A stretch of 64,000 bases of DNA from Spirochaetes bacterium GWE1_32_154 (GCA_001829315.1 MIAY01000025.1:928-64927), one strand, 5' to 3'; numbered from the stretch's first letter, positions 1-64,000 are shown. Numbers and translations are program-made. Notes: generated by a model from the sequence alone, not told the origin.

Positions 1-90
1 GTTCTATTTCATTTTCGAGTTCTATTTCATTTTCGAGTTCTATTTCATTTTCGAGTTCTATTTCATTTTCGAGTTCTATTTCATTTTCGA
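1..90. repeat. 18-bp tandem repeat, at least 5 copies
   Basis: Five perfect head-to-tail copies of GTTCTATTTCATTTTCGA fill positions 1-90 and the array is cut by the window edge, so the real copy number is unknown. It is in frame (18 = 6 codons) inside the partial minus-strand gene and encodes ENEIEL units. Perfect identity between copies suggests recent slippage and copy-number variation. Confidence 0.9.
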
Positions 91-253
91 GTTCCGGGAG
101 TATTTGATCGTTATTTTGAATCGTCACTTCTGATACAGGATATTCTTTAATTGCACGACCTTCTCTATACGCTAAGGCTTTTGCTAGTAACCCTCTAGGG
201 CGATTTTGAATAAATAATTCTCTATATTTTAACGATCTGGCTAATAATCCCAT
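1..253 (-). CDS. Partial protein with Glu/Asn/Ile/Leu tandem repeats
   Basis: An open frame starts at an ATG (251-253), 18 nt after the stop of the upstream acidic-protein gene, and runs off the window without a stop. The first 50 residues are basic (begins MGLLARSLKYRELF, then a second GLLAKALAYRE motif, so the motif is duplicated). After LPELE the frame enters a perfect 18-bp tandem array encoding ENEIEL units. The repeat codons keep the frame open, which supports coding. No strong Shine-Dalgarno is seen; translation may depend on the upstream gene. Function is not recognised; the C-terminus lies outside the window. Confidence 0.6.
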   Translation of the reverse strand, partial: MGLLARSLKYRELFIQNRPRGLLAKALAYREGRAIKEYPVSEVTIQNNDQILPELENEIELENEIELENEIELENEIELENEIE

Positions 254-271
254 AAAAAGAAGACCCCATTA

Positions 272-2446
272 TTATTTAATATTTAACTGTTCAAAAAGTT
301 TTCTATAAACTTCAAAAGTGTCTGATTCAGCAAATTCTTTAATTTTTTCTTCCGGAAGCGCATCAAGTAACTGATCAAGATATGATAGTACATTTTTAAC
401 ATCATTTTTAAGTTCAATTGTTTTTTCTTCAGCTTCCTCAATTGCTTTTTCTTTCATTTCAGACTTTAGTGAATTATAAATTTCTTCTTCTTCAGATGAT
501 GAAATGTCCAATTGTTTGATATTTGCATCAAGTGGAGTAATTTCTGTTTCTTCAGATAAGTCTGCGTTAAATGAGTCAAGATCGATAGTTTCAGATTCAT
601 CATCTTTTGAAGAGAATGTTGTTACGGGATTTTCTTGTATATTAAGACTATTTTCTTCTTCAATAAGAAAATCATTAAAATTTTCTGTGTCATCAATGCT
701 TATTCGAATATCTTCGTCGTCATCATCTAAAGATAAATTTTCATCTAATTCATCATTTATTGCAGTGCTTGTGCTATTTTCATTAACTATTATATCAGTA
801 GAGTTTAGAATATTGTCAAGTTCATCATCAGATAAACCAATTGTTTCATCTTCTAAAGAATCGTTACTATTTGTTTCAGGTAGAGGGATGTTGTCGATAT
901 TAATATCAGATAAATCTCCATCGGTCTCATTTTTGCTCATAACAGTATCTGCATCAGAAAGTGGCGGAATTTTAATATCTAATTCATCATCTGAGCTTGT
1001 TGAATCGAGAATGTCCTCATCAATTGCCGGCATATCATTATCATCAGGGAAAAAATCATCTTCAATTTTGTCGTAATTCAGATCCTCTTCGCTCATGTTA
1101 TTCTCCATGAAGTCATCTTGTAATTCAGATTGAAATTCTTTGTCTAAACCATCATCAATTTCACTAAACGCAGCATCACCGATGCTGTTAAGATCAAAAT
1201 CATCATTAATATTCACATCCTGGATTTCAATATCAGAAGATTTTTCAAAGTCAAAATCATCGGTGATACTTTTACTTTGAATGTCAATATCAGATGATTC
1301 GTCAAGGGCAAAATCATCGGTGATACTTGTGCTTTGAATGTCAATATCAGATAAATCATCAAGATTAAAATCATCGGAAACTGAGTTGTCAACTATTTCA
1401 ATATCAAAATCATCATCTAACAAATCGTTTTGTGTGTTCTTTAAAATTGGGTCTTCAGAAGAAAAATCCGAATTTTCAATAGAATGCAGGTCTAATTCCA
1501 GTGTGTCGTCGTCAGTCATGTCAGTATCGTCTATATCTAAATCAATTTCTTCGTTATCAAGTTGTAAGTCATACTCATCATAATTTAATTCATCATCAAG
1601 AGACAAGTCTTTAACTTCTTCAGAGGTTTCGGGTGCTATTTCTATTTCATCTTTTGTTATTGTGGTTGCTGAAGGTTCAGTGGTTTCTTCTTTATCATTA
1701 TCTAAACCAAGCAATTCTTCATCTGAAATAAGAGAATCTTCTTTGTCATTATATAAATTATTATCAATCATGTCTAAATCATCATTAAATTCCTCATCGA
1801 GCAGATCTGTTTCAGTTTTATCATCAATTTTCATATTGAGATATTCTTCCTGATTCTCATCAATTTCTATTTCAGCTTTTTCAGGAAAGTCAAATTGAAC
1901 AATTTCATCATCTATATCCAAATTAAAATCATCAGGGATTTCTTCGTTAAAATCAGAATTATCCTGTATGGCAATAGTTTGAGGGCCTTCTTTTAAGGCA
2001 ACTCCAAAAAAACCATCAACAACAGAATTGTGATCTATACTATTTCTTTCGTTAATATCTATATCATCAATAGCACTTGATAAATCATCATCATCTATTG
2101 AATTTGATAAAGAAAGACTTTTTGTTAAACCTAAGTCTTCAGTAATGTTTAAATCATTATCTAAATTAAAGTTGTCTTCAAGTGATAAGTCGAGGTCATC
2201 TGAGTAGGTGTTTTCGAATTCTCTATTTGAACTGTCATCATCGAATGTTATGTCTGAGCCTAAATCAATGTTATCGAGGTCGTTGTTTATATCAGAATCG
2301 GCTACCATATCAGATTGGCTATCATAATCATCTGAGCCGATATCAATATCATCAAGATCAATATCGTCAAGTGAAAAATCGGATAAAGAATCATCATCAG
2401 GTATATCAAAATCATCATTTTCGTTATTGTTTTGTATTCCAGCCAT
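272..2446 (-). CDS. Large acidic Asp/Glu-rich low-complexity protein
   Basis: A 724-residue protein dominated by Asp, Glu, Ser, Asn and Ile, with no signal peptide or membrane segment, so probably cytoplasmic and largely disordered. Around residues 360-425 there are at least three imperfect ~20-residue repeats of the form DDFxLDxxSDIDIQSxSIT. The last ~75 residues differ: a Glu/Lys helical stretch followed by an ordered-looking end with LLDALPEEKIKEFAES and a terminal LFEQLNIK, which may be the conserved functional part. Start at ATG 2446 is supported by AAAGAGGTTAAT upstream. It appears to share a transcript with the downstream repeat-containing gene. No family can be named with confidence; the strand-reversed frames are Ser-rich shadows. 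Confidence 0.8.
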   Translation of the reverse strand: MAGIQNNNENDDFDIPDDDSLSDFSLDDIDLDDIDIGSDDYDSQSDMVADSDINNDLDNIDLGSDITFDDDSSNREFENTYSDDLDLSLEDNFNLDNDLNITEDLGLTKSLSLSNSIDDDDLSSAIDDIDINERNSIDHNSVVDGFFGVALKEGPQTIAIQDNSDFNEEIPDDFNLDIDDEIVQFDFPEKAEIEIDENQEEYLNMKIDDKTETDLLDEEFNDDLDMIDNNLYNDKEDSLISDEELLGLDNDKEETTEPSATTITKDEIEIAPETSEEVKDLSLDDELNYDEYDLQLDNEEIDLDIDDTDMTDDDTLELDLHSIENSDFSSEDPILKNTQNDLLDDDFDIEIVDNSVSDDFNLDDLSDIDIQSTSITDDFALDESSDIDIQSKSITDDFDFEKSSDIEIQDVNINDDFDLNSIGDAAFSEIDDGLDKEFQSELQDDFMENNMSEEDLNYDKIEDDFFPDDNDMPAIDEDILDSTSSDDELDIKIPPLSDADTVMSKNETDGDLSDINIDNIPLPETNSNDSLEDETIGLSDDELDNILNSTDIIVNENSTSTAINDELDENLSLDDDDEDIRISIDDTENFNDFLIEEENSLNIQENPVTTFSSKDDESETIDLDSFNADLSEETEITPLDANIKQLDISSSEEEEIYNSLKSEMKEKAIEEAEEKTIELKNDVKNVLSYLDQLLDALPEEKIKEFAESDTFEVYRKLFEQLNIK

Positions 2447-2719
2447 ATTAACCTCTTTAAATAATATACTTTAATTCACTATAATTAATCAAATAATAAT
2501 ACTAATTTGATTAAAAGACATAATTAATTTACACACTATACTAATCGTCAAATAAAACAAATAATTTAGATTATTATTGAAAATCTTAATGGAAATAATT
2601 TATAATGTCAAATATCATATACAAATACACCTGTTTTTTGTAATATTTTTTTATGTTTCAGAAAAATTCATGTGATGGAATAGTTAATAAAACCATAACT
2701 GAATATATTGTAATTCAAA

Positions 2720-2769
2720 GAGGCTTTTGCAAAAATTCGAGATAAAAAGAGTATTTTTGCAAGAAGCTC
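2720..2769 (+). repeat. Dispersed hairpin repeat, copy A
   Basis: Imperfect inverted repeat with arms GAGGCTTTTGCAAAAATT and its near complement ending GCAAGAAGCTC, around the core CGAGATAAAAAGAGT. It lies in the 448-bp space between the acidic-protein gene and hydC. The rest of this space (2447-2894) is AT-rich with no convincing ORF. Other copies are listed separately. Confidence 0.8.
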
Positions 2770-2795
2770 AAAAGTTAAATATATACAGTTATTGT

Positions 2796-2829
2796 TTGTG
2801 AAAATGCTTTTTATGTATTTTATTTCACA
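2796..2829. promoter_or_regulatory. Inverted TGTGAAA/TTTCACA half-sites upstream of hydC
   Basis: TTGTGAAAAT at 2796 and TATTTCACA ending at 2829 form a 7-bp inverted pair separated by 19 bp, about 65-100 bp before the hydC start. TTGTGA could also act as a -35 box with a poor TTTATT -10 box 17 bp further on. Redox-responsive Rex proteins bind TTGTGAA-type half-sites in fermentative anaerobes, so this could be a hydrogenase control site, but the spacing is unusual and the region is very AT-rich. Confidence 0.3.
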
Positions 2830-2894
2830 TAAAACAGTTGAAATAAAACAATAAAAATGATAAACATATATGATTTTAATGTAGGAGGCTCACT

Positions 2895-3437
2895 GTGGAA
2901 AAGTTTAATCCGGAACCGAAAATAAAAACATTACCTGATGAATTATATAAGAAACTTGATTCTTATATTGATGATTTATCGGTTGATCGAAAAGATCCTA
3001 GAAAAAAAGGTAATTTAATTCAAGTACTTCATAAAGCACAGGGGATTTTCGGTTATCTTCCTGAAGAAGTTCAAGTTCATATTGCAAACAGATTGTTTCT
3101 TCACCATTCTGAAGTTTCAGGAGTAATTAGTTTTTACAACTACTTTACAACTACTCCAAAAGGTAAGTACTGTGTCAGTGTTTGCATGGGGACTGCCTGC
3201 TATGTAAAAGGTGCTGAAAAAATTCTTAATGAATTTGAGAAAATGCTTAATATTAAAGCCGGCGAAGTTACTGAAGATCTGAAGTTTTCAATTGATGCAT
3301 TGCGATGTGTTGGTGCATGTGGTCTTGCTCCTGTTGTTCTGATAAATGATAAAGTATATGGAAGGGTTAAGTTGCAGGATGTTAAGAAAATAGTTGAAGA
3401 GTATCTTGTTGCAACTGAATCAGAAAAGAAGGAGTAA
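2895..3437 (+). CDS. hydC: [FeFe] hydrogenase subunit HydC (NuoE-like)
   Basis: A 180-residue NuoE-type thioredoxin-fold protein carrying one [2Fe-2S] cluster. The four ligands are visible as C97 and C102 (in CMGTACYVKG) and C138 and C142 (in CVGACGLAP), in the usual 24-kDa-subunit pattern. Length is normal for the family. It starts at GTG 2895 with the strong site TAGGAGG six nt upstream. It is the first gene of a three-gene operon (3-bp gap to hydB), in the same order as the Thermotoga-type electron-bifurcating hydrogenase, in which this subunit passes electrons within the NADH module. Cytoplasmic. Confidence 0.93.
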   Translation: MEKFNPEPKIKTLPDELYKKLDSYIDDLSVDRKDPRKKGNLIQVLHKAQGIFGYLPEEVQVHIANRLFLHHSEVSGVISFYNYFTTTPKGKYCVSVCMGTACYVKGAEKILNEFEKMLNIKAGEVTEDLKFSIDALRCVGACGLAPVVLINDKVYGRVKLQDVKKIVEEYLVATESEKKE

Positions 3438-3440
3438 TAC

Positions 3441-5318
3441 ATGGCAAAGAAAATAAATTCTTATGATGATTTAATGAACTATTTTAAAGAGAAAGAACCA
3501 CTTATACGAAATAGAATAGATTTGACTGATAAAAATCAGAAAAGACAAATACTCGTTTGTGGTGGAACAGGATGTCATGCATCTGAAAGTAAATTACTTG
3601 TTGAAAATCTTATTAAACTGATTAAAGATAAAGGTTTATCAGATAAAGTTTCTGCATCTCAAACAGGTTGTTTTGGTTTTTGTGAAAAAGGTCCGATTGT
3701 TAAGGTTTTCCCTGATGATGTGTTTTATATTGAAGTTAAACCAACAGATGCTGATGAAATAATTAACAGACATATTATTGAAAATAAAGTTATTGAAAGA
3801 TTACTGTATGAAGAACCTTCTATAAAAAAGAAAGTTGAAACTCAGCAGGAAATGTCATTCTATAAAAAACAGGAAAGAATTGCATTACGAAATTGTGGAA
3901 TTATTGATCCTGAAACTATTGATGAGTATATTGCTAATAAAGGGTATCAGGCTCTTGGTAAAGCATTAACTGCGATGGATCAGGATGGTGTAATTACATT
4001 ATTAATTGAATCAGGTTTGCGAGGTAGAGGGGGCGGTGGTTTTCCTACAGGTGTAAAATGGAGTCTTGCTAAAAAAAACAATGTTCCTGAAAAATTTATT
4101 ATATGTAATGCCGATGAAGGTGATCCGGGTGCATTTATGGATAGATCTATAATGGAAGGTGACCCGAATGCTGTTCTTGAAGCTATGGCTATCGGTGGTT
4201 ATGCGATTGGTGCGAGTAAAGGTTATATTTACATCCGAGCAGAATATCCTCTTGCTATTGAACGATTACAGATTGCTATTAATCAATCAAGGGAAATGGG
4301 TTTTCTTGGTAAAAATATATTGGGTACCGGTTTTGATTTTGATGTTGAGTTAAAATATGGAGCAGGTGCATTTGTGTGTGGTGAAGAAACAGCACTTATA
4401 CATTCAATTGAAGGTATGAGAGGTGAGCCTACAACAAAACCTCCTTTTCCTGCAAACAGCGGATTATGGGAAAAACCAACTATTGTTAATAATGTTGAAA
4501 CCTATGCAAATATACCACCGATTATTCTTAATGGAGCACAGTGGTATAATTCTAAAGGGGACGTAAAGTCAAAAGGTACAAAGGTGTTTGCACTTGCCGG
4601 ACAGATTAATAATGTTGGTTTAGTTGAAGTTCCTATGGGTACAACACTTCGTGAAATTATTTATGAAATCGGTGGTGGTATCAGAGACGGACTTGAATTT
4701 AAGTCAGTTCAAACCGGTGGTCCTTCAGGCGGTTGTATAACAAAAGAACATCTTGATACACCGATTACGTATGAAAACCTTATATCAATCGGTTCTATGA
4801 TGGGGTCCGGTGGTATGATCGTTATGAGTGAAAAAGATTGTATGGTTAATATAGCAAAATTCTATCTTGAATTTACGGTTGATGAATCATGCGGTAAATG
4901 TACACCGTGTAGAGTCGGTAACAAAAGACTTCTTGAAATTCTGACAAAAATTACGAATGGTAATGGAACAATGGAAGATCTTGCTGAGCTTAAAGAATTA
5001 TCAGAGGTTATTAAAGACACTTCATTATGCGGACTTGGTCAAACAGCACCTAATCCGGTTTTAAGTACACTACAGTATTTCTGGGACGAGTATGTTGCTC
5101 ATGTTGTTGATAAGAAATGTCCTGCAGGTGTTTGTCAAAAACTTGTTAAATATGAAATAAATGCTAAATGTATCGGTTGTACGGCGTGTGCTAGAGTTTG
5201 CCCTGTTGAATGTATTACCGGTAGTGTTAAACAGCCTCATGTTATCCAGCAGGATAAATGTATTAAGTGTGGTGCTTGTTACACGAAATGTAAATTCAAT
5301 GCTATCGATAAAAACTAA
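3441..5318 (+). CDS. hydB: [FeFe] hydrogenase subunit HydB (NuoF-like, NAD/FMN)
   Basis: A 625-residue flavoprotein subunit. Order of domains: an N-terminal thioredoxin-like [2Fe-2S] domain (CGGTGCHAS, then CFGFCEKGP, residues ~37-85); the NuoF core with the FMN/NADH glycine-rich motif GRGGGGFPTG near residue 195 and GAGAFVCGEET near 308; the ESCGKCTPCR [4Fe-4S] site near 482; and a C-terminal two-cluster ferredoxin (CIGCTACARVCP and CIKCGACYTKC, residues ~576-620). This corresponds to HndB plus HndC fused and extended by a ferredoxin, as in bifurcating HydABC enzymes that couple NADH and ferredoxin to H2. An AGGAG-like site (AAGGAGTAATAC) overlaps the end of hydC. Confidence 0.94.
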   Translation: MAKKINSYDDLMNYFKEKEPLIRNRIDLTDKNQKRQILVCGGTGCHASESKLLVENLIKLIKDKGLSDKVSASQTGCFGFCEKGPIVKVFPDDVFYIEVKPTDADEIINRHIIENKVIERLLYEEPSIKKKVETQQEMSFYKKQERIALRNCGIIDPETIDEYIANKGYQALGKALTAMDQDGVITLLIESGLRGRGGGGFPTGVKWSLAKKNNVPEKFIICNADEGDPGAFMDRSIMEGDPNAVLEAMAIGGYAIGASKGYIYIRAEYPLAIERLQIAINQSREMGFLGKNILGTGFDFDVELKYGAGAFVCGEETALIHSIEGMRGEPTTKPPFPANSGLWEKPTIVNNVETYANIPPIILNGAQWYNSKGDVKSKGTKVFALAGQINNVGLVEVPMGTTLREIIYEIGGGIRDGLEFKSVQTGGPSGGCITKEHLDTPITYENLISIGSMMGSGGMIVMSEKDCMVNIAKFYLEFTVDESCGKCTPCRVGNKRLLEILTKITNGNGTMEDLAELKELSEVIKDTSLCGLGQTAPNPVLSTLQYFWDEYVAHVVDKKCPAGVCQKLVKYEINAKCIGCTACARVCPVECITGSVKQPHVIQQDKCIKCGACYTKCKFNAIDKN

Positions 5319-5329
5319 TTGGAGGAAAT

Positions 5330-7075
5330 ATGGCACAGGTTACACTTACTATAAATGATAGAAAAGTCACAGTTGATGAAAAATCCACTGTTCTTGATGC
5401 TGCGCGGCAGTTAAATGTAAAGATTCCGACACTTTGTCATCTTAATCTACATGATTTAAAAATTAATCATACAAATGCGTCATGTAGAATCTGTATGGTA
5501 GAAATTGATGGTCGAAGAAATTTGGCTCCTTCATGTGCAACTCCGGTTGTAGAAGGAATGGTTATTCGAACTCATACAAAAAGAGTTTTAAAATCAAGAA
5601 GAAAAGTTCTGGAACTTTTGGTTTCCGATCATCCTTTTGATTGTTTAAATTGTTATAAATCAACAGATTGTGAACTTCAGACTCTTGTTAATGAGTTTGG
5701 TATTAATAAAAATACCTACGAAGGTTTTGCAATGTCACAATATCCTGTTGATGAATCGAGTAAGGCTATACGAAGAGATTTAACAAAATGTATTATGTGC
5801 CGACGATGTGAAACTGTTTGTAATAATGTTCAAACTGTTGGTGTTTTAACAGGTTACAAGAGAGGCTTTGAAGCTGTTGTTGCTCCTGCTGAAATGAAAG
5901 GTATCGTTGATACTAAATGTACATATTGCGGTCAGTGTGTTGCTGTTTGTCCGACTGCTGCATTAACCGGTATCAGTTATATTCAGGATGTCTGGAATGC
6001 AATATTTGATGACAAGAAAACAGTAATTGTTCAGACTGCACCTGCTATTAGAGTTGCAATCGGTGAAGAATTTGGAATGCAACCAGGTGAAATTGTAACC
6101 GGTAAACTTGTTGCAGGTTTAAGACGAATGGGGTTTGACTCGGTATTTGATACAAACTTCGGCGCTGATTTAACTATAATGGAAGAATCTGCTGAATTAA
6201 TCGAAAGAGTTGTAAAAAATAAAGATCTTCCAATATTAACATCATGCTGTCCGGGATGGATTAACTTTCTTGAGTATCAATTCCCTGATTTATTGAATAT
6301 TCCTTCGACTTGTAAATCACCTCAACAAATGTTCGGGGCGATTGCAAAGTCGTATTATGCAGAGAAAATCGGTAAGAAACCAGAGGAAATTGTTGTTGTT
6401 TCAATAATGCCGTGTATAGCAAAAAAATATGAAGCGTCACGACCGGAGTTTGCTCCGAATAATGTTCCGGATGTTGATTTTGCATTAACCACAAGAGAGT
6501 TGGCTAAAATGTTTAAAGAAGCAGGTCTTGATCTTAATGATTTACCGGAAGAACAGTTTGATAGTCCTTTGGGTGAGTCAACCGGTGCTGCTGATATTTT
6601 TGCTTCATCTGGTGGTGTTTTAGAAGCTGCGTTACGAACTGCTTATGAAAAAATGACCGGTAAGAAACTTGATAAAGTTGATTTTGTATCAGTTCGTGGT
6701 ATGGAAGGCGTTAAGGAAGTAACAATTGATATTGGTGGAACTCCACTTAATTTTGCTATTACTTCAGGTCTTGGAAATGCACGAATTGTACTTGAAAAAA
6801 TAAGAAGTGGAGAGTCAAAATATCATGGTATTGAAATAATGGCTTGTCCGGGCGGATGTATTAATGGTGGTGGTCAACCTTTTATTCATGGTGATTCTTC
6901 TATTATTGAGAAAAGAATGAACGCTATTTATAAGGAAGATTCAGGTAAAAAATTAAGAAAATCGCATGATAATCCTTCTATTCAGAAATTGTATAAAGAA
7001 TATCTTGGTGAACCTTTGGGGCACAAGTCACATGAGCTTTTACATACTGAATATTATAAGAAACATGGAAGTTAG
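5330..7075 (+). CDS. hydA: [FeFe] hydrogenase catalytic subunit HydA
   Basis: A 581-residue catalytic subunit. N-terminus: a plant-type [2Fe-2S] domain (CRICMVEIDGRRNLAPSC), then a His/Cys3 [4Fe-4S] site (HPFDCLNCYKSTDC), then two [4Fe-4S] clusters (CIMCRRCETVC and CTYCGQCVAVCP). The H-cluster motifs are all present: TSCCPGW near residue 303, PCIAKKYE near 361 and ACPGGCINGGGQP near 504, followed by the small-subunit-like tail. The key Cys residues are intact, so the enzyme should be active, oxidising or evolving H2 in the cytoplasm. GGAGGAAAT precedes ATG 5330. Maturases HydE, HydF and HydG are not in this window. A clear terminator follows. Confidence 0.95.
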   Translation: MAQVTLTINDRKVTVDEKSTVLDAARQLNVKIPTLCHLNLHDLKINHTNASCRICMVEIDGRRNLAPSCATPVVEGMVIRTHTKRVLKSRRKVLELLVSDHPFDCLNCYKSTDCELQTLVNEFGINKNTYEGFAMSQYPVDESSKAIRRDLTKCIMCRRCETVCNNVQTVGVLTGYKRGFEAVVAPAEMKGIVDTKCTYCGQCVAVCPTAALTGISYIQDVWNAIFDDKKTVIVQTAPAIRVAIGEEFGMQPGEIVTGKLVAGLRRMGFDSVFDTNFGADLTIMEESAELIERVVKNKDLPILTSCCPGWINFLEYQFPDLLNIPSTCKSPQQMFGAIAKSYYAEKIGKKPEEIVVVSIMPCIAKKYEASRPEFAPNNVPDVDFALTTRELAKMFKEAGLDLNDLPEEQFDSPLGESTGAADIFASSGGVLEAALRTAYEKMTGKKLDKVDFVSVRGMEGVKEVTIDIGGTPLNFAITSGLGNARIVLEKIRSGESKYHGIEIMACPGGCINGGGQPFIHGDSSIIEKRMNAIYKEDSGKKLRKSHDNPSIQKLYKEYLGEPLGHKSHELLHTEYYKKHGS

Positions 7076-7089
7076 TTTACTTTAGATTA

Positions 7090-7126
7090 AAAGACAGCCT
7101 TCAAGCAATGAAGGCTGTCTTTTTTC
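7090..7126 (+). terminator. Rho-independent terminator after hydCBA
   Basis: A hairpin with stem AAGACAGCCTTC / GAAGGCTGTCTT, loop AAGCAAT, followed by a T run. It lies 15 bp after the hydA stop. The ATG inside the right arm (7108) is in frame with the next gene but is a poor start candidate because it is part of the terminator. Confidence 0.92.
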
Positions 7127-7150
7127 CTTTCAATAAATTGTATCTATTAT

Positions 7151-7179
7151 TTGACTTGTTATCTAAAAACAACTATCAT
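7151..7179 (+). promoter_or_regulatory. Promoter giving a leaderless mRNA (TPR-GGDEF gene)
   Basis: TTGACT (7151-7156), a 17-bp spacer and TATCAT (7174-7179). The next ATG starts at 7186, six nt after the -10 box, which is where transcription would begin. No Shine-Dalgarno lies in between. The same geometry occurs at four other genes in this window. Confidence 0.75.
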
Positions 7180-7185
7180 TATTAT

Positions 7186-10100
7186 ATGGAAACAGGTCAA
7201 TCGTATAAAGAAATTTTATTTAATTCAATTTTTTCTTTTATTAATAGTAAACAACAAAAAAAGATATATTTTATTAATGGTAATTATTCTATACAAAATT
7301 TCTTAGATACTAAAAAATTAGTAGCATCACATATTAAATTATATAATTGTGATACATTTTCAAAATATTCGGGTTGTTATGAACCCTTTTATTCAATAAT
7401 TGCTGACTGGTATAAAAAAGATACAGTAGCACATAAAAAAATAGTAAAAAAGATTTGTTATTCAATGCATTATTCAACAATAGTAAATCTTCTTGAGGGT
7501 AGAAAACAATCAAGAAGGGAACCTTTACTCATTGAAGAAGTTGAATTTGAAAGTGAGATGATGCTTAATCAGTTAGTTGAATTATTGAATTACAGTTTGA
7601 CTGATGATAATAATATTATTTATATAGGTAACGCACACAATTTACAGCCATCCTCAGTTAACCTCATTAAAAAAATGATTGAAAAGGTACATAAGAAACT
7701 GGCATTAGTTTTTGTTTATTCATTACCATCAAATGAGAAATTTGAAGCTCTTGATAACCTCATGTCGTATTCATATAATCTACGATATAATACAAAATGC
7801 AGTATTGAGATTATAAAAGTTGATTCATCTGATGAACCTGTTTCTAATCATGTTACAAAAGTATCAATCGGTGATTTAGATAAAATCTCTGATCAGGCAA
7901 TTTATTTACTTTCTTTTCCTGATGCTAAAAATGCATTAATTGAAAATTTAAGTGCAATTGAGAATGTAAATCAGCATAATGAATTTGATAGTGTAAAAAA
8001 AAGAACACTTTTTAAATTAGCTAAAGTTTCATGTTATAGTGGAAACTATCGTGAGGCACATCGATATGCCACTATTTTATTAAAAATGCTTGATGTGGAA
8101 ATTGATATTGATTATATTGCCCGATCGTATTTACTTCTCGGAATTTCAGAGTATTATAGTAATTCCCTTGAATCCGCGTTATATTATTCTATGCTTACTA
8201 TTAAAATAGTAGAGAAATCTCATTCTATCCGGTATAAACTTCTGGCTGATCTTATAATTTTTTATATAAAGACAAATCAGAATGATGTAACATTTTATTT
8301 GAAAATTAAAGAAGAATTACTTGATGCACATTGGGATAATGTAACTTCATTAATTTTAACATTCGGCGGATATTTGACGGCATTTTTAAGAAATCATATA
8401 TTAGAACCGAAGGTTATATTACAATTTTGTGAAGATGGAATTCAATTAGCGAAAAAGAATAAAAATATACACCGGTTATCAGCTTGTTATCATGCAACTG
8501 GTGTTATTCACTCAATTATTGGTAATTATGAAGAGACAACAATAAATTATAAAAAGTCAGAACGATTAAAAAAGAAAATCAAAAATCCTTATCAATTATC
8601 ACGAATTTATAATAGTATCGGTTACAATTATTATGTAAGTGGTGAATTTGCTAAAGCCTATAAGTATTATATTGATGCTACAACTCTACTTGTGAATTCA
8701 AAAAATTATTCAGAAATTTGCATTGCTCTTTATAATATGGCAAAGGTACATTTTATACTTTTAGATTATATCAATACCGTTATTCATCTTGAAGATATGA
8801 TTTATATTATGGATCTCTTGCAAATTGAAAATTTCGCCTTTCAACACAGGATAAATATTTATTCTTTTCTTGGTATCAGTCATTTTTATTCAGGTAATTA
8901 TTTAATTGCCTGGAATTATATGCATAAAATTACTCAGCTGTCAGACTTTGAAAGTCATCATCTGTCGAGTCCTGTATTCTGGTTATTTAAATATTGTTTA
9001 AGCAATAATGAGGTTGAATCTCAAACTTTTTTTGATAATGCAATTAAATTTGGTAATTCTGAAAGTAAACAGTTTATTCTGATAAGTTATTTATTATCAG
9101 GAGATCGTGAATTCAATGCTTTGAATAGTGAAAAGGCACTCGTTCAATGGCGAAAAGGGTATGAAGTTGCACAAAATAATACATTTTATTCATTATATTA
9201 TTCACTATTTAACAAAAGGTTAAATAATCAGTGTATTGATAGTGGCGTTCCTGTATTAAAAAAATATAATTTTGATATTAAAACAATAATAGAGTTTGTT
9301 CGCGAAGAACAAAATTTGAATGAATTACAAAAGAAAATCAATGAAATTGATTTTATCAGTAAATTTCAGAATATGATAATCTTAAACGAAAAAAGAAATG
9401 AATTAATCCTTGAATCAATACATCTGATTGAATATTCATTTTCCTATGATATTGTAATTTTAATTGATGGCGAAAAAAATATACATACAAGCCATGTTTC
9501 TGATGCAATCAGTATTAATCCCCGTGAAATATATCGTATTATTAATGACACATACAAAGTAACAACATTATTAAATGAAAAGGAAATAATAAAATGCGGG
9601 CTAACCGGGAAGTTCAAGTCGATTTTGTATGTTACACGTGAAGCTGATCAAATCAATAAAGATATGGATATCTCATTGATAATGATTTCTAAAGACTCAA
9701 AAGGTGTAATGAATGATGATGATCAAAGGGTACTGACAATTTTTCTTAATCAGTTTTCATCGGTGCTTGAATTGATTGCAGTTCGGGAAGCTTTGTTGAG
9801 AGCAGCACGAATCGATAAATTAACCGGGATAAATAATAGGATGGAAATGGAAAAATTAATGGATGCAGAGTATAAAAGAGTTCTTCGTTATCCAAAAAAT
9901 CCTCAGTCAATTTTTTCTCTATTATTTATCGATCTTGATAATTTCAAATTCTATAATGATACGTATGGTCATCATGTTGGTGATCTGATTCTTGTTGAGT
10001 ATGCGAAATTATTAAAAAAAGCGGTCAGGGAGATTGACTCGATTGCCCGGTTGGGAGGAGACGAGTTTGTTATTATGCTTCCCGAAACTTTAAAACAAAG

Positions 10101-10344
10101 TGCGGTTAGAGTTGCTGAAAGAATATTTGAATTATTGGCAAGCTGTAACTATTTTTTACCTGAAATAGAGACTATTTTAGGCTTTTTACCTGAAATTCCT
10201 GCAAGTAACCTCATTTCCTGTTCTATAGGAATAACAGATGTAATACCCGTAAAAAATAAGACGGTAAGTGATTTCTTAATAATAGCCGATAAGGCATTAT
10301 ATGAAGCGAAAAGTAAAGGAAAGCGTGGCTATACTGTTTTTTAA
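7186..10344 (+). CDS. TPR protein with C-terminal GGDEF diguanylate cyclase
   Basis: About 1052 residues from ATG 7186 (METGQSYKE). The frame is open back to 7108, but that ATG sits in the hydA terminator. Residues ~1-250 resemble a degenerate ATPase region of the large cyclase/MalT type: IIYIGNAHNLQPSSVNLI aligns with the Walker B area, but no GxxxxGK Walker A is seen. Then come many TPR-like helices (~270-750), a GAF-like stretch (~760-880) and a GGDEF domain. The active site RLGGDEF (near residue 957) is intact and is preceded by RxxD (REID) at I-site distance, so it should make c-di-GMP with product inhibition. No membrane segments. It is 11 bp upstream of a receiver-PilZ gene and likely co-transcribed. 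Confidence 0.85.
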   Translation: METGQSYKEILFNSIFSFINSKQQKKIYFINGNYSIQNFLDTKKLVASHIKLYNCDTFSKYSGCYEPFYSIIADWYKKDTVAHKKIVKKICYSMHYSTIVNLLEGRKQSRREPLLIEEVEFESEMMLNQLVELLNYSLTDDNNIIYIGNAHNLQPSSVNLIKKMIEKVHKKLALVFVYSLPSNEKFEALDNLMSYSYNLRYNTKCSIEIIKVDSSDEPVSNHVTKVSIGDLDKISDQAIYLLSFPDAKNALIENLSAIENVNQHNEFDSVKKRTLFKLAKVSCYSGNYREAHRYATILLKMLDVEIDIDYIARSYLLLGISEYYSNSLESALYYSMLTIKIVEKSHSIRYKLLADLIIFYIKTNQNDVTFYLKIKEELLDAHWDNVTSLILTFGGYLTAFLRNHILEPKVILQFCEDGIQLAKKNKNIHRLSACYHATGVIHSIIGNYEETTINYKKSERLKKKIKNPYQLSRIYNSIGYNYYVSGEFAKAYKYYIDATTLLVNSKNYSEICIALYNMAKVHFILLDYINTVIHLEDMIYIMDLLQIENFAFQHRINIYSFLGISHFYSGNYLIAWNYMHKITQLSDFESHHLSSPVFWLFKYCLSNNEVESQTFFDNAIKFGNSESKQFILISYLLSGDREFNALNSEKALVQWRKGYEVAQNNTFYSLYYSLFNKRLNNQCIDSGVPVLKKYNFDIKTIIEFVREEQNLNELQKKINEIDFISKFQNMIILNEKRNELILESIHLIEYSFSYDIVILIDGEKNIHTSHVSDAISINPREIYRIINDTYKVTTLLNEKEIIKCGLTGKFKSILYVTREADQINKDMDISLIMISKDSKGVMNDDDQRVLTIFLNQFSSVLELIAVREALLRAARIDKLTGINNRMEMEKLMDAEYKRVLRYPKNPQSIFSLLFIDLDNFKFYNDTYGHHVGDLILVEYAKLLKKAVREIDSIARLGGDEFVIMLPETLKQSAVRVAERIFELLASCNYFLPEIETILGFLPEIPASNLISCSIGITDVIPVKNKTVSDFLIIADKALYEAKSKGKRGYTVF

Positions 10345-10355
10345 ATGGGGGAATA

Positions 10356-12170
10356 ATGACGAATTTATCAGTAAAGAAAATATTAGTTATAGATGATGAA
10401 GAAGCTCTACGATCAAATATTAAGAAGTTGCTCGTTATAATGGGTTTTGCAGTAGATTCAGCGGAAAATGGTGAAGAAGGGTATGAATTAATACATAACA
10501 ATTCGTATGATTTAGTTATTTGCGATGTGAAAATGCCTGTAATGGATGGGAAGGAACTTCTTAAAAAAGTGAGAGCGAATGAAAGTAAAAAATTTGTTCA
10601 ATTTATTTTTTTAACAAGTAATATTGATTTGGATGAAATCAGATCGGGTATGTTACTTGGTGCTGATGATTATGTAACCAAACCGTTTGATAATAAAGAT
10701 TTGCTTTTAACAATCAAAAAAAGATTTGAAAGGGCAGGTGATTTTAACACGTTTTATAAAGAAAAATTCGAAAAACAGCTTAAATATCTGGAAAATATTG
10801 CATATACCAATGTATCAACAAAACTACCCAATGAGATTGTATTAAATCAGCATATTGATCTTATGAAACAAAATAAAACAAGTTTTGCTGTATTTTATTT
10901 AGAAATTGAAGGACTTGATGAAATAATATCGTTTTTATCTAAAGGTAGTTATAACAATGTAGTAGATGAAATTATAAAAAATATAAAGGCTGTTTTAACT
11001 CCGGACGAAGAGCTTTATTTTCTTCATGATTCATATTTTTGTATTGTATTAAAGTCAGGGTGTATAACTGAGGGTGGCGAGTTTCTACAAAGTAAAATAG
11101 ATTTTTATAAAAGCGGAATAAATCATATTGTTAATTCGGGTGGTGTAGAATTTACTTTTCATACCTCAGGCGGTATATTTTTGTATAATGAGTCTATTTC
11201 ATTTGATTCAGAGGATATAATAAGAAATGCCAGAATTGCAATGATGTTCTCGAAAAAAACCGGTGGTGATTGTTTTACAACATATTCAGAATTTGTTAAA
11301 GAACGGTATAATAAAGTTTCAATTGATAGTATAAAGAAAAAACTATCACTTCAAAAAAGTGATTTAACGGCTGAGAATTATACTGAAGATAATTTTGAGA
11401 TAAAAGTTTTTTTTCTATATCCTCAATCAATCATACAAACTTTATTGATAAAGGAAATAATCAGAAATGAGTATTCTGCATATATATTAAATGATCATAA
11501 AACAGCGGTTTCGATTTTACAAAAATATCCTAATTCAATTTTATTTATTAACATTGATGCTATTATGAGTGAATCGGGTTGGGAAGAATATATTACAGAA
11601 ATCAAGAAAAATCCTGAATTAAGCACCGTTAGAATAGGTGTTCTTACTCACAAAGATAATGAAGCAAGTGCTGAGAAGTTTTTAATGCAAATTATGATTG
11701 AATCGGGTTATATTAAATTGAAAATTGGTTTCGAAGAGAGTCTAAAAGTAATATTGGCAGTTTTAGAAGCAAATGAGGCGAGAGGAAAACGGAAATTCAT
11801 AAGAGTTTGTGTTGATCAACGACAACAGACATACGCCGAAATAAAATTTAATTCGATTTATTATAAAGCAAAAATCAAAGATATAAGCTCCGTGGCATTA
11901 ACATTATATTTTGAAGATAATCAAATAGTTCCTGATAGCAATGCTTTTGAATCGATGATTTTATTATTAGCAGGAATCCATATTAGAATTAAAGGAAAAC
12001 TGGCAGGAACACGGATTGGTAATGCTGATGATAAACTTTTTGTTATAACATATACGGCAACTGATGAGGAAATAGAAAAAATAAGAAATTATATATATAG
12101 AAGTCGCCAGGAAATCATTGATATTGATGTGAAAAACTTTTTATCACCACCTGAACCTTTAGTCGGGTAA
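10356..12170 (+). CDS. Response regulator with degenerate GGDEF and C-terminal PilZ domain
   Basis: A 604-residue cytoplasmic protein. The N-terminal receiver (residues 5-125) has the acidic pocket D13-D14, phosphoacceptor D57 (CDVKMPVMDG), T/S switch region and K in VTKPFD. Residues ~135-340 look like a GGDEF fold without the GGDEF signature, so catalytically dead. Residues ~350-475 resemble a second, degenerate receiver. The C-terminal ~125 residues begin with RKFIR (RxxxR) followed by DISSVAL, the two c-di-GMP-contacting motifs of PilZ domains (Ala in place of the usual Gly). GGGGG precedes ATG 10356. Together with the upstream cyclase it suggests a local c-di-GMP signalling pair responding to a kinase. 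Confidence 0.85.
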   Translation: MTNLSVKKILVIDDEEALRSNIKKLLVIMGFAVDSAENGEEGYELIHNNSYDLVICDVKMPVMDGKELLKKVRANESKKFVQFIFLTSNIDLDEIRSGMLLGADDYVTKPFDNKDLLLTIKKRFERAGDFNTFYKEKFEKQLKYLENIAYTNVSTKLPNEIVLNQHIDLMKQNKTSFAVFYLEIEGLDEIISFLSKGSYNNVVDEIIKNIKAVLTPDEELYFLHDSYFCIVLKSGCITEGGEFLQSKIDFYKSGINHIVNSGGVEFTFHTSGGIFLYNESISFDSEDIIRNARIAMMFSKKTGGDCFTTYSEFVKERYNKVSIDSIKKKLSLQKSDLTAENYTEDNFEIKVFFLYPQSIIQTLLIKEIIRNEYSAYILNDHKTAVSILQKYPNSILFINIDAIMSESGWEEYITEIKKNPELSTVRIGVLTHKDNEASAEKFLMQIMIESGYIKLKIGFEESLKVILAVLEANEARGKRKFIRVCVDQRQQTYAEIKFNSIYYKAKIKDISSVALTLYFEDNQIVPDSNAFESMILLLAGIHIRIKGKLAGTRIGNADDKLFVITYTATDEEIEKIRNYIYRSRQEIIDIDVKNFLSPPEPLVG

Positions 12171-12192
12171 TATTTAAGGGCTTTGTGAAGTG

Positions 12193-12624
12193 TTATTTGA
12201 TAACAGATTGAAATTTATTCCGGTAAAACTCACTTAATTCTCCGGCCCGTTCGAGTCTTGCGCGTATGGTTTTTGCCAGTTCCTGATTATCAAATGGTTT
12301 TGTCACATAGTCATCAGCACCAAGAATCATAGCTTTTCGTATATCATTTAATTCAATGGTACTTGTAAGAAAAATAAATTGAATGTGTTTTTTCATTTCA
12401 TTATTTCTGACTTTTAATAAAAGATTATATCCGTCCATTACCGGCATTTTGATATCACTAATAACCAGGTCGTATTCATTTTCCACAATTTTTGTATATG
12501 CTTCTTCACCATTTGGCGCCTCATCAGGTATGAAACCAAGGATTTTTACTAACCGGGCAATATTTTTTCTTAATTCATCTTCATCTTCTACAATAAGTAT
12601 TTTTTTATACATTATGTTTATCAT
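12193..12624 (-). CDS. Single-domain response regulator (CheY-like)
   Basis: A 143-residue receiver with no output domain; acidic pocket E13-D14, phosphoacceptor D57 in SDIKMPVMDG, and the conserved Lys in VTKPFD. It overlaps the end of the upstream histidine-kinase gene by 20 bp in another frame. The start at 12624 (MINIM) is preferred because AAAGGAG lies seven nt upstream; the in-frame ATG at 12612 is the alternative. It is a close paralogue, by eye more than half identical, of the receiver domain of the convergent gene ending at 12170, including the shared tail LERAG. Probably receives phosphate from the kinase upstream. Confidence 0.92.
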   Translation of the reverse strand: MINIMYKKILIVEDEDELRKNIARLVKILGFIPDEAPNGEEAYTKIVENEYDLVISDIKMPVMDGYNLLLKVRNNEMKKHIQFIFLTSTIELNDIRKAMILGADDYVTKPFDNQELAKTIRARLERAGELSEFYRNKFQSVIK

Positions 12625-14626
12625 CGTTTAGCTCCTTTTGTTGTTTTTCAGGAATCGGAAATTCTAAAATAAATCTTGTAAAAACATCAGGCTGACTTTC
12701 TACAGAAATTTTTCCATTATTACTTTTTACGATAGTCTCACTAACCGGTAAACCCAAACCTGTACCTTTTATTTTAGTATGATCTAATGAAGACGCACCT
12801 TTGGTCGTAAAAAACGGAAGAAAGATTTTTTTTATATTTTCCGGCGGGATGCCGCATCCGTTATCTTCAACATACACTTTCACCGCGTTATCTGATTTAA
12901 AAATCGAAATAGTGATCTCAGGTTTGGTATGATTACTCAATGCGTGTTTTGCGTTAATAAGCAGATTGAGAAAAACCTGGTGAAGTTGATTACGGTTAAT
13001 AAAGAGTGGCGGGACATCAGAGTATTTTTTATGAATTACTATATTTTCACTTTTTAATTGAGGTTGAATGACTTTGATGACAGAATCGATAATTTCAGCT
13101 ATTTGGCAAAAATTTTTATTGCTATCATTGGGTCTTGCAATAGCCATCAAACTTTTTGCTATTTCTGCTCCTCGTGTTGTGTTAGTATCGATTTCCTGCA
13201 AAGAGTTAATTAATGATTCCGGTACATCATCAGCATATTCCATTATCATAAGCTGGACTGTAGATTTAATAACAGCGAGTACATTATTAAATTCATGAGC
13301 AACTCCCGTTGCAAGTTGACCCACTGCAACAGCTTTTTCTGTTTCAGCGCAGTTTCGTTCAATTTTCAATAAAGTATTATTTTTGATATTGTATTGTGTA
13401 ACATCGATCATGATTATGAGGATTCCTTCCGGAACGGCATTTTCATCATAAAATAAAGATTGATATACTAAAAAATCTTTATTTTCACCGTTAAGCATAG
13501 TAAGACTCATTTCAAAATAACAGGACTTGCCTTTTACTATAAGAATGTTATCGTATTGTTTAAAAATACCGGATATTTTCTGTGTATTAAAAACCGGTAG
13601 AGATGTTATATTGAGTCCGATAATTTCTTCTATTTTTTTGCCGGCTATCACTGTCGCGAATTCATCATTTCCACCCAGAATATCGTTATGTAAGTTTTTA
13701 AAGAAAACCGGAGCCGGTATAGTATCAATAAGTGTCGATAAAAACGCTACCGTTTTTCTCAAATAATCAAAAGAAATTTTTCTGCCCAGTGAATTACCAA
13801 TTATTTCAGACGCAATCCGGAGAAGCTCCAAATCAAGTGGTTTACAATCAACCTGAAAAAAAACAAAGTCGATCCCGATTAAACCCTTTAATTCTTTATC
13901 AATAAAAATTGGTAGTGCTATAAGTGATTGGATATTTTGTGATTGAAGTATGTGTTTTTCCTGTACTGCATCTTCGGGTAAATCGGCTAAACTGGAAATA
14001 AAAATAGGTTTATTAGATTTTAAATTATTTACCCACCATTGGGCATCTGTTAATGGAAAGTTTTGAAGCATGCTGATCAGGGCAATGTCAGGGGTAACAC
14101 ACCATTCATGAGTGTTACTCATTGTGGTATTCGTTTTATCCATTTGAAATAAATAAACCCGATCTCCGCCGGTTAATCTGCCGATTTGTTCAAGAGCGTA
14201 ATTAATATTTGTATCAAAATTATCGATTGAATTAAATGCTGTTGATATTGAAAATATGGTTTTTTCATATTTTACTTTTTCTGCTAATTGTGTTGATGCG
14301 ATAAGAATATCAGTTTGATCGATAATCTCATAGATTATGTAAGTTATTGAATCTATTTTAAGACTTTTTGTTGTGATAACAACGGGAATAATTGTATTCG
14401 CTGATATAGTAAGAGTTGTTTCAAACCTATTAATCTGATTATTTGAATCTGTTTTAATTATATCATTTTCATCGATTATATCAAAGATTGATAGATTTAA
14501 TATGTTTTTATTAAATAAATTATTCGCTGCCCGATTAGTGAAAACTATGTTTTTTAAATTTGAATCAATAACTAAAATAGGTTCGATAAGTTCAAAAAGG
14601 ACTTTTCCAAATAATTCTAACTGCAT
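12605..14626 (-). CDS. Cytoplasmic PAS-GAF-PAS sensor histidine kinase
   Basis: About 673 residues from ATG 14626 (MQLELFGKVLF). PAS-like region (~5-110), GAF domain (~130-285), second PAS (~300-420), then HisKA with the phosphoacceptor in VAHEFNNVLAV near residue 445 and HATPase with N-box NLLINAKHAL, G1 VEDNGCGIP and G2 GTGLGLP. No membrane segments, so it senses a cytoplasmic signal. A frame extends to a TTG at 14662, but that TTG is the first three bases of a consensus -35 box, so it is rejected. The gene overlaps the single-domain receiver and forms a two-component pair with it. Predicted to be leaderless. Confidence 0.9.
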   Translation of the reverse strand: MQLELFGKVLFELIEPILVIDSNLKNIVFTNRAANNLFNKNILNLSIFDIIDENDIIKTDSNNQINRFETTLTISANTIIPVVITTKSLKIDSITYIIYEIIDQTDILIASTQLAEKVKYEKTIFSISTAFNSIDNFDTNINYALEQIGRLTGGDRVYLFQMDKTNTTMSNTHEWCVTPDIALISMLQNFPLTDAQWWVNNLKSNKPIFISSLADLPEDAVQEKHILQSQNIQSLIALPIFIDKELKGLIGIDFVFFQVDCKPLDLELLRIASEIIGNSLGRKISFDYLRKTVAFLSTLIDTIPAPVFFKNLHNDILGGNDEFATVIAGKKIEEIIGLNITSLPVFNTQKISGIFKQYDNILIVKGKSCYFEMSLTMLNGENKDFLVYQSLFYDENAVPEGILIIMIDVTQYNIKNNTLLKIERNCAETEKAVAVGQLATGVAHEFNNVLAVIKSTVQLMIMEYADDVPESLINSLQEIDTNTTRGAEIAKSLMAIARPNDSNKNFCQIAEIIDSVIKVIQPQLKSENIVIHKKYSDVPPLFINRNQLHQVFLNLLINAKHALSNHTKPEITISIFKSDNAVKVYVEDNGCGIPPENIKKIFLPFFTTKGASSLDHTKIKGTGLGLPVSETIVKSNNGKISVESQPDVFTRFILEFPIPEKQQKELNDDKHNV

Positions 14627-14632
14627 ACATGA

Positions 14633-14662
14633 ATTATAGCTTGAAATAGAGTTATTTGTCAA
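14633..14662 (-). promoter_or_regulatory. Consensus promoter giving a leaderless kinase mRNA
   Basis: On the minus strand: TTGACA (14662-14657), an 18-bp spacer and TATAAT (14638-14633), both perfect consensus. Six nt separate the -10 box from ATG 14626, so the transcript should begin at or within a base of the start codon. Confidence 0.85.
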
Positions 14663-14696
14663 TTATAATATCAAAAGCCAGTCAATATAATTAATT

Positions 14697-14725
14697 TTGA
14701 CAAATAATTATATCTTAAGTATACT
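14697..14725 (+). promoter_or_regulatory. Orphan promoter with leaderless geometry
   Basis: On the plus strand: TTGACA (14697-14702), 17-bp spacer, TATACT (14720-14725), then six A residues and ATG at 14732. The frame stops after four codons (MFKI). No gene follows on this strand before 15646; a long hairpin and a dispersed repeat lie directly downstream. It may drive a small RNA or be the remnant of a lost leaderless gene. Confidence 0.65.
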
Positions 14726-14748
14726 AAAAAAATGTTTAAAATATGAAT

Positions 14749-14793
14749 AGCCGTACAATTTTCCTTGAATGTACAACTATAAATTGTACGGCT
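14749..14793. other. Perfect 13-bp inverted repeat downstream of the orphan promoter
   Basis: AGCCGTACAATTT and its exact reverse complement AAATTGTACGGCT flank a 19-bp loop. The stem is followed directly by the composite dispersed repeat. It has no T run, so it is not a classical terminator. It might be the body of a small structured RNA made from the promoter at 14697. Confidence 0.6.
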
Positions 14794-14952
14794 GGCTCTT
14801 GCAAAATCAAGACGGAAATTTAGATTACTGAATGTTCCCGCTTGATGAAAAAAAGAATACTTTTTTTATGCATCCGCCTTATGCGATTTAATCGCATAAG
14901 ATGTAATCTCTTTCAAAAATTCGAGATAAAAAGGGTATTTTGCAAGAGGCTC
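14794..14952 (+). repeat. Dispersed hairpin repeat, composite copy B
   Basis: A long form of the dispersed repeat: left arm GGCTCTTGCAAAATCAAG, an inner A/T hairpin (GAAAAAAAG ... CTTTTTTTATGC), a second hairpin TTATGCGATTTAATCGCATAA and the standard half TTCGAGATAAAAAGGGTATTTTGCAAGAGGCTC. It fills the space between the divergent-looking elements and the stop of the DTW gene. Confidence 0.8.
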
Positions 14953-15578
14953 TATAATAATGAATTTTTATCATTTCCACCCCAGAACTGACGTTGTTGA
15001 CTAATTAATCTATCAAAAATAGACATGAGATTTTGATAGTTTGCAGATTTATTGGCTAAGTTGTTTTCTTTTAAGGATGAAAGAAGATAATAGACACATT
15101 CTATTGTTGATAGATAATTTTCTTTCGGTTGTTTTTTGAAAAAGTATTTGGAAGTATATTTTTGCTCAAATGAAATGTGTGGTATTTGCATCAGATTACT
15201 ACTTTCTCTAAGCATAACTCTTGCATGCCACCAGGTGCCGTCAAGAATAAAAATCAGTAATTTTTTATTTTCTAAAGAGTTATAAAAAGTTTTATCCTCA
15301 ATATTTAACGCTTTATCAGATGGGTATAATAAAACAGGGTAAAATGTTTTGTCATTAATTAATTCATTAACTCTTTTGTTATTTGTAAAATCAATTCCTA
15401 TTATTAACTCTGAATCATTAATAGACAGATGAGTCAGTCTTCCTGTACCCGTCCTTTGATTCTTAGCTTCCATAGGGTGAATCAGAATAACAATTTTAAC
15501 ATTAGTATCGATCGGGATAATGTCATTGCAAAAACAATTTGTCTGTGAAAATAAACATTTATAACATTTCATTGCCAT
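14952..15578 (-). CDS. DTW-domain tRNA-uridine aminocarboxypropyltransferase
   Basis: A 208-residue DTW/TDD superfamily protein. Such enzymes (E. coli TapT) transfer the aminocarboxypropyl group of SAM to uridine in tRNA (acp3U). Visible features: N-terminal zinc-type cysteines (CYKCLFSQTNCFC), HPMEAKNQRTGTGRL matching the conserved HPxExxRxxNTxRL motif, and DGTWWHARVML, the DxTW signature. Length is normal. Start ATG 15578 (MAMKCYKC) has no ribosome-binding site and lies six nt after a -10 box, so the mRNA is predicted leaderless; the second Met two codons on is an alternative. The stop abuts a dispersed repeat. Confidence 0.88.
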   Translation of the reverse strand: MAMKCYKCLFSQTNCFCNDIIPIDTNVKIVILIHPMEAKNQRTGTGRLTHLSINDSELIIGIDFTNNKRVNELINDKTFYPVLLYPSDKALNIEDKTFYNSLENKKLLIFILDGTWWHARVMLRESSNLMQIPHISFEQKYTSKYFFKKQPKENYLSTIECVYYLLSSLKENNLANKSANYQNLMSIFDRLISQQRQFWGGNDKNSLL

Positions 15579-15584
15579 GAGATG

Positions 15585-15613
15585 TTTATAGTAACAATTG
15601 CATAAATTGTCAA
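15585..15613 (-). promoter_or_regulatory. Promoter giving a leaderless DTW-gene mRNA
   Basis: On the minus strand: TTGACA (15613-15608), 17-bp spacer, TATAAA (15590-15585), then six nt to ATG 15578. Same geometry as the promoters at 7151, 14662 and 42619. Confidence 0.85.
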
Positions 15614-15645
15614 TATATATTCCTGAGCTAAATGTTTCTCAGAAT

Positions 15646-15855
15646 ATGCATAAAAAAAGGGTTGTTAAAAAGTTATCTTATGACTTTTATTGTGTGTTGT
15701 ATATAGTTGTATTTTTTTCTGCTATTTTACCAATTATTGCAATTCCGCCTGTACTGTTTATTGTTTCTGTGGTAGTATCTATTGTATACATGTGCACCTC
15801 TTTGGTGATGATTTGTATTGTTATAAATCGGTATGTATCAATAATTTACATATGA
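15646..15855 (+). CDS. Possible small two-helix membrane protein
   Basis: A 69-residue frame: a basic N-terminus (MHKKRVVKK) followed by two long hydrophobic stretches (about residues 14-34 and 36-60) with a Pro-Pro turn between them. This is the look of a small inner-membrane protein, not of random AT-rich sequence, but no strong ribosome-binding site is seen and an overlapping frame is also open. The stop codon abuts a dispersed repeat, as at other gene ends here. The frame extends 5' to a TTG at 15598, less likely because it overlaps the divergent promoter. Function unknown. Confidence 0.4.
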   Translation: MHKKRVVKKLSYDFYCVLYIVVFFSAILPIIAIPPVLFIVSVVVSIVYMCTSLVMICIVINRYVSIIYI

Positions 15856-15903
15856 GCTTCATGCAAAAATCCCTTTATTTATCTCGAATTTTTGCAAGAG
15901 GTT
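15854..15903 (-). repeat. Dispersed hairpin repeat, copy C
   Basis: Reverse-oriented copy: GAGCTTCATGCAAAAAT, core with TTTATCTCGAA, then TTTTTGCAAGAGGT. It lies between the possible small membrane protein and hisD in a 417-bp space that otherwise holds only the hisD leader. Confidence 0.8.
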
Positions 15904-15995
15904 TGGGTATTTCCATCTATTTAATTTTAGTAAGCCCTGAGAATTGTTTGCCTAATTAAACAATTCCGGGTATATATATTTCAAGTGAGGTTTGT

Positions 15996-17297
15996 ATGAA
16001 AATATTTGAATGTCCTGAAAATGTTCTCTCCCCTGATATTATAAAATTTTTGGAGGAAGTTGAAACTTTTGATATTGATATTGAAAAAAATGTCAGTACA
16101 ATGCTTTCAACAATACGGGCGTACGGGTTTGAAGCTGTTAAAAATTATACAAAGAAATTTGATAACTTTGAGTTAACAGAACAGAATATTCGTGTATCTA
16201 AGGAAGAAATTGATATTCTAGCAAAAAAAATAGATCCTCAATTATCTGCATATCTTGAGAAAGCGGTTGAGAGGGTAAAGCACTTTCATTCAATGCAGGT
16301 TGAACACGGATTTGATATTACTGATAATGAAGGTAATAAAATGGGGCAAAAGGTTGTCCCTTTAGAGTCTGTTGCAGTGTATGTTCCCGGTGGCAGAGCT
16401 TTGTATCCGTCAACTTTTTATATGACTGTAATTCCGGCACTTATTGCCGGGGTAAAACGTATTGTTGTATTAACACCACCGCGAACATTTATAGAGTCAC
16501 CCGAAGTTGCCCGATTAATACAAATACTTGGCATTGAAGAAGTTTATCGGGGGGCAGGTGCTGCTTTAGTTTTAGCTGCCGCGTATGGTAAATCAGGGAT
16601 TGCAAAGGTTGATAAAATTGTGGGGCCGGGTAATTCGTATATTGCAAAGGCTAAACAAATGTGTTATGGCAAAATCGATATTGATATGATTGCAGGACCG
16701 TCTGATATTTGTGTCATTGCTGACACACATGCAGAAGAGGATATCCCATTAATTGCATCTGATTTGTTGAGTCAGGCAGAACACGATCCTCATGCAAGAG
16801 CTGTTCTTATTGCAACAAACAGAGCGTTTGCTGATAAGATTAAAATTGAGTTATACAAACAAACAGAGTCTTTGGGTGAATCAGGTAAAATTGCCATTGA
16901 GTCGTTAAATAATAAAGGTATGATACTGGTAACAACTGATAGAATAAATGCTGTTAAACTTGCAAATCAGATTGCACCTGAACATCTTGAATTGTTTAGT
17001 GATGATCCGTATAATTTGCTGGATTATGTAAAATACGCAGGTTCGGTTTTTCTCGGTAAGAATACACCTGAGAGTGTTGGTGATTATATTGGAGGCCCCA
17101 ATCATGTTCTTCCCACTTCTGGGACTTCAAGGTTTTTTTCACCTCTTGGTGTTTATGATTTTACAACAAGGTTCAGTTATCTGGAATTCAGTAGAGAAAG
17201 TCTTGAAAAATACAAACCGGTTATAACAGGAATTGCGAGAACCGAGAAATTAGAAGCTCATGCCAGAGCTGTTGAAACAAGATTTATTGAAAAATGA
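15996..17297 (+). CDS. hisD: Histidinol dehydrogenase
   Basis: A 433-residue enzyme of normal length, oxidising L-histidinol to L-histidine with two NAD+ in the last steps of histidine synthesis. Conserved stretches include VYVPGGRALYPSTFYM, VGPGNSYIAKAK, IDMIAGPSDICVIAD, the zinc-binding SQAEHDPHARA, the catalytic Glu-His pair in IAPEHLELF, and GGPNHVLPTSGTSRF. GTGAGG lies upstream of ATG 15996. It is not next to other his genes; instead it overlaps recO by four bases. Other his genes may lie elsewhere. Confidence 0.94.
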   Translation: MKIFECPENVLSPDIIKFLEEVETFDIDIEKNVSTMLSTIRAYGFEAVKNYTKKFDNFELTEQNIRVSKEEIDILAKKIDPQLSAYLEKAVERVKHFHSMQVEHGFDITDNEGNKMGQKVVPLESVAVYVPGGRALYPSTFYMTVIPALIAGVKRIVVLTPPRTFIESPEVARLIQILGIEEVYRGAGAALVLAAAYGKSGIAKVDKIVGPGNSYIAKAKQMCYGKIDIDMIAGPSDICVIADTHAEEDIPLIASDLLSQAEHDPHARAVLIATNRAFADKIKIELYKQTESLGESGKIAIESLNNKGMILVTTDRINAVKLANQIAPEHLELFSDDPYNLLDYVKYAGSVFLGKNTPESVGDYIGGPNHVLPTSGTSRFFSPLGVYDFTTRFSYLEFSRESLEKYKPVITGIARTEKLEAHARAVETRFIEK

Positions 17298-18043
17298 CGG
17301 GAAGTGAACGAAATATAATTACGAAGGGTATAATATTAAAAAGCTCTGTTTCGGGAGACCAGAACAGGCTTTTTTCATTTATATCACCGGATCTTGGGGT
17401 CGAGCGGGCTTTAGCGTATGGCGGTGAAAAGATTAAAAGTCGTTTTTGCAGCACAATCGTACCTTTTGCAGATTTAAAACTGTTTTTATACCGTGATCCG
17501 AAAACAAATCTCTATTCAATAAAAGATGTAGCAGAACCACTCATCGCAGAAAATTTTAAAAAAGAACTAAAAACAATTTATCTGACAGCTTTTTTTGCAA
17601 ATGTGATTTTAAATTCATTATTAGATCAGTTTGATTATAAGAAATACTATATGCTTTTGAAATATTCATTAGAATTGATTGAAGTGTATAATGACCCGGT
17701 AAAAGCATTTTTGTTTTTTACAACAAAATTGATTGTTTTGCATGGACAGGAAATCAGATATAGTTGCTGTCGGGAATGTAAACGCAGTGATAATACATTA
17801 TTTTATTCAAAAGGAGATTATGATATTTTTTGTTCTGATCATATTTCAGGTGACAAAATAGCAATCAATAAACCCGATGCAGAAGTAATGGATGCATTTA
17901 TAAATTTAAAATATGTAGAAATCAAAGAGATGCATTATAAACTACATGATTTTGAAGCTATTAGAATCATTCAAATCCATTATATTAAGAAGATTTATTG
18001 CAATAGCCTGAGAAATTTAGATGATATACACCTTTATTTCTGA
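17294..18043 (+). CDS. recO: DNA repair protein RecO
   Basis: A 249-residue RecO: N-terminal OB fold (ITKGIILKSSVSGDQNRLFSF) and helical C-terminus with a Cys cluster (CCRECKRSDN ... FCSDH) in the place of the family's zinc finger. RecO acts with RecR to load RecA on SSB-coated gaps. The start codon overlaps the hisD stop (ATGA), implying translational coupling. Length and order of regions are typical. Confidence 0.87.
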   Translation: MTGSERNIITKGIILKSSVSGDQNRLFSFISPDLGVERALAYGGEKIKSRFCSTIVPFADLKLFLYRDPKTNLYSIKDVAEPLIAENFKKELKTIYLTAFFANVILNSLLDQFDYKKYYMLLKYSLELIEVYNDPVKAFLFFTTKLIVLHGQEIRYSCCRECKRSDNTLFYSKGDYDIFCSDHISGDKIAINKPDAEVMDAFINLKYVEIKEMHYKLHDFEAIRIIQIHYIKKIYCNSLRNLDDIHLYF

Positions 18044-18048
18044 GATTA

Positions 18049-18082
18049 AAGTAAAGTGTTTTATAAAAGAACCACTTTACTT
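18049..18082 (+). terminator. Hairpin after recO
   Basis: Stem AAGTAAAGTG / CACTTTACTT with a 14-bp loop six bases after the recO stop, followed by a T-rich stretch. It partly overlaps the -35 box of the next promoter, so it may be a terminator, a regulatory hairpin or both. Confidence 0.55.
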
Positions 18083-18109
18083 GACTTTGTTGTTTTTATT
18101 TATTATACT
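18081..18109 (+). promoter_or_regulatory. Promoter of the lytic transglycosylase gene
   Basis: TTGACT (18081-18086), 17-bp spacer, TATACT (18104-18109). The leader is about 60 nt and ends in GGGAGGAATT just before ATG 18176, in contrast to the leaderless promoters. Confidence 0.75.
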
Positions 18110-18175
18110 CTGTCACATAAACTATTGAATGTCTTTGTTTGATCTTGGGAAGGATTGTCAAAGTCGGGAGGAATT

Positions 18176-18847
18176 ATGAATCGAAAAGCTTCTATAAAGA
18201 TTCAACATGAGGTATATAAGCCGAGTAAGGTTTCAAAGTGGATAAAAGGAATACGAAGATTAGTTTTAGTCGGTATTTATGTTTCACTGGTTGTTATTGT
18301 TGTCAGTTTTGCAGAAAATAATACTTTAGCTTTTGCAGGTGATGTTGAAAGAAAGACCGGTGTTTCATCAAATTCGGTATCTATGAAAAGTATTGAAGAA
18401 ATAAAGAAAGAATATTTTTCCGGTGTTATTAATGATAGTGAGATTGCTGATTATGCGATAAAATATTCAAATGACTTTGGAATTGATACTTCTTTAATTG
18501 TTGCATTAATGCGGGTTGAATCAAATTTTAATCCTTTGGCGATTAATCATAATAAAAATTACTCTACAGACAGAGGATTATGTCAGTTAAACAATAAAAC
18601 GTTTCCTCATTATAAAGTAGGGGATTTTTATAATGCAGAGTTGAATATTAAAACCGGTGCCGAATTTTTAAAATGGTGTATTGATAACGCAGATAATAAT
18701 CTTGTTATGGCTCTGGCATACTATAATGCAGGGTACGGGAATGTTTCAAAAGAAAATGTCGGTGATTTAACATTAAGTTATATCAATAAAATATTAGGTC
18801 ATAAAAAAACGTATGATGAACAACTAACTATGTTGATTGGTGAATAG
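18176..18847 (+). CDS. Membrane-anchored lytic transglycosylase (SLT domain)
   Basis: A 223-residue protein. A basic N-terminal stretch of ~30 residues is followed by one membrane segment (RLVLVGIYVSLVVIVVSFA), then a periplasmic SLT domain. The catalytic Glu is in ALMRVESNFNP; DRGLCQLN and ALAYYNAGYGNV are the other SLT motifs (Gly-Leu-Cys-Gln replaces the usual Gly-Leu-Met-Gln). It should cleave peptidoglycan glycan strands to 1,6-anhydro products. The frame runs back to a TTG at 18155, but the Shine-Dalgarno GGGAGGA lies between it and ATG 18176, which sets the start. Monocistronic, with its own promoter and terminator. Confidence 0.9.
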   Translation: MNRKASIKIQHEVYKPSKVSKWIKGIRRLVLVGIYVSLVVIVVSFAENNTLAFAGDVERKTGVSSNSVSMKSIEEIKKEYFSGVINDSEIADYAIKYSNDFGIDTSLIVALMRVESNFNPLAINHNKNYSTDRGLCQLNNKTFPHYKVGDFYNAELNIKTGAEFLKWCIDNADNNLVMALAYYNAGYGNVSKENVGDLTLSYINKILGHKKTYDEQLTMLIGE

Positions 18848-18875
18848 ATAAAAAAAGATCTGGTGGTATTTGATT

Positions 18876-18922
18876 GCACTATAATAATTTGATTAAAATT
18901 CAGTTATTATGGTGCTTTTTTT
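18876..18922 (+). terminator. Terminator after the lytic transglycosylase
   Basis: Stem GCACTATAATAA / TTATTATGGTGC (one mismatch) with a 16-bp loop and a seven-T run. The 318-bp space to the next gene also holds a small TAAGC/GCTTA hairpin near 18930 and a dispersed repeat. Confidence 0.85.
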
Positions 18923-18958
18923 ATATTTAAGCATTAGTGCTTATAATATTATTGTTTA

Positions 18959-19008
18959 GAGCTTCTTGAAATAATACTTCTTTTATCTCGAATTTTTGCG
19001 AAAGCCTC
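18959..19008 (-). repeat. Dispersed hairpin repeat, copy D
   Basis: Reverse-oriented copy: GAGCTTCTTGAAATAATAC, TTTTATCTCGAATTTTTGCG, AAGCCTC. It sits upstream of the 1166-residue lipoprotein gene. The following ~150 bp are AT-rich with no clear ORF. Confidence 0.8.
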
Positions 19009-19166
19009 TTTATACTTGAAATATTTAATTTTTTTAGTTTATTTTGTTTCGAATTCATTTATTTACAAAAATATTGATTTTTTTTGTAAATAAATATTGA
19101 ATTTTTTGTAAAATGAAACTACAATTAGTTATGATCATTTTTTGATTTAACCTAAGGGGGTTTATT

Positions 19167-22100
19167 ATGTTTATGAGAAAAGAAATATTTAAAAAGTTAA
19201 TTACTCAATTTTTTGTTTTGATCATTTTTGTTTTTTCGGTGGGCAGTTGTAGTGTTGATTCGGGGACAACACCAGCACCAACAACAACAGATGATGGTGG
19301 AGGTAAGATTAAGTCGTTGAGTATTATGCCTTCGGCAGTTTTATCTGTAGCACCGGCTATTTCTGACGAGCCTGTTGCAACTGGCTCAATTATGTCAAGT
19401 GCTGCGTCAATTATGAACTTTATGAAATCAATAGCAACCGGTTCTGAAACACGATCTGATGCAGGGATTCTTGATCCGCAAACGATGACTCAGTTTTTTA
19501 TGCCACTTTTTACGGGTTTAAAAACTCCGGCTGAGGGTGAAGTTGTTGATAACACAAGTAGTGGCTGGATTGGTTATTATCTTGGTTATCCGATTTTATT
19601 GCAGATCGAAGATAAAACGGCAGATAATACTAATGATACAGTGAAGAATGTTTATTATTTTAATTATCTCCAAGATGTTAATATGAATAAAAAAATTGAT
19701 TCTTCATCAGAATTGGGAGGAGTTAATGATACATTGATTGCTCAAGTTAAAGTAGCAACAGTTACTGATGACGGTACTTTTGGTACATGGAGCTTATACC
19801 AATATGTTTCAAATCCATTTGATATAAGTCAGAAATTTGAGTTAAAAGCATCAGGTGCTTATGGAGCTAACACATATAATGGTAGTGGAAATTTCCTGGC
19901 ATCAAATGGTGATTATACCGGTTCTGCTAAAGTCAGCTGGTCCCAGGATAATGATGGAACCAAATATATCAATGTAACAAATGGTAAAATTAAGTATGAC
20001 GGTACGGCAACAAAAGATTTTTTTAATGTTGAGTCACTAAGTCTTGCAATTATCATTGATCCGGTTGGTTCATCAAAGATTGTAGAGAGTGCTGAAATTG
20101 TAAAAGTAGATTCACTCGGTATTCAAAGAACAATAAACAAGTCAACGACTACATTAAATGACATAAAAGGGACTCCGACAGATGTTGCTTTTACAATCAA
20201 CACTGCAACCAAGGCTCTTGATGGCACTATTACAACTAAAACAGTTTCAGGTGCAAGGACAATTACAGTTGATACAACTTCCGGTTTAGATATTAAAATA
20301 TCTGATACTACCAGTGATGTAAATCAGGAAGAAATTGTATATAAAGATGATGATGGTAATGTAGTTACTACATCAGGTAAAGTTACGATTTATACAAATA
20401 AAGCTCCTTTGGGAACTGAAAACAAAACAATGAAAGCCTGGATTGTGAAAGCAATTGATATGACTTATGTTACTGATTCAAGTGGTAATACATATCCTGA
20501 GCCAAAAGACGGTATATTACCGGTAGCAAAAGCTGCAGGTCCTGTTTCATCGTTATTATCAGCAAGTATAGTAGCAAATGCTGAGGTTGTAAAGGGAGAT
20601 TATTTTGTTGTTGTTTCTATCGATGTGCTCAATAACTCGGTTTTTGATTCAACAGATAATACTGTTTGGGATGATGATTATATGGCATTTATATATTCTA
20701 TACATATTGATGGTGATACAACAATAACCGTTGGTGGGGATGGAGCCATTTTTACGAAAAATGGTCAGGATACACGAGCTAAACTTCCTGTGTCTGTAAC
20801 ATTTGATCAATATATGATGGATGCAACGATGATGGCAACGAAGACAGGTATATTACCGACAACAATAGCAGGTAAGGGGGTTTTTCTTGCTGTTGCTGAA
20901 ATTACATCGTATGGTGCAAATTTTGAAATGCCAATAGCGAAGGGGTATTTCACAGCTCCGTCAGATGTGACAACAAGATTTGATACAACGGTATATGTTG
21001 AAGGTTTTCTTGATTATGCTAATTTGAGTAAATATGCAATTGGTGCTCATATTGATATGAACGGTGATGGAATGGTTAATATAGGTGATTTTGTCACAAA
21101 TTCACTCTATATCTCACCTGATATTGCGAACTTCACACAGATTTATAATCAAACAACAATGAAATATGAACCAATTGTAAATATTAAAGGGTTTGTTGCA
21201 GTCGATGATACGATGACTCCGCCGGTGGGCATTGATTATAGTATGTACCCTTTAGATGGTTCAGTGCCATCACCAACGCTTGCTTCCGATACATATCAGA
21301 AAGAATTACTAACACAATATGGTGATCCGGTATCAACAGTTGTAGTAAACGGTTCATTTGATACTGGCAAAATTATGTTGAGTGATGCGGGTGCGTGGTT
21401 TGCTATTCTTTTGCCGGCTAACGTAACCAACTCTACAGAAGGTACTTCAATTCCTCCATTAGCAATCTCAAAGGTTGATAGTTTAGGAAAGTATAGTTTT
21501 AGAAAATTCAAAACCAGTGATAGTAATGGAAATCCGAATTCATTTATTGTTGTTGGTATTGGTTTTAGAAATTTTGATCCTAATTTTGATACATACCGAC
21601 AGATGAATTCTGATGATTACCTTGCTTTGTCAATGTCAACAGATATGCGTGTAGGTCCGGTAAAATTTGCTTATGATGGTGTTGCATTCAGATCGTTAAT
21701 GTGGGATGAAATTATGAAGATGGAAGTCATAGATTTCACATCAACAGCTGATTTTACATTAAATACCTACATGACTTTGTATGAATCTGAACAGATGAAA
21801 GATACACCTACGGGAAATTCTGTGTTATCTGATTACGGTTTAGATACTGATAGTCTTGATGTTAGTGTAAAAGTTAACTTTATGTCAAATGGACTGGACA
21901 CCCTTAACGCAACATCAACACCTTGTATTGTAAAGGTATATTCAGTTGATGCAACGGGAATGGAAACTCAAATTGCAGAACAAAGTGTTTATTTGACTGC
22001 GGATACTGCTATGGCAGGTGAATATTACGGTTCTGTAATGTTTACAAAAGCGATTCCTAATACGTTGTATCGTGTACATTCATTTATGGATTATTGGGAT

Positions 22101-22667
22101 AATGCGACTCAGCAAATGGTGTCGTTAAAATTTACTCAAGACATTACATATACTTCCGGTAATCTACCAGTTTATTTAGATTTAATAAAAATGCAGAATA
22201 TGACGTATGATCCTAATAAGCTCTTTACTATTAGTGTGGGGTTTGATTATGCTTTGTTGCAAAGTCAAGCTGGTGATGTAGGTACTCTAGTGAATAATAA
22301 ATTTGTCTATGTGGAATTTACATATTATGATCCATTAACCGGAGGCGAGAAATCTTTTATGAAAAGTGCTGAAATAACTAATGTTGCTTCTGATGGTTCT
22401 GGTTATACAGAGGTCATATTTACTGATATCCCTCAAAATTTCTATAATTTCAGAGCATTTATTGATGTTGATGGAGAGCTTGCTCCGGCTGTTCCTACAG
22501 CGTATCCGTTTGATACTACAACTGAAATTTTTCCAAGACCTTCGGGGGCTGATGTTTATCCGGTATTAGATCAATATTCTAATATTGATTTAATATGGTG
22601 GACTGATACTACACAAATTGTTTATTATTATTTTAATAACTGGAGTTATAGTACATTTATTAACTAA
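19167..22667 (+). CDS. Large exported lipoprotein of unknown function
   Basis: A 1166-residue protein with a lipoprotein signal: basic start (MFMRKEIFKK), hydrophobic core, lipobox VGSC with Cys at about residue 28, then a Thr/Pro linker. The mature part is Thr/Ser/Asp-rich and looks beta-rich. Two EF-hand-like calcium loops can be seen: DVNMNKKIDSSSE near residue 170 and DMNGDGMVNIGDF near 630, the latter close to a dockerin or EF-hand loop. No catalytic motif is recognised. ATG 19167 has AGGGGG six nt upstream; ATG 19173 is an alternative. Its terminator is shared with tex. Likely a surface or periplasmic protein anchored in a membrane. Confidence 0.88.
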   Translation: MFMRKEIFKKLITQFFVLIIFVFSVGSCSVDSGTTPAPTTTDDGGGKIKSLSIMPSAVLSVAPAISDEPVATGSIMSSAASIMNFMKSIATGSETRSDAGILDPQTMTQFFMPLFTGLKTPAEGEVVDNTSSGWIGYYLGYPILLQIEDKTADNTNDTVKNVYYFNYLQDVNMNKKIDSSSELGGVNDTLIAQVKVATVTDDGTFGTWSLYQYVSNPFDISQKFELKASGAYGANTYNGSGNFLASNGDYTGSAKVSWSQDNDGTKYINVTNGKIKYDGTATKDFFNVESLSLAIIIDPVGSSKIVESAEIVKVDSLGIQRTINKSTTTLNDIKGTPTDVAFTINTATKALDGTITTKTVSGARTITVDTTSGLDIKISDTTSDVNQEEIVYKDDDGNVVTTSGKVTIYTNKAPLGTENKTMKAWIVKAIDMTYVTDSSGNTYPEPKDGILPVAKAAGPVSSLLSASIVANAEVVKGDYFVVVSIDVLNNSVFDSTDNTVWDDDYMAFIYSIHIDGDTTITVGGDGAIFTKNGQDTRAKLPVSVTFDQYMMDATMMATKTGILPTTIAGKGVFLAVAEITSYGANFEMPIAKGYFTAPSDVTTRFDTTVYVEGFLDYANLSKYAIGAHIDMNGDGMVNIGDFVTNSLYISPDIANFTQIYNQTTMKYEPIVNIKGFVAVDDTMTPPVGIDYSMYPLDGSVPSPTLASDTYQKELLTQYGDPVSTVVVNGSFDTGKIMLSDAGAWFAILLPANVTNSTEGTSIPPLAISKVDSLGKYSFRKFKTSDSNGNPNSFIVVGIGFRNFDPNFDTYRQMNSDDYLALSMSTDMRVGPVKFAYDGVAFRSLMWDEIMKMEVIDFTSTADFTLNTYMTLYESEQMKDTPTGNSVLSDYGLDTDSLDVSVKVNFMSNGLDTLNATSTPCIVKVYSVDATGMETQIAEQSVYLTADTAMAGEYYGSVMFTKAIPNTLYRVHSFMDYWDNATQQMVSLKFTQDITYTSGNLPVYLDLIKMQNMTYDPNKLFTISVGFDYALLQSQAGDVGTLVNNKFVYVEFTYYDPLTGGEKSFMKSAEITNVASDGSGYTEVIFTDIPQNFYNFRAFIDVDGELAPAVPTAYPFDTTTEIFPRPSGADVYPVLDQYSNIDLIWWTDTTQIVYYYFNNWSYSTFIN

Positions 22668-22670
22668 TTA

Positions 22671-22709
22671 AAAAAAGCCGTTCCTTTTATCAGGAACGGC
22701 TTTTTTTTT
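22671..22709. terminator. Bidirectional terminator between lipoprotein gene and tex
   Basis: Stem GCCGTTCC / GGAACGGC with an 8-bp loop, A run on the left and nine T residues on the right, placed between two convergent genes, so it can end transcription from both sides. Confidence 0.93.
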
Positions 22710-22722
22710 GAGGAAGAACCTT

Positions 22723-24927
22723 TTATACTATATACTGTGAATAGTCAAATTTCTTTTTAGCCGGAGCTTCAGTTCTTGCTTTCGGTGCAACTTTTGAGCC
22801 GGGATTTGATTTTAATGATAATGAAACTCTCTTTCGTAACACATCAATTTCAATTATTTGAGCCTCTACGACATCACCGACTTTAGCTACTTCAGCAGGA
22901 TTGGAAATATACGTGTCACTCATTTCAGAAATGTGAAGCAATGCAGTTTCTTTTATACCAATATCAACAAAAGCCCCGAAATCAACGACATTTTTTATTT
23001 TACCGTTAACTTTCATACCAACTGCAAGATCCTCAAAATTCACAATGCCTTTTTGCATAATCGGCATAGGAAAACCTTCTCTCGGGTCTCTGTTCGGTTT
23101 CTTGAGTTCTTCAATAATATCATCAATTGTTGTGTCACCAAGATTGTATTTTGTTTTCAATTCAGTTCTTATCGGTTTTGAAACACTTCCGCTTGTTTTT
23201 ATTTCATTAAGAATGATTCGTGCTGCATCATATTGCTCAGGGTGAACCCATGTGTTATCTAAAGGGTCTGCACTTTCAGGGATTTTTAAAAAGCCGGCAG
23301 CCTGGGTATATGTTTTTTCTCCAAACCCGGTAATTTTTAAAAGTTCACTTCGTGATTTTATAAGCCCTTTTTCGCCACGGTATTTTACTATTTTTTTAGC
23401 AGCCACAGTGTTTATACCTGATACATATTTCAACAACGAAAATGAAGCAGTATTGATATTAACACCGACACTGTTTACAACTGATTCAACAGTTTCATCA
23501 AGTGATGTTGATAATTTTGTCTGGTTAACATCATGCTGGTATAAGCCGACACCAATAGCCTTAGGTTCAATCTTTACCAATTCAGCAAGAGGATCCTGTA
23601 ATCTTCTGCCTATTGAAATTGCACCTCGTATTGTTAAGTCTAAATCAGGAAATTCTTCACGTGCTGTATCACTTGCCGAGTAAACACTCGCACCATCTTC
23701 ACTTACGATTGTATATTGAACGTTAAGATCAAATTCTTTTATTGAATCTGCAACAATCGCCTGAACATCATGACCGCCTGTTCCGTTACCGATGGCAATA
23801 AGTTCAATTGAATATTTTTTCACTGCTGCGGCAATTAGTTTTTTTGCTGTTGAAGGGTCATGGTTCATAAAAGTGAAGTATTCAAGAAACTTTCCTGTTT
23901 CGTCCATAACTGCAGACTTTGAGCCTGTTCTTATACCGGGGTCAATACCAAGTACCCGTGTCATTTTAATTGGCGGTTGCATAAGCAGGTTTTTTAAATT
24001 AACTGAAAATGTTTCAATACCATGTTCGTCTGCTTTATCTGAAAAGTCATTTCTGATTTCTCTGATAACAGCCGGTAATAACAGACGTTTTAAACCGTCT
24101 TCCACGGCTGATTTCATATAGATATTTTTTATTGTATGTTTGGAAAGTAATAGTTTTATTACAGCTTCTTCTTCGTAATCAATTTTAGCTTCAAGTTCTT
24201 CTTCACGTTCTCCTCTATTAATTGCAAGAACTCTGTGTGATTTTACGGTATTAAGTTGTTCGGAATAATCATAATACATTTTATAGACACTTGATGCTTC
24301 ATCTTTTAACCCTTTTACTACGAATTTACCGTTTTTCATTATAAAATCTTTTATTAGTGATCTGTTATCTATGGTATGTGAAACCCGTTCGGCAATAATA
24401 TCACAAGCTCCATTAATTGCATCATCGGCTGTTTTAATATCTTTTTCAGCATCAATGTATTTGGCTGCTTCTATTTTAATAGCTTCATCTTTTTCTTTTT
24501 CAATAAAGTCAGCAAGAGGTTCTAATCCTTTTTCAATCGCGATCATACCTCGTGTTTTTTTCTTTCTTTTGTATGGTGCATAAATATCTTCTAATTCTGT
24601 TGCAGTTGTTGCTTTCATGATATTAGAAAGAAGTAACTCGGTTAATTTATTCTGGGCAAAAATACCTTTTACAATTTCCAGTCTTCTTGACTCTAAATTT
24701 TCAAAATATGATAGTTTGTGAGAAATATCTCTAACTTCCACTTCATCAAGAGTACCAGTGGCTTCTTTTCGGTATCGTGAAATAAATGGTATTGTGTTAC
24801 CTTCTTTTAATAGACCGACAGTCGGAACAACTTTTCTAATTTCAATATTGAGAGTTTCCGAGATTTTTTTTATTATATCCATTTCAGATACTTGAAGTGA
24901 ATCAATTAATTCTTGTGTAATTTCCAT
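22723..24927 (-). CDS. tex: Tex-family RNA-binding transcription accessory protein
   Basis: A 734-residue Tex protein. N-terminal helical region, a YqgF/RNase H-like domain (VLGIDPGIRTGSKSAVMD, IAIGNGTGGHD), a helix-hairpin-helix region (VNTASFSLLKYVSGI, ALLKITGFGEKTY-like) and a C-terminal S1 domain (VGMKVNGKIKNVVDFGAFVDIG) with a basic tail. Length and domain order match the family; Tex binds RNA nonspecifically and influences transcription and translation. AAGGGG precedes ATG 24927. A tRNA gene lies directly upstream on the same strand but has its own terminator. Confidence 0.95.
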   Translation of the reverse strand: MEITQELIDSLQVSEMDIIKKISETLNIEIRKVVPTVGLLKEGNTIPFISRYRKEATGTLDEVEVRDISHKLSYFENLESRRLEIVKGIFAQNKLTELLLSNIMKATTATELEDIYAPYKRKKKTRGMIAIEKGLEPLADFIEKEKDEAIKIEAAKYIDAEKDIKTADDAINGACDIIAERVSHTIDNRSLIKDFIMKNGKFVVKGLKDEASSVYKMYYDYSEQLNTVKSHRVLAINRGEREEELEAKIDYEEEAVIKLLLSKHTIKNIYMKSAVEDGLKRLLLPAVIREIRNDFSDKADEHGIETFSVNLKNLLMQPPIKMTRVLGIDPGIRTGSKSAVMDETGKFLEYFTFMNHDPSTAKKLIAAAVKKYSIELIAIGNGTGGHDVQAIVADSIKEFDLNVQYTIVSEDGASVYSASDTAREEFPDLDLTIRGAISIGRRLQDPLAELVKIEPKAIGVGLYQHDVNQTKLSTSLDETVESVVNSVGVNINTASFSLLKYVSGINTVAAKKIVKYRGEKGLIKSRSELLKITGFGEKTYTQAAGFLKIPESADPLDNTWVHPEQYDAARIILNEIKTSGSVSKPIRTELKTKYNLGDTTIDDIIEELKKPNRDPREGFPMPIMQKGIVNFEDLAVGMKVNGKIKNVVDFGAFVDIGIKETALLHISEMSDTYISNPAEVAKVGDVVEAQIIEIDVLRKRVSLSLKSNPGSKVAPKARTEAPAKKKFDYSQYIV

Positions 24928-24960
24928 AAAATTAAACCCCTTACTTGCTTCATGAGATTA

Positions 24961-24990
24961 AAAAAAACAGGGTGTTCAATGAACACCCGT
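24961..24990 (-). terminator. Terminator of the tRNA-Arg gene
   Basis: Minus-strand hairpin GGGTGTTC / GAACACCC with a 3-base loop, then T residues (A run at 24961-24967 on the plus strand). It begins only a few bases after the tRNA 3' end. Confidence 0.9.
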
Positions 24991-24992
24991 TT

Positions 24993-25065
24993 TGACCCGG
25001 AGACGAATCGAACGTCCGACCAAAAGTTTAGGAAACTTCTACTCTATCCCCTGAGCTACCGGGCC
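24993..25065 (-). tRNA. tRNA-Arg (anticodon CCU)
   Basis: A 73-nt cloverleaf on the minus strand: acceptor GGCCCGG pairs with CCGGGTC (one G-U), D arm GCTC...GAGT region, anticodon stem GAAGT/ACTTT with loop TTCCTAA (anticodon CCT), and T arm with GTTCGATTC. The discriminator is A and CCA is not encoded. CCU decodes AGG, a rare codon in AT-rich genomes. Confidence 0.95.
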
Positions 25066-25181
25066 GTTTTTTTAAATGCACTGGAAATTATCACATTTTC
25101 ACGGTTAGGTCAAATAATTTCTCTTTAATAAAAAACGACTTTCTGGTATTATAGTAAAAACACAGTTTTATTGGAGTGAAT

Positions 25182-25697
25182 ATGAGATATGTATCAATTA
25201 TTGTCATGATAGTATTATTTTCCTGTGCAAAAAAAATCGATGGTGATTTGTCTCCGACTTCAATAACCGATGTTGTGTTTACTGATAGTTTTTCTCCTGT
25301 TTCGTATGAGAACCCTTTGTCAAGAAGAGTTATAATGCCGGAAGATATTGATATAGGTTTAATTATATCACCTGAGACATCAGATCCTGATTTGCGTGCA
25401 GTTTATTCTTTTATTGATAATTTTTTTAAACAACTTGTTTCAGAAAAACGAATAGTTTCATTTTTTTCTGATGCTTCATTTAATTCGTATCGATTGCGAT
25501 ACGGTAACAGCACATTCAAAGGAAAATATGTATTGCGGGTGAGCAGGCCTGAGTTATCAACGACAGAACCATTTTCTGTGAGTTACAAAATTATACGGGA
25601 AAAATCTGTCAATATCGGGAAATTTGAATTAACCCCGATAAATCAATCGTACATAATTACCGATTTTGAATATAAAGGTTTTGATGAATTGTTTTAG
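25182..25697 (+). CDS. Small lipoprotein of unknown function
   Basis: About 171 residues from ATG 25182. The signal peptide is very short (MRYVSIIVMIVLFSCAKK) with lipobox LFSC. The mature part has no recognised domain; it looks mixed alpha/beta with a segment FKGKYVLRVSRPELSTTEPF that resembles beta strands. The frame extends to GTG 25176, but GGAG lies at 25173 just before it, six nt ahead of ATG 25182, which is therefore preferred. The stop lies inside the left edge of a large palindromic element shared with the end of rlmN. Confidence 0.82.
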   Translation: MRYVSIIVMIVLFSCAKKIDGDLSPTSITDVVFTDSFSPVSYENPLSRRVIMPEDIDIGLIISPETSDPDLRAVYSFIDNFFKQLVSEKRIVSFFSDASFNSYRLRYGNSTFKGKYVLRVSRPELSTTEPFSVSYKIIREKSVNIGKFELTPINQSYIITDFEYKGFDELF

Positions 25698-25698
25698 C

Positions 25699-25799
25699 AG
25701 TCTCTAAGAGACTGTGTAAAAACAAGTATTTTCACCAAAGTTGAGGCGTGAAGAACAACGAAAAAGTTGGTGAAAAGACGCAGTTTTTACATAGTCTCT
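25699..25799. repeat. Nested palindromic element between convergent genes
   Basis: Outer arms AGAGACT-GTGTAAAAAC and GTTTTTACA-T-AGTCTCT, inner arms TTTTCACCAA and TTGGTGAAAA, plus a small AGTCTCTAAGAGACT palindrome at the left. The right arm codes for the last residues (LETM) and stop of rlmN. There is no T run, so it is more like a palindromic mobile element (MITE/REP type) than a simple terminator. Confidence 0.75.
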
Positions 25800-26800
25800 A
25801 AATATAGTTGACCGCAATCGGCTTGTATATCACCGCCTTTTCTAATTCTCATTGTGGCAAAAAAGCCTCGTTTTGTCAGTTCATACCGAAAATCTTTAAC
25901 TTCTGAGTCTGTTGGCGGAGTGTATCCGTTGATTTCATTATTGAGCGGTATTATGTTTATGTGAAATGCTTTGTGATTGAATATTTCAAGTGCATCAATA
26001 TCTTCAATGTGATCATTATAATTTTTGATAAGTACATACTCGAGAGTTATTCTTTGTTTGTATTTCTCATATATTTTTTGTAATGTTTCTTTAATATCAG
26101 GAACACTAAATTTCTTTGTTATTTTCATGATTTCTGTTCTTTTTGAGTTAATTGCTGAATGTAATGAAATTGCAATTCGTAATCGGGGAAAAACCTCAAG
26201 AATCTCTTCCGCTTTATCTATAATCCCGCAGGTTGAAACGGTAATCCATGACGGGTGAAGTGAAAAGTATCGTTTGTCACATAGAATCTGAATTGATGAA
26301 AGGCAGTTTTCATAATTATCAAACGGCTCACCCATTCCCATGTATACAATATTAAACATTGATGTATTGATTTGTTTTTCGTATTTCATAAAATGAAATA
26401 AGTATATCACTTGTGAAACTATTTCAAATGCACTCAGATTTCTCTGTAAACCCATTATTGATGTTTTACAAAATGTACACCCCATTCTGCAACCGACCTG
26501 ACTTGAAATGCACATCGTTACTCTTTGTTTATCATCAAGGATTAGAACCGACTCGATACAAAGACCGTCATGTAATTTGAATAAAAATTTAACTGTTCCA
26601 TCATTTGAAATTTTTCTATCAACTTCAGACAAAGATAGAATTTCATACTGTTGGTCAATAGTATTGAGGATTTTTTCAGGAATTTCAGTTATTTTTTGAA
26701 TGTCTATAATGCCTGTTTTAAATACCGAGTCATGTAAGCGTTTAATTCTGCTTTTTTTATCAACTGATTCTTCGGTTATTTCTAAAAATGATTTTTTCAA
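25787..26800 (-). CDS. rlmN: Dual-specificity 23S rRNA/tRNA adenine C2-methyltransferase RlmN
   Basis: A 337-residue radical-SAM enzyme that methylates A2503 of 23S rRNA and A37 of some tRNAs. The radical-SAM triad is CRMGCTFC, the SAM region YMGMGEPFDNY, and the C-terminal methyl-carrying Cys is in GGDIQADCGQL; the first reactive Cys also expected in the core is compatible. The start is TTG 26800 with AGGA seven nt upstream. The final four codons lie in the arm of a palindromic element. Cys and Gly positions are intact, so the enzyme should be functional. Confidence 0.92.
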   Translation of the reverse strand: MKKSFLEITEESVDKKSRIKRLHDSVFKTGIIDIQKITEIPEKILNTIDQQYEILSLSEVDRKISNDGTVKFLFKLHDGLCIESVLILDDKQRVTMCISSQVGCRMGCTFCKTSIMGLQRNLSAFEIVSQVIYLFHFMKYEKQINTSMFNIVYMGMGEPFDNYENCLSSIQILCDKRYFSLHPSWITVSTCGIIDKAEEILEVFPRLRIAISLHSAINSKRTEIMKITKKFSVPDIKETLQKIYEKYKQRITLEYVLIKNYNDHIEDIDALEIFNHKAFHINIIPLNNEINGYTPPTDSEVKDFRYELTKRGFFATMRIRKGGDIQADCGQLYLETM

Positions 26801-26894
26801 ACAAGTATCCTGTAGTTCATTTTGTATATGATTCTTATACTTTTTAAAATCAGCCCGGTCAATAAAAGATGCAAAAATTCAAAAAGTGAGAGGC

Positions 26895-26924
26895 TTGACA
26901 AATAAAAAATACTGTAAATATTCT
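26895..26924 (+). promoter_or_regulatory. Promoter of the 467-residue unknown gene
   Basis: TTGACA (26895-26900), 18-bp spacer, TATTCT (26919-26924), with a ~30-nt leader that contains TTGAGGTG before ATG 26960. Confidence 0.6.
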
Positions 26925-26959
26925 ATAAATTAATGTATTTATTGTTGAGGTGTCATTGA

Positions 26960-28363
26960 ATGGATATTCAGAATTTGTATGATAAATATCTTCATAAAAT
27001 TAAATTGTCGTTATCGAATAATGATATAGCATTGTGCAGTTCATTAATTGATGAAACGGTTACGTTTATTTCAATTCAATCAGATGAAATTGATAAAATT
27101 GTGTATTATGAGAATTTGTTGTCAGGTATAATAAATGATACCATGCTTAAAAATACCTTGTTTGTTAATAATTCTTTTAGAAAACTTGTTAATCTTGTCA
27201 GTTTCTACAATAATAATGACGCCATACTCAGCTTGACATGTATTATATTTCATCTTAATTATTGTCGTGAAAATTTAATACCGTTATGGGTGATTAAAGG
27301 TCTGATTGAACATTCAATAGGAAAAGAAGAAGTAGTTGCCCCGTTACCGGAAAAAACACCTTTTGGTGAACATTTTGATTTATTTCACCTGATCCATAGT
27401 TATAATAAAGAAATTATAAGGTTTTTAAAGAAATATAATAATCTGGAATTTCTGTCTGATCCGATGATCAGAAATAAGAGTGCATTGTTTTTGAGTACAA
27501 TGGCAGAAAAACATACAATTGCAGTTTTGTCTGATTCTCTGTCAGTGCATGAAGCAGTTATACTTCTTTTTCTGATGTCATTGTTTTCTGCAAAATCAAT
27601 AAAAAATGTAACTTTTTATGTGAATGATGAGGTTGGTTTTGATCCGTTTCAATATGTTCGAAAGAAATTATATAATGATTTTAAATCTCAAAATAATTGT
27701 GAATCTATAGTATATCCTGAAATAGAATATCGAAATAATATAAAAAAAATAAGTGATTTTAGAGAAAATGCTATGGTAAAAAAGATTGTTCTCAATTCAA
27801 TATCGAAGAATTATCTGACACAAGGTGAATATTATTATGTAATGAGTTCATTAGATAAAAATCTTAATGGAGAAATTATTCAATCGTATGGTCCGGAAAT
27901 GAGAAGTTCTTCATATCGTGAAAAGTTTGTCAGGTTACAAATAGTAAGTTTAAACTATGGCAGTACCATTTCAATAAACGATTTTTATAAAACGTTACGC
28001 AATGCAAAATCAGAAGAAACGGTTAAGGAGTTGCTGAAAAAATATTCGATACCAAAAAATCTTTCTGTTGAAGAGCAGTTGGTATTGTCAGATATTTATT
28101 GCAGAGCGGGGTATTTTAGCAGGGCTTTTGCTATAGTGAAAAATAAATATCGTGTTAAACCGTCAGCTTCGTATCGGGTGTTAAAAAGTATAATTAAACA
28201 TACAAAAAATGAAAAACTGATTGAGAAGTGTAAACGGTTTATTGAAGATACTGAATTACATATTTCAGGTTTTTCAGCAGAACTTGTTGACGTTTTAAAT
28301 GATGAAATAGATCGTTTTATTGATAAAACAAAAATAACGAAGCACAAAGATATCTGGTTGTGA
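26960..28363 (+). CDS. Unrecognised 467-residue protein
   Basis: No family is recognised. The protein has no signal peptide or membrane helix. It appears helical with TPR-like character at both ends (for example LVLSDIYCRAGYFSRAFAIVKNKY near residues 380-400) and a middle part (residues ~185-230) that reads like an alternating strand/helix fold (HTIAVLSDSLSVHEAVILLF, then NVTFYVNDEVGFD). Mixed charge, rich in Asn/Ile/Lys. TTGAGGTG lies upstream of ATG 26960. It stands alone between rlmN (opposite strand) and a chemoreceptor gene. A cytoplasmic scaffolding or glycan-related role would be pure guesswork. Confidence 0.8.
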   Translation: MDIQNLYDKYLHKIKLSLSNNDIALCSSLIDETVTFISIQSDEIDKIVYYENLLSGIINDTMLKNTLFVNNSFRKLVNLVSFYNNNDAILSLTCIIFHLNYCRENLIPLWVIKGLIEHSIGKEEVVAPLPEKTPFGEHFDLFHLIHSYNKEIIRFLKKYNNLEFLSDPMIRNKSALFLSTMAEKHTIAVLSDSLSVHEAVILLFLMSLFSAKSIKNVTFYVNDEVGFDPFQYVRKKLYNDFKSQNNCESIVYPEIEYRNNIKKISDFRENAMVKKIVLNSISKNYLTQGEYYYVMSSLDKNLNGEIIQSYGPEMRSSSYREKFVRLQIVSLNYGSTISINDFYKTLRNAKSEETVKELLKKYSIPKNLSVEEQLVLSDIYCRAGYFSRAFAIVKNKYRVKPSASYRVLKSIIKHTKNEKLIEKCKRFIEDTELHISGFSAELVDVLNDEIDRFIDKTKITKHKDIWL

Positions 28364-28376
28364 ATATTTATTTAAT

Positions 28377-28426
28377 GAGGTTCATGTAAAAATTCGAAAT
28401 TAATAAGGGATTTTTGTAAGATGCTC
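28377..28426 (+). repeat. Dispersed hairpin repeat, copy E
   Basis: GAGGTTCATGTAAAAATTCGAA, then TAATAAGGGATTTTTGTAAGATGCTC: a diverged copy that starts 13 bp after the stop of the 467-residue gene. Confidence 0.75.
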
Positions 28427-28507
28427 TAAAATTTAATAAAAATTGATAAAATATATATTTTAGTGTAAGATATTAACTTATTCTAAAAAGAATGGAGTTT
28501 TCTTATT

Positions 28508-30604
28508 ATGAAAATATTTTTCAGTACCATGTCAATACGGAGAAAATTGTCTTTAAGTGTCGTTTTTCTTCTTCTTTTTATATCTGTTGCAATAGGTGCC
28601 ATTTCATATAGTCAAGGATATAAAACAGTCACACGGCAACTTAAGGAAAATGCACCGGAAATGGCCAAATATGGAGCTGAAATAATTCGGGAGAGACTTA
28701 ATTATTATATCGTTTCAATAGAGGGTATAGCTGCCAGGCATGTTATCAGATCGATGGATTGGGAAAAAAGTCAGAAACCGGCACTTGAGTTTGAAACAAA
28801 AAGGATGAATTATCTTGGGATGGGAATTGTATTTCCAGATGGAATAGCACGATATCCTGATGGAACAACGGCGAATCTTGGTGAGCGATTGTATGTTCAG
28901 CAAGCGTTTAAAGGTATAACAAATTTTTCTGACATTCTTATTTCCAAGGTTACCAACTCACCGGTTATGATGGTTGCTACGCCAATTAGAAACGAGAATA
29001 ATGAAGTGGTTGCTGTATTGATTGTTCGTTTAGATGCAGTATGGCTTAGTGCTGTTACCGACAGACTTGGCTATGGTGAGAAAGGTTATGCATATATTAT
29101 CGATGGAAAAGGTGCATTAATTGCACATGGAAATAGAGATTATGTTCTTGAACAAAGAAATTTTTTAGAGGAAGGAAAAACAAAACCTGAATTCAGTACA
29201 TTATCAGTAATGTTTCAAAAAATGGTTAAAGGGGAATCAGGGTTTGATCAATATCCATTTATGGGGTCTGACAGATTTTTCGGATACGCACCTATTTCCG
29301 GGACAGCGTGGTCTATCGCTATTGGCGGATATAAAACTTTTGTATTTAAAGACGTGTCAACAATGCGATTAATGATTATTGTTTTATCGGTTATTTTTAT
29401 CTTTGCCGGTGTAATACTTACTATTTTATTATCTCATACAATTGTCCGGCCTATTCAGCAAGTATCAGAAATGCTACGGGAGATTTCTGAAGGTGAAGGT
29501 GATTTAACAAGAAAACTGGAAGTAAAATCGAATGATGAACTTGGTTCTATGGCACAATATTTTAATTGCACGCTTGATAAAATACGATGCCTTGTTGTTC
29601 TTGTTAAAAATCAGTCAACTACTTTGCAAAATATCAGTAATCAACTTGCGACTAATATGACCGAAACATCGGCATCGGTGAATGAAATCAGTGCAAATAT
29701 TCTCAGTGTTAAACATCAGGCAATTAATCAATCATCAAGCTCAATTGAAACAAGCGCTACGATGACACAAATTACTAACGGCATAGAAAATCTTAATAAA
29801 CAGATTGAAAGTCAGGCTGCAAATGTAACGCAATCATCATCTGCAATTGAAGAAATGATGGCAAATATAGGCTCTGTTACTCAGACTCTGATAAAAAATT
29901 CAGATAATATCAATGACTTAACAAAAGCATCTGAATCGGGGCGAAATGACTTAACTGTTGTTGCTCAGGATATTCAGGAAGTTGCACGGGAGTCAGAGGG
30001 TTTGCTTGAAGTGAGTACGGTTATCCAGGGGATTGCCAGTCAGACAAATCTTCTTGCTATGAACGCTGCAATTGAGGCTGCGCATGCAGGTGATTCGGGT
30101 AAGGGGTTTGCTGTTGTTGCTGATGAGGTACGAAAACTTGCTGAGTCATCGGGTGAACAGGCGAAGACTGTTTCGATAGTTCTTAATAAGATAAAAGCTT
30201 CTGTTGACAGGATTACCCGTTCAACGGAGATGGTTATTGATAATTTTAATACGATTGAAACAGGAGTTAAAATTGTTTCACAACAGGAATTTGCTGTTCG
30301 TAATGCAATGGAAGAACAAGCTGTTGGCAGTAAACAGATACTTGACTCAATCAGAATTCTCAATGATATAACAGAAAAGGTTCAAGCTGGTTCTTTAGAA
30401 ATGTTAACCGGAAGTAAAGAGGTTATTCGGGAAAGCCAAAGTCTCAGTAGAATAACAGAAGAAATTTCTAATAGTATGAATGAAATGGCTACCGGTGCAG
30501 GACAGATTACAATAGCTGTTAATAATGTCAACGATTTAAGTATTGAAAATAAAAATAGTATTGATGCATTAGTTGATGAAGTAGCTAAATTTAAAGTAGA
30601 GTAG
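28508..30604 (+). CDS. Methyl-accepting chemotaxis protein (dCache type)
   Basis: A 698-residue transmembrane chemoreceptor. Membrane segment ~12-32, extracytoplasmic double-Cache-like sensor (~33-280, with [22 protein letters not shown]), second segment ~290-312 ([19 protein letters not shown]), HAMP, then a long coiled-coil signalling domain. The hairpin tip matches the universal MCP motif ([18 protein letters not shown] followed by [14 protein letters not shown]). It should report to CheW/CheA at the pole or flagellar machinery. ATGGAG lies upstream of ATG 28508. No C-terminal CheR pentapeptide is visible. No che genes are adjacent. Confidence 0.93.
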
Positions 30605-30641
30605 AATCTATTAGTAGAAAATATGTGGCTTATATAGTTTT

Positions 30642-30989
30642 TTAGATCATTTCAAGAATTATATAATCCCATATTTTTTTTAGATTTTCAAATGACTTTA
30701 CCTGCCATAGGATTTCTTTGTTACCAATAATTTTTATTGGTTTCGGGTCAGTCATTTCTTTTGCTTCAAGAACGAAGCGGCATAGAGTACTTATTCCGGC
30801 ACTATTCATAAATTCAAGTTTTGAAAAATTTAATATTAGTTCAGAAGTCTCTAAATCATAAGTGTCAAGAATAAAATTTTTAATTTTTTCAAATTCTTCA
30901 AAATCATTAGATCGTAAAACACCTATAAAAAAAAGGTTATTATTTGTATCGTCAAAATATATTTCACAATTATTTGAAGTCATTTTCAT
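30642..30989 (-). CDS. STAS-domain anti-sigma factor antagonist
   Basis: A 115-residue STAS-like protein (RsbV/SpoIIAA family). The segment LILNFSKLEFMNSAGISTLCRF carries the phosphorylatable Ser in the conserved position (NSAGIS). Last gene of a minus-strand run: it follows the ATPase gene after one base and the SpoIIE phosphatase, so the trio should form a partner-switching module in which the ATPase phosphorylates this protein and the phosphatase reverses it. AAAGGAGC precedes the start (MKM). Confidence 0.86.
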   Translation of the reverse strand: MKMTSNNCEIYFDDTNNNLFFIGVLRSNDFEEFEKIKNFILDTYDLETSELILNFSKLEFMNSAGISTLCRFVLEAKEMTDPKPIKIIGNKEILWQVKSFENLKKIWDYIILEMI

Positions 30990-30990
30990 A

Positions 30991-31548
30991 TTAAAGCTCC
31001 TTTATACTAATTCGAACCTGAACAGACAGTTTATGAATATGTTCAACGGAGTCAGTTTCAATAAATTTAAAACTTAAGCTTACATTATAGTAATTAATGA
31101 TTGTCAATAAACCTATGCCTGACTTACTTGAAACCTTCGAGTTAGTTGTTATCATATCAAGATATCGACTGTTTATGAAATCGGTATCAATTAAATTTGT
31201 GGCAGTTTCAGACATCCGGTCACATTGCTCTTGAGAAATATAGTTTGAGACTTCTAATGTGATTGTCGTTTGATTTTGTAAAAGACAAAGATCAATTTGT
31301 TTGTTTTTATTTACTGAATATTTAACTGAGTTTTCTAATAATTCATTGATGATAAATGATAATGAATTGGTAATGTTTTTATCAGTTGAACATGCTAATG
31401 CAAGGTATGAAGAACTGAAATTTGATATAAGTCCGCATCTGCTCCAGAAATGTTCGATTTCCTGAGATGGCAGTTCTATAAATAATCTGACTGTTTCATC
31501 ACTATCATCAACATTCAAATAATCGCCAATAGTAAATTCCTTTTTCAT
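30991..31548 (-). CDS. Anti-sigma-type serine kinase (HATPase) protein
   Basis: A 185-residue GHKL ATPase-like protein. N-box LSFIINELLENSVKYS is clear and a glycine-rich lid (SSKSGIGLLTIINYY) follows, as in RsbW/SpoIIAB-like kinases, although the protein is longer. No sigma factor is adjacent, so its target is unknown. One base separates it from the STAS gene and 16 bp from the phosphatase gene. ATGGAGG precedes ATG 31548. Cytoplasmic. Confidence 0.8.
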   Translation of the reverse strand: MKKEFTIGDYLNVDDSDETVRLFIELPSQEIEHFWSRCGLISNFSSSYLALACSTDKNITNSLSFIINELLENSVKYSVNKNKQIDLCLLQNQTTITLEVSNYISQEQCDRMSETATNLIDTDFINSRYLDMITTNSKVSSKSGIGLLTIINYYNVSLSFKFIETDSVEHIHKLSVQVRISIKEL

Positions 31549-31564
31549 ACTATGCCTCCATTAG

Positions 31565-32992
31565 TTATTTTTGTCTAATAAGAACAAGAGTAATATCATC
31601 AAAAGGTATCGAGTTACCCATAAAATTGTAGAGGTCTCTCATGAACTTATCTTTCATTTTCTCAATTGGTAATGTATGGTATTTTTTTATTGTTGATATT
31701 ATTCTTTCAATACCGAATTGTTCATTGTGTTCGTTTATAGATTCTGTAATACCATCGGTATATAAAACAAGTAGATCGCCTTTTTTTAACTGGAATTCTT
31801 TTTGTGATATATCAATTGAAATATCCGGTAAGATACCTACGTAGAAGCCCATATCTTGAGTATCAATACATTCTACATCACCATTGGCTCTTACAATAAT
31901 ATACGATTCATGTTGACCTACAATTGAAAAACTCCCGTTATTGTATGTCAATAATGATAGTGTCATATTTCGATTTTCTTTAATTCTTTTAATATTTTCA
32001 TATAAAACAGAATTAACAGATGATAAAAAGAATGGCAAATCAGTTAATTTCAGCTGTGCGAGTGTTCTAATAGTCGTTTGAGCCATCATCATAACCAGAC
32101 CTGATGAAAGACCGTGACCGGTAACGTCACCTATTCCTATTGTTACTGTATCATCAACCTGTAATATATCGTAATAATCCCCACCGACCTCATCTGCAGG
32201 CCGCATTATACATGCAAATTCAAGATCTTTAATTTCTAATATTTCTGTCTCACCCGGTAATACCATAGTCTGTATTTTTTTCGCTATATTTACTTCAGCC
32301 AGCAACCGTTGTGATTCATCGCGAAGTCTTTCTGTATAAACCTCAAGTTGTTTATTGGTAATAGTGATTTGATTTAACAGTTGTTTCTGTTTTTCACGGG
32401 CTCGTATATTTTCTTTAAAGATAATGCTGATAATAACGGCAGCCATCATCGGTATGTAGGAAATACTTACTATTTCAAGCATAAATAAAACTGAGGAATT
32501 CATATTCGTCAGGGCTTTTATATAGATTTCAACATCACTGAAAACAGTATGGAGTAAAATCAGAATTCCAACTTGTATGAGCCCGACGAGAAGATGTCTG
32601 AATATTGAAACTTCAACAAGAGCTGCTAATAACGGGAATAAAATAATGATCGGTAATGCAGGATTGCCCCAGACATCGATTAAAACACCATCTAAGAATA
32701 ATTGCCACTCAAAGATATGAATTGTTATGACTCTTGTGATATTGATGTGACCTTTTGCAGTCATTATTACATTGTTAAAATAAAAAACAGTGGCAATTGA
32801 TTGTACTATTGCCATGAGTAAAACACCCATGGATTTATATTTAACATAAAGAATAATCGATATAACTAAAACACTAAACGCGACTAAGGTAAAAAAAATG
32901 TTAAGTCCGTTAACTTGTCGTATTAATCTGATCTCATTGATATCATTTTCTTCTTTTACGCCACTATTTAATAATCGATCAACAATATTCAT
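31565..32992 (-). CDS. Membrane SpoIIE-type PP2C phosphatase
   Basis: A 475-residue protein. Six hydrophobic segments fill residues ~30-195, followed by a coiled coil (~200-240) and a SpoIIE/PPM phosphatase domain with ADEVGGDYYDILQ, IGDVTGHGLSSGLVM and, near the end, IPFDDITLVLI, which provide the metal-binding Asp residues. It should dephosphorylate the STAS protein two genes downstream in response to a membrane signal. AGGAT precedes ATG 32992. The upstream neighbour is a SAM methyltransferase 11 bp away. Confidence 0.92.
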   Translation of the reverse strand: MNIVDRLLNSGVKEENDINEIRLIRQVNGLNIFFTLVAFSVLVISIILYVKYKSMGVLLMAIVQSIATVFYFNNVIMTAKGHINITRVITIHIFEWQLFLDGVLIDVWGNPALPIIILFPLLAALVEVSIFRHLLVGLIQVGILILLHTVFSDVEIYIKALTNMNSSVLFMLEIVSISYIPMMAAVIISIIFKENIRAREKQKQLLNQITITNKQLEVYTERLRDESQRLLAEVNIAKKIQTMVLPGETEILEIKDLEFACIMRPADEVGGDYYDILQVDDTVTIGIGDVTGHGLSSGLVMMMAQTTIRTLAQLKLTDLPFFLSSVNSVLYENIKRIKENRNMTLSLLTYNNGSFSIVGQHESYIIVRANGDVECIDTQDMGFYVGILPDISIDISQKEFQLKKGDLLVLYTDGITESINEHNEQFGIERIISTIKKYHTLPIEKMKDKFMRDLYNFMGNSIPFDDITLVLIRQK

Positions 32993-33003
32993 ATAGTATC
33001 CTG

Positions 33004-34005
33004 TTAGTCTTTCACAATTGTTAGTAAATTATTTATACCATGCATAATTTCTATTATTTCAAATTTGTAGTTCTTATATTTTTCTGCTAATTTCTGGTTG
33101 AATATTTCAAGATTGCTTTTTCGGAAAAAACCTTCAAAATCATTCCATAATAAAAACATAAGGCCGTCTCCCGATGAAACTATAGGGGAGGCTTCAATGA
33201 CCGTTTCAGTTGCAAAAACACCTTTTCTTGCAATTCGTACCATATTTTCCATGAGTTCAATTCTTTTATTTTCGGGTATAAAATGAAAAACATTAATTGC
33301 GGTAATCCAATCATACGAATTGCTTGGTACATCTGTTAAATCTTCGGTTATGTCACCAACTAACAGGTTGATTCTTTCTGATACACCAATGTCAATGTTC
33401 ATTTTTTTACCCCGTTCAATGACAAAGAGATTTGCTTCCATTCCGGTAAGTTTAATCTCAGGTATTTTTGTTGATATCATTCTAAGAAATGATCCGCTTC
33501 CACACCCCACATCTAATAAGGTGTCATTTGCTCCGACATTAAATCTGTTAAGAATATCAACAAGTGTTATTGAAAAATTATCGGATACTTTGGGCTGATA
33601 ATCTCTTGTAACTTTACCATCGGATATTTTATCGAGGCTGCTATTTGTTTTAAAAGTTTCTTTTGCATGAACAGCTGCATTCAAATAAAATTCGGTTAAT
33701 TGAAGCATTCCTGTAACATCTTTTACTTCAGAAGTGGATGTGAGAAGTTTACCTTTTTCTGTTAAAGAGTAAGCCCCGTCAGTGCAGGTAATAAAATTAT
33801 TTAATATCATACAGTAGAGAAAATGATCAAGTTTTTGTTCGTCAATTTTTAATTTAGTTGCTATTTTTTCCAGAGTAACCGGCTCATCAGAACCTATTGT
33901 ATCAAATATTCCGCATGACATTCCTGCAGAAATCAATGCACCTTTCCATGTTGTTGAAATTGTCTCAATTAATTCCGGTACTAAGCTTTTTGTTGCATCA
34001 TTCAT
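33004..34005 (-). CDS. SAM-dependent methyltransferase with winged-helix N-terminus
   Basis: A 333-residue protein of the plant-type/ acetylserotonin O-methyltransferase-like group: an N-terminal dimerisation/winged-helix region (residues ~1-95, with VTLEKIATKLKIDEQKL) and a C-terminal class I methyltransferase domain with motif I LLDVGCGSGSFLRMI, the acidic end of strand 2 (GMEAN) and WITAINVFHFIPE. Substrate unknown. AAGGAGTAT precedes ATG 34005. It is embedded between a receiver-GGDEF gene and a SpoIIE phosphatase, unusual company for a small-molecule methyltransferase. Confidence 0.87.
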   Translation of the reverse strand: MNDATKSLVPELIETISTTWKGALISAGMSCGIFDTIGSDEPVTLEKIATKLKIDEQKLDHFLYCMILNNFITCTDGAYSLTEKGKLLTSTSEVKDVTGMLQLTEFYLNAAVHAKETFKTNSSLDKISDGKVTRDYQPKVSDNFSITLVDILNRFNVGANDTLLDVGCGSGSFLRMISTKIPEIKLTGMEANLFVIERGKKMNIDIGVSERINLLVGDITEDLTDVPSNSYDWITAINVFHFIPENKRIELMENMVRIARKGVFATETVIEASPIVSSGDGLMFLLWNDFEGFFRKSNLEIFNQKLAEKYKNYKFEIIEIMHGINNLLTIVKD

Positions 34006-34035
34006 TTTTATACTCCTTTTTTTTAAAAAAAAATA

Positions 34036-35244
34036 TTAATAAAATCGTACACAATTACGTCCGGTATCTTTGGCCCTATATAAACAATTATCAACCCTTT
34101 TTAAGAAAAAGTCAACACCTTCACCGGGAATATATTGAGTTACTCCAAAACTACAAGTAACTCTTCCGACTTGATTAAAGTGTAATGTTTCAATTTTTGC
34201 TCTTAATCTTTCTGCTATTTTTACGGCACTTTTTAAACAAATCATTGGCAGAAGGATTAAGAATTCTTCTCCTCCCCATCGGGCAAAAATAGATTCTTCT
34301 CTTAAATTATTTGAAATTGCGTCTGTTATTCCGATTAAAACTTCATCGCCTGTATCGTGTCCATACGTGTCATTAACATTTTTAAAATGATCAATATCAA
34401 GCATTATTATTGCAAGATCAGACTTTTTCTGATCTGATAATGTTGTCTCACGAAGTAACGAGTCATTCATTTTATTTCTATTGAATATCTTTGTTAATGA
34501 ATCAGTAATTGAAGTAATGGTCGCCTCATCAAGTTTTGCAGATAGTTCATCTTCTATCATAGTGTCGTGCATAACTATAGTTGAAAATATATTGTTTAAA
34601 TCTTCAATTTTTTTCATATATTTTTTATTTTCAATTAGTAGCTTTTCTTCTTTTTCTTTATAGTCGGAAATCTGTTTTTGCAGATACTCTGGTGATTGTG
34701 CATTTTGATTATCTTGCTGAAGCGCAGGATTATCATTTTTAGTTATTAAATTTTTTTCAAGTTCTGATGCATACTCAAGCGATATGCGAAGTAATTTTTT
34801 ATTATCAAATAATTCTTTTTTTAATTTTCTGTTTGATTCAAATAATTTATCTTCAAGATTTTTTGTGATTATATGTACTTTAATACGGGCAATTAACTCC
34901 TGTCTTATGAACGGTTTATTGATATAATCATTTATACCGAGATTATAAAGTTCAGTAATTTCTTCAGGTGTTTTATCTTTTGCTGTAAAGATGATTATTG
35001 GAAGATATCGAAACCCTTTTCTCTTTCTGAAAATACTAAGAAATTCTTTCCCGTTCATTTCGGGCATCATTAAGTCCAGCAGGATTAAGTCTATTGAGTC
35101 ATCAATAATTTTTAGAGCCTCAATTGCACTTAAACAGGTAATTATTTCAAAGCCTTCTATAGAAAGCATTTCAGAAAGAAGCATAAGTATTTGATTGGAA
35201 TCATCTATAACTAATATTTTTTGCATTTTTAATTCTTCCGGCAT
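34036..35244 (-). CDS. Response regulator with GGDEF diguanylate cyclase output
   Basis: A 402-residue protein of PleD-like build: receiver (residues ~8-125, phosphoacceptor in LILLDLMMPEMNG), a coiled-coil linker (~130-225) and a GGDEF domain. The active site reads RWGGEEFLILLP; RxxD is not present at the I-site position (REESIFARWGGEEF), so product inhibition may be absent. It lies 30 bp upstream of the methyltransferase gene and ~150 bp downstream of a hybrid kinase. ATG 35244 has AAGGA upstream; ATG 35226 is an alternative with GGAAG. Confidence 0.9.
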   Translation of the reverse strand: MPEELKMQKILVIDDSNQILMLLSEMLSIEGFEIITCLSAIEALKIIDDSIDLILLDLMMPEMNGKEFLSIFRKRKGFRYLPIIIFTAKDKTPEEITELYNLGINDYINKPFIRQELIARIKVHIITKNLEDKLFESNRKLKKELFDNKKLLRISLEYASELEKNLITKNDNPALQQDNQNAQSPEYLQKQISDYKEKEEKLLIENKKYMKKIEDLNNIFSTIVMHDTMIEDELSAKLDEATITSITDSLTKIFNRNKMNDSLLRETTLSDQKKSDLAIIMLDIDHFKNVNDTYGHDTGDEVLIGITDAISNNLREESIFARWGGEEFLILLPMICLKSAVKIAERLRAKIETLHFNQVGRVTCSFGVTQYIPGEGVDFFLKRVDNCLYRAKDTGRNCVRFY

Positions 35245-35393
35245 AGGGCTATTCCTTTTATCTTATAATCAGTTAAAATTATTGGATAGAGAGCTTTTTG
35301 CAAAATTTTCTATATAAACTGAAATAATTATAATATTAAATTTTAATTAATGCAAAAATTACTGATGAATTATATCGTTTTGTACGAATCATA

Positions 35394-37694
35394 TCAGGAT
35401 GGTAAGTAGAGAGTTAATACTTTATAGAGTTCATCGGTATCTATTGGTTTTGTAATAAAATCATCCATACCTGCCTGAAAACATTTTTCTTTTTCATCTA
35501 ACAATGCACCGGCGGTTAACGCAATAATCGGGGTTCGTCTTCGTGAATTTGATTTTTCAAATTCACGAATTCTGATTGTAGCTTCAACACCTTCCATGAC
35601 AGGCATGTGAACATCCATGAGAATGCAATCAAAAATTTGTGATGAAGCATATTGTAGTGCTTCCAGTCCATTTTTTGCTTCAATAATCGTTACTGAACTT
35701 AGCATCGATTGAAGCACCCCTTTGATAAGTTCCATATTCAGCAAAACATCCTCAGCAATCAGAATGGTGACAGGTTTGCTTGTTATCAGTTGTTGATGTT
35801 CTGTCTTATTTTCATTTGCATCTATTAGTGTATTATCATCTGTTGTATTTTCATAATATAATTGAAGAGTGAAAGTGAAGGTACTTCCTTTTCCCGGAGT
35901 GCTTTCGATTTGTATTGAACTACCCATTCGTTGAGCAAGCAGATTAGATATTGCTAAACCAAGACCGGTACCGCCGAATTTACGTGTTGTTGAGCCATCT
36001 GCCTGTGCGAATGGTTTAAATAATTTTTCTTTCTCAACATCGCTTATTCCAATACCGGTATCTTTGATACTGAATGTAACTAATACCTGATAATTGTCTA
36101 AATATACAATGTTTTCTTTTAATTCAACTTCACCTTCCGGTGTGAATTTGATTGCATTACTCAGAAGATTGATCAATATCTGTTTTATCCGTATCGGATC
36201 CCCATATACATAGTGCGGGATTGTTGAGGATGGTGCATAAATAAGTTTGATATTTTTGTTTAGTGATTGATAGGTAACCATATCAATCGTTGAGTTAATG
36301 AATTTTTTTAGATTAATTTTTTCAATAGAAAGCTCTAGTTTTCCGGATTCAATCTTGGAAAAATCGAGAATATTATTAATAATATCCAGAAGAAGTTTAC
36401 CCGATGAGTGAGAATTAAGAACATATTGTTTTTGGATAGAGTCTAATGGCGTTTTTAAAAGTAATTCGGTAAAACCGATTACTCCATTGAGTGGTGTTCT
36501 GATTTCATGACTCATATGTGCAAGAAACATGGATTTTGCTTTATTTGCCTCTAATGCTGTATTGTTTGCAATTGCCAATTGTCTGTTGTTTTCAAGAATC
36601 TTATCGTAACTTTCTTTGAGTCGCAGTGACATTTCATTTAAAACCTTAGAAAGAAGGCCTATTTCATCGTTTGATTTTAAATCTATCTGATTTCCATAGT
36701 GATTATCAGAAATTGTATTAACAAATTTCTCAAGATGTCGAATCGGTTTACTGATTGATTTTGAAATAAAATATGCTATGAGTATCATAACAGATACCTG
36801 GATAAAAATGGATAGTATCCATACCCATTTAATATACTGTATGTCCTTTTGAACATCTTTTAATTTTACTTTATAGAGAATTGTCCATGAAAGCAGATTA
36901 TTGAAAAAGGAATCATCAACTTCGTTACTGAAATAAATATAGGTATCAGTAATATATTGATTTTTTTCTTTTGAAACCATATTTTTATAAAAATCTTCAT
37001 TAGATACATCTTTTAAGAAAATATATGGTTTCGTTGAATAAATCATTTTTTTTTCTTTTGATAGTATATATGTTTCAAAATCATGTTTTAAATTGGTATT
37101 TATTTCTGCTTTTTTTATCAACTCAAGAACTGAAATTTTAGCTTCAAGAACGCCGATACAGGCATTTTTTGTATTATATATTGGAATGAGAATCGGCATA
37201 ATATGTGTCTTTTCAACATTATCAAAATAGATAGAGCCTATAGTTAATGATTTATTTGTAATGTCCTTATAGTAGGAATCAAAATGTAAACTTCTATCAC
37301 CTTTTCCGGTTCCTAAGCAGAAGTCTCCTGAAGGCATGAATATATCAATTGATTTTATCAGATTATATCCGTATTTTTTTTTATAAAAAGAAATATAATT
37401 ACTTTCTATATATTGAGATATCGGTATTGAAATCTCAGTATAATTTTTTCCTGACTCATGCAATGTAATGCATTCAATAATTTCATTTTTCCATGAAATT
37501 TTTTCAATCAATTCAATCTGATGAAGAAATTCACGGTTTATTGAAGTAAGTAAATATTCTTTTAATATTGAATACATCTCAATAGCTTTATTGCTATTTA
37601 TTGAATAGTTAACCCTGTACGAGTAAAAGCCAATGATGATTGAAAGAAGGATAAAAAAGAAATAACCAGATAATAGCTTTGTTCTAATTTTCAT
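35394..37694 (-). CDS. Membrane hybrid sensor histidine kinase
   Basis: A 766-residue hybrid kinase. Membrane segment ~8-26, extracytoplasmic sensor (Cache-like, ~27-285), second segment ~288-310 (WVWILSIFIQVSVMILIAYF), HAMP (~312-370), HisKA with phosphoacceptor in AHMSHEIRTPLNGVIGF, HATPase (LLSNAIKFT, DTGIGI, GTGLGLAI) and C-terminal receiver (CILMDVHMPVMEG, ITKPID). It starts 11 bp after a periplasmic binding lipoprotein gene, suggesting that the binding protein presents its ligand to the sensor domain. Phosphate could pass to the receiver-GGDEF protein downstream. Confidence 0.93.
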   Translation of the reverse strand: MKIRTKLLSGYFFFILLSIIIGFYSYRVNYSINSNKAIEMYSILKEYLLTSINREFLHQIELIEKISWKNEIIECITLHESGKNYTEISIPISQYIESNYISFYKKKYGYNLIKSIDIFMPSGDFCLGTGKGDRSLHFDSYYKDITNKSLTIGSIYFDNVEKTHIMPILIPIYNTKNACIGVLEAKISVLELIKKAEINTNLKHDFETYILSKEKKMIYSTKPYIFLKDVSNEDFYKNMVSKEKNQYITDTYIYFSNEVDDSFFNNLLSWTILYKVKLKDVQKDIQYIKWVWILSIFIQVSVMILIAYFISKSISKPIRHLEKFVNTISDNHYGNQIDLKSNDEIGLLSKVLNEMSLRLKESYDKILENNRQLAIANNTALEANKAKSMFLAHMSHEIRTPLNGVIGFTELLLKTPLDSIQKQYVLNSHSSGKLLLDIINNILDFSKIESGKLELSIEKINLKKFINSTIDMVTYQSLNKNIKLIYAPSSTIPHYVYGDPIRIKQILINLLSNAIKFTPEGEVELKENIVYLDNYQVLVTFSIKDTGIGISDVEKEKLFKPFAQADGSTTRKFGGTGLGLAISNLLAQRMGSSIQIESTPGKGSTFTFTLQLYYENTTDDNTLIDANENKTEHQQLITSKPVTILIAEDVLLNMELIKGVLQSMLSSVTIIEAKNGLEALQYASSQIFDCILMDVHMPVMEGVEATIRIREFEKSNSRRRTPIIALTAGALLDEKEKCFQAGMDDFITKPIDTDELYKVLTLYLPS

Positions 37695-37705
37695 ACCAAT
37701 CCCAT

Positions 37706-38797
37706 TTATTCTGAAAAAGAAACAGTTCCCCGGTATACTTTTGCTTTTTTTACCGGAAATAAAATATCACGTTGATTCGGTTTTGCATTTATTTCGCCGA
37801 ATACTCCCATATATGAAAAACCTTGTGTAAGACTACTTAAAAGAGCCGTTTTTGTATGATCGGTATGCTCAAGAATATTTGCGATAATATTTGTTGTCTC
37901 ATACGCACCTGCTGAGTAATGATCAAGTTCCTTATTAAAAGTTGCTGTATATGCATTTTTCAATTGAGTTGCATAGATAAAATTTGAATTGTAAATATAA
38001 GGAGCTCCGATATATTTGGTTTTTGAAATATAAGACGATTTGTATTCGGGGCTTGCAATATTACTAGCACCGAATAGTGCACCTTGATAATTATTTCGCT
38101 CAAGCGTTTCATAAATTTTTTTAATATGCGGATTTAATCCTATTGCAAAGATTCCATCAGTAGATAGTAAATCTTGCACTATATCATCAAAGACAATTGT
38201 ATTGGTTTCATAGTAATAGAATTTAACTGTGTTGCCTTTTTTCTCAAATGCTTCTTTTAATGGAAGGGATAACGATTTTCCGTACTGATCATTTAATGAA
38301 ATAATGCCGGGATTTTCTATACCAAGATCATCACAGTGAGATAGTATAGAGGATATTTCATCATCATTATTTGGCGCAAATCTGTAACAATAGGCATTTT
38401 TTGAGGTAAAATCTTCAGCTCCGACAGCAAGACCGAGAAGAGGTACCTGACTATTTAATGCCGGTTGTGCAAGCGGGAAAGAAAGATAACTGAATGCTGA
38501 GATGTATACAACAGGGGTATAAGCATTTTCTATCTCATCAAATAATTTCACGAGAGTTGAAGTCTCACTTTTATTGTCTTTCACGACAAGCTCAAGGGGA
38601 CTACCGTCTATACCGCCTTTTTTATTAATTTCCTTAATTGCAAGGGTGATCCCATTTTTTATTGCATTACCAATTTCCTCGCCACTTCCCGATAAAGGAA
38701 TAATTGCTGCAATAACAATGTTTTTTCTATTACCGTTACATCCTGAGAAAAACAAAGTGATAATTATCAGTAAACCTGAAAAAAATATTCGTAGCAT
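37706..38797 (-). CDS. Periplasmic binding lipoprotein (branched amino-acid/amide type)
   Basis: About 363 residues from ATG 38797 (MLRIFFSGLLIIITLFFSGC), with lipobox FSGC. The frame extends to 38878, but GAGGT six nt before 38797 and the lipoprotein signal fix the start. The mature protein is a type I periplasmic binding fold: IAAIIPLSGSGEEIGNAI and NGITLAIKEINKKGGIDG are classic LivJ/Peripla_BP_6 features. No ABC permease genes are nearby; the gene pairs with a hybrid kinase, so it is more likely a sensor input than a transporter part. TTGTAT-17-TATACT upstream is a likely promoter, divergent from nrdJ. Confidence 0.9.
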   Translation of the reverse strand: MLRIFFSGLLIIITLFFSGCNGNRKNIVIAAIIPLSGSGEEIGNAIKNGITLAIKEINKKGGIDGSPLELVVKDNKSETSTLVKLFDEIENAYTPVVYISAFSYLSFPLAQPALNSQVPLLGLAVGAEDFTSKNAYCYRFAPNNDDEISSILSHCDDLGIENPGIISLNDQYGKSLSLPLKEAFEKKGNTVKFYYYETNTIVFDDIVQDLLSTDGIFAIGLNPHIKKIYETLERNNYQGALFGASNIASPEYKSSYISKTKYIGAPYIYNSNFIYATQLKNAYTATFNKELDHYSAGAYETTNIIANILEHTDHTKTALLSSLTQGFSYMGVFGEINAKPNQRDILFPVKKAKVYRGTVSFSE

Positions 38798-38908
38798 TTT
38801 AATACCTCTGAAATAGGTTTGTTCTAAAGTATAGTAAATGGATATGAAAAATACAAGTGCTTTGAAATTTATTTTCATGAATTACCATACAATTTCATGA
38901 ATAATAAT

Positions 38909-38937
38909 TTGACTTGTGCTACATATAGTGGTATAAG
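38909..38937 (+). promoter_or_regulatory. Promoter of nrdJ
   Basis: TTGACT (38909-38914), 17-bp spacer, TATAAG (38932-38937). The leader is short (~27 nt) and holds GGAGAG; there is no room for a cobalamin riboswitch. Confidence 0.7.
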
Positions 38938-38970
38938 CTATCTTTTAACGCTATATATATGGAGAGTGCA

Positions 38971-41322
38971 ATGCATCGAGTAATTAAAAGAAACGGTAGA
39001 AAGGAAGATTTTAATGTATCAAAGATTATTCGGGCAATTGAAAAAGCAATGCTTGAGTCGAAAGAAGGGCTTGATGCTCAACTTTGCAGTTTAATAGCAT
39101 CACAAGTTGATAAAAGACTTACCGGATCCGATGAAGTCACAATTGAACAAATTCAGGATACTATTGAAGATTTATTAATGGAATGCCCGCGAAAAGAACT
39201 TGCAAAAATATACATTTTATATAGATACGAAAGAAGTAAGGCACGGGTTAAGGAAAATAAACCCGGTTATAAACTTCTTGATGATAATTTTATAAGTAAA
39301 TACAAACATATTGCCAGTCCTTTAAAACAATATGGAAATTTTGTGTATTATAGAACGTATTCCCGATGGCTTGAAGATGAAAATAGAAGGGAATACTGGT
39401 ATGAAACGGTGAGAAGAGCCGTAGAGTACAACTGTAGTTTAGTGCCGACTTCAAAAGAGGAAGCAGAAAAATTATTTCATAATGTTTTCAGTCTCAAACA
39501 GTTTTTATCAGGCAGAACATTCTGGGTTGGAAATACGAAAGTCACTGATAATTATCCCATAGCAAATTACAATTGTGCGTTTGAAATAATCAATAATTTT
39601 GAAGCATTTAAAGACCTTTTCTACTTACTGATGGTTGGTGCCGGTGTCGGTGTGCGGATTTTAAAATCGGATGTTGAACAGCTACCGTCACTTCGAACTG
39701 ATTTTGAAATTATTCATAAATTCTATGCACCTGTCAAAAAAGATGAAAGAGAAGATAACACCGGTATTAAATTCTCACACGGGAATTCTGCTGAGATCAT
39801 TGTCGGCGACAGTAAAGAAGGGTGGGCAGATTCATTGGAATATTTTTTCCGTCTTATTTATTCAAATGGATATCATAAGGTAAAAACTATTATAATCAAT
39901 TACAATAATGTTCGTGAAAAAGGTGAGAAGTTAAAAACATTTGGTGGAACTTCAAGCGGTCATGAAAGTATAAAAAATATGTTTACGAAGATAGAAAAAG
40001 TGATATTAAAACGAGGTATTGAATCGAATAGCGGTAAAGTTCGTTTACGACCTATTGATTGCCTTGATATCGCAAATATTATTGGTGAGAATGTTGTTGT
40101 CGGCGGAGTACGAAGAACAGCAGAAATCGCCTTACTTGATCCCGATGATAAAGAAGCAATTGAAGCTAAAAACAACCTTTATAAAAATATCGATGGTCAA
40201 TGGATTGTAAATGATGAGTTATTTCACAGACAAATGAGTAATAATTCGATTTATTATACCGAAAAACCTGATCGTGATAAATTACACTGGCAAATTGAAC
40301 AAATGAGATATTCAGGGGAACCTGCCTGGGTTAATGCCGGTGCCGGAGCAAAAAGAAGACCAAATATGAACGGCGTAAACCCTTGTGCCGAGATTCTTTT
40401 GGATGACAAAGGTTTATGTAATCTCACAACAGTTAATGTATTTTCATTTGTAAATTCCGATGGAACTCTCGATAGAGAAGGTTTGCTTGAAGCACAACGA
40501 TTATCAGCACGAGCCGGATATCGAATGACGACAATCGAACTGGAATTACCGCGATGGAATGCCACGCAAAAACGTGACAGGCTTCTCGGATGTTCACTTA
40601 CCGGCTGGCAGGATATGATCAATGCAACCGGTTTTTCTAAAGAGCAGGAGAAAGAGCTTTTAAGACAATTACGAACAGTTGCCAAAGAGGAATCAGCAAA
40701 ATACGCTGCTGTACTTGGCACTACCCAACCGTTACTTGTTACAACAATAAAACCTGAGGGGACACTTTCACAATTACCAACTGTATCTAACGGAGTTCAT
40801 TTTTCACATTCACCATTTTATATACGAAGAGTACGAATCAATGCCCACGACCCGTTAGTCCGGGTTTGTGAAGAACTCGGGTATCCGATTTTTCCTGAAG
40901 TCGGTCAAACAGAATCAAGTTGCACTACAAAAGTTATTGAGTTTCCAATTAAGTCGCCTGTTGGTAAAACAAAATCTGAGGTCAGTGCTTTAGAGCAATT
41001 AGAAATTTATAAATTATTCATGGAAGAATATGTTGATCACAATTGTTCAATAACGGTTCATGTTAGAAATAATGAATGGGATGCAGTTGAAGAATGGATA
41101 TGGAATAATTGGGATGATGTGGTTGCTGTTTCTTTTATATCGCTGGATGACAGTTTCTATAAACTTTTACCGTATGAAACAATTGATGAAAATGAATATA
41201 ATAAGCGTGTCACTGCAATGAAACCGTTTACACCTCATTTACTGGCAAAGTATGAACAAGCTGAGCTTGCTCTTGATGCAGGTAATGACGGATGTGATAA
41301 AGGTGTGTGCCCGATTCGATAG
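38971..41322 (+). CDS. nrdJ: Adenosylcobalamin-dependent (class II) ribonucleotide reductase
   Basis: About 783 residues. N-terminal ATP cone (HRVIKRNGRKEDFNVSKIIRAI), then the 10-stranded barrel with NCAFEII, GVNPCAEILL and GLCNLTTVNV (active-site Cys residues), TIKPEGTLSQLP and a C-terminal redox pair (CDKGVCPIR). Features such as SNGVHFSHSPFYIRRVRI fit the triphosphate reductase (RTPR) branch plus an ATP cone. It makes deoxynucleotides independently of oxygen using B12. The first ATG (38959) overlaps the Shine-Dalgarno GGAGAG; ATG 38971 is preferred. Confidence 0.92.
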   Translation: MHRVIKRNGRKEDFNVSKIIRAIEKAMLESKEGLDAQLCSLIASQVDKRLTGSDEVTIEQIQDTIEDLLMECPRKELAKIYILYRYERSKARVKENKPGYKLLDDNFISKYKHIASPLKQYGNFVYYRTYSRWLEDENRREYWYETVRRAVEYNCSLVPTSKEEAEKLFHNVFSLKQFLSGRTFWVGNTKVTDNYPIANYNCAFEIINNFEAFKDLFYLLMVGAGVGVRILKSDVEQLPSLRTDFEIIHKFYAPVKKDEREDNTGIKFSHGNSAEIIVGDSKEGWADSLEYFFRLIYSNGYHKVKTIIINYNNVREKGEKLKTFGGTSSGHESIKNMFTKIEKVILKRGIESNSGKVRLRPIDCLDIANIIGENVVVGGVRRTAEIALLDPDDKEAIEAKNNLYKNIDGQWIVNDELFHRQMSNNSIYYTEKPDRDKLHWQIEQMRYSGEPAWVNAGAGAKRRPNMNGVNPCAEILLDDKGLCNLTTVNVFSFVNSDGTLDREGLLEAQRLSARAGYRMTTIELELPRWNATQKRDRLLGCSLTGWQDMINATGFSKEQEKELLRQLRTVAKEESAKYAAVLGTTQPLLVTTIKPEGTLSQLPTVSNGVHFSHSPFYIRRVRINAHDPLVRVCEELGYPIFPEVGQTESSCTTKVIEFPIKSPVGKTKSEVSALEQLEIYKLFMEEYVDHNCSITVHVRNNEWDAVEEWIWNNWDDVVAVSFISLDDSFYKLLPYETIDENEYNKRVTAMKPFTPHLLAKYEQAELALDAGNDGCDKGVCPIR

Positions 41323-41457
41323 GGAATTGTATTTGATTAGGATTGAACCACAGAACGATGTTGATTGCAAGAATTTTCACGTGGTTCGCAGAGAAGGTTA
41401 GTTTATGAAATTGGATATGATAGCATTACAGTTTAATACAGACATTCGATTTCTGTA

Positions 41458-41478
41458 AACTCACTAACTCTGCGTGAA
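41458..41478. repeat. Direct repeat flanking the Rpn gene, left copy
   Basis: A 21-bp sequence ending in TCTGCGTGAA that recurs at 42559-42579 with two mismatches, in the same orientation, on the other side of the Rpn nuclease gene. The 190-bp space around it also holds partial inverted matches (GAACCAC/GTGGTTC and CGCAGAG). Confidence 0.65.
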
Positions 41479-41513
41479 GCATTTCTATATTGACATATTC
41501 AGGGTATCGAAAT

Positions 41514-42464
41514 TTAGAGTTTTTCAATATCACTCATTGAAAGTCCGGTAGCTTTGGCAATAATGTCTACAGTTACACCAAGTTTCTTGAAGTTTTTAGC
41601 ATCTTCAAGTTTACCTTCTAGCTTACCTTCAAGTTTACCTTCTAACTTACCTTCAAGTTTACCTTCTAACTTACCTTCAAGTTTACCTTCTAACTTACCT
41701 TCAAGTTTACCTTCTAACTTACCTTCAAGTTTACCTTTTTCAATGCCTTCCTGCATCGCTTCTTCAAGACCGGTATTGTAATCAAGTTGCCATATCTCGC
41801 GACGTAGAGCTTTATCCCGAAGCCTTTCATCATTGTTAAATTTTTTGAAAAGTGAATGAGCCTTTCTGATGTCAGGGTCATTATTAAGTAGTAATGTCAT
41901 TTTGTCCTCCTCTTTACCTTCATATTTAAAAAAGGTAAGCCATTTATCAAGATGTGCTTCCACAAGTCCCGGTTGAATATATTTTTTCAGTTCTATAAAG
42001 TGCATTTCAAGATGATCGGTCAGTGCATATTCAGGATTGTCTTTTTCCATGAGCATAAAGCAACTGTGTATTTTTGCAGTGTCAGGAAACATTTTAAAGT
42101 TAACAAGATTAATGCATATCACGGGATGAAGAGTGGTATATGTTTCTTTTTGTTTAATTTGTGTTGCATACAGTCGTGCCCAATAGTACAAAGATCGTTG
42201 TGCAAAAGATTTTTCATCCCTCACTTGTATTTCTATGTCGTACAAGCGGTTGTTGTTATCAACAGCCTTGATGTCGAGTACCGTTTCTTTATCAAACCGG
42301 TATTTTTTTATGTTCACAGGGTTTTTGACTTTTGCAGAATGAATTGTTTTGAATTTTGAGTCTAAAAGAACGCCATTAATAAATGAAACAAGGAGATCCT
42401 CATTTTCTTCATTACCAAGAAGATACAGTATAAAAAGGTCATTGAGTGCCGTAATTGATTTCAT
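41514..42464 (-). CDS. Rpn-family PD-(D/E)XK nuclease/putative transposase with EGKL repeats
   Basis: About 316 residues from ATG 42464 (MKSITALNDLFILYLLG). The N-terminal ~200 residues match the Rpn/PDDEXK_2 family: a nuclease core with VLDIKAVDNNNRLYDIEIQVRD supplying the D...ExQ catalytic residues. Rpn proteins are recombination-promoting DNA nucleases spread by horizontal transfer. Residues ~235-285 are about ten EGKL units from a 24-bp tandem repeat. The frame reaches a TTG at 42500, but that base triplet is the -35 box. No ribosome-binding site lies before ATG 42464. Imperfect direct repeats flank the gene. Confidence 0.87.
   Translation of the reverse strand: MKSITALNDLFILYLLGNEENEDLLVSFINGVLLDSKFKTIHSAKVKNPVNIKKYRFDKETVLDIKAVDNNNRLYDIEIQVRDEKSFAQRSLYYWARLYATQIKQKETYTTLHPVICINLVNFKMFPDTAKIHSCFMLMEKDNPEYALTDHLEMHFIELKKYIQPGLVEAHLDKWLTFFKYEGKEEDKMTLLLNNDPDIRKAHSLFKKFNNDERLRDKALRREIWQLDYNTGLEEAMQEGIEKGKLEGKLEGKLEGKLEGKLEGKLEGKLEGKLEGKLEGKLEGKLEDAKNFKKLGVTVDIIAKATGLSMSDIEKL
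41605..41737. repeat. 24-bp tandem repeat inside the Rpn gene
   Basis: Alternating 12-bp blocks CAAGTTTACCTT and CTAACTTACCTT make a 24-bp unit repeated about 5.5 times, in frame, encoding (LEGK)n on the minus strand. One block carries G instead of A (GCTTACC). Copy number probably varies. Confidence 0.92.
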
Positions 42465-42471
42465 AAAGAAA

Positions 42472-42500
42472 ATAATACTGTAAAATGGAGATAAAGGCAA
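42472..42500 (-). promoter_or_regulatory. Promoter giving a leaderless Rpn mRNA
   Basis: On the minus strand: TTGCCT (42500-42495), 17-bp spacer, TATTAT (42477-42472), then seven nt to ATG 42464. The same leaderless geometry as elsewhere, with a weaker -35 box. Confidence 0.65.
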
Positions 42501-42558
42501 GATTATTTTTCTAATGGCCGGGATATTGAAAGGCTATTTTTAGTGGTTAAGTAATTCT

Positions 42559-42579
42559 AACTCACCAATTCTGCGTGAA
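42559..42579. repeat. Direct repeat flanking the Rpn gene, right copy
   Basis: Matches 41458-41478 at 19 of 21 positions in the same orientation. It lies just upstream of the NarX-like kinase promoter. Confidence 0.65.
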
Positions 42580-42618
42580 AAACTCTTGAAATATTGTTGA
42601 TTTTCTAAAATTGCTCTA

Positions 42619-42647
42619 TTGACTCGATTGATTTATATGTCTATACT
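42619..42647 (+). promoter_or_regulatory. Promoter giving a leaderless kinase mRNA
   Basis: TTGACT (42619-42624), 17-bp spacer, TATACT (42642-42647), then CTTATT (six nt) and ATG 42654. No Shine-Dalgarno is present. Confidence 0.85.
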
Positions 42648-42653
42648 CTTATT

Positions 42654-44216
42654 ATGAAACGAAGCCTGATTGCTGCTTTAGTAATTGTTTATTCACTGGC
42701 AACATTATTTTATTTTTTTTATGTTGAGCGCATTATATATAATGATTATCTCTTGCATGAAGAAGATACAATAGAGGCATATACCAGAAGTATTTCAAAT
42801 GTTCTCGCCGGACAGATTGATGATGTTATAAGTGATTTTAATTTTTTATCACAAACATATACTTCGGACACCGCAGTTGATATAGTAAATCAGCTTAATC
42901 CATTTCTATATGATGTATCATTAACTAATACTGAGCCCGTAGGTGAGGAAGATGTTTTTTTTCTTGGTGAATATAAGAATGCACGAATTTCAGCTTTTTT
43001 TAATGGTGAATATACCGGGTTACAATTAACAGCTGATACATCAGTTTCACCCGGGTATACATTTATCAGTGCATTTGTAAAACTGACTGAAACAGCAGGA
43101 TTTTACAGCAGTCTTACCGATACCGGTAGTTTTGAAAGAGTGGTGCTTGTTACAGATCGTGATGGCAGAATTCTTTACAACTCAAACGGGGTTGCGGACT
43201 TTTCAATGATTTCTGATGCTATTAAAAATGCAGTATTATCATACAAAGGTAATATTATTGAAATCTTAATTGCCGGTTCGCCATATTATTTGTCATCGGC
43301 ATTTGTCAGTCCAGGTGATTTGATTGTAATTGTATATTTACCGAAACATGTTTTAAATCGTCATATACATTCTTTTCTTTTCAAAATAACATCGGCAGTA
43401 TCTGTTTTTTTTCTGATCTTACTGATTATTTCGATACTATTTGTTATTAGATTTATAAAACCGGTTGAGTTGCTTACAAAACATTTGGAAAGTTTCAGTA
43501 AAGACGGGATTGCTTTAAAAATAACCGGAAATTTTAAAGGTAAGAATGCCGAAGCTGTATCTGCATTTAATAAAATGATTGATGAAAGAAGCAGTTTTGA
43601 AAAGGAAATACTTGAAGCTGCTGAATATGAACGGACTCGTATTGGTATAGAACTTCATGATGATATAGGGCAAATATTGACCGGGGCAAATTTTTATCTG
43701 ATGGATATACAGAGTAAGGATCATGTCATTACGAGCCGTGATATTGACGGTTTACATGAACTTATAAACCAGGCACTTCATAAAGTCCGAATAACCGCCC
43801 GGGGGCTTTACCCGGTTATTGTTAATGAAAACGGGCTTATCGGGCTTATCGAAAATTTTATTGATGGTTTCGGTATGCATTCGGGAATTGAATTTAATTT
43901 TGCCCATGGTGTTTCAGTGCCTGTTCGCGATGAATTTATACTGTTTAATATTTTTAGAATCATTCAGGAAGCTGTAACTAATGCTATTAAACATTCGGAA
44001 TGTACTTTGATTTCAATACGGCTTGATGCGGATGAGTCTGTCTTGAAAGTATCGATATGTGATAATGGTTTGGGTATCAATAATTTTACAGGTGACGGGA
44101 TTGGTTTACGGAGTATGAAGTATCGTGCCGGTCTTATGAATGCCATATTTTCAATAAGTGAGAATACACCGGGAACTTGCATTACATTGATTATAAGGAG
44201 AAATGAAAATGAGTAA
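42654..44216 (+). CDS. NarX/DegS-type membrane sensor histidine kinase
   Basis: A 520-residue kinase: membrane segment ~5-25, extracytoplasmic sensor ~26-240, second segment ~243-268, short linker and a HisKA_3 domain with phosphoacceptor His in RIGIELHDDIGQIL, then HATPase (IQEAVTNAIKHSE, CDNGLGI, GDGIGLRSMKYRA). It should phosphorylate the NarL-like regulator whose gene overlaps its end. Predicted leaderless from the promoter at 42619. Length is typical. The signal is unknown; the neighbours are secreted proteins, hinting at envelope sensing. Confidence 0.93.
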   Translation: MKRSLIAALVIVYSLATLFYFFYVERIIYNDYLLHEEDTIEAYTRSISNVLAGQIDDVISDFNFLSQTYTSDTAVDIVNQLNPFLYDVSLTNTEPVGEEDVFFLGEYKNARISAFFNGEYTGLQLTADTSVSPGYTFISAFVKLTETAGFYSSLTDTGSFERVVLVTDRDGRILYNSNGVADFSMISDAIKNAVLSYKGNIIEILIAGSPYYLSSAFVSPGDLIVIVYLPKHVLNRHIHSFLFKITSAVSVFFLILLIISILFVIRFIKPVELLTKHLESFSKDGIALKITGNFKGKNAEAVSAFNKMIDERSSFEKEILEAAEYERTRIGIELHDDIGQILTGANFYLMDIQSKDHVITSRDIDGLHELINQALHKVRITARGLYPVIVNENGLIGLIENFIDGFGMHSGIEFNFAHGVSVPVRDEFILFNIFRIIQEAVTNAIKHSECTLISIRLDADESVLKVSICDNGLGINNFTGDGIGLRSMKYRAGLMNAIFSISENTPGTCITLIIRRNENE

Positions 44217-44862
44217 ATCTTCTATAGTAATACTGGATGATCACGCGGTTGTCAGACAGGGATTAGCCCGGGTTATTAATAATCAGGAGACAATGACTGT
44301 TTCAGCTTCATTTCAGGATGGTCAGGGGCTTTTACATTACCTTCAGACAGAAAAACCTGATTTAGTGATTTCTGACCTTTCATTAAAGGATATTAATGGA
44401 CTTGAACTGATAAAAACCTTGCATTTTAAATATCCCGAACTTCATATACTGGTTTTGTCAATGCATGATGAAACTATGTATGCTGACAGAGTTCTAAAAG
44501 CGGGAGCCCGCGGTTATATCATGAAGGAAAAGGTAACAAAAGAGCTTATTAAAGCAATCAATACGGTATTGAATAATGGTATTTACACAAGTGAGGAATT
44601 ATCTCAAAAAATGCTGGAAAGTTCGCTAAGGAATAAAATCGTAGAGGATGTTTCAACCGATAAACTACTAACAGACCGTGAACTTGAAGTGCTTGAGTAT
44701 ACAGGTGACGGGTTAACTACAGAGGAAATTGCCGATAAGCTAATGCTTGGTACAAAAACAATTGAAACATACAAAACAAGGATTAAAGAAAAACTCTCAC
44801 TCAAAAATGTTAATCAGCTTATTAAATATGCGGTGGAATGGCGACTTAAAACAAGACTGTAA
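44209..44862 (+). CDS. NarL/LuxR-type response regulator
   Basis: About 217 residues. Receiver (VILDDHAVVRQG, phosphoacceptor in LVISDLSLKDINGLEL, Lys in KEKVTKE) and a C-terminal LuxR helix-turn-helix (LTDRELEVLEYTGDGLTTEEIADKL, then TIETYKTRIKEKL). The gene overlaps the kinase gene. AAGGAG lies eight nt before ATG 44209, so that start is preferred over ATG 44203, which would be only two nt from the site. Three CTTACAT repeats downstream of its stop, in front of the next gene, are good candidates for its binding sites. Confidence 0.92.
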   Translation: MSKSSIVILDDHAVVRQGLARVINNQETMTVSASFQDGQGLLHYLQTEKPDLVISDLSLKDINGLELIKTLHFKYPELHILVLSMHDETMYADRVLKAGARGYIMKEKVTKELIKAINTVLNNGIYTSEELSQKMLESSLRNKIVEDVSTDKLLTDRELEVLEYTGDGLTTEEIADKLMLGTKTIETYKTRIKEKLSLKNVNQLIKYAVEWRLKTRL

Positions 44863-44865
44863 GTT

Positions 44866-44891
44866 AATCCCTTACATATTTTTAGGGGATT
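44866..44891. other. Small hairpin after the NarL-like gene
   Basis: AATCCC and GGGATT with a 14-bp loop just after the stop codon. It has no T run and overlaps the first CTTACAT repeat, so it may be a weak terminator or part of the regulatory region. Confidence 0.4.
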
Positions 44892-44923
44892 TGCTTACAT
44901 GACATACCGGTTCTGCCTTACAT
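44871..44923 (+). promoter_or_regulatory. Three phased CTTACAT operator-like repeats
   Basis: CTTACAT at 44871, 44894 and 44917, each 23 bp apart (about two helical turns). They precede a possible promoter (TTGTTT at 44928, TTTATA at 44951) of the secreted-protein gene and would be centred near -43, -66 and -89 if the start is near 44963. Phased direct repeats upstream of -35 are typical of activator sites, plausibly for the adjacent NarL-like regulator. A perfect CATACTT/AAGTATG inverted repeat overlaps the last one (44921-44940). Confidence 0.6.
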
Positions 44924-44979
44924 ACTTTTGTTTAAGTATGGAGTATATTATTTATATACGATATTTAAGGAGGCCTTTT

Positions 44980-45564
44980 ATGAACAGAAAAACAGTTTTA
45001 GTTATGGTGTGTGCAACGAGTCTTATTGTGAGTGTGCCATTCTATGCGAAAGGAAATGGTGACGGTACCGGAATGGGTGGTAGTGGCAGTGGTGATGGAA
45101 GCGGACAAATGATGCAAAAAGGAAGTGATAGCGGTTCGCGAAGTGGAACAAGAAGTACAGTGAAAGACGAAAAGAAACAATCAAGAAAACAACTTAGAAC
45201 ACATGCACAGGTTGGTGCTGCTGCTGCTGAGTGTACCGGAACTGCTGAGCAGTTGAGAAAAAGAATAAAAGATGGTACCGGGGTTGGAAAAGAAACAGAA
45301 ACTACTTTAAGTGATGATGCAGTAAAATCTCAAGTAAAGTCGACATTGAAGAAAACGTCTGATACAGATGCAGCTCTTGGCACAGCTGAAAAAAATAAGG
45401 TTGCTAAACAACTTAAGAATACTGCACAAATCAGACAGCAGATTGCTAAAGATCTTGAAGATAAAGAACTTAATGAAGAGCAGAGAATTCAGAAGATGGA
45501 AAAAAATATGAGTGAACTTGACAAAGAGTACAGAGCTATGGAGTGGATTCTTAATAATGAGTAA
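44980..45564 (+). CDS. Secreted Gly/Ser-rich coiled-coil protein, paralogue A
   Basis: About 194 residues from ATG 44980 with AAGGAGG upstream; the longer frame to 44899 would bury the signal peptide. Signal peptide MNRKTVLVMVCATSLIVSVPFYA, then a Gly/Ser/Asp-rich segment (KGNGDGTGMGGSGSG), a basic Ser/Arg stretch, a single Cys (AAAECTGT), and a charged helical/coiled-coil C-terminus ending LDKEYRAMEWILNNE. Paralogous to the gene at 45747 (same order of segments and similar end). Not a lipoprotein. Probably periplasmic or secreted, and probably controlled by the upstream two-component pair. No known family. Confidence 0.85.
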   Translation: MNRKTVLVMVCATSLIVSVPFYAKGNGDGTGMGGSGSGDGSGQMMQKGSDSGSRSGTRSTVKDEKKQSRKQLRTHAQVGAAAAECTGTAEQLRKRIKDGTGVGKETETTLSDDAVKSQVKSTLKKTSDTDAALGTAEKNKVAKQLKNTAQIRQQIAKDLEDKELNEEQRIQKMEKNMSELDKEYRAMEWILNNE

Positions 45565-45643
45565 TGACGGTTAGTCTATGAATGTCGAAGTAACACCAGA
45601 CAGAAAAAGATGGTTTTACTTTGACATGTTTTGCAACGGTGTC

Positions 45644-45724
45644 TATGGTAAATTAAAGCTATCGCAGGGTGCTGATTTTGAGTACAAAATCCACGCACGG
45701 TTTATGGTAAATTAAAGCTATCGC
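45644..45724 (+). repeat. 22-bp direct repeat pair in a promoter region
   Basis: TATGGTAAATTAAAGCTATC plus GC occurs twice, identically, at 45644-45665 and 45703-45724 (59-bp period). The first copy begins at the -10 position of a TTGACA (45621) with 17-bp spacer. Between them is a hairpin GATTTTG-AGTA-CAAAATC. The second copy lies just ahead of the next gene's GGAGG site. Confidence 0.85.
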
Positions 45725-45746
45725 TTTAATATTATTGGAGGTTGGT

Positions 45747-46364
45747 ATGTCAACAGGAAAAATATGTATAATTATAATGATTTTTTCAGCGGGTTCTTTG
45801 TTTGCTACCGGTGGAAACAATGGTCAGAATGGTGATGGGGCAAGTGGAACAGACCCGATGCAGAAGAAATCCGGTGAAATATCCGGTAATGGAACCCAAA
45901 CCCGGTTAAGGGATGGCAGTGGCTTAGGAAGTTTGGAACAGCGAAAACAGCAAAATCGTACCGGAAGATTGAGCCCTGGTGTAAAATCAAGCCGGAAATG
46001 TATAAATGAAGGTGTTATTCTAACTAAAAAGATTCGTGAACTTTCAGTTACTACCAAGAAACAGGCTGTAACAGAAGATCAGATAATTCAACTTCAAAGT
46101 GTTATGAGTGAACTTGAAAATACACATAATGCACTTATAGAAGAACTAAGTGATACGGGTAATACGACATTTTCAAACAAACTAAAAAATATAGCGGAGT
46201 TAAAAAGCCAGTTATCAGTATCAATAAATCAGATGAAAATAAACAGTGAAATACCATCAGATAAAGTAACCTGGGAAAAAATGAAGGATATGGAAAAATA
46301 CTCGGAAGAACTCACTCGCCATTATCGGGCAATTGAGTGGGAATTGCAGTCAGGGGACAATTAG
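45747..46364 (+). CDS. Secreted Gly-rich coiled-coil protein, paralogue B
   Basis: About 205 residues. GGAGG lies five nt before ATG 45747; the frame start at TTG 45735 overlaps the site and is rejected. Signal peptide MSTGKICIIIMIFSAGSLFA, then Gly/Asn-rich segment (TGGNNGQNGDGASG), PMQKKSG similar to MMQKGSD in paralogue A, one Cys (RKCINEG), and a helical coiled-coil C-terminus ending RHYRAIEWELQSGDN, matching EYRAMEWIL of paralogue A. Gene duplication followed by divergence is the simplest explanation. Likely exported; followed by a barrel protein gene 29 bp on. Confidence 0.85.
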   Translation: MSTGKICIIIMIFSAGSLFATGGNNGQNGDGASGTDPMQKKSGEISGNGTQTRLRDGSGLGSLEQRKQQNRTGRLSPGVKSSRKCINEGVILTKKIRELSVTTKKQAVTEDQIIQLQSVMSELENTHNALIEELSDTGNTTFSNKLKNIAELKSQLSVSINQMKINSEIPSDKVTWEKMKDMEKYSEELTRHYRAIEWELQSGDN

Positions 46365-46393
46365 AAACATCACTACCATTATGGAGGACAATT

Positions 46394-47368
46394 ATGCTTA
46401 ATCACGAAAATGGCATTGAATATAAAAATACAGATGGAAATAAGTCTGTGAATATAAAATGTACAGACATTAAAACGAAACTGATGGTAATTATAACAAC
46501 GTTACTGATATTGGTAACGGTACTAAATGCCGAAGAAAAAAAATTACCTGTAAAACTTGATTTTTCTGCAGGCCATTTATTCACGTATGGTACTGTGGGT
46601 AATCAAACCAATGAAATGTATAGTGCGATTGAAATGGCTTTTAATCTTTCTGTTCCTGTATCATTTTATAAATTTTCATTATTTGCTAATGATTACTTTG
46701 AAAGTGATTTTAATGTATTAAATGATTCGCTTAATGACGGAGTTACCGACCCTGCATTGATAGTTCAGAAAATTCTTTTCAACAGAATGACATTCGGTAT
46801 TGGTAATCGTTTTAGAATAGGCAGAGCAGTAGATATCAGTGCAGATTTTTCGACAGATATAAATATTCTTTTTACCGGGAATACAAGTTTTTCTTTTTAT
46901 CCGTCATTGGGATTAAAGGGAGATTATGTCAGCGGATTTTACTGGAGTATTCAGGGTGTTTTTACCGGATATTTATCATTAAACCCTGAGTTGTATCAGT
47001 TTAACCCGGAGGGAGTTCTTAATGCAGGCTATGAATTTTTCAGAACCTATGGTCCTGTAAACTTTAAATTTGGCCTGGATTCAGTTAATACAATTGCATA
47101 TTCTATTGATACAAAACTGATAAGTTCAACGATGAAACATGGACTTTACATTCTTTATAAAGGACTTTATGCATATACAGGTTTTGTAAATACTATTGAT
47201 TATTATCAGACAACCGGTATTTTATATTCAGAAACAGGGGTAAATATATCAATAGATTACTTTTATAAGTTTATTACAGTGTATACGGAATATACCGGTG
47301 TGTTAACTTCAAATGAGTTATGGAAGAATACAATCACCGCTGGTTTTAAATTTTCAGTAGGCAGGTAG
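46394..47368 (+). CDS. Predicted outer-membrane beta-barrel protein
   Basis: About 324 residues from ATG 46394 with GGAGG six nt upstream; a longer frame opens at 46337 inside the previous gene. The signal peptide has an unusually long n-region (~32 residues) before TKLMVIITTLLILVTVLNA. The mature protein is rich in alternating aromatic/hydrophobic strands (for example SFYPSLGLKGDYVSGFYWSI) and ends in TAGFKFSVGR, the pattern of an outer-membrane barrel with an aromatic-rich C-terminal strand. Function unknown. It shares the transcript with the Gly-rich paralogue B, so the three exported proteins may act together. Confidence 0.78.
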   Translation: MLNHENGIEYKNTDGNKSVNIKCTDIKTKLMVIITTLLILVTVLNAEEKKLPVKLDFSAGHLFTYGTVGNQTNEMYSAIEMAFNLSVPVSFYKFSLFANDYFESDFNVLNDSLNDGVTDPALIVQKILFNRMTFGIGNRFRIGRAVDISADFSTDINILFTGNTSFSFYPSLGLKGDYVSGFYWSIQGVFTGYLSLNPELYQFNPEGVLNAGYEFFRTYGPVNFKFGLDSVNTIAYSIDTKLISSTMKHGLYILYKGLYAYTGFVNTIDYYQTTGILYSETGVNISIDYFYKFITVYTEYTGVLTSNELWKNTITAGFKFSVGR

Positions 47369-47400
47369 AATATTCCTTATAAAATAAAAGTTTGAATATA

Positions 47401-47520
47401 GAGCCTCTTGTAAAATTCAAGAGTACTTGATGAAAAAAAGTGTACTTTTTTTATGCTTACGGCAATACGCAATATAATTGCGTTAGAGGTAGCTTCTTGC
47501 AAAAATTCGAGATAAAAAGT
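47401..47520 (+). repeat. Dispersed hairpin repeat, composite copy F
   Basis: GAGCCTCTTGTAAAATTCAAG, the A/T hairpin (GATGAAAAAAAGTG...CTTTTTTTATGC), the AATACGCAATATAATTGCGTT hairpin, TAGAGGTAGCTTCTTGC and the AAAATTCGAGATAAAAAG core. The final arm is degraded. It occupies most of the space between the barrel gene and the PAS kinase. Confidence 0.82.
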
Positions 47521-47535
47521 TAATTTCTGGCGATA

Positions 47536-47563
47536 TTGACTTATACTGATTTTATTGTATAAT
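47536..47563 (+). promoter_or_regulatory. Promoter of the PAS kinase gene
   Basis: TTGACT (47536-47541), 16-bp spacer, TATAAT (47558-47563), with a leader of ~13 nt that contains CGGAG before ATG 47583. Confidence 0.7.
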
Positions 47564-47582
47564 AAATTCGGAGTGCTGTAAA

Positions 47583-49904
47583 ATGTTTCACTCTTTATCG
47601 TTAAGAAAATTAATTATATTTCCATTTATAATCATAACTACAGCTACTGTCGTGATTACGTCGTCGCTGATACTTACACAATCGATGAAGTCAATTGCAC
47701 AGAGTGTCAACGAGCTGACTGCTGAAACAGGGTTTGAAATAGAATCACATATTAATTCAATTCTTAATACCCCTGTACTGGTCAATAATATAAACCTCAC
47801 TGCAATGAAAAAAGAACTCTATTCCATAGAAAATAGAAAAGAACGTGACAGACATTTTACCGGTCAGCTTTTATTGTTTCCCGATATTATCATGGATTTT
47901 TTTGGTACGCCGGAAGGTGCATTTTACGGGGCTCGAAGAACTAATGTACAAAATATTGAAGTCGTGGTTAATGACAGGTCGACTTCTGGAAGCTCGGTGT
48001 ATTATGCAACCAACGATGACGGTGATCATACGATTCAGACGGCTGTTTTTCCCGATTTTGACTGTCGAACCCGCCCCTGGTATACACTTGCTGAGCAAAC
48101 AGGAAAACCGGTATTCACCGGTGTTTATAAACACTTTGTATTCAATGATTTAACCATTACCGCTTCATTGCCTTATTACCGGAATGATAAACTCGAAGGC
48201 ATTTTCGGTTCAGACATTCTATTAGGTTCATTAAACAGAACGTTGAAAGAATTAAACCGTAATACAAAAACCATACTTTTTATTACAGAGAAAGACTCGG
48301 GGTATCTTATCGCAAATTCTTTCGGAGCTGATAATTTTCGTATTTCAGCAGATGGTATACAGAGGCTTTATCCAGTGGATATTTTGCCATTAGCAGCTTC
48401 AAAAGCATACCGGACACAAAAATTCTCAGGTTTTTTTGAAGGAACGCGGGTTATAACGAGAGAAAATCTTCAATGGAATATACACCTTTTAATACCGAGA
48501 TCATTTTATTATGACAGAATATACAAAAGTATAATCATAACTGTTATTATATGTCTTATTGTTCTGGCTCTTTCACTAGTATCAGGTTTTATTATCACAA
48601 AAGCGATAACAAAACCCATTATAGAACTTGCTTCATATTCAAAAAAAATCGCTGATGGTCAATGGGATATTCCGCCGTCGGGAATAACAGGAACATCTGA
48701 AATAGTAAATCTTAGCAGGGCATTTGAAACAATGAAAGAAGCCATCAGGTATAACATTAACAACCTTGAAAGTCTTGTTGAGCAGAAAGCTGCTTTGATT
48801 ATGGCAGAACGGGAACAACTTGAGTCTCTTTTTGACGGGATTCCTGAACCGATTTTTGTATCTGACAGAAATACGTATGAAATAATTTACAGTAACAAAG
48901 CATTCCGGGACGCTTTCGGATTTGAATCATATAAAAAACACTGTTTCAAGGTAGTGCACAATAAAATTAAACCATGTGACTTTTGCACTAATGACATTCT
49001 AATGTCATCAAATGCCCCATATTACTGGCAAGGTTATAATGAGCATGTGAAAAAACATTATTATTACATAGAACGTGCAATTAATTGGTATGGACATGAA
49101 GAAGCTCGATTTCAACTTGGCATTGATATAACTAAACTGAAAGAAACCGAAGAACAATTAATTAAGAATAAAGCAGAACTTGTTGAACTTAATGCGGTTA
49201 AAGACAGGTTTTTTTCGATTATTGCCCACGATTTGAAAAATCCTTTTAATGCAATACTCGGTTTTACTGAACATCTTTTGGCATCATGGTCAGATCATAA
49301 ATATTCGGAAAATCTTGATTTTATTAAAATAATACATAATTCAGCAGAGAGTGCATATAAACTTCTTGAAAATCTTCTTGAATGGTCGAGAAGTCAGACA
49401 GGAAAGATCGCTTTTAAACCGGAATGTTTAAATATATCAGAGGTCGTATCCATATCAAGCGGTGTTTTATGCAGTCAGGCACAACAGAAAAACATTGAGA
49501 TACGATCCGAAATAAATGACGAACTCACTGTTTATGGTGATAAAAATATGCTTAGCACGGTACTGCGTAATCTGATCAGCAATGCGATAAAATTTACTCA
49601 TTCCGGTGGTATTGTAACTGTCCGCGGGGTAAAAAATCAAACACATATTACATTGTTCATTACTGATAACGGAATAGGAATTCCGCCGGAGATTCTTGAT
49701 AAATTATTTAAAATCAACGAAAAAACATCAAGAACAGGAACTGCTGATGAAACAGGAACCGGACTCGGATTGTTACTATGTAAAGATTTTATTGATAAAC
49801 ATAATGGAACAATTCAGGTTGAAAGCGAACCGGGAAAGGGAAGTTCGTTTATAATCACGTTTCCTGTATATAATAATGGTGATGCAAAGTTGCAACTCAA
49901 GTAA
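47583..49904 (+). CDS. Membrane sensor kinase: dCache-HAMP-PAS-HisKA
   Basis: A 773-residue orthodox kinase. Membrane segment ~10-30, large extracytoplasmic dCache-like sensor (to ~318, with DCRTRPWYTLAEQTGKPVFTGVY), second segment ~320-342, HAMP, PAS (~410-520) containing CDFC, HisKA with phosphoacceptor in IIAHDLKNPFNAILGF, and HATPase (LISNAIKFTH, DNGIGI, GTGLGLLL). No response-regulator gene is adjacent, so it is an orphan kinase. CGGAG lies before ATG 47583. Confidence 0.92.
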   Translation: MFHSLSLRKLIIFPFIIITTATVVITSSLILTQSMKSIAQSVNELTAETGFEIESHINSILNTPVLVNNINLTAMKKELYSIENRKERDRHFTGQLLLFPDIIMDFFGTPEGAFYGARRTNVQNIEVVVNDRSTSGSSVYYATNDDGDHTIQTAVFPDFDCRTRPWYTLAEQTGKPVFTGVYKHFVFNDLTITASLPYYRNDKLEGIFGSDILLGSLNRTLKELNRNTKTILFITEKDSGYLIANSFGADNFRISADGIQRLYPVDILPLAASKAYRTQKFSGFFEGTRVITRENLQWNIHLLIPRSFYYDRIYKSIIITVIICLIVLALSLVSGFIITKAITKPIIELASYSKKIADGQWDIPPSGITGTSEIVNLSRAFETMKEAIRYNINNLESLVEQKAALIMAEREQLESLFDGIPEPIFVSDRNTYEIIYSNKAFRDAFGFESYKKHCFKVVHNKIKPCDFCTNDILMSSNAPYYWQGYNEHVKKHYYYIERAINWYGHEEARFQLGIDITKLKETEEQLIKNKAELVELNAVKDRFFSIIAHDLKNPFNAILGFTEHLLASWSDHKYSENLDFIKIIHNSAESAYKLLENLLEWSRSQTGKIAFKPECLNISEVVSISSGVLCSQAQQKNIEIRSEINDELTVYGDKNMLSTVLRNLISNAIKFTHSGGIVTVRGVKNQTHITLFITDNGIGIPPEILDKLFKINEKTSRTGTADETGTGLGLLLCKDFIDKHNGTIQVESEPGKGSSFIITFPVYNNGDAKLQLK

Positions 49905-49978
49905 AAATAATTATTACTTAATCAAATCTTAACATTCAGTTGGTACGATAATCGCAATTTACTATTCAGGAGAAAATC

Positions 49979-50410
49979 ATGAGTAACAAAACGAATGTTT
50001 TATTTGTTTGTGTGCATAATTCCGCACGAAGCCAGATGGCGGAAGCTTTTTTGAATTCATTGGGAGCTGATCGTTTTCATGCAGAAAGTGCCGGTCTGGA
50101 ACCGGGGGCGCTTAATACATATGTTGTTAAGGTAATGAATGACGAGGGTTTTGATATTTCAGAAAATGACACAAAAAGTGTATTTGAACTGCTAAAAAAG
50201 AACAAACATTTTGATTTTGTTGTAACAGTATGTGACGAAGCAAATTCTGAACGATGCCCGATATTTCCGGGATCGGCTACCAGAATGCTTTGGAGTTTTC
50301 CTGATCCGTCTTCATTTAAAGGAAGCGATGAAGAAATACTTAAAAAAGTATTTGAAGTCAAAGAGCAGATAAAAGCGCGTATAAAACAATTTGTAAAAGA
50401 GACAATATAG
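49979..50410 (+). CDS. arsC: Arsenate reductase, thioredoxin-coupled type
   Basis: A 143-residue low-molecular-weight phosphatase-fold enzyme. The P-loop is CVHNSARS (Cx5R) and a Cys pair lies in VCDEANSERCP, in the position of the redox Cys residues that make S. aureus-type ArsC an arsenate reductase coupled to thioredoxin. DPSSF follows as the conserved Asp-Pro. It reduces As(V) to As(III). No efflux pump gene (arsB/acr3) is next to it. AGGAG precedes ATG 49979, with a TTGGTA-17-TATTCA promoter at 49940-49968. Confidence 0.9.
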   Translation: MSNKTNVLFVCVHNSARSQMAEAFLNSLGADRFHAESAGLEPGALNTYVVKVMNDEGFDISENDTKSVFELLKKNKHFDFVVTVCDEANSERCPIFPGSATRMLWSFPDPSSFKGSDEEILKKVFEVKEQIKARIKQFVKETI

Positions 50411-50425
50411 AGGTATTTAAAATTA

Positions 50426-50463
50426 TAACCATTGTATCGTTAAAATAACAAATACAATGGTTA
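50426..50463. terminator. Hairpin between convergent arsC and glycosidase genes
   Basis: Perfect 12-bp stem TAACCATTGTAT / ATACAATGGTTA around a 14-bp loop, with A/T-rich flanks but only short T runs; likely the shared terminator. Confidence 0.65.
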
Positions 50464-50476
50464 CAAATCAAAAAAA

Positions 50477-52696
50477 CTAAAACAGTTCAACTTTACCTTT
50501 CATATCATTCACTGTAAATGTTTTAACCATAAAATTACCGTCTTTAACCCAACCTGAGCCTTTTTTCTCAATTGTTGATGGTATTAAAACCGTGATTTCA
50601 TTAATAGTGGCATTTGATGTGAATGAAAGTGAAGAATTTGAAAGTGTGTAAGTTGTTTCAATAAAATCACCCTTTTTATATCGCTCAGTAACACCATCAT
50701 CATCATACGCTGTAAATACTGAATTACCATTTTCTTGCGGGATAATTATTAATGGGTTTTTATACTTTTTAAATGATACCGGGATAATACTGCCTTCTTT
50801 AACGAAAACAGGGATTTTCTCAATCGTAACCGGTTCTGTAATTGTTGTGCCACCGGTGTATGGTTTCATCGTTTCAAAATCATACCATGTCCCTTCAGGA
50901 AGATACACATCGATTGTACTGTTGAATGCAAGCTCTCCCATAACCGGAGCGACGAGCATAAAATCACCAAACATATACTGTTTATCAATGACATTTTTCG
51001 GCACATTTACATAATTCATAAACATCGGCCGCATTATTGGAAGCCCCGCTCTATACGTTTCACCGGCTAACGAATAAATATACGGCAATAACATATATCG
51101 ATAATCTATATATTTTTTAATAATTGCTGTCGTTTTTTCATCCTTACTCCACGGTTCTCGATCCCCGGTTCCATGTGCTCTGAAAACAGGAGTAAATGCA
51201 CCAAACTGATACCATCGCGTCATAAGTTCAGGCGAACTGTATTCAGGGACAAATCCGCCGACATCACTGCCCCAGTAACTGAAACCGGAAAGTCCGGCAG
51301 ATAAACCCAAAGGTATTTGCTGTTTCAAAGCGTTAAAATTAGCCCCGACATCACCTGTCCAGACTGATACATTATATTTACCGCTTCCCGTGTAGCCTGA
51401 CCGGGATAATATAAAAAGGCGTTTATCGGGAAACTCTTTTTTGACACCGTCATGAATAATTCGTGACCATTCCCGGTTAAAGTAATTATGAAAAAACCGT
51501 TCAGGTATTGTGTTAAACAAAGCGTTTCCCGGAACTTTTTCAGGTTCACCAAGATCAGTCCAGAAACCGTCAATACCGGTTTTAATCATAGCACTGTAAA
51601 TTTCACCGATAGTTTCCTGAACTCCCGGTGAAATCGGATTTATCACCGCTCCATTTGAAGCGCCAAAACACCACCAGTCATGCCATGTCAGCACTTCATT
51701 TTTCTCGTTTAACGCAAAAAAACCTTTGCTTTTAAAATTTTCAAAGTTTTTTGAATCATTCGTAAAAAAAGGTTCTGTTATCGTGATAAGTTTTATTCCA
51801 TTGTCATTGAGATATTTGCTTAAACCAGCCGGATCAGGAAATTTTTCTTTATTCCAGTCAAGATCACCCATTTTGTTAAACCAGTATAAATCAAGAACAA
51901 TTGCGGAAATTGTAATGTTTTCCTTTTTAAATCGTTCAACAACCTGAACAACTTCATCCTGAGTTTTATAACCATATTTCGACTGAATAAAACCAAAAGC
52001 CCATTCAGGAATTAATGACTTCGAATCACCGGTAGTATAAAATGAAGAAACTGCATCTTTATAATCAGTTGCAAGCCGGTAATATGAATCAACCCGGCCG
52101 GTATTAGAGCTATATCGAACTTCTTCATCATCCATGGTTTTAGGAAAACGCAAACTGTCAAAACCGGCTGCATTATAATACACGCTATCCATTGCATCCG
52201 AAATATAAAACGGAATATACATGTAGGTCTGATCTCCATACGACGGTGTGTGACTGATATTAAATCTTCCGCCTTTCAAATCGGTTGTTTTAGATGATTG
52301 CCCCATACCGTAAAATGACGTTGCTTTTGAATAGTCTCTGTATTCTTCAAGTTCTTTCTTATTGAAAACTTCAAATCGTGAACTGTATTTTTCTTCACCG
52401 TTAATTAATAATGTATAGCCGTCTTTTAATGGTTTAATTGTGCAATTTCCATACACGTAATTACCATTTCCATCCTTTGTAAATGTACCTTCCACCGGGA
52501 TTTCAAGTTTTAAATCATCATCATACGAGATGTGACCCGGTAAAAAAGCATTAACCCTAATGTTGTTTTCTTTATGAGCGGTAAGATGGAAAATAATACC
52601 TGATCTGGTAAAATAAACATCATCTTTTCCAAGTTTTACATTACTTGAGCATGATGTGAAAACGATAAAAAATAGAAATAACCTTGCAAATTTCAT
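50477..52696 (-). CDS. GH31 alpha-glucosidase/xylosidase-type lipoprotein
   Basis: A 739-residue glycoside hydrolase family 31 protein. Lipoprotein signal MKFARLFLFFIVFTSC, N-terminal beta domain, (beta/alpha)8 barrel with nucleophile Asp in DGFWTDLGEPE and acid/base Asp in SVWTGDVGA, then C-terminal beta domains. Also typical are WAFGFIQSKYGY and GFVPEYSSPELMTRWYQFGAF. GH31 enzymes release terminal alpha-glucose, xylose or sulfoquinovose; the exact sugar cannot be read here. Acts outside the cytoplasm. It overlaps the upstream PLP-enzyme gene by four bases (ATGA). Confidence 0.92.
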   Translation of the reverse strand: MKFARLFLFFIVFTSCSSNVKLGKDDVYFTRSGIIFHLTAHKENNIRVNAFLPGHISYDDDLKLEIPVEGTFTKDGNGNYVYGNCTIKPLKDGYTLLINGEEKYSSRFEVFNKKELEEYRDYSKATSFYGMGQSSKTTDLKGGRFNISHTPSYGDQTYMYIPFYISDAMDSVYYNAAGFDSLRFPKTMDDEEVRYSSNTGRVDSYYRLATDYKDAVSSFYTTGDSKSLIPEWAFGFIQSKYGYKTQDEVVQVVERFKKENITISAIVLDLYWFNKMGDLDWNKEKFPDPAGLSKYLNDNGIKLITITEPFFTNDSKNFENFKSKGFFALNEKNEVLTWHDWWCFGASNGAVINPISPGVQETIGEIYSAMIKTGIDGFWTDLGEPEKVPGNALFNTIPERFFHNYFNREWSRIIHDGVKKEFPDKRLFILSRSGYTGSGKYNVSVWTGDVGANFNALKQQIPLGLSAGLSGFSYWGSDVGGFVPEYSSPELMTRWYQFGAFTPVFRAHGTGDREPWSKDEKTTAIIKKYIDYRYMLLPYIYSLAGETYRAGLPIMRPMFMNYVNVPKNVIDKQYMFGDFMLVAPVMGELAFNSTIDVYLPEGTWYDFETMKPYTGGTTITEPVTIEKIPVFVKEGSIIPVSFKKYKNPLIIIPQENGNSVFTAYDDDGVTERYKKGDFIETTYTLSNSSLSFTSNATINEITVLIPSTIEKKGSGWVKDGNFMVKTFTVNDMKGKVELF

Positions 52697-53979
52697 TGTA
52701 AATCCTCCATTGTATTTTGTAGTGCCGTATCAATTTCAGTAATAAGATCATCAACATTTTCTATACCAACTGAAAGCCTTATAAATTCATCACTTAATCC
52801 GGCTTTTATTCTTTGTTCAGGGTTCATATTTCGATGCGTTGTACTCGCAGGATGTATGACAAGTGTTTTTGTGTCACCAATATTTGTCGTGTGAGACAGT
52901 AACTTTACTGAATTAATAAACTTTTTGCACGCTTCATATCCGCCCTTAATTTCAAAACCGATCATTGCTCCATAGTATTTTCGTAAAACTTCACCCGCCG
53001 TTGTATGGGATGTGTGATTTTCCATTCCCGGATAACACACTGTTTTAATAGCCGGATGTTTTGAGAGAAAACCGGCAATTTTTTGTGCATTTTCACAATG
53101 TCTTTCCATTCGTACATGAAAACTTTCCAAACCGTGAATTAACATGTATGCGTGAAAAGGCGCCATACAACCACCGGTATTCATGAGCACTTTTCCTCTG
53201 AGCCTGGTAAGAAATGCTTTTTTACCAAATGTTTCAACAAATGATTTACCGCCCGGTGCTTCTTCATGTAAAAGAGGGTATTTGTCTTTATCGAATGTGA
53301 ATGTTCCGCAATCGACTACGGCACCACCGACTATTGCTCCGTGTCCTTCCATATATTTTGTGCATGAATGAAGTATGAAGTCAGCCCCGAAGTCTATCGG
53401 ATTACAGAGAAACGGTGTTGCGATTGTATTATCAACAGCAAGCGGGATAGTAAACTTTTTACATATCGTAGCAATTTTCTTTATATCTGGCACGATCAAA
53501 GCAGGGTTTGCCAGGTTTTCAATGAGTATTAGTTTCGTTTCTTTCGTTATTAATTTCTCAAGTGTTTCAGGTTTTTCCGGGTCAAAAAAAACAGTTGTAA
53601 TACCAAGATTAGGAAGTGTATCATTGAGTAAACCGGAAGTTCCGCCGTAAATATAATTACTTGCAATTATGCAATCACCACTTTTCAAAAAATTCAGTAT
53701 AAAACCTGTTATTGCTGCCATACCCGAAGCAAAACATACAGCACCTGAACTTTTTTCAAGCAGTGCAATTCTACCCTCAGCTTCTTTAACTGTCGGGTTA
53801 TCGATTCGCATATAAATATGACCTTCTTCATTGAATGAAAAAAGATCTGCAGCATGATCGACGGAGTCATAGACAAAAGCAGAACTTTGAAAAAGCGGTA
53901 CTGCACGGGATTTATTAAATTTATACGGATTATAAGTGCCATGAACACAGTTTGTTTCAAAACTATACTTTTCATTCAT
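52693..53979 (-). CDS. PLP-dependent O-acetylhomoserine sulfhydrylase/Met gamma-lyase family enzyme
   Basis: About 428 residues from ATG 53979 (MNEKYSFETNCVHGTYNP), seven nt after AAGGAG; the longer frame to 54054 has no support. Cys/Met metabolism PLP family: YGGTSGLLNDTL, DNTIATPFLCNP, the PLP-binding Lys in HSCTKYMEGHGAIVGG, and C-terminal TLVIHPASTTHRNM. Overall closest in look to MetY, which makes homocysteine from O-acetylhomoserine and sulfide, though Met gamma-lyase cannot be excluded. Its last bases overlap the glycosidase start, so the two are translationally coupled despite unrelated chemistry. Confidence 0.88.
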   Translation of the reverse strand: MNEKYSFETNCVHGTYNPYKFNKSRAVPLFQSSAFVYDSVDHAADLFSFNEEGHIYMRIDNPTVKEAEGRIALLEKSSGAVCFASGMAAITGFILNFLKSGDCIIASNYIYGGTSGLLNDTLPNLGITTVFFDPEKPETLEKLITKETKLILIENLANPALIVPDIKKIATICKKFTIPLAVDNTIATPFLCNPIDFGADFILHSCTKYMEGHGAIVGGAVVDCGTFTFDKDKYPLLHEEAPGGKSFVETFGKKAFLTRLRGKVLMNTGGCMAPFHAYMLIHGLESFHVRMERHCENAQKIAGFLSKHPAIKTVCYPGMENHTSHTTAGEVLRKYYGAMIGFEIKGGYEACKKFINSVKLLSHTTNIGDTKTLVIHPASTTHRNMNPEQRIKAGLSDEFIRLSVGIENVDDLITEIDTALQNTMEDLQ

Positions 53980-54235
53980 ACAAAAACTCCTTGAAATCGA
54001 TTTTAATGTTTTGGATGAAAAAAGTCTATTAAAAATACAAAAAAATAATCTCACTTTGAACAGATCTATACATAAAGAAGATTTTCTTTGTCTATTGAAA
54101 AGTAAGTTCCGTTGTGATAGTATTGATTTTTTAAAGCCTTTAGTATTTCTTTACTGATAAAATGTGAGTATACCCGCTCTTGGTGTGATTTCTACATAAA
54201 CCGTAACAAATTTTTAAGTTGTTTGATGTCTTATT

Positions 54236-54574
54236 TTACATAACATGATAAATATTTATTTCATTTTGAAGAGCCTTTTCTACAAATGAATTGATTGAAA
54301 TCTTCAGTTTTTTTGCAGTTATAGCAACTTCTTTATGAAGTTCTGGAGATAATCTTAAATTAAATTTTCCGGAATAAGGTTTTTCAGGATTTATACCATC
54401 CTTTTCACACCATTCAAGATAATCATTAATTGAATCTTGAAATGCTTTTTCTATTTCTTCTACAGATGTTCCTTGAAATGTGATCACATCCCTTATATTA
54501 ATAATATCTCCATGAAAAATTTTTGCTTTATCATCAAATTCAACCACACCAATATAACCTTTGTATTCCATCAT
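54236..54574 (-). CDS. hicB: HicB antitoxin
   Basis: A 112-residue HicB: N-terminal partially degraded RNase H-like fold (YKGYIGVVEFDDKAKIFHGDIINIRDVITFQG), then FQDSINDYLEWC, and a C-terminal DNA-binding ribbon-helix-helix-like part (KFNLRLSPELHKEVAITAKKLKISINSFVEKAL). It neutralises HicA and represses its own promoter. It overlaps hicA by four bases. The 256-bp space downstream of it towards the PLP gene shows no further gene. Confidence 0.93.
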   Translation of the reverse strand: MMEYKGYIGVVEFDDKAKIFHGDIINIRDVITFQGTSVEEIEKAFQDSINDYLEWCEKDGINPEKPYSGKFNLRLSPELHKEVAITAKKLKISINSFVEKALQNEINIYHVM

Positions 54575-54825
54575 AATTTTACTCCTGCATTTTCTAAAAA
54601 ACGACGCATTGAAACTACTGCACCTTTGTCAGTTTCTTTTTGCGGATGGGGTCTATGAAAAACGGCTCTTTCTCCGTTTAATTTTATTCGTACTCTTGAC
54701 CCATTACCTTCAGATATTTCTGCTCCAAGTGAAACAAGAAGTGACTCTATATCATTCCATGGTATATTCACTTGAATTGGAATTTTAAATATTTCTGTTA
54801 AAGTTTTTTCTTGTTTTGAATTCAT
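54571..54825 (-). CDS. hicA: HicA toxin (mRNA interferase)
   Basis: An 84-residue HicA. The dsRNA-binding-like fold includes WNDIESLLVSLGAEISEGNGSRVRI, the catalytic His in VFHRPHPQKETDKGAV and the tail VSMRRFLENAGV. HicA cleaves mRNA and slows growth when not bound by HicB. It is the first gene of the pair. The leader is at most a few nt: the -10 box ends nine nt before ATG 54825 and there is no Shine-Dalgarno. Confidence 0.92.
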   Translation of the reverse strand: MNSKQEKTLTEIFKIPIQVNIPWNDIESLLVSLGAEISEGNGSRVRIKLNGERAVFHRPHPQKETDKGAVVSMRRFLENAGVKL

Positions 54826-54834
54826 ATAATTAAA

Positions 54835-54863
54835 ATAGTACTGCTTTTTAGTACTATTGTCAA
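54835..54863 (-). promoter_or_regulatory. hicAB promoter with overlapping palindromic operator
   Basis: On the minus strand: TTGACA (54863-54858), 17-bp spacer, TACTAT (54840-54835). A perfect inverted repeat ATAGTACT-AAAAAGC-AGTACTAT on that strand (54857-54835) spans the spacer and the -10 box, exactly where a HicB-bound operator would block RNA polymerase. Confidence 0.85.
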
Positions 54864-54960
54864 ATAGTATTTCTGAATGCAGACTCCCGGAATAAGATAT
54901 ATTTTATTTTTTTAAACCTTTTTCATTCCATATGTATCTAACTATTAAGATATATTAATA

Positions 54961-55078
54961 AGGCTCTTGCAAAAATCAAGATTACTTGATTTTTGCGTCC
55001 GCCATATGCGATATAATCGCATTAGAGGTAGCCTCATGAAAAAATTTGAGATAAAAAGAGTATTTTTGCAAGAGGCTC
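54961..55078 (+). repeat. Dispersed hairpin repeat, composite copy G
   Basis: AGGCTCTTGCAAAAATCAAG, TACTTGAT, the ATATGCGATATAATCGCAT hairpin, TAGAGGTAGCCTC, then TTTGAGATAAAAAGAGTATTTTTGCAAGAGGCTC. The remaining 225 bp to the next gene are AT-rich; TATAAT at 55282 is a possible -10 box. Confidence 0.82.
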
Positions 55079-55303
55079 AATACTAAAATATTTATTTAAA
55101 AAAGGAGAAGATACAATTAAATAATAACTTGTTTTACTGATTATTGTACAGTTAGTTAAAAATTGCATGCTTGAGATTGATAAAGACCAAAGAGCCGACT
55201 TCTGTGTCGTCAGAGATTTTTGTTATGAGAACTTCACTATTTAATGAAATTAGTTTAGAGACCCCTTTTGGTGTCTTAGTATATAATATTTTGGAGAAAA
55301 AAA

Positions 55304-56131
55304 ATGAATAAAAAAATTGTTAAGATAATTGGATTAGTTTCAATATTATTTCTTGAAATTTTAATTAGTTGTAGTACAGAGACGACAACAACATTGACCA
55401 ACGAAATCACTGAAACTCGTTATGATAAATTAGGGGTAATTACTAGTCAAGTTGTTTCAGAGTATAATGAAGCGAAAATAATTAAAAGATCTATGTATAA
55501 ATATCCAAATGGAAATAAAAGTCTTGAAGGTTATATTATTTATGAATGGACTGGTAGTACTCCTACAAAAGAGTCAGCATACGATAGTAATAATAATTTA
55601 ATTTTTTATAATTCATGTGAATTAAATAGTAAGGGTCTAATGGAAAAATATATTCAATATAATCTTAATTATGAACTTACAGTAATATATAATTATGATG
55701 GTAATGAAAATGTAGTTAAGGCAACAACATATTCTTCTAATTCTATTCTCAGCTATATAGTTAAAGAATACAATGGTAAATATTTAACAAAAGAAACTTA
55801 TTATGATAATAAAGATAATAATGGAAATTTTATAACAAATAAGTACACTAAATATGATTATGATAATAGTAATTATAAGATAAAAACTTCAAAATTTACT
55901 TTGGATAATATAGCAAAAACAGAACTTTTATCAAGTTATGAAGTTTATGAATATGATATATTAGGTAATTTAATAAAAACTTCATGGTATTCTACGACTT
56001 GGGATGGAATTCTTAAACTTTTGTGTTATGAAATTAATAAATATGATAATAACAATAACAAAACAAAATTCGAAATGTATGGAAATGATGGGGTTATTTC
56101 CAGTTATGGAGTTATTACCTACAAAAATTAA
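55304..56131 (+). CDS. Lipoprotein with YD-type repeats
   Basis: A 275-residue lipoprotein: signal MNKKIVKIIGLVSILFLEIL with lipobox ISC, Thr-rich linker, then repeated Tyr/Asp/Asn strands (EYNEAKIIKRSMYKYPNGNKSLEG, AYDSNNNLIFY, EYNGKYLTKETYYDN, EYDILGNLIKTSWY). The pattern resembles MORN/YD or RHS-like beta-hairpin repeats and may form a long beta sheet on the cell surface or in the periplasm. No enzymatic motif. TTTGGAG lies before ATG 55304. Its AT content is higher than that of its neighbours, so it may be acquired. Confidence 0.8.
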   Translation: MNKKIVKIIGLVSILFLEILISCSTETTTTLTNEITETRYDKLGVITSQVVSEYNEAKIIKRSMYKYPNGNKSLEGYIIYEWTGSTPTKESAYDSNNNLIFYNSCELNSKGLMEKYIQYNLNYELTVIYNYDGNENVVKATTYSSNSILSYIVKEYNGKYLTKETYYDNKDNNGNFITNKYTKYDYDNSNYKIKTSKFTLDNIAKTELLSSYEVYEYDILGNLIKTSWYSTTWDGILKLLCYEINKYDNNNNKTKFEMYGNDGVISSYGVITYKN

Positions 56132-56219
56132 AATATTTCTATAATATTTTCATGTCTCATTTTAATTAATAAATCAAATTAGAATCATCTAATAATATTC
56201 TGCCGTCTTTATATCGTAA

Positions 56220-56259
56220 ACTAATATTATAAGCATACAAAATAGCTTATAATATTAGT
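56220..56259. repeat. Perfect 15-bp inverted repeat
   Basis: ACTAATATTATAAGC and its exact complement GCTTATAATATTAGT flank a 10-bp loop. It lies just beyond the end of a transposase-like remnant and may be an IS end, a terminator stem or an operator. Confidence 0.7.
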
Positions 56260-56274
56260 GAGGGAAAGCTAACG

Positions 56275-56450
56275 TCACAACTTGTCCCAGTCAAGCATTT
56301 TTGTAACATTTCTACCTAATTTTATGGACTTTTTTCTTTTTTCATAGGAGATAATCCTTCGTTGTAATTTTGCGGTCTTCTACGATTGTATTATAAGAAT
56401 GCAAAGTCAAATATTCATTTAGCAAGTTCATTCTGATTATTAAAGTAATA
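56275..56450 (-). pseudogene. Decayed transposase (rve/IS3-like) C-terminal fragment
   Basis: On the minus strand three frames in turn give transposase-like C-terminal text: NLLNEYLTLHSYN, then YNRRRPQNYNEGLSPMKKEK (56390-56322), then KSIKLGRNVTKMLDWDKL with its stop at 56275. The YNxxRPxxxxxGLSPM pattern is the usual end of DDE (rve) integrases. Two frameshifts split it and no start or catalytic part remains. The rest of the 600-bp space (56132-56731) holds the inverted repeat and a half-copy of the dispersed hairpin. Confidence 0.5.
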
Positions 56451-56528
56451 TTAATTTATCAATTCATTTCTTAATGTATTGAAATCAGTTTACAAAAATA
56501 AATTAAATAATGAAATTGCTTTGAAAGG

Positions 56529-56546
56529 AATTTTTGCAAGAAGCTC
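56529..56546 (+). repeat. Half-copy of the dispersed hairpin repeat
   Basis: AATTTTTGCAAGAAGCTC is the right arm only; it is followed by a 10-T run. A left-arm fragment, GCTCTTGCAAAAAT, occurs at 57713, on the other side of the next two genes. Confidence 0.55.
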
Positions 56547-56731
56547 TATTGTTTTTTTTTTAGTTTATTGGGTTGCTTGTTGACAGGAATTATAATTTCT
56601 CCTATCATTAAATATATGAGAGCAAGCTGGCTGTTCTCATATAGTAAAAGTTCGGCGTTACCGAATTCGAGTTTAAATTCGTTAGCGGAGGAAAATACTA
56701 TTATCAAAAAAACGATTCAATTTTAGTAATT

Positions 56732-57439
56732 ATGATTGCGGGACTTCTTTTCATGTCGTTACAGAGTGTATATGCCGGGGATGAATACGGTTATATAGGA
56801 GATGAGGTGGTAAAAGAAATCTATGAATCTTATGATCAGTTGGAAGTTCTGGGTGATGAATATTTGCCTCTCAGTGTCTGGGAAAATCCGGATTTGGAAA
56901 AAGGGTGTCTGAAAGATCTTTCCGCGACTTATAGTGATGAAAAAAACGCACCTGCTAAAATTAAAGTATTGAAGGTATATCTCAACTATCCACAATGGAT
57001 AAGTTATACGAAAGTGTCATCTGATGCCAATGACGGAGATCAAACTTATAGAAGAACTTTCTGTATCTATATTTTGCAGAAAGATACCGACAAATTTATG
57101 ATTGTATGGTCAAAACAGGTGTACGAAAATTGCACAAACTATGACCGGAATATACTCAAGCCTATTTCTTACAGTACACTGAGCGTAACAACCCTTTCTT
57201 CTGCCGACTGGGAAGATTGGGGAAAAGTAACGGCGTTCAAACTGACCAGGGAGCAGGTTGTAAATTTGGAACTAATTCCCGGAACAGTGACAAAACCGGT
57301 GACAAAAACAAACAGAGAAAAGCTGAATGTATCCCTTGAATATACCCCGGGTTATCCCGCGAAAGCTACAATACAGGCAAAAAATAGTACCGGCTATCTC
57401 GTGTTGTGGAAAAATGGTGAGTTTTCTTTGCTTGACTAA
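56732..57439 (+). CDS. Exported protein of unknown function, start unclear
   Basis: A 235-residue frame from ATG 56732. The first residues (MIAGLLFMSLQSVYAGDEYG) look like the core of a signal peptide without its basic n-region. A strong GGAGG lies 40 nt upstream at 56687-56691; ATT-ATC-AAA-AAA follows at 56700, in another frame, ahead of a seven-A run. One more A would fuse it in frame and give a normal n-region (IKKNDSILVI). Translation may therefore need slippage, or the gene is damaged. The mature part has no recognised domain; it is soluble and may bind via WISYTKVSS and LVLWKNGEF beta strands. A frame overlapping its end encodes a Tudor-like module. Confidence 0.65.
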   Translation: MIAGLLFMSLQSVYAGDEYGYIGDEVVKEIYESYDQLEVLGDEYLPLSVWENPDLEKGCLKDLSATYSDEKNAPAKIKVLKVYLNYPQWISYTKVSSDANDGDQTYRRTFCIYILQKDTDKFMIVWSKQVYENCTNYDRNILKPISYSTLSVTTLSSADWEDWGKVTAFKLTREQVVNLELIPGTVTKPVTKTNREKLNVSLEYTPGYPAKATIQAKNSTGYLVLWKNGEFSLLD

Positions 57440-57638
57440 CGTCGAATTTAAAAAGGCTCAGAACAGCCCACCTGCAACGGCGTCATTGAAAGTTGGAGCA
57501 AAAGTTTCAGCACAATGGACCAACGGATCCTTTTATCATGGGACAATAGTAAAGATCAAAGGCTCTGCTTATACAATAGAATGGGATGACGGCAGTGATC
57601 CAATAGACGTGACTATCAATCAGATTCGATTGAAGTAA
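57414..57638 (+). CDS. Tudor/Agenet-like SH3-fold fragment in the +1 frame
   Basis: A 74-residue frame from ATG 57414 overlapping the end of the previous gene. Residues ~24-74 match the Tudor/Agenet-like barrel: VGAKVSAQWTNGSFYHGTI followed by YTIEWDDGSDP and VTINQIRLK. The N-terminal part (KKAQNSPPATAS) looks like a linker. It could be an independent small gene, or the C-terminal domain of the preceding protein separated by a frameshift near 57420. No strong ribosome-binding site is present. Confidence 0.5.
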   Translation: MVSFLCLTNVEFKKAQNSPPATASLKVGAKVSAQWTNGSFYHGTIVKIKGSAYTIEWDDGSDPIDVTINQIRLK

Positions 57639-57710
57639 GCAATACCGTGTAGGAATACCATTGGCATCGTGAAGAAAACTGTCATGATGCCCATATTTAT
57701 TATATAGATG

Positions 57711-57727
57711 CTCTTGCAAAAATTTAA
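57711..57727 (+). repeat. Half-copy of the dispersed hairpin repeat (left arm)
   Basis: ATGCTCTTGCAAAAATT, the left arm only, 20 bp before the beta-helix lipoprotein start. Confidence 0.5.
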
Positions 57728-57747
57728 ACGATGAAGTCGGGGTAATA

Positions 57748-59478
57748 ATGAAAAAAGTGAATCAGGCTGATAGTATAAAAGTACTATGGTTACTAATAAC
57801 ATCTATTGCAATGTTCAGTTGCACAGATAGCACTACGCAAAAATCTGATACTGTTCCGGTAATTCAGAATAAAGTAACTACCGGCTGGACCTTATTTACA
57901 CCTTCAGATGATAGCCGTATCATGTATGTCTCAAATGATGGCGATGATTCAACGGCAAAGGTTTATGGATCTACAGATTTTGCTAACCCATTTGAGCCGG
58001 GGGTGGTTTATGCGTATGCAACGTATCAGGCAGCATACTTACAATCCCGTGATGGATATCCGGATTGGATTTTATTGCAAAGCGGGGATACGTTTATTAT
58101 AAATATGTCTATGCGATCAGGAAGAAGTACTAAGGAATATGCCTTAATCGGTTCATACGGTTTTACAGGTTCTATGCCCTTAGTTCATCCTCTGGTTAAA
58201 ACATCACCGGCTCTCACGATTCCCGGTGCAACTTCATTTTCGGCTGTTTCCGGTATTGATTTTTATGCTGTTTCAAGAAATCCCGCGATTTCCGGGTATA
58301 GCATTGATGGTTATACAGGTTTTAGCGGTGTAACCGGGAGAACAATAAGTGATATACTTATTGAAGGGTGTCGATTCAGATTTTTTGCCGGTAACCAGAT
58401 CCAATCATATAATGAAGGTGTAACTAAAAATATAATAATCAGGCGTACTGTTATTTCTGATAATTATTCAAACGGGGACGGACATTCTCAAGGTTTATAT
58501 GCCGGTTTTGTAAATGGTATACTGCTTGAAGAAAATATTTTTGATCATAACGGGTGGTATGCCAAATCTCCGGAAACACCGGGAACGGCAACTATGTTTA
58601 ATCATAATACTTATTTTGAAGACTGCCATAATGTCGTTTTTCTTAATAATATTTTCTCCCGGGGTTCAAGCATGGGTAATAAGTTTACAGCAAATACCGG
58701 AGTGGCAAGTTCTACAAATATTACAATTAAAAATAATTTCTATCTTGATGGCGAAATTGGAGTGGGAATCGGTGGAAATGTGGAGCTGGCGTACCGGTTT
58801 AATACTATCACCGTTGAAGGTAATGTTTTCACTGAAATCGGTAGATCAAGACCGACAAATAGAACACTTGGATGGGCATTAGATGCAGTCGGGTGGGATA
58901 ACGGCAGTATAACCGGAAATTACTTTCTGAATTTCAGTAATCCGGACGTTACCAATATTTATGGTATTCGACTTGAGGGCGGAGTTGGAAATGTTCAGAT
59001 TAACAATAATATCATCAATAATTTAAACCCTCACGGAAAAAGTAACAGAGGATATGCAATGCTTCTGGCTGCTACACAAACTGTTCAATCAAGTGTAATA
59101 ACCATATCGGGTAATCAATTCCTGGAACCAATGAATGAATTAGTACTTATTAAAATTGATAATGAGAATGACTTTTCAGCAATAACTTTTTTGAATAATA
59201 AATACTTTTCCAGTAATGAAAACAGCGCATTTCAAGTTGTTGATAGTATGAAAAATACAGCGTCATGGAGCTCACTTGCCGGTGATAATTCAACATTCTC
59301 ACAAACCGATTTTCCTGATTCGTCACGAAATGTTGAGACTTATATGCAAAGTATCGGTGCAACTTCAACAATTGATGGTTTTATTGAAGGATGCAGGAAT
59401 CAAACCCGGTATAATTGGGATTCTAACTATACAGCTCAATCAATTAATTATTGGATAAAATCAGGTTTCTCAAAGTAA
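57748..59478 (+). CDS. Parallel beta-helix lipoprotein
   Basis: A 576-residue protein with signal MKKVNQADSIKVLWLLITSIAMFSC (lipobox MFSC). From about residue 150 onwards it is a right-handed parallel beta-helix of the pectate-lyase-like fold: repeated ISDILIEGCRFRF, KNIIIRRTVISDN, NGILLEENIFDHNGW, NVVFLNNIFSRG, NITIKNNFYLDG, ITVEGNVFTEIG, VQINNNIINN coils with Asn ladders. Such proteins bind or cleave polysaccharides; no catalytic set can be pinned down. CGGGG precedes ATG 57748. It is likely surface or periplasmic. Confidence 0.88.
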   Translation: MKKVNQADSIKVLWLLITSIAMFSCTDSTTQKSDTVPVIQNKVTTGWTLFTPSDDSRIMYVSNDGDDSTAKVYGSTDFANPFEPGVVYAYATYQAAYLQSRDGYPDWILLQSGDTFIINMSMRSGRSTKEYALIGSYGFTGSMPLVHPLVKTSPALTIPGATSFSAVSGIDFYAVSRNPAISGYSIDGYTGFSGVTGRTISDILIEGCRFRFFAGNQIQSYNEGVTKNIIIRRTVISDNYSNGDGHSQGLYAGFVNGILLEENIFDHNGWYAKSPETPGTATMFNHNTYFEDCHNVVFLNNIFSRGSSMGNKFTANTGVASSTNITIKNNFYLDGEIGVGIGGNVELAYRFNTITVEGNVFTEIGRSRPTNRTLGWALDAVGWDNGSITGNYFLNFSNPDVTNIYGIRLEGGVGNVQINNNIINNLNPHGKSNRGYAMLLAATQTVQSSVITISGNQFLEPMNELVLIKIDNENDFSAITFLNNKYFSSNENSAFQVVDSMKNTASWSSLAGDNSTFSQTDFPDSSRNVETYMQSIGATSTIDGFIEGCRNQTRYNWDSNYTAQSINYWIKSGFSK

Positions 59479-59528
59479 TTTACTGATAGTTTTACATGAG
59501 GTGAAAATATATAACATAAGGATTAACA

Positions 59529-60005
59529 ATGAATTATACATTATTCCTCGATTTAGATGGGGTTCTGGCTGATTTTGAAAACGGAGTTCTGCTCGCAACG
59601 GGCAGAGAAACGGGTACTATGAGCGAAAAGGTTATGTGGCCGATACTCGCAAGAACTAAGGGGTTTTACGAGAAATTACACTGGATGAGCGACGGCAAAC
59701 TTCTTTGGGATTTCTGCAAAAATTATGAACCTATAATAATTACAGGTTTACCGTTAGGCTCCTGGGCAGAACCGCAGAAAAAAGCATGGTGTCATAGAGA
59801 GCTTGGAAAAGATGTTGAGGTTATTGCCTGCATGACACGCGAAAAACCTCAGAAGGCATGGGAAGTGACACCTGAAGATCAAATCGCCGTACTTGTTGAC
59901 GATAGAATTAAAATCAAAGAACAGTGGGAAGCAATGGGTGGCGTTTTTGTATTTCATACGTCGGCAGAATCAAGTATCAGCCAATTAAAAGCACTTGGGT
60001 TTTAG
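59529..60005 (+). CDS. HAD-family 5'-nucleotidase-like hydrolase
   Basis: A 158-residue HAD-superfamily enzyme of the NT5C/deoxyribonucleotidase-like group. Motif I is FLDLDGVLADFENG (nucleophile and acid/base Asp), motif II TGLPLG, a Lys in REKPQKAW and motif IV VLVDDRIKIKEQWE. It should dephosphorylate a nucleotide or another small phosphate. Cytoplasmic; no signal peptide. AAGGATTAACA lies before ATG 59529. Not obviously linked to its neighbours. Confidence 0.87.
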   Translation: MNYTLFLDLDGVLADFENGVLLATGRETGTMSEKVMWPILARTKGFYEKLHWMSDGKLLWDFCKNYEPIIITGLPLGSWAEPQKKAWCHRELGKDVEVIACMTREKPQKAWEVTPEDQIAVLVDDRIKIKEQWEAMGGVFVFHTSAESSISQLKALGF

Positions 60006-60034
60006 TGATTTGAGCTGTAGTTATAATCTACTCA

Positions 60035-61594
60035 CTAATCCCTTTTATACCAGTCAAATTGGACTAAATTTCTTTTTTCCATATCAAACACCAGCCCGAG
60101 TTCATACACCGTTTTACTATCATCACCGAGATACTTAGCTGCATAATCCATTTCCTGAATTTGCTTTAATGCTGTATTTTCCGTTTCATTCGATACGCTT
60201 TTAGGTACTGCTTTGATTTCCATAACACATATTGTATTACCAAGTTTTATTGTCATGTCAGCCTGACCGTGATTCGTGATGTCTTCAGGTATGACCTCGC
60301 AGTTGATTGCGGAGAAAAATGCATAGAGAACCGATGCGTAGTAACCTTCGTACTCATGAAGTTTCGATTTTGTTACATTGCGATAGGGGATACCGGCGAA
60401 AAGTCGAATGATGGTTTTTTCTAATGACGAAAAATTCCCTGTTAATACATTCTCATAGATAGATTTTTCATACTTCAATTTATCTACTGTATAATTTGTA
60501 TATCCGGATATTAAATATTTATTTAATGATCTTTTGACTTCAATATTAGGATAAGACAATTTGAATTGCTGCTCTCCCATGTATGACGTGACTTCCTTTA
60601 TTGTCAGATATCCTGATTGAAATAGTAAAGTAGCAGGTTCAATTCTATCAATTTCGAATGAACTGAGTATTTCCTCGCCAACTTCAATATCATCAAGATC
60701 CGGAAGAAAATAGTTGTTTTTCTGGAATAATTTGATTAAGAATGTTGGAGTCCCTGTTTCAAACCAGTAATTACGGTATGTTTTAGCATTACTGATAAAT
60801 AACAGAATATCGTATGGGTTGTATACTTTTTCTCCGAGGAAGTTATATCCGTTATACCAGGTTTTCAGTAATTCCCGATCTACCCCTTCAAGATGTTCTT
60901 TGAAATATATTTCAAGATCATCTTGGGTGTAACCGCAAATTGTCGAATAATCTTTATGTAATGTAATATCCTCTAAATTGTTAATGCCCGAAAAAATATT
61001 CACCTTGCTGAATTTACTAACACCGGTTAAAAAGACAAACTGAATATTTGCATCCTGTTCTTTGATAACCGAGTAAAAATTTTTTAGTCCGTCACGAATA
61101 TCCATGGCCATCTCAGGGTTTTCGATGTTATCAAGAAGCGGTTTGTCATATTCATCTATTAGTATTACTACTTTGGATGAATATTTCGTAGCTAGAGAAG
61201 ATATGAGTTCACTCAATATACCGGAAACGGTCTCAGATTCTATGTGAATGGTATGATTTTTTTTAAGTGCATTTAGTTTTTCTTTTAGTTTAACATCAAG
61301 TTCGTTTCTATTTCGTACCGTTCCACCTGCAAAATCTATCTTGATTACAGGATATTTTTTATCCCAATTCCAATTATCATAAACGAAAAGTCCTTTAAAA
61401 AGTTCTTTATTACCATCAAATATTTCTTTAAGCGTATCAAGGAATAATGATTTGCCAAATCGTCGTGGTCGGGAGAGAAAATATCTTCCGGGGTTTATTA
61501 TGAGATTGTATGCAATCTTTGTTTTATCGATATAAATCATGTTATTTTCTTTTATCATTTGAAGATTGCTAATGCCGATTGGTAAGTTTTTCAT
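60035..61594 (-). CDS. AAA-ATPase-like plus PD-(D/E)XK nuclease protein (DUF1703 type)
   Basis: A 519-residue protein of the AAA-ATPase-like/PDDEXK_9 family, common in anaerobes and Bacteroidetes as multicopy accessory genes. N-terminal IDKTKIAYNLIINPGRYFLSRPRRFGKSLF has the family's Walker A (RRFGKS); VVILIDEYDKPLLD is Walker B; FLTGVSKFSKVNIFSGINNL is the sensor-like motif. The C-terminal nuclease shows GQADMTIKLGNTICVMEIKAV (D...ExK). Role unknown; mobile-element or defence-linked functions have been suggested for the group. GGAG precedes ATG 61594. Confidence 0.9.
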   Translation of the reverse strand: MKNLPIGISNLQMIKENNMIYIDKTKIAYNLIINPGRYFLSRPRRFGKSLFLDTLKEIFDGNKELFKGLFVYDNWNWDKKYPVIKIDFAGGTVRNRNELDVKLKEKLNALKKNHTIHIESETVSGILSELISSLATKYSSKVVILIDEYDKPLLDNIENPEMAMDIRDGLKNFYSVIKEQDANIQFVFLTGVSKFSKVNIFSGINNLEDITLHKDYSTICGYTQDDLEIYFKEHLEGVDRELLKTWYNGYNFLGEKVYNPYDILLFISNAKTYRNYWFETGTPTFLIKLFQKNNYFLPDLDDIEVGEEILSSFEIDRIEPATLLFQSGYLTIKEVTSYMGEQQFKLSYPNIEVKRSLNKYLISGYTNYTVDKLKYEKSIYENVLTGNFSSLEKTIIRLFAGIPYRNVTKSKLHEYEGYYASVLYAFFSAINCEVIPEDITNHGQADMTIKLGNTICVMEIKAVPKSVSNETENTALKQIQEMDYAAKYLGDDSKTVYELGLVFDMEKRNLVQFDWYKRD

Positions 61595-61748
61595 ATTAAT
61601 TACTCCAAAAACACCATGAATTGAAAGGATTTCTGTAAAAGCCTCTTTAAAATATATATTATAAAAGGCTTTATTGCAAGAAACTTTATGAAACCGATTG
61701 ATTTGAAAAGATTGTTTATCTTACACGTTTATTAGTAGTTGCACCCCA

Positions 61749-61835
61749 TTATTTCACCTTATACCAGTAGTTTTCCGTAGTACCGGCTTTCAGTTTATTA
61801 TCAGTCTTATCAAGTGCCACAAAAAGCTCATCTTT
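61749..61835 (-). pseudogene. SH3-like C-terminal fragment in frame after the rsmI stop
   Basis: Directly after the rsmI TAA the same frame stays open for 28 codons and reads KDELFVALDKTDNKLKAGTT then ENYWYKVK and a stop. DKTDxKxxxGTTxxYWYKV is the look of a bacterial SH3 (SH3b) domain end found in spirochaete-like exported proteins. It has no start codon of its own, so it is probably a remnant of a lost gene, or is reached by stop readthrough. The rest of the gap (61595-61748) holds only a degenerate hairpin repeat (61619-61690). Confidence 0.4.
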
Positions 61836-62522
61836 TTAATGTTGCCCGTTATGGATTGGCGACAAAATTATCAGGAATTCCCCTTTTTCGATTTTGTCTT
61901 TTTCGAGTTCTTTTTTAATTGCTGATGGTTTTCCGCGGTACATTTTTTCGTCACTCATCGTTACATTATACGGAAGCATCATTTCCCGATTATTGCAGAA
62001 TTTTACAAGAAGATCCATAAGGTTAAGTAAGCGATACGGGGTTTCTAATAAAATAATAGTTTCTTCACGTTTTAAAAGTTTTTTTAAGTCAAGTTCTCTC
62101 TGCTCTTTTTTTTGGGATATAAAACCTGCGAAATAAAAATCTTTTATTTCAAATTGAGATAATGGTAGTGCGGTAATAATTGAGTTAGCACCGGGCAACG
62201 ATACGAGATTAATTTTTTTCCGTCTTAAATGTGATAAGAGATGAAAACCCGGGTCTTCAAAAAGTGGTGTTCCGCAGTCAGACACCAGCGCACCGGTTAG
62301 TTTTTTTTCAATCATTTCATCAACGATGCTGATTGCTTCAGTTTCACTTTTTCTTTGACATTCAATATATTCTTTAATCGGGATGTTAAGGGCAAGACAT
62401 AACTGTTTGTATTCTTTACCATGTTCACAGACAACAAAATCAACCGTTTTCAGGATATTGAGTGCACGAATTGTAATGTCTTCAAAATTCCCGATGGGAG
62501 TCGCAACAATATAAAAATTCAT
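61836..62522 (-). CDS. rsmI: 16S rRNA 2'-O-ribose C1402 methyltransferase, short form
   Basis: A 228-residue tetrapyrrole-methylase-fold SAM enzyme. Conserved: FYIVATPIGNFEDITIRALNIL, VSDCGTPLFEDPGFHLL, SLPGANSIITALPLSQF, FAGFISQKKEQR and LLETPYRLLNLM. RsmI methylates C1402 in the decoding centre. It lacks the ~50-60-residue C-terminal extension of E. coli RsmI, ending at EFLIILSPIHNGQH, just before an SH3-like fragment. It may be a natural short form or a 3'-truncated gene. AAAGGA precedes ATG 62522. Confidence 0.85.
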   Translation of the reverse strand: MNFYIVATPIGNFEDITIRALNILKTVDFVVCEHGKEYKQLCLALNIPIKEYIECQRKSETEAISIVDEMIEKKLTGALVSDCGTPLFEDPGFHLLSHLRRKKINLVSLPGANSIITALPLSQFEIKDFYFAGFISQKKEQRELDLKKLLKREETIILLETPYRLLNLMDLLVKFCNNREMMLPYNVTMSDEKMYRGKPSAIKKELEKDKIEKGEFLIILSPIHNGQH

Positions 62523-62606
62523 AAATATTCCTTTAGTTGTAAAATATTTTTATATAATTAATTTTAATAAAATGGTAGAATAAATTATTACAAAACAGGA
62601 AATAGT

Positions 62607-63422
62607 ATGGATATAGAAACTCAGATTAAATTTGCTTTAGAAGAAGATTGTAGAGATACCGGTGATGTTACTTCCGATGCAATATTCAGTGATGAATATG
62701 CAGAATATAAACTTATAGCAAAAGATAGTGGAATTATCTGCGGGGTAGATGTTTTTAAAAAAGTTTTTGAAATAGTTGATCCGGAAATAAAAGTGCGATT
62801 ATTATATAAAGATGGTGATGAAATAAAATCATTTGATGTTATTTCAGAAATTACCGGTCCGGTTAAAGGGATTTTAAAAGCTGAAAGAACAGCACTTAAT
62901 TTCATTTCACATTTAAGTGCTGTTGCGACAAAAACGGCTTTATTTGTTTCAGAATCACATGGCATTAGAATTTTAGATACCCGTAAAACAATACCGGGTC
63001 TTCGTGATTTGCAGAAATATGCTGTGAAAACCGGTGGCGGTGAAAATCATCGAATTGGTTTATACGATATGGTAATGATCAAAGATAATCACATCGACGG
63101 ATGTGGCAGCATAACGAAAGCTGTCGAAAAAGTGAGAAAAAAGTGGGGCGACCGTTACAAAATAGAAGTTGAAACAAGAACTCTTGATGAGGTGAACGAA
63201 GCATTGTCATGCAATGTTGATCGTATCATGCTTGATAATATGGATAATGAAACTATGACTAGAGCAGTTTTACTTATTAACAAAAAAGCTGAAGTGGAAG
63301 CATCGGGTAATATGACGCTGGAACGCTTAAAAACATTGTCAGGGACAGGAATTGATTTTGTTTCCTTCGGGGAACTTACCCATACAATTAAAGTATTTGA
63401 TTTTTCTCTTGTAAAACAGTAG
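62607..63422 (+). CDS. nadC: Nicotinate-nucleotide pyrophosphorylase (carboxylating)
   Basis: A 271-residue NadC (quinolinate phosphoribosyltransferase), making nicotinate mononucleotide from quinolinate and PRPP in de novo NAD synthesis. Conserved: EEDCRDTGDVTSDAI, AERTALNFISHLSAVAT, ILDTRKTIPGLRDLQKYAVKTGGGENHRIGLYDMVMIKDNHI (given in parts: DTRKT, GLRDLQKYAV, GGGENHR), EVETRTLDE, IMLDNMD and EASGNM. Length is normal. AGGAAATAGT precedes ATG 62607. It is followed 12 bp on by nadB, so the two share an operon; nadA is not seen before the window ends. Confidence 0.95.
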   Translation: MDIETQIKFALEEDCRDTGDVTSDAIFSDEYAEYKLIAKDSGIICGVDVFKKVFEIVDPEIKVRLLYKDGDEIKSFDVISEITGPVKGILKAERTALNFISHLSAVATKTALFVSESHGIRILDTRKTIPGLRDLQKYAVKTGGGENHRIGLYDMVMIKDNHIDGCGSITKAVEKVRKKWGDRYKIEVETRTLDEVNEALSCNVDRIMLDNMDNETMTRAVLLINKKAEVEASGNMTLERLKTLSGTGIDFVSFGELTHTIKVFDFSLVKQ

Positions 63423-63434
63423 GAGAGTAGTAAT

Positions 63435-64000
63435 TTGAAAAAGGTTTTTGATGTAATAATTATTGGAACAGGAATTTCCGGTTTATCTAATGCAATTTAT
63501 CTTAAAGAAATGGGTATGGATACTCTTGTCATTACCAAAAATGATGAAATTTCAGAAAGTAACACCTATTATGCTCAAGGCGGGATTATTGCTAAGAAAG
63601 AAGATGATACTGCTTCTTCACTGTCTAAAGATATTCTCAATGCAGGGTGTTATTACAATAATTTATCGGCTGTGAAACATTTTTCAGAAACCGGCCCGGG
63701 GCTGGTGTTTGATTTTTTGATAGATAAAATCGGTGTTAATTTCAGTAAAGATGAAAATAACAAAATTGATTATACCGAAGAGGCTGCACATTCAAATAGA
63801 AGAATTGTTCATTATGAAGATCATACCGGTGATAAAATCATTGAAGATCTAATTGCGTATGCTAAGAAAATCGGTGTCTCAATTCTCAATTCACATACGG
63901 CAATCGACTTAATTACTAATAATCACCATTCAAAAGACTGTCAGGAATTATATAAAAAACGGGAAGTTATGGGGGTGTATGTTCTTAATAATCTTGAGTC
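63435..64000 (+). CDS. nadB: L-aspartate oxidase (partial, runs off the window)
   Basis: Starts at TTG 63435, nine nt after AGGAG, and remains open to the window end (188 codons). FAD Rossmann motif FDVIIIGTGISGLSNAIYL at the N-terminus, then the NadB signature NTYYAQGGIIAKKEDD and FSETGPGLVFDFLID. NadB oxidises L-aspartate to iminoaspartate, which NadA turns into quinolinate for NadC. Anaerobes can use fumarate as the electron acceptor. Forms an operon with nadC. Confidence 0.93.
   Translation, partial: MKKVFDVIIIGTGISGLSNAIYLKEMGMDTLVITKNDEISESNTYYAQGGIIAKKEDDTASSLSKDILNAGCYYNNLSAVKHFSETGPGLVFDFLIDKIGVNFSKDENNKIDYTEEAAHSNRRIVHYEDHTGDKIIEDLIAYAKKIGVSILNSHTAIDLITNNHHSKDCQELYKKREVMGVYVLNNLE

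What the first reader, a model, noticed from the sequence alone, without database searches (positions are those of the whole stretch)
7151..42656. A recurring leaderless-gene architecture: consensus promoter with the -10 box 6-7 nt before ATG
Five genes have TTGAC-type -35 boxes, 17-18-bp spacers and -10 boxes ending six nt (seven for the Rpn gene) before an ATG, with no Shine-Dalgarno: TPR-GGDEF protein (ATG 7186), PAS kinase (14626), DTW enzyme (15578), Rpn nuclease (42464), NarX-like kinase (42654). A sixth site (14697) has the same spacing before a four-codon ORF. At 14662 and 42500 the longest ORF begins at a TTG that is the -35 box. Most other genes here have clear AGGAG sites, so the two classes coexist. 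Transcription normally begins about 7 nt after the -10 box, so the mRNA should start at the ATG. Many of the leaderless genes are signalling genes.
Basis: partly seen in the sequence, partly recalled or inferred. Interest (0 to 1): 0.72.

Follow-up and report, generated by a model that had tools for sequence, protein, structure and literature searches.

The report
Leaderless genes in a spirochaete genome
About one to two percent of this spirochaete's genes sit exactly six bases after a normal promoter, so their messages probably begin at the start codon; that is a known kind of gene, but the window's Rpn nuclease belongs to a toxin family in which this layout recurs across several spirochaete families, together with a strong internal start for the presumed antitoxin.

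Summary
All six sites are at the stated positions, and the 6-nt spacing is a real class. In 855 kb of the same genome, full promoters end 6 nt before a first-gene ATG 15 times, against 0-4 at neighbouring spacings and 2 (maximum 5) in shuffles. A second 740-kb sample gives 9, against about 2. The spike is absent at GTG and TTG starts. None of 23 such starts has a Shine-Dalgarno (SD) site. It needs a -35 box; -10-only boxes show no excess. The same spike appears over 41 Spirochaetota genomes. Leaderless transcription is therefore the best reading, but it is a known kind, already reported in spirochaetes. The signalling bias is not supported outside the window.

New here: the window's Rpn gene belongs to a supported clade of PDDEXK_2 nucleases. 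In that clade 25 of 30 sampled genes, from four spirochaete families, are leaderless, while other Rpn clades carry SD sites. Most clade members also have an internal AGGAGG-ATG at the position where E. coli Rpn starts its antitoxin. This suggests a leaderless toxin with an SD-led antitoxin. No 5' ends or proteins were measured.

The parts
7151..7188 (+). Leaderless promoter and start of the TPR-GGDEF gene: -35 TTGACT 7151-7156, -10 TATCAT 7174-7179, ATG 7186
   Evidence: GGDEF by Pfam
7089..7126 (+). Intrinsic terminator of the upstream operon (hairpin AAAGACAGCCTT..AAGGCTGTCTTTTTT); separates gene 7186-10344 from upstream transcription
   Evidence: read from sequence
14624..14662 (-). Leaderless promoter and start of the GAF-PAS histidine kinase: -35 TTGACA 14662-14657, -10 TATAAT 14638-14633, ATG 14626
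   Evidence: Pfam
15576..15613 (-). Leaderless promoter and start of the DTW-domain gene: -35 TTGACA 15613-15608, -10 TATAAA 15590-15585, ATG 15578
   Evidence: DTW by Pfam; start codon aligns with orthologues
42462..42500 (-). Leaderless promoter and start of the Rpn gene: -35 TTGCCT 42500-42495, -10 TATTAT 42477-42472, ATG 42464 (7-nt spacing)
41514..42464 (-). Rpn-family nuclease RpnL (PDDEXK_2, TIGR01784), 316 aa, D64, E78 and Q80 invariant in its clade
41514..41900 (-). Candidate RpnS (antitoxin) from internal ATG 41900, 128 aa, with AGGAGG at 41911-41906, 5 nt before it
41603..41737 (-). 12-bp tandem repeat, 11.2 copies, coding the four-residue repeat KLEG typical of RpnS regions
   Evidence: repeat described in PMC10327210
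42619..42656 (+). Leaderless promoter and start of the NarX-like (HisKA_3) kinase: -35 TTGACT 42619-42624, -10 TATACT 42642-42647, ATG 42654
   Evidence: Pfam
14697..14746 (+). Sixth site: -35 TTGACA 14697-14702, -10 TATACT 14720-14725, ATG 14732, four codons then TGA; diverges from the PAS-kinase promoter, with which it forms an imperfect inverted repeat

Best explanation
These are leaderless genes. A housekeeping (sigma-70 type) promoter with both a -35 and a -10 box lies so close to the gene that RNA polymerase, which starts about 7 nt after the -10 box, begins the message at or within one nucleotide of the A of the ATG. With no 5' UTR and no Shine-Dalgarno site, the ribosome must start on the 5'-terminal AUG. 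Shown here: the exact spacing, its statistical excess, its restriction to ATG and to boxes with a -35, the lack of SD sites, and its recurrence across the phylum. Inferred: the transcript 5' ends and translation of the leaderless message. In the Rpn gene the full-length nuclease is the leaderless product, and an internal AGGAGG-ATG probably makes the C-terminal antitoxin.
For: Spacing spike at d=6: 15 against 0-4 at neighbours and 2.0 in shuffles; second sample 9 against about 2. ATG only: GTG 0, TTG 0 at d=6 in the first sample, 0 and 1 in the second. No SD in 23 of 23. The excess exists only for -10 boxes with a -35: 19 at d=6 against 0-5 at the other spacings d=0-15; without a -35, 10 at d=6 against 4-23. 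Over 41 Spirochaetota genomes: d5 203, d6 466, d7 367, d8-12 mean 211, p about 1e-43, 37 of 41 genomes above background. FlaA in 41 of 41 and 0 of 14 controls supports the phylum. Precedent with mapped 5' ends in a spirochaete: 184 Leptospira genes with the TSS on the start codon (PMC5243855). Rpn clade.
Against: No transcript data for this organism. Short leaders of 1-5 nt cannot be told from none; rpoN has a second, stronger promoter 12 nt before its ATG. The leaderless state of single genes is not conserved: DTW orthologues in other genera have SD sites. Gene starts were called by a simple coding model.
Confidence: 0.85

Rival explanations
1. The promoters are real but the annotated ATGs are not the starts: transcription begins near this ATG and translation starts at a downstream in-frame codon with a leader.
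For: Gene starts were called from coding potential only; a few d=6 matches (for example near rpoN) have competing promoters or starts.
Against: The spike is locked to ATG and to exactly 6 nt, which a downstream start would not require. The NarX-like kinase starts with a membrane segment right at the ATG (read from sequence). The DTW start aligns with its orthologues' starts. The Rpn match begins within 8 residues of the ATG.
Confidence: 0.08
2. Chance: in a 32% GC genome TATNNT and ATG are common, and the reader picked matching cases.
For: Many pattern matches lie inside coding sequence, and a loosened pattern gives many hits.
Against: Neighbouring spacings and shuffled upstream regions give about 2 against 15, repeated in a second sample and in 41 genomes.
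Confidence: 0.04
3. Leaders are very short (1-5 nt) rather than absent, and translation uses an SD-independent route on short-leadered mRNA.
For: The 7-nt spacing is also in excess over the phylum (367 against 210 expected); TSS choice varies by 1-2 nt (general knowledge).
Against: The sharp peak at 6 and the need for ATG fit a 5'-terminal AUG best.
Confidence: 0.15

Closest known systems
TA-led (leaderless) bacterial genes of Zheng et al. 2011 (PMC3160421)
   Same: TANNNT with its first T about 12 bp upstream of the start codon, equal to d=6 here; Spirochaetes already listed (6 of 18 genomes, mean 3.9% of genes)
   Different: Here the -10 box almost always has a -35 partner; that study scored the -10-like signal only
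Leptospira interrogans leaderless transcripts by dRNA-seq (PMC5243855)
   Same: Same phylum; 430-450 genes with TSS within 10 nt of the start, 184 exactly on it
   Different: Experimental; that study found no clear -35/-10 motif, whereas the genome here shows one clearly
Deinococcus-Thermus -10-motif genes (PMC12340547)
   Same: -10 motif 6-7 bp before the ORF, SD-led genes alongside
   Different: There about one third of genes and mostly without a -35; here 1-2% of genes and the excess is confined to boxes with a -35
Rpn (RpnL/RpnS) gene-within-gene toxin-antitoxin systems (PMC10327210)
   Same: Same nuclease family; internal start with SD near codon 180-190; hypervariable four-residue repeat (KLEG) in the C-terminal part
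   Different: In this spirochaete clade the full-length gene itself has a leaderless start; I found no report of this
M. tuberculosis leaderless toxin-antitoxin transcripts (PMC8485053, PMC3898074)
   Same: Toxin-antitoxin genes are often leaderless
   Different: Unrelated families; here the leaderless product would be the toxin and the antitoxin would be SD-led from within the same gene

Membership tests
Leaderless bacterial genes (promoter -10 box adjacent to the ORF) | -10 box at a fixed 6-7 nt before the start codon, in excess of chance | tested here: met
Leaderless bacterial genes (promoter -10 box adjacent to the ORF) | No Shine-Dalgarno site | tested here: met
   0 of 23 with SD; controls 15 of 82 and 124 of 194
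Leaderless bacterial genes (promoter -10 box adjacent to the ORF) | Transcript 5' end at the start codon | not testable with these tools
   no RNA data for this organism; precedent in Leptospira
Deinococcus-type -10-only leaderless genes | No -35 box needed; excess seen for the -10 motif alone | tested here: not met
   without a -35, d=6 has 10 hits against 4-23 at the other spacings d=0-15
Rpn recombination-promoting nuclease family | PD-(D/E)XK Rpn domain | tested here: met
   PF12784 2.5e-50, TIGR01784 3.3e-55, D64, E78 and Q80 invariant
Rpn RpnL/RpnS toxin-antitoxin system | Internal translation start with its own ribosome binding site making the C-terminal part | tested here: met
   AGGAGG 5 nt before ATG at codon 189 in the window; 15 of 25 leaderless-clade genes against 3.1 expected under synonymous shuffling; 24 of 30 in the phylum search. 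Sequence evidence only
Rpn RpnL/RpnS toxin-antitoxin system | Hypervariable four-residue repeat in the C-terminal domain | tested here: met
   11.2 copies of 12 bp; the 91%-identical paralogue L304 has about two
Rpn RpnL/RpnS toxin-antitoxin system | Toxicity of RpnL and its neutralisation by RpnS; phage defence | not testable with these tools
   sequence alone cannot show it; no match in PADLOC-DB

The most novel reading that the evidence does not exclude
In a clade of spirochaete Rpn toxin-antitoxin genes the leaderless start is a conserved regulatory device: the nuclease (RpnL) is made only by leaderless initiation, while its antitoxin (RpnS) is made from a strong SD site inside the same gene, so any condition that shifts ribosomes from SD-led to leaderless initiation raises the toxin-to-antitoxin ratio and arms the system.
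Probability: 0.4. Interest if true: 0.72.

Novelty: new member of a known kind. Interest (0 to 1): 0.46.

Why it matters
It extends a sequence signature of leaderless genes, with full -35/-10 promoters, over a phylum where, of the papers I found, only Leptospira has mapped leaders, and it corrects gene starts (three genes here would be mis-started by longest-ORF calling). The Rpn case matters more: how Rpn toxins are released is named as an open question by their discoverers (PMC10327210), and a leaderless toxin with an SD-led antitoxin in one gene gives a simple mechanism that a reporter assay can test directly.

Tried and rejected
- Signalling bias of leaderless genes: not supported outside the window.
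- Clustering of such genes in this window: 4 of 29 leaderless calls fall in the window, which holds 33 of 799 first genes; nominal p 0.03 and post hoc, not claimed.
- Conservation of the leaderless state in DTW and rpoN orthologues: DTW orthologues have SD sites, rpoN is ambiguous.
- Naming the organism by a scan of GTDB contigs: the DTW query found nothing and the ribonucleotide reductase found mostly clostridial relatives; the phylum rests on FlaA.
- RNA families in the window: none.
- Leaderless Rpn outside this clade: none of eight plasmid-borne Rpn genes from four phyla, including two Leptospira ones, shows the arrangement clearly (in the Megaera gene a weak box fits at 7 nt).
- Reverse-pattern counts given by the search tool were not used as the null because they also destroy the ATG; neighbouring spacings were used instead.

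Full report
THE OBSERVATION. All six sites are present at the given coordinates, with the spacings stated. The Rpn gene has a weaker -35 (TTGCCT) and 7 nt; the DTW gene has TATAAA as its -10. At 14662 and 42500 the longest ORF indeed begins inside the -35 box, and at 7108 it begins inside the hairpin of an intrinsic terminator, so longest-ORF starts are wrong for these genes.

IS IT MORE THAN CHANCE. Whole-genome pattern matches by -10-to-ATG distance 3 to 9 are 5, 4, 7, 21, 12, 11, 6. Because many matches lie in coding DNA, I took 855 kb of the same genome (window included), predicted genes by a hexamer model, and scored -35/-10 pairs before ATGs of first genes. At 6 nt there are 15, at 0-5 and 7-15 nt between 0 and 4. 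Shuffled upstream regions that keep base context give a mean of 2.0 and a maximum of 5 in 40. A second sample of 740 kb, analysed with unchanged thresholds, gives 9 against about 2. The peak is absent for GTG and essentially absent for TTG. None of 23 such starts has an SD site, against 124 of 194 genes whose promoter lies 15-45 nt away; the stricter control (a -10-like box at 3-5 or 8-10 nt) is 15 of 82. The estimate is about 17-20 excess genes in 1300, or 1-2% of genes.

A -35 IS REQUIRED. For -10 boxes with a -35, d=6 has 19 against 0-5 at the other spacings from 0 to 15. For -10 boxes without one, d=6 has 10 against 4-23. These are ordinary sigma-70-type promoters placed on the start codon, not the -10-only type of Deinococcus (PMC12340547).

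ACROSS THE PHYLUM. All 41 relatives carry FlaA (PF04620), which rings in none of 14 control genomes; PF04620 is known to me as the spirochaete periplasmic flagellar sheath protein, so the phylum is taken as Spirochaetota. Summed over these genomes, d=5 has 203, d=6 has 466, d=7 has 367 and d=8-12 average 211; 37 of 41 genomes exceed their own background at 6 nt.

WHAT IS KNOWN. Zheng et al. 2011 described exactly this signal and list Spirochaetes (6 of 18 genomes, mean 3.9% of genes) (PMC3160421). Leptospira interrogans has 184 genes with the TSS on the start codon (PMC5243855). So the class is a new member of a known kind.

SIGNALLING. Leaderless genes found include rpoN, GGDEF, HDOD, hybrid kinases and HTH regulators, but also a galactokinase-like kinase, an aminotransferase, an ABC ATPase and a SpoU methylase. 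Domains of two-component and GGDEF type: 6 of 29 against 54 of 770 (p 0.017), but 3 of 25 outside the window. I do not support a signalling bias.

THE RPN LEAD. In a distant relative (G039), 16 of the 39 strict d=6 matches precede Rpn-type genes (my count from the listed places). I therefore examined PDDEXK_2 genes over the phylum. In the window's genome four Rpn genes of one type (window, L303, L304, L305) have the promoter at 6-7 nt and no SD in front of the chosen ATG, while of the other Rpn types examined there none has it and most have SD sites. A tree of 54 proteins puts all 25 leaderless genes into one clade of 30 (support 98/93), with one SD-led and four unclear members. The leaderless members span genomes of four families (f1, f3, f15, f11), and the label needs two changes on the tree when unclear rows are left out. 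Rows of the clade lie up to about 1.8 changes per site from the window's gene even among its nearest neighbours, so this is not recent copying alone, though within-genome copies and near relatives inflate the count. A phylum search of 296 genomes gave 30 best loci, one per genome: 23 leaderless, one with SD. Most of these are from a single genus, so they replicate the pattern within it rather than add independent origins; one new family (G202, f48) also fits, and family f32 (G065, G149) does not.

INTERNAL START. E. coli Rpn genes make a C-terminal antitoxin, RpnS, from an internal start with its own RBS (PMC10327210). The window gene has AGGAGG-5-ATG at codon 189 (ATG 41900) and 11 copies of a 12-bp repeat coding KLEG, both hallmarks of that system. 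An internal ATG with a strong SD occurs in 15 of 25 leaderless genes (3.1 expected when synonymous codons are shuffled) and in 9 of 20 SD-led ones (0.9 expected), and in 24 of 30 loci of the phylum search. The internal start is thus general in these Rpn genes; the leaderless outer start is particular to one clade.

HOW IT LIKELY WORKS. Shown: promoter placement, spacing, lack of SD, clade distribution, internal SD-ATG. Inferred: the transcript starts on the AUG; ribosomes start there without SD; in the Rpn gene this makes the nuclease weakly or conditionally, while the internal SD-led start makes the antitoxin in excess. Leaderless initiation is known (general knowledge) to resist conditions that impair SD-led initiation, which would tilt the balance towards the toxin. 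This last step is a hypothesis.

LIMITS. No RNA or protein data; gene starts from a simple model; promoter weights taken from general sigma-70 consensus, not trained here; genome samples, not the complete genome.

Noticed in passing
window 14794-14966 and 54971-55095: Two copies of a dispersed intergenic repeat with about 40 copies in the genome, ends GAGGCTCTTGCAAAAATC, most with 4-bp direct duplications at the borders: a MITE-like element; the first copy abuts the stop codon of the DTW gene.
   Followed up: partly
window 41603-41737: Rpn gene with 11 copies of a 12-bp repeat (KLEG); its 91%-identical paralogue (G000 C43, L304) has only about two, so repeat number varies between copies in one genome.
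   Followed up: yes
window 14640-14719: The PAS-kinase promoter and the sixth site form a 30-nt imperfect inverted repeat (77%), two nearly identical promoters back to back; the rightward one runs into a 13-bp perfect hairpin (14749-14793) and the repeat element. It could make a small RNA or be inert.
   Followed up: partly
window 38959-41322: Ribonucleotide reductase (RNR_Alpha, ATP cone, B12-type insertion domain) whose nearest relatives found are clostridial (67% identity), a possible horizontal acquisition in a spirochaete.
   Followed up: no
G032 C1, for example 547121-547159: Six or more near-identical leaderless-type sites TTGACATTACTGCCACTCCTATGCTATACTCTACTCATG in another spirochaete with no PDDEXK_2 match: another multicopy gene or element with this layout.
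   Followed up: no
L211 and L212 (G039): The Rpn-type promoter also stands before ORFs of only 12 and 25 codons, perhaps decayed Rpn genes.
   Followed up: no
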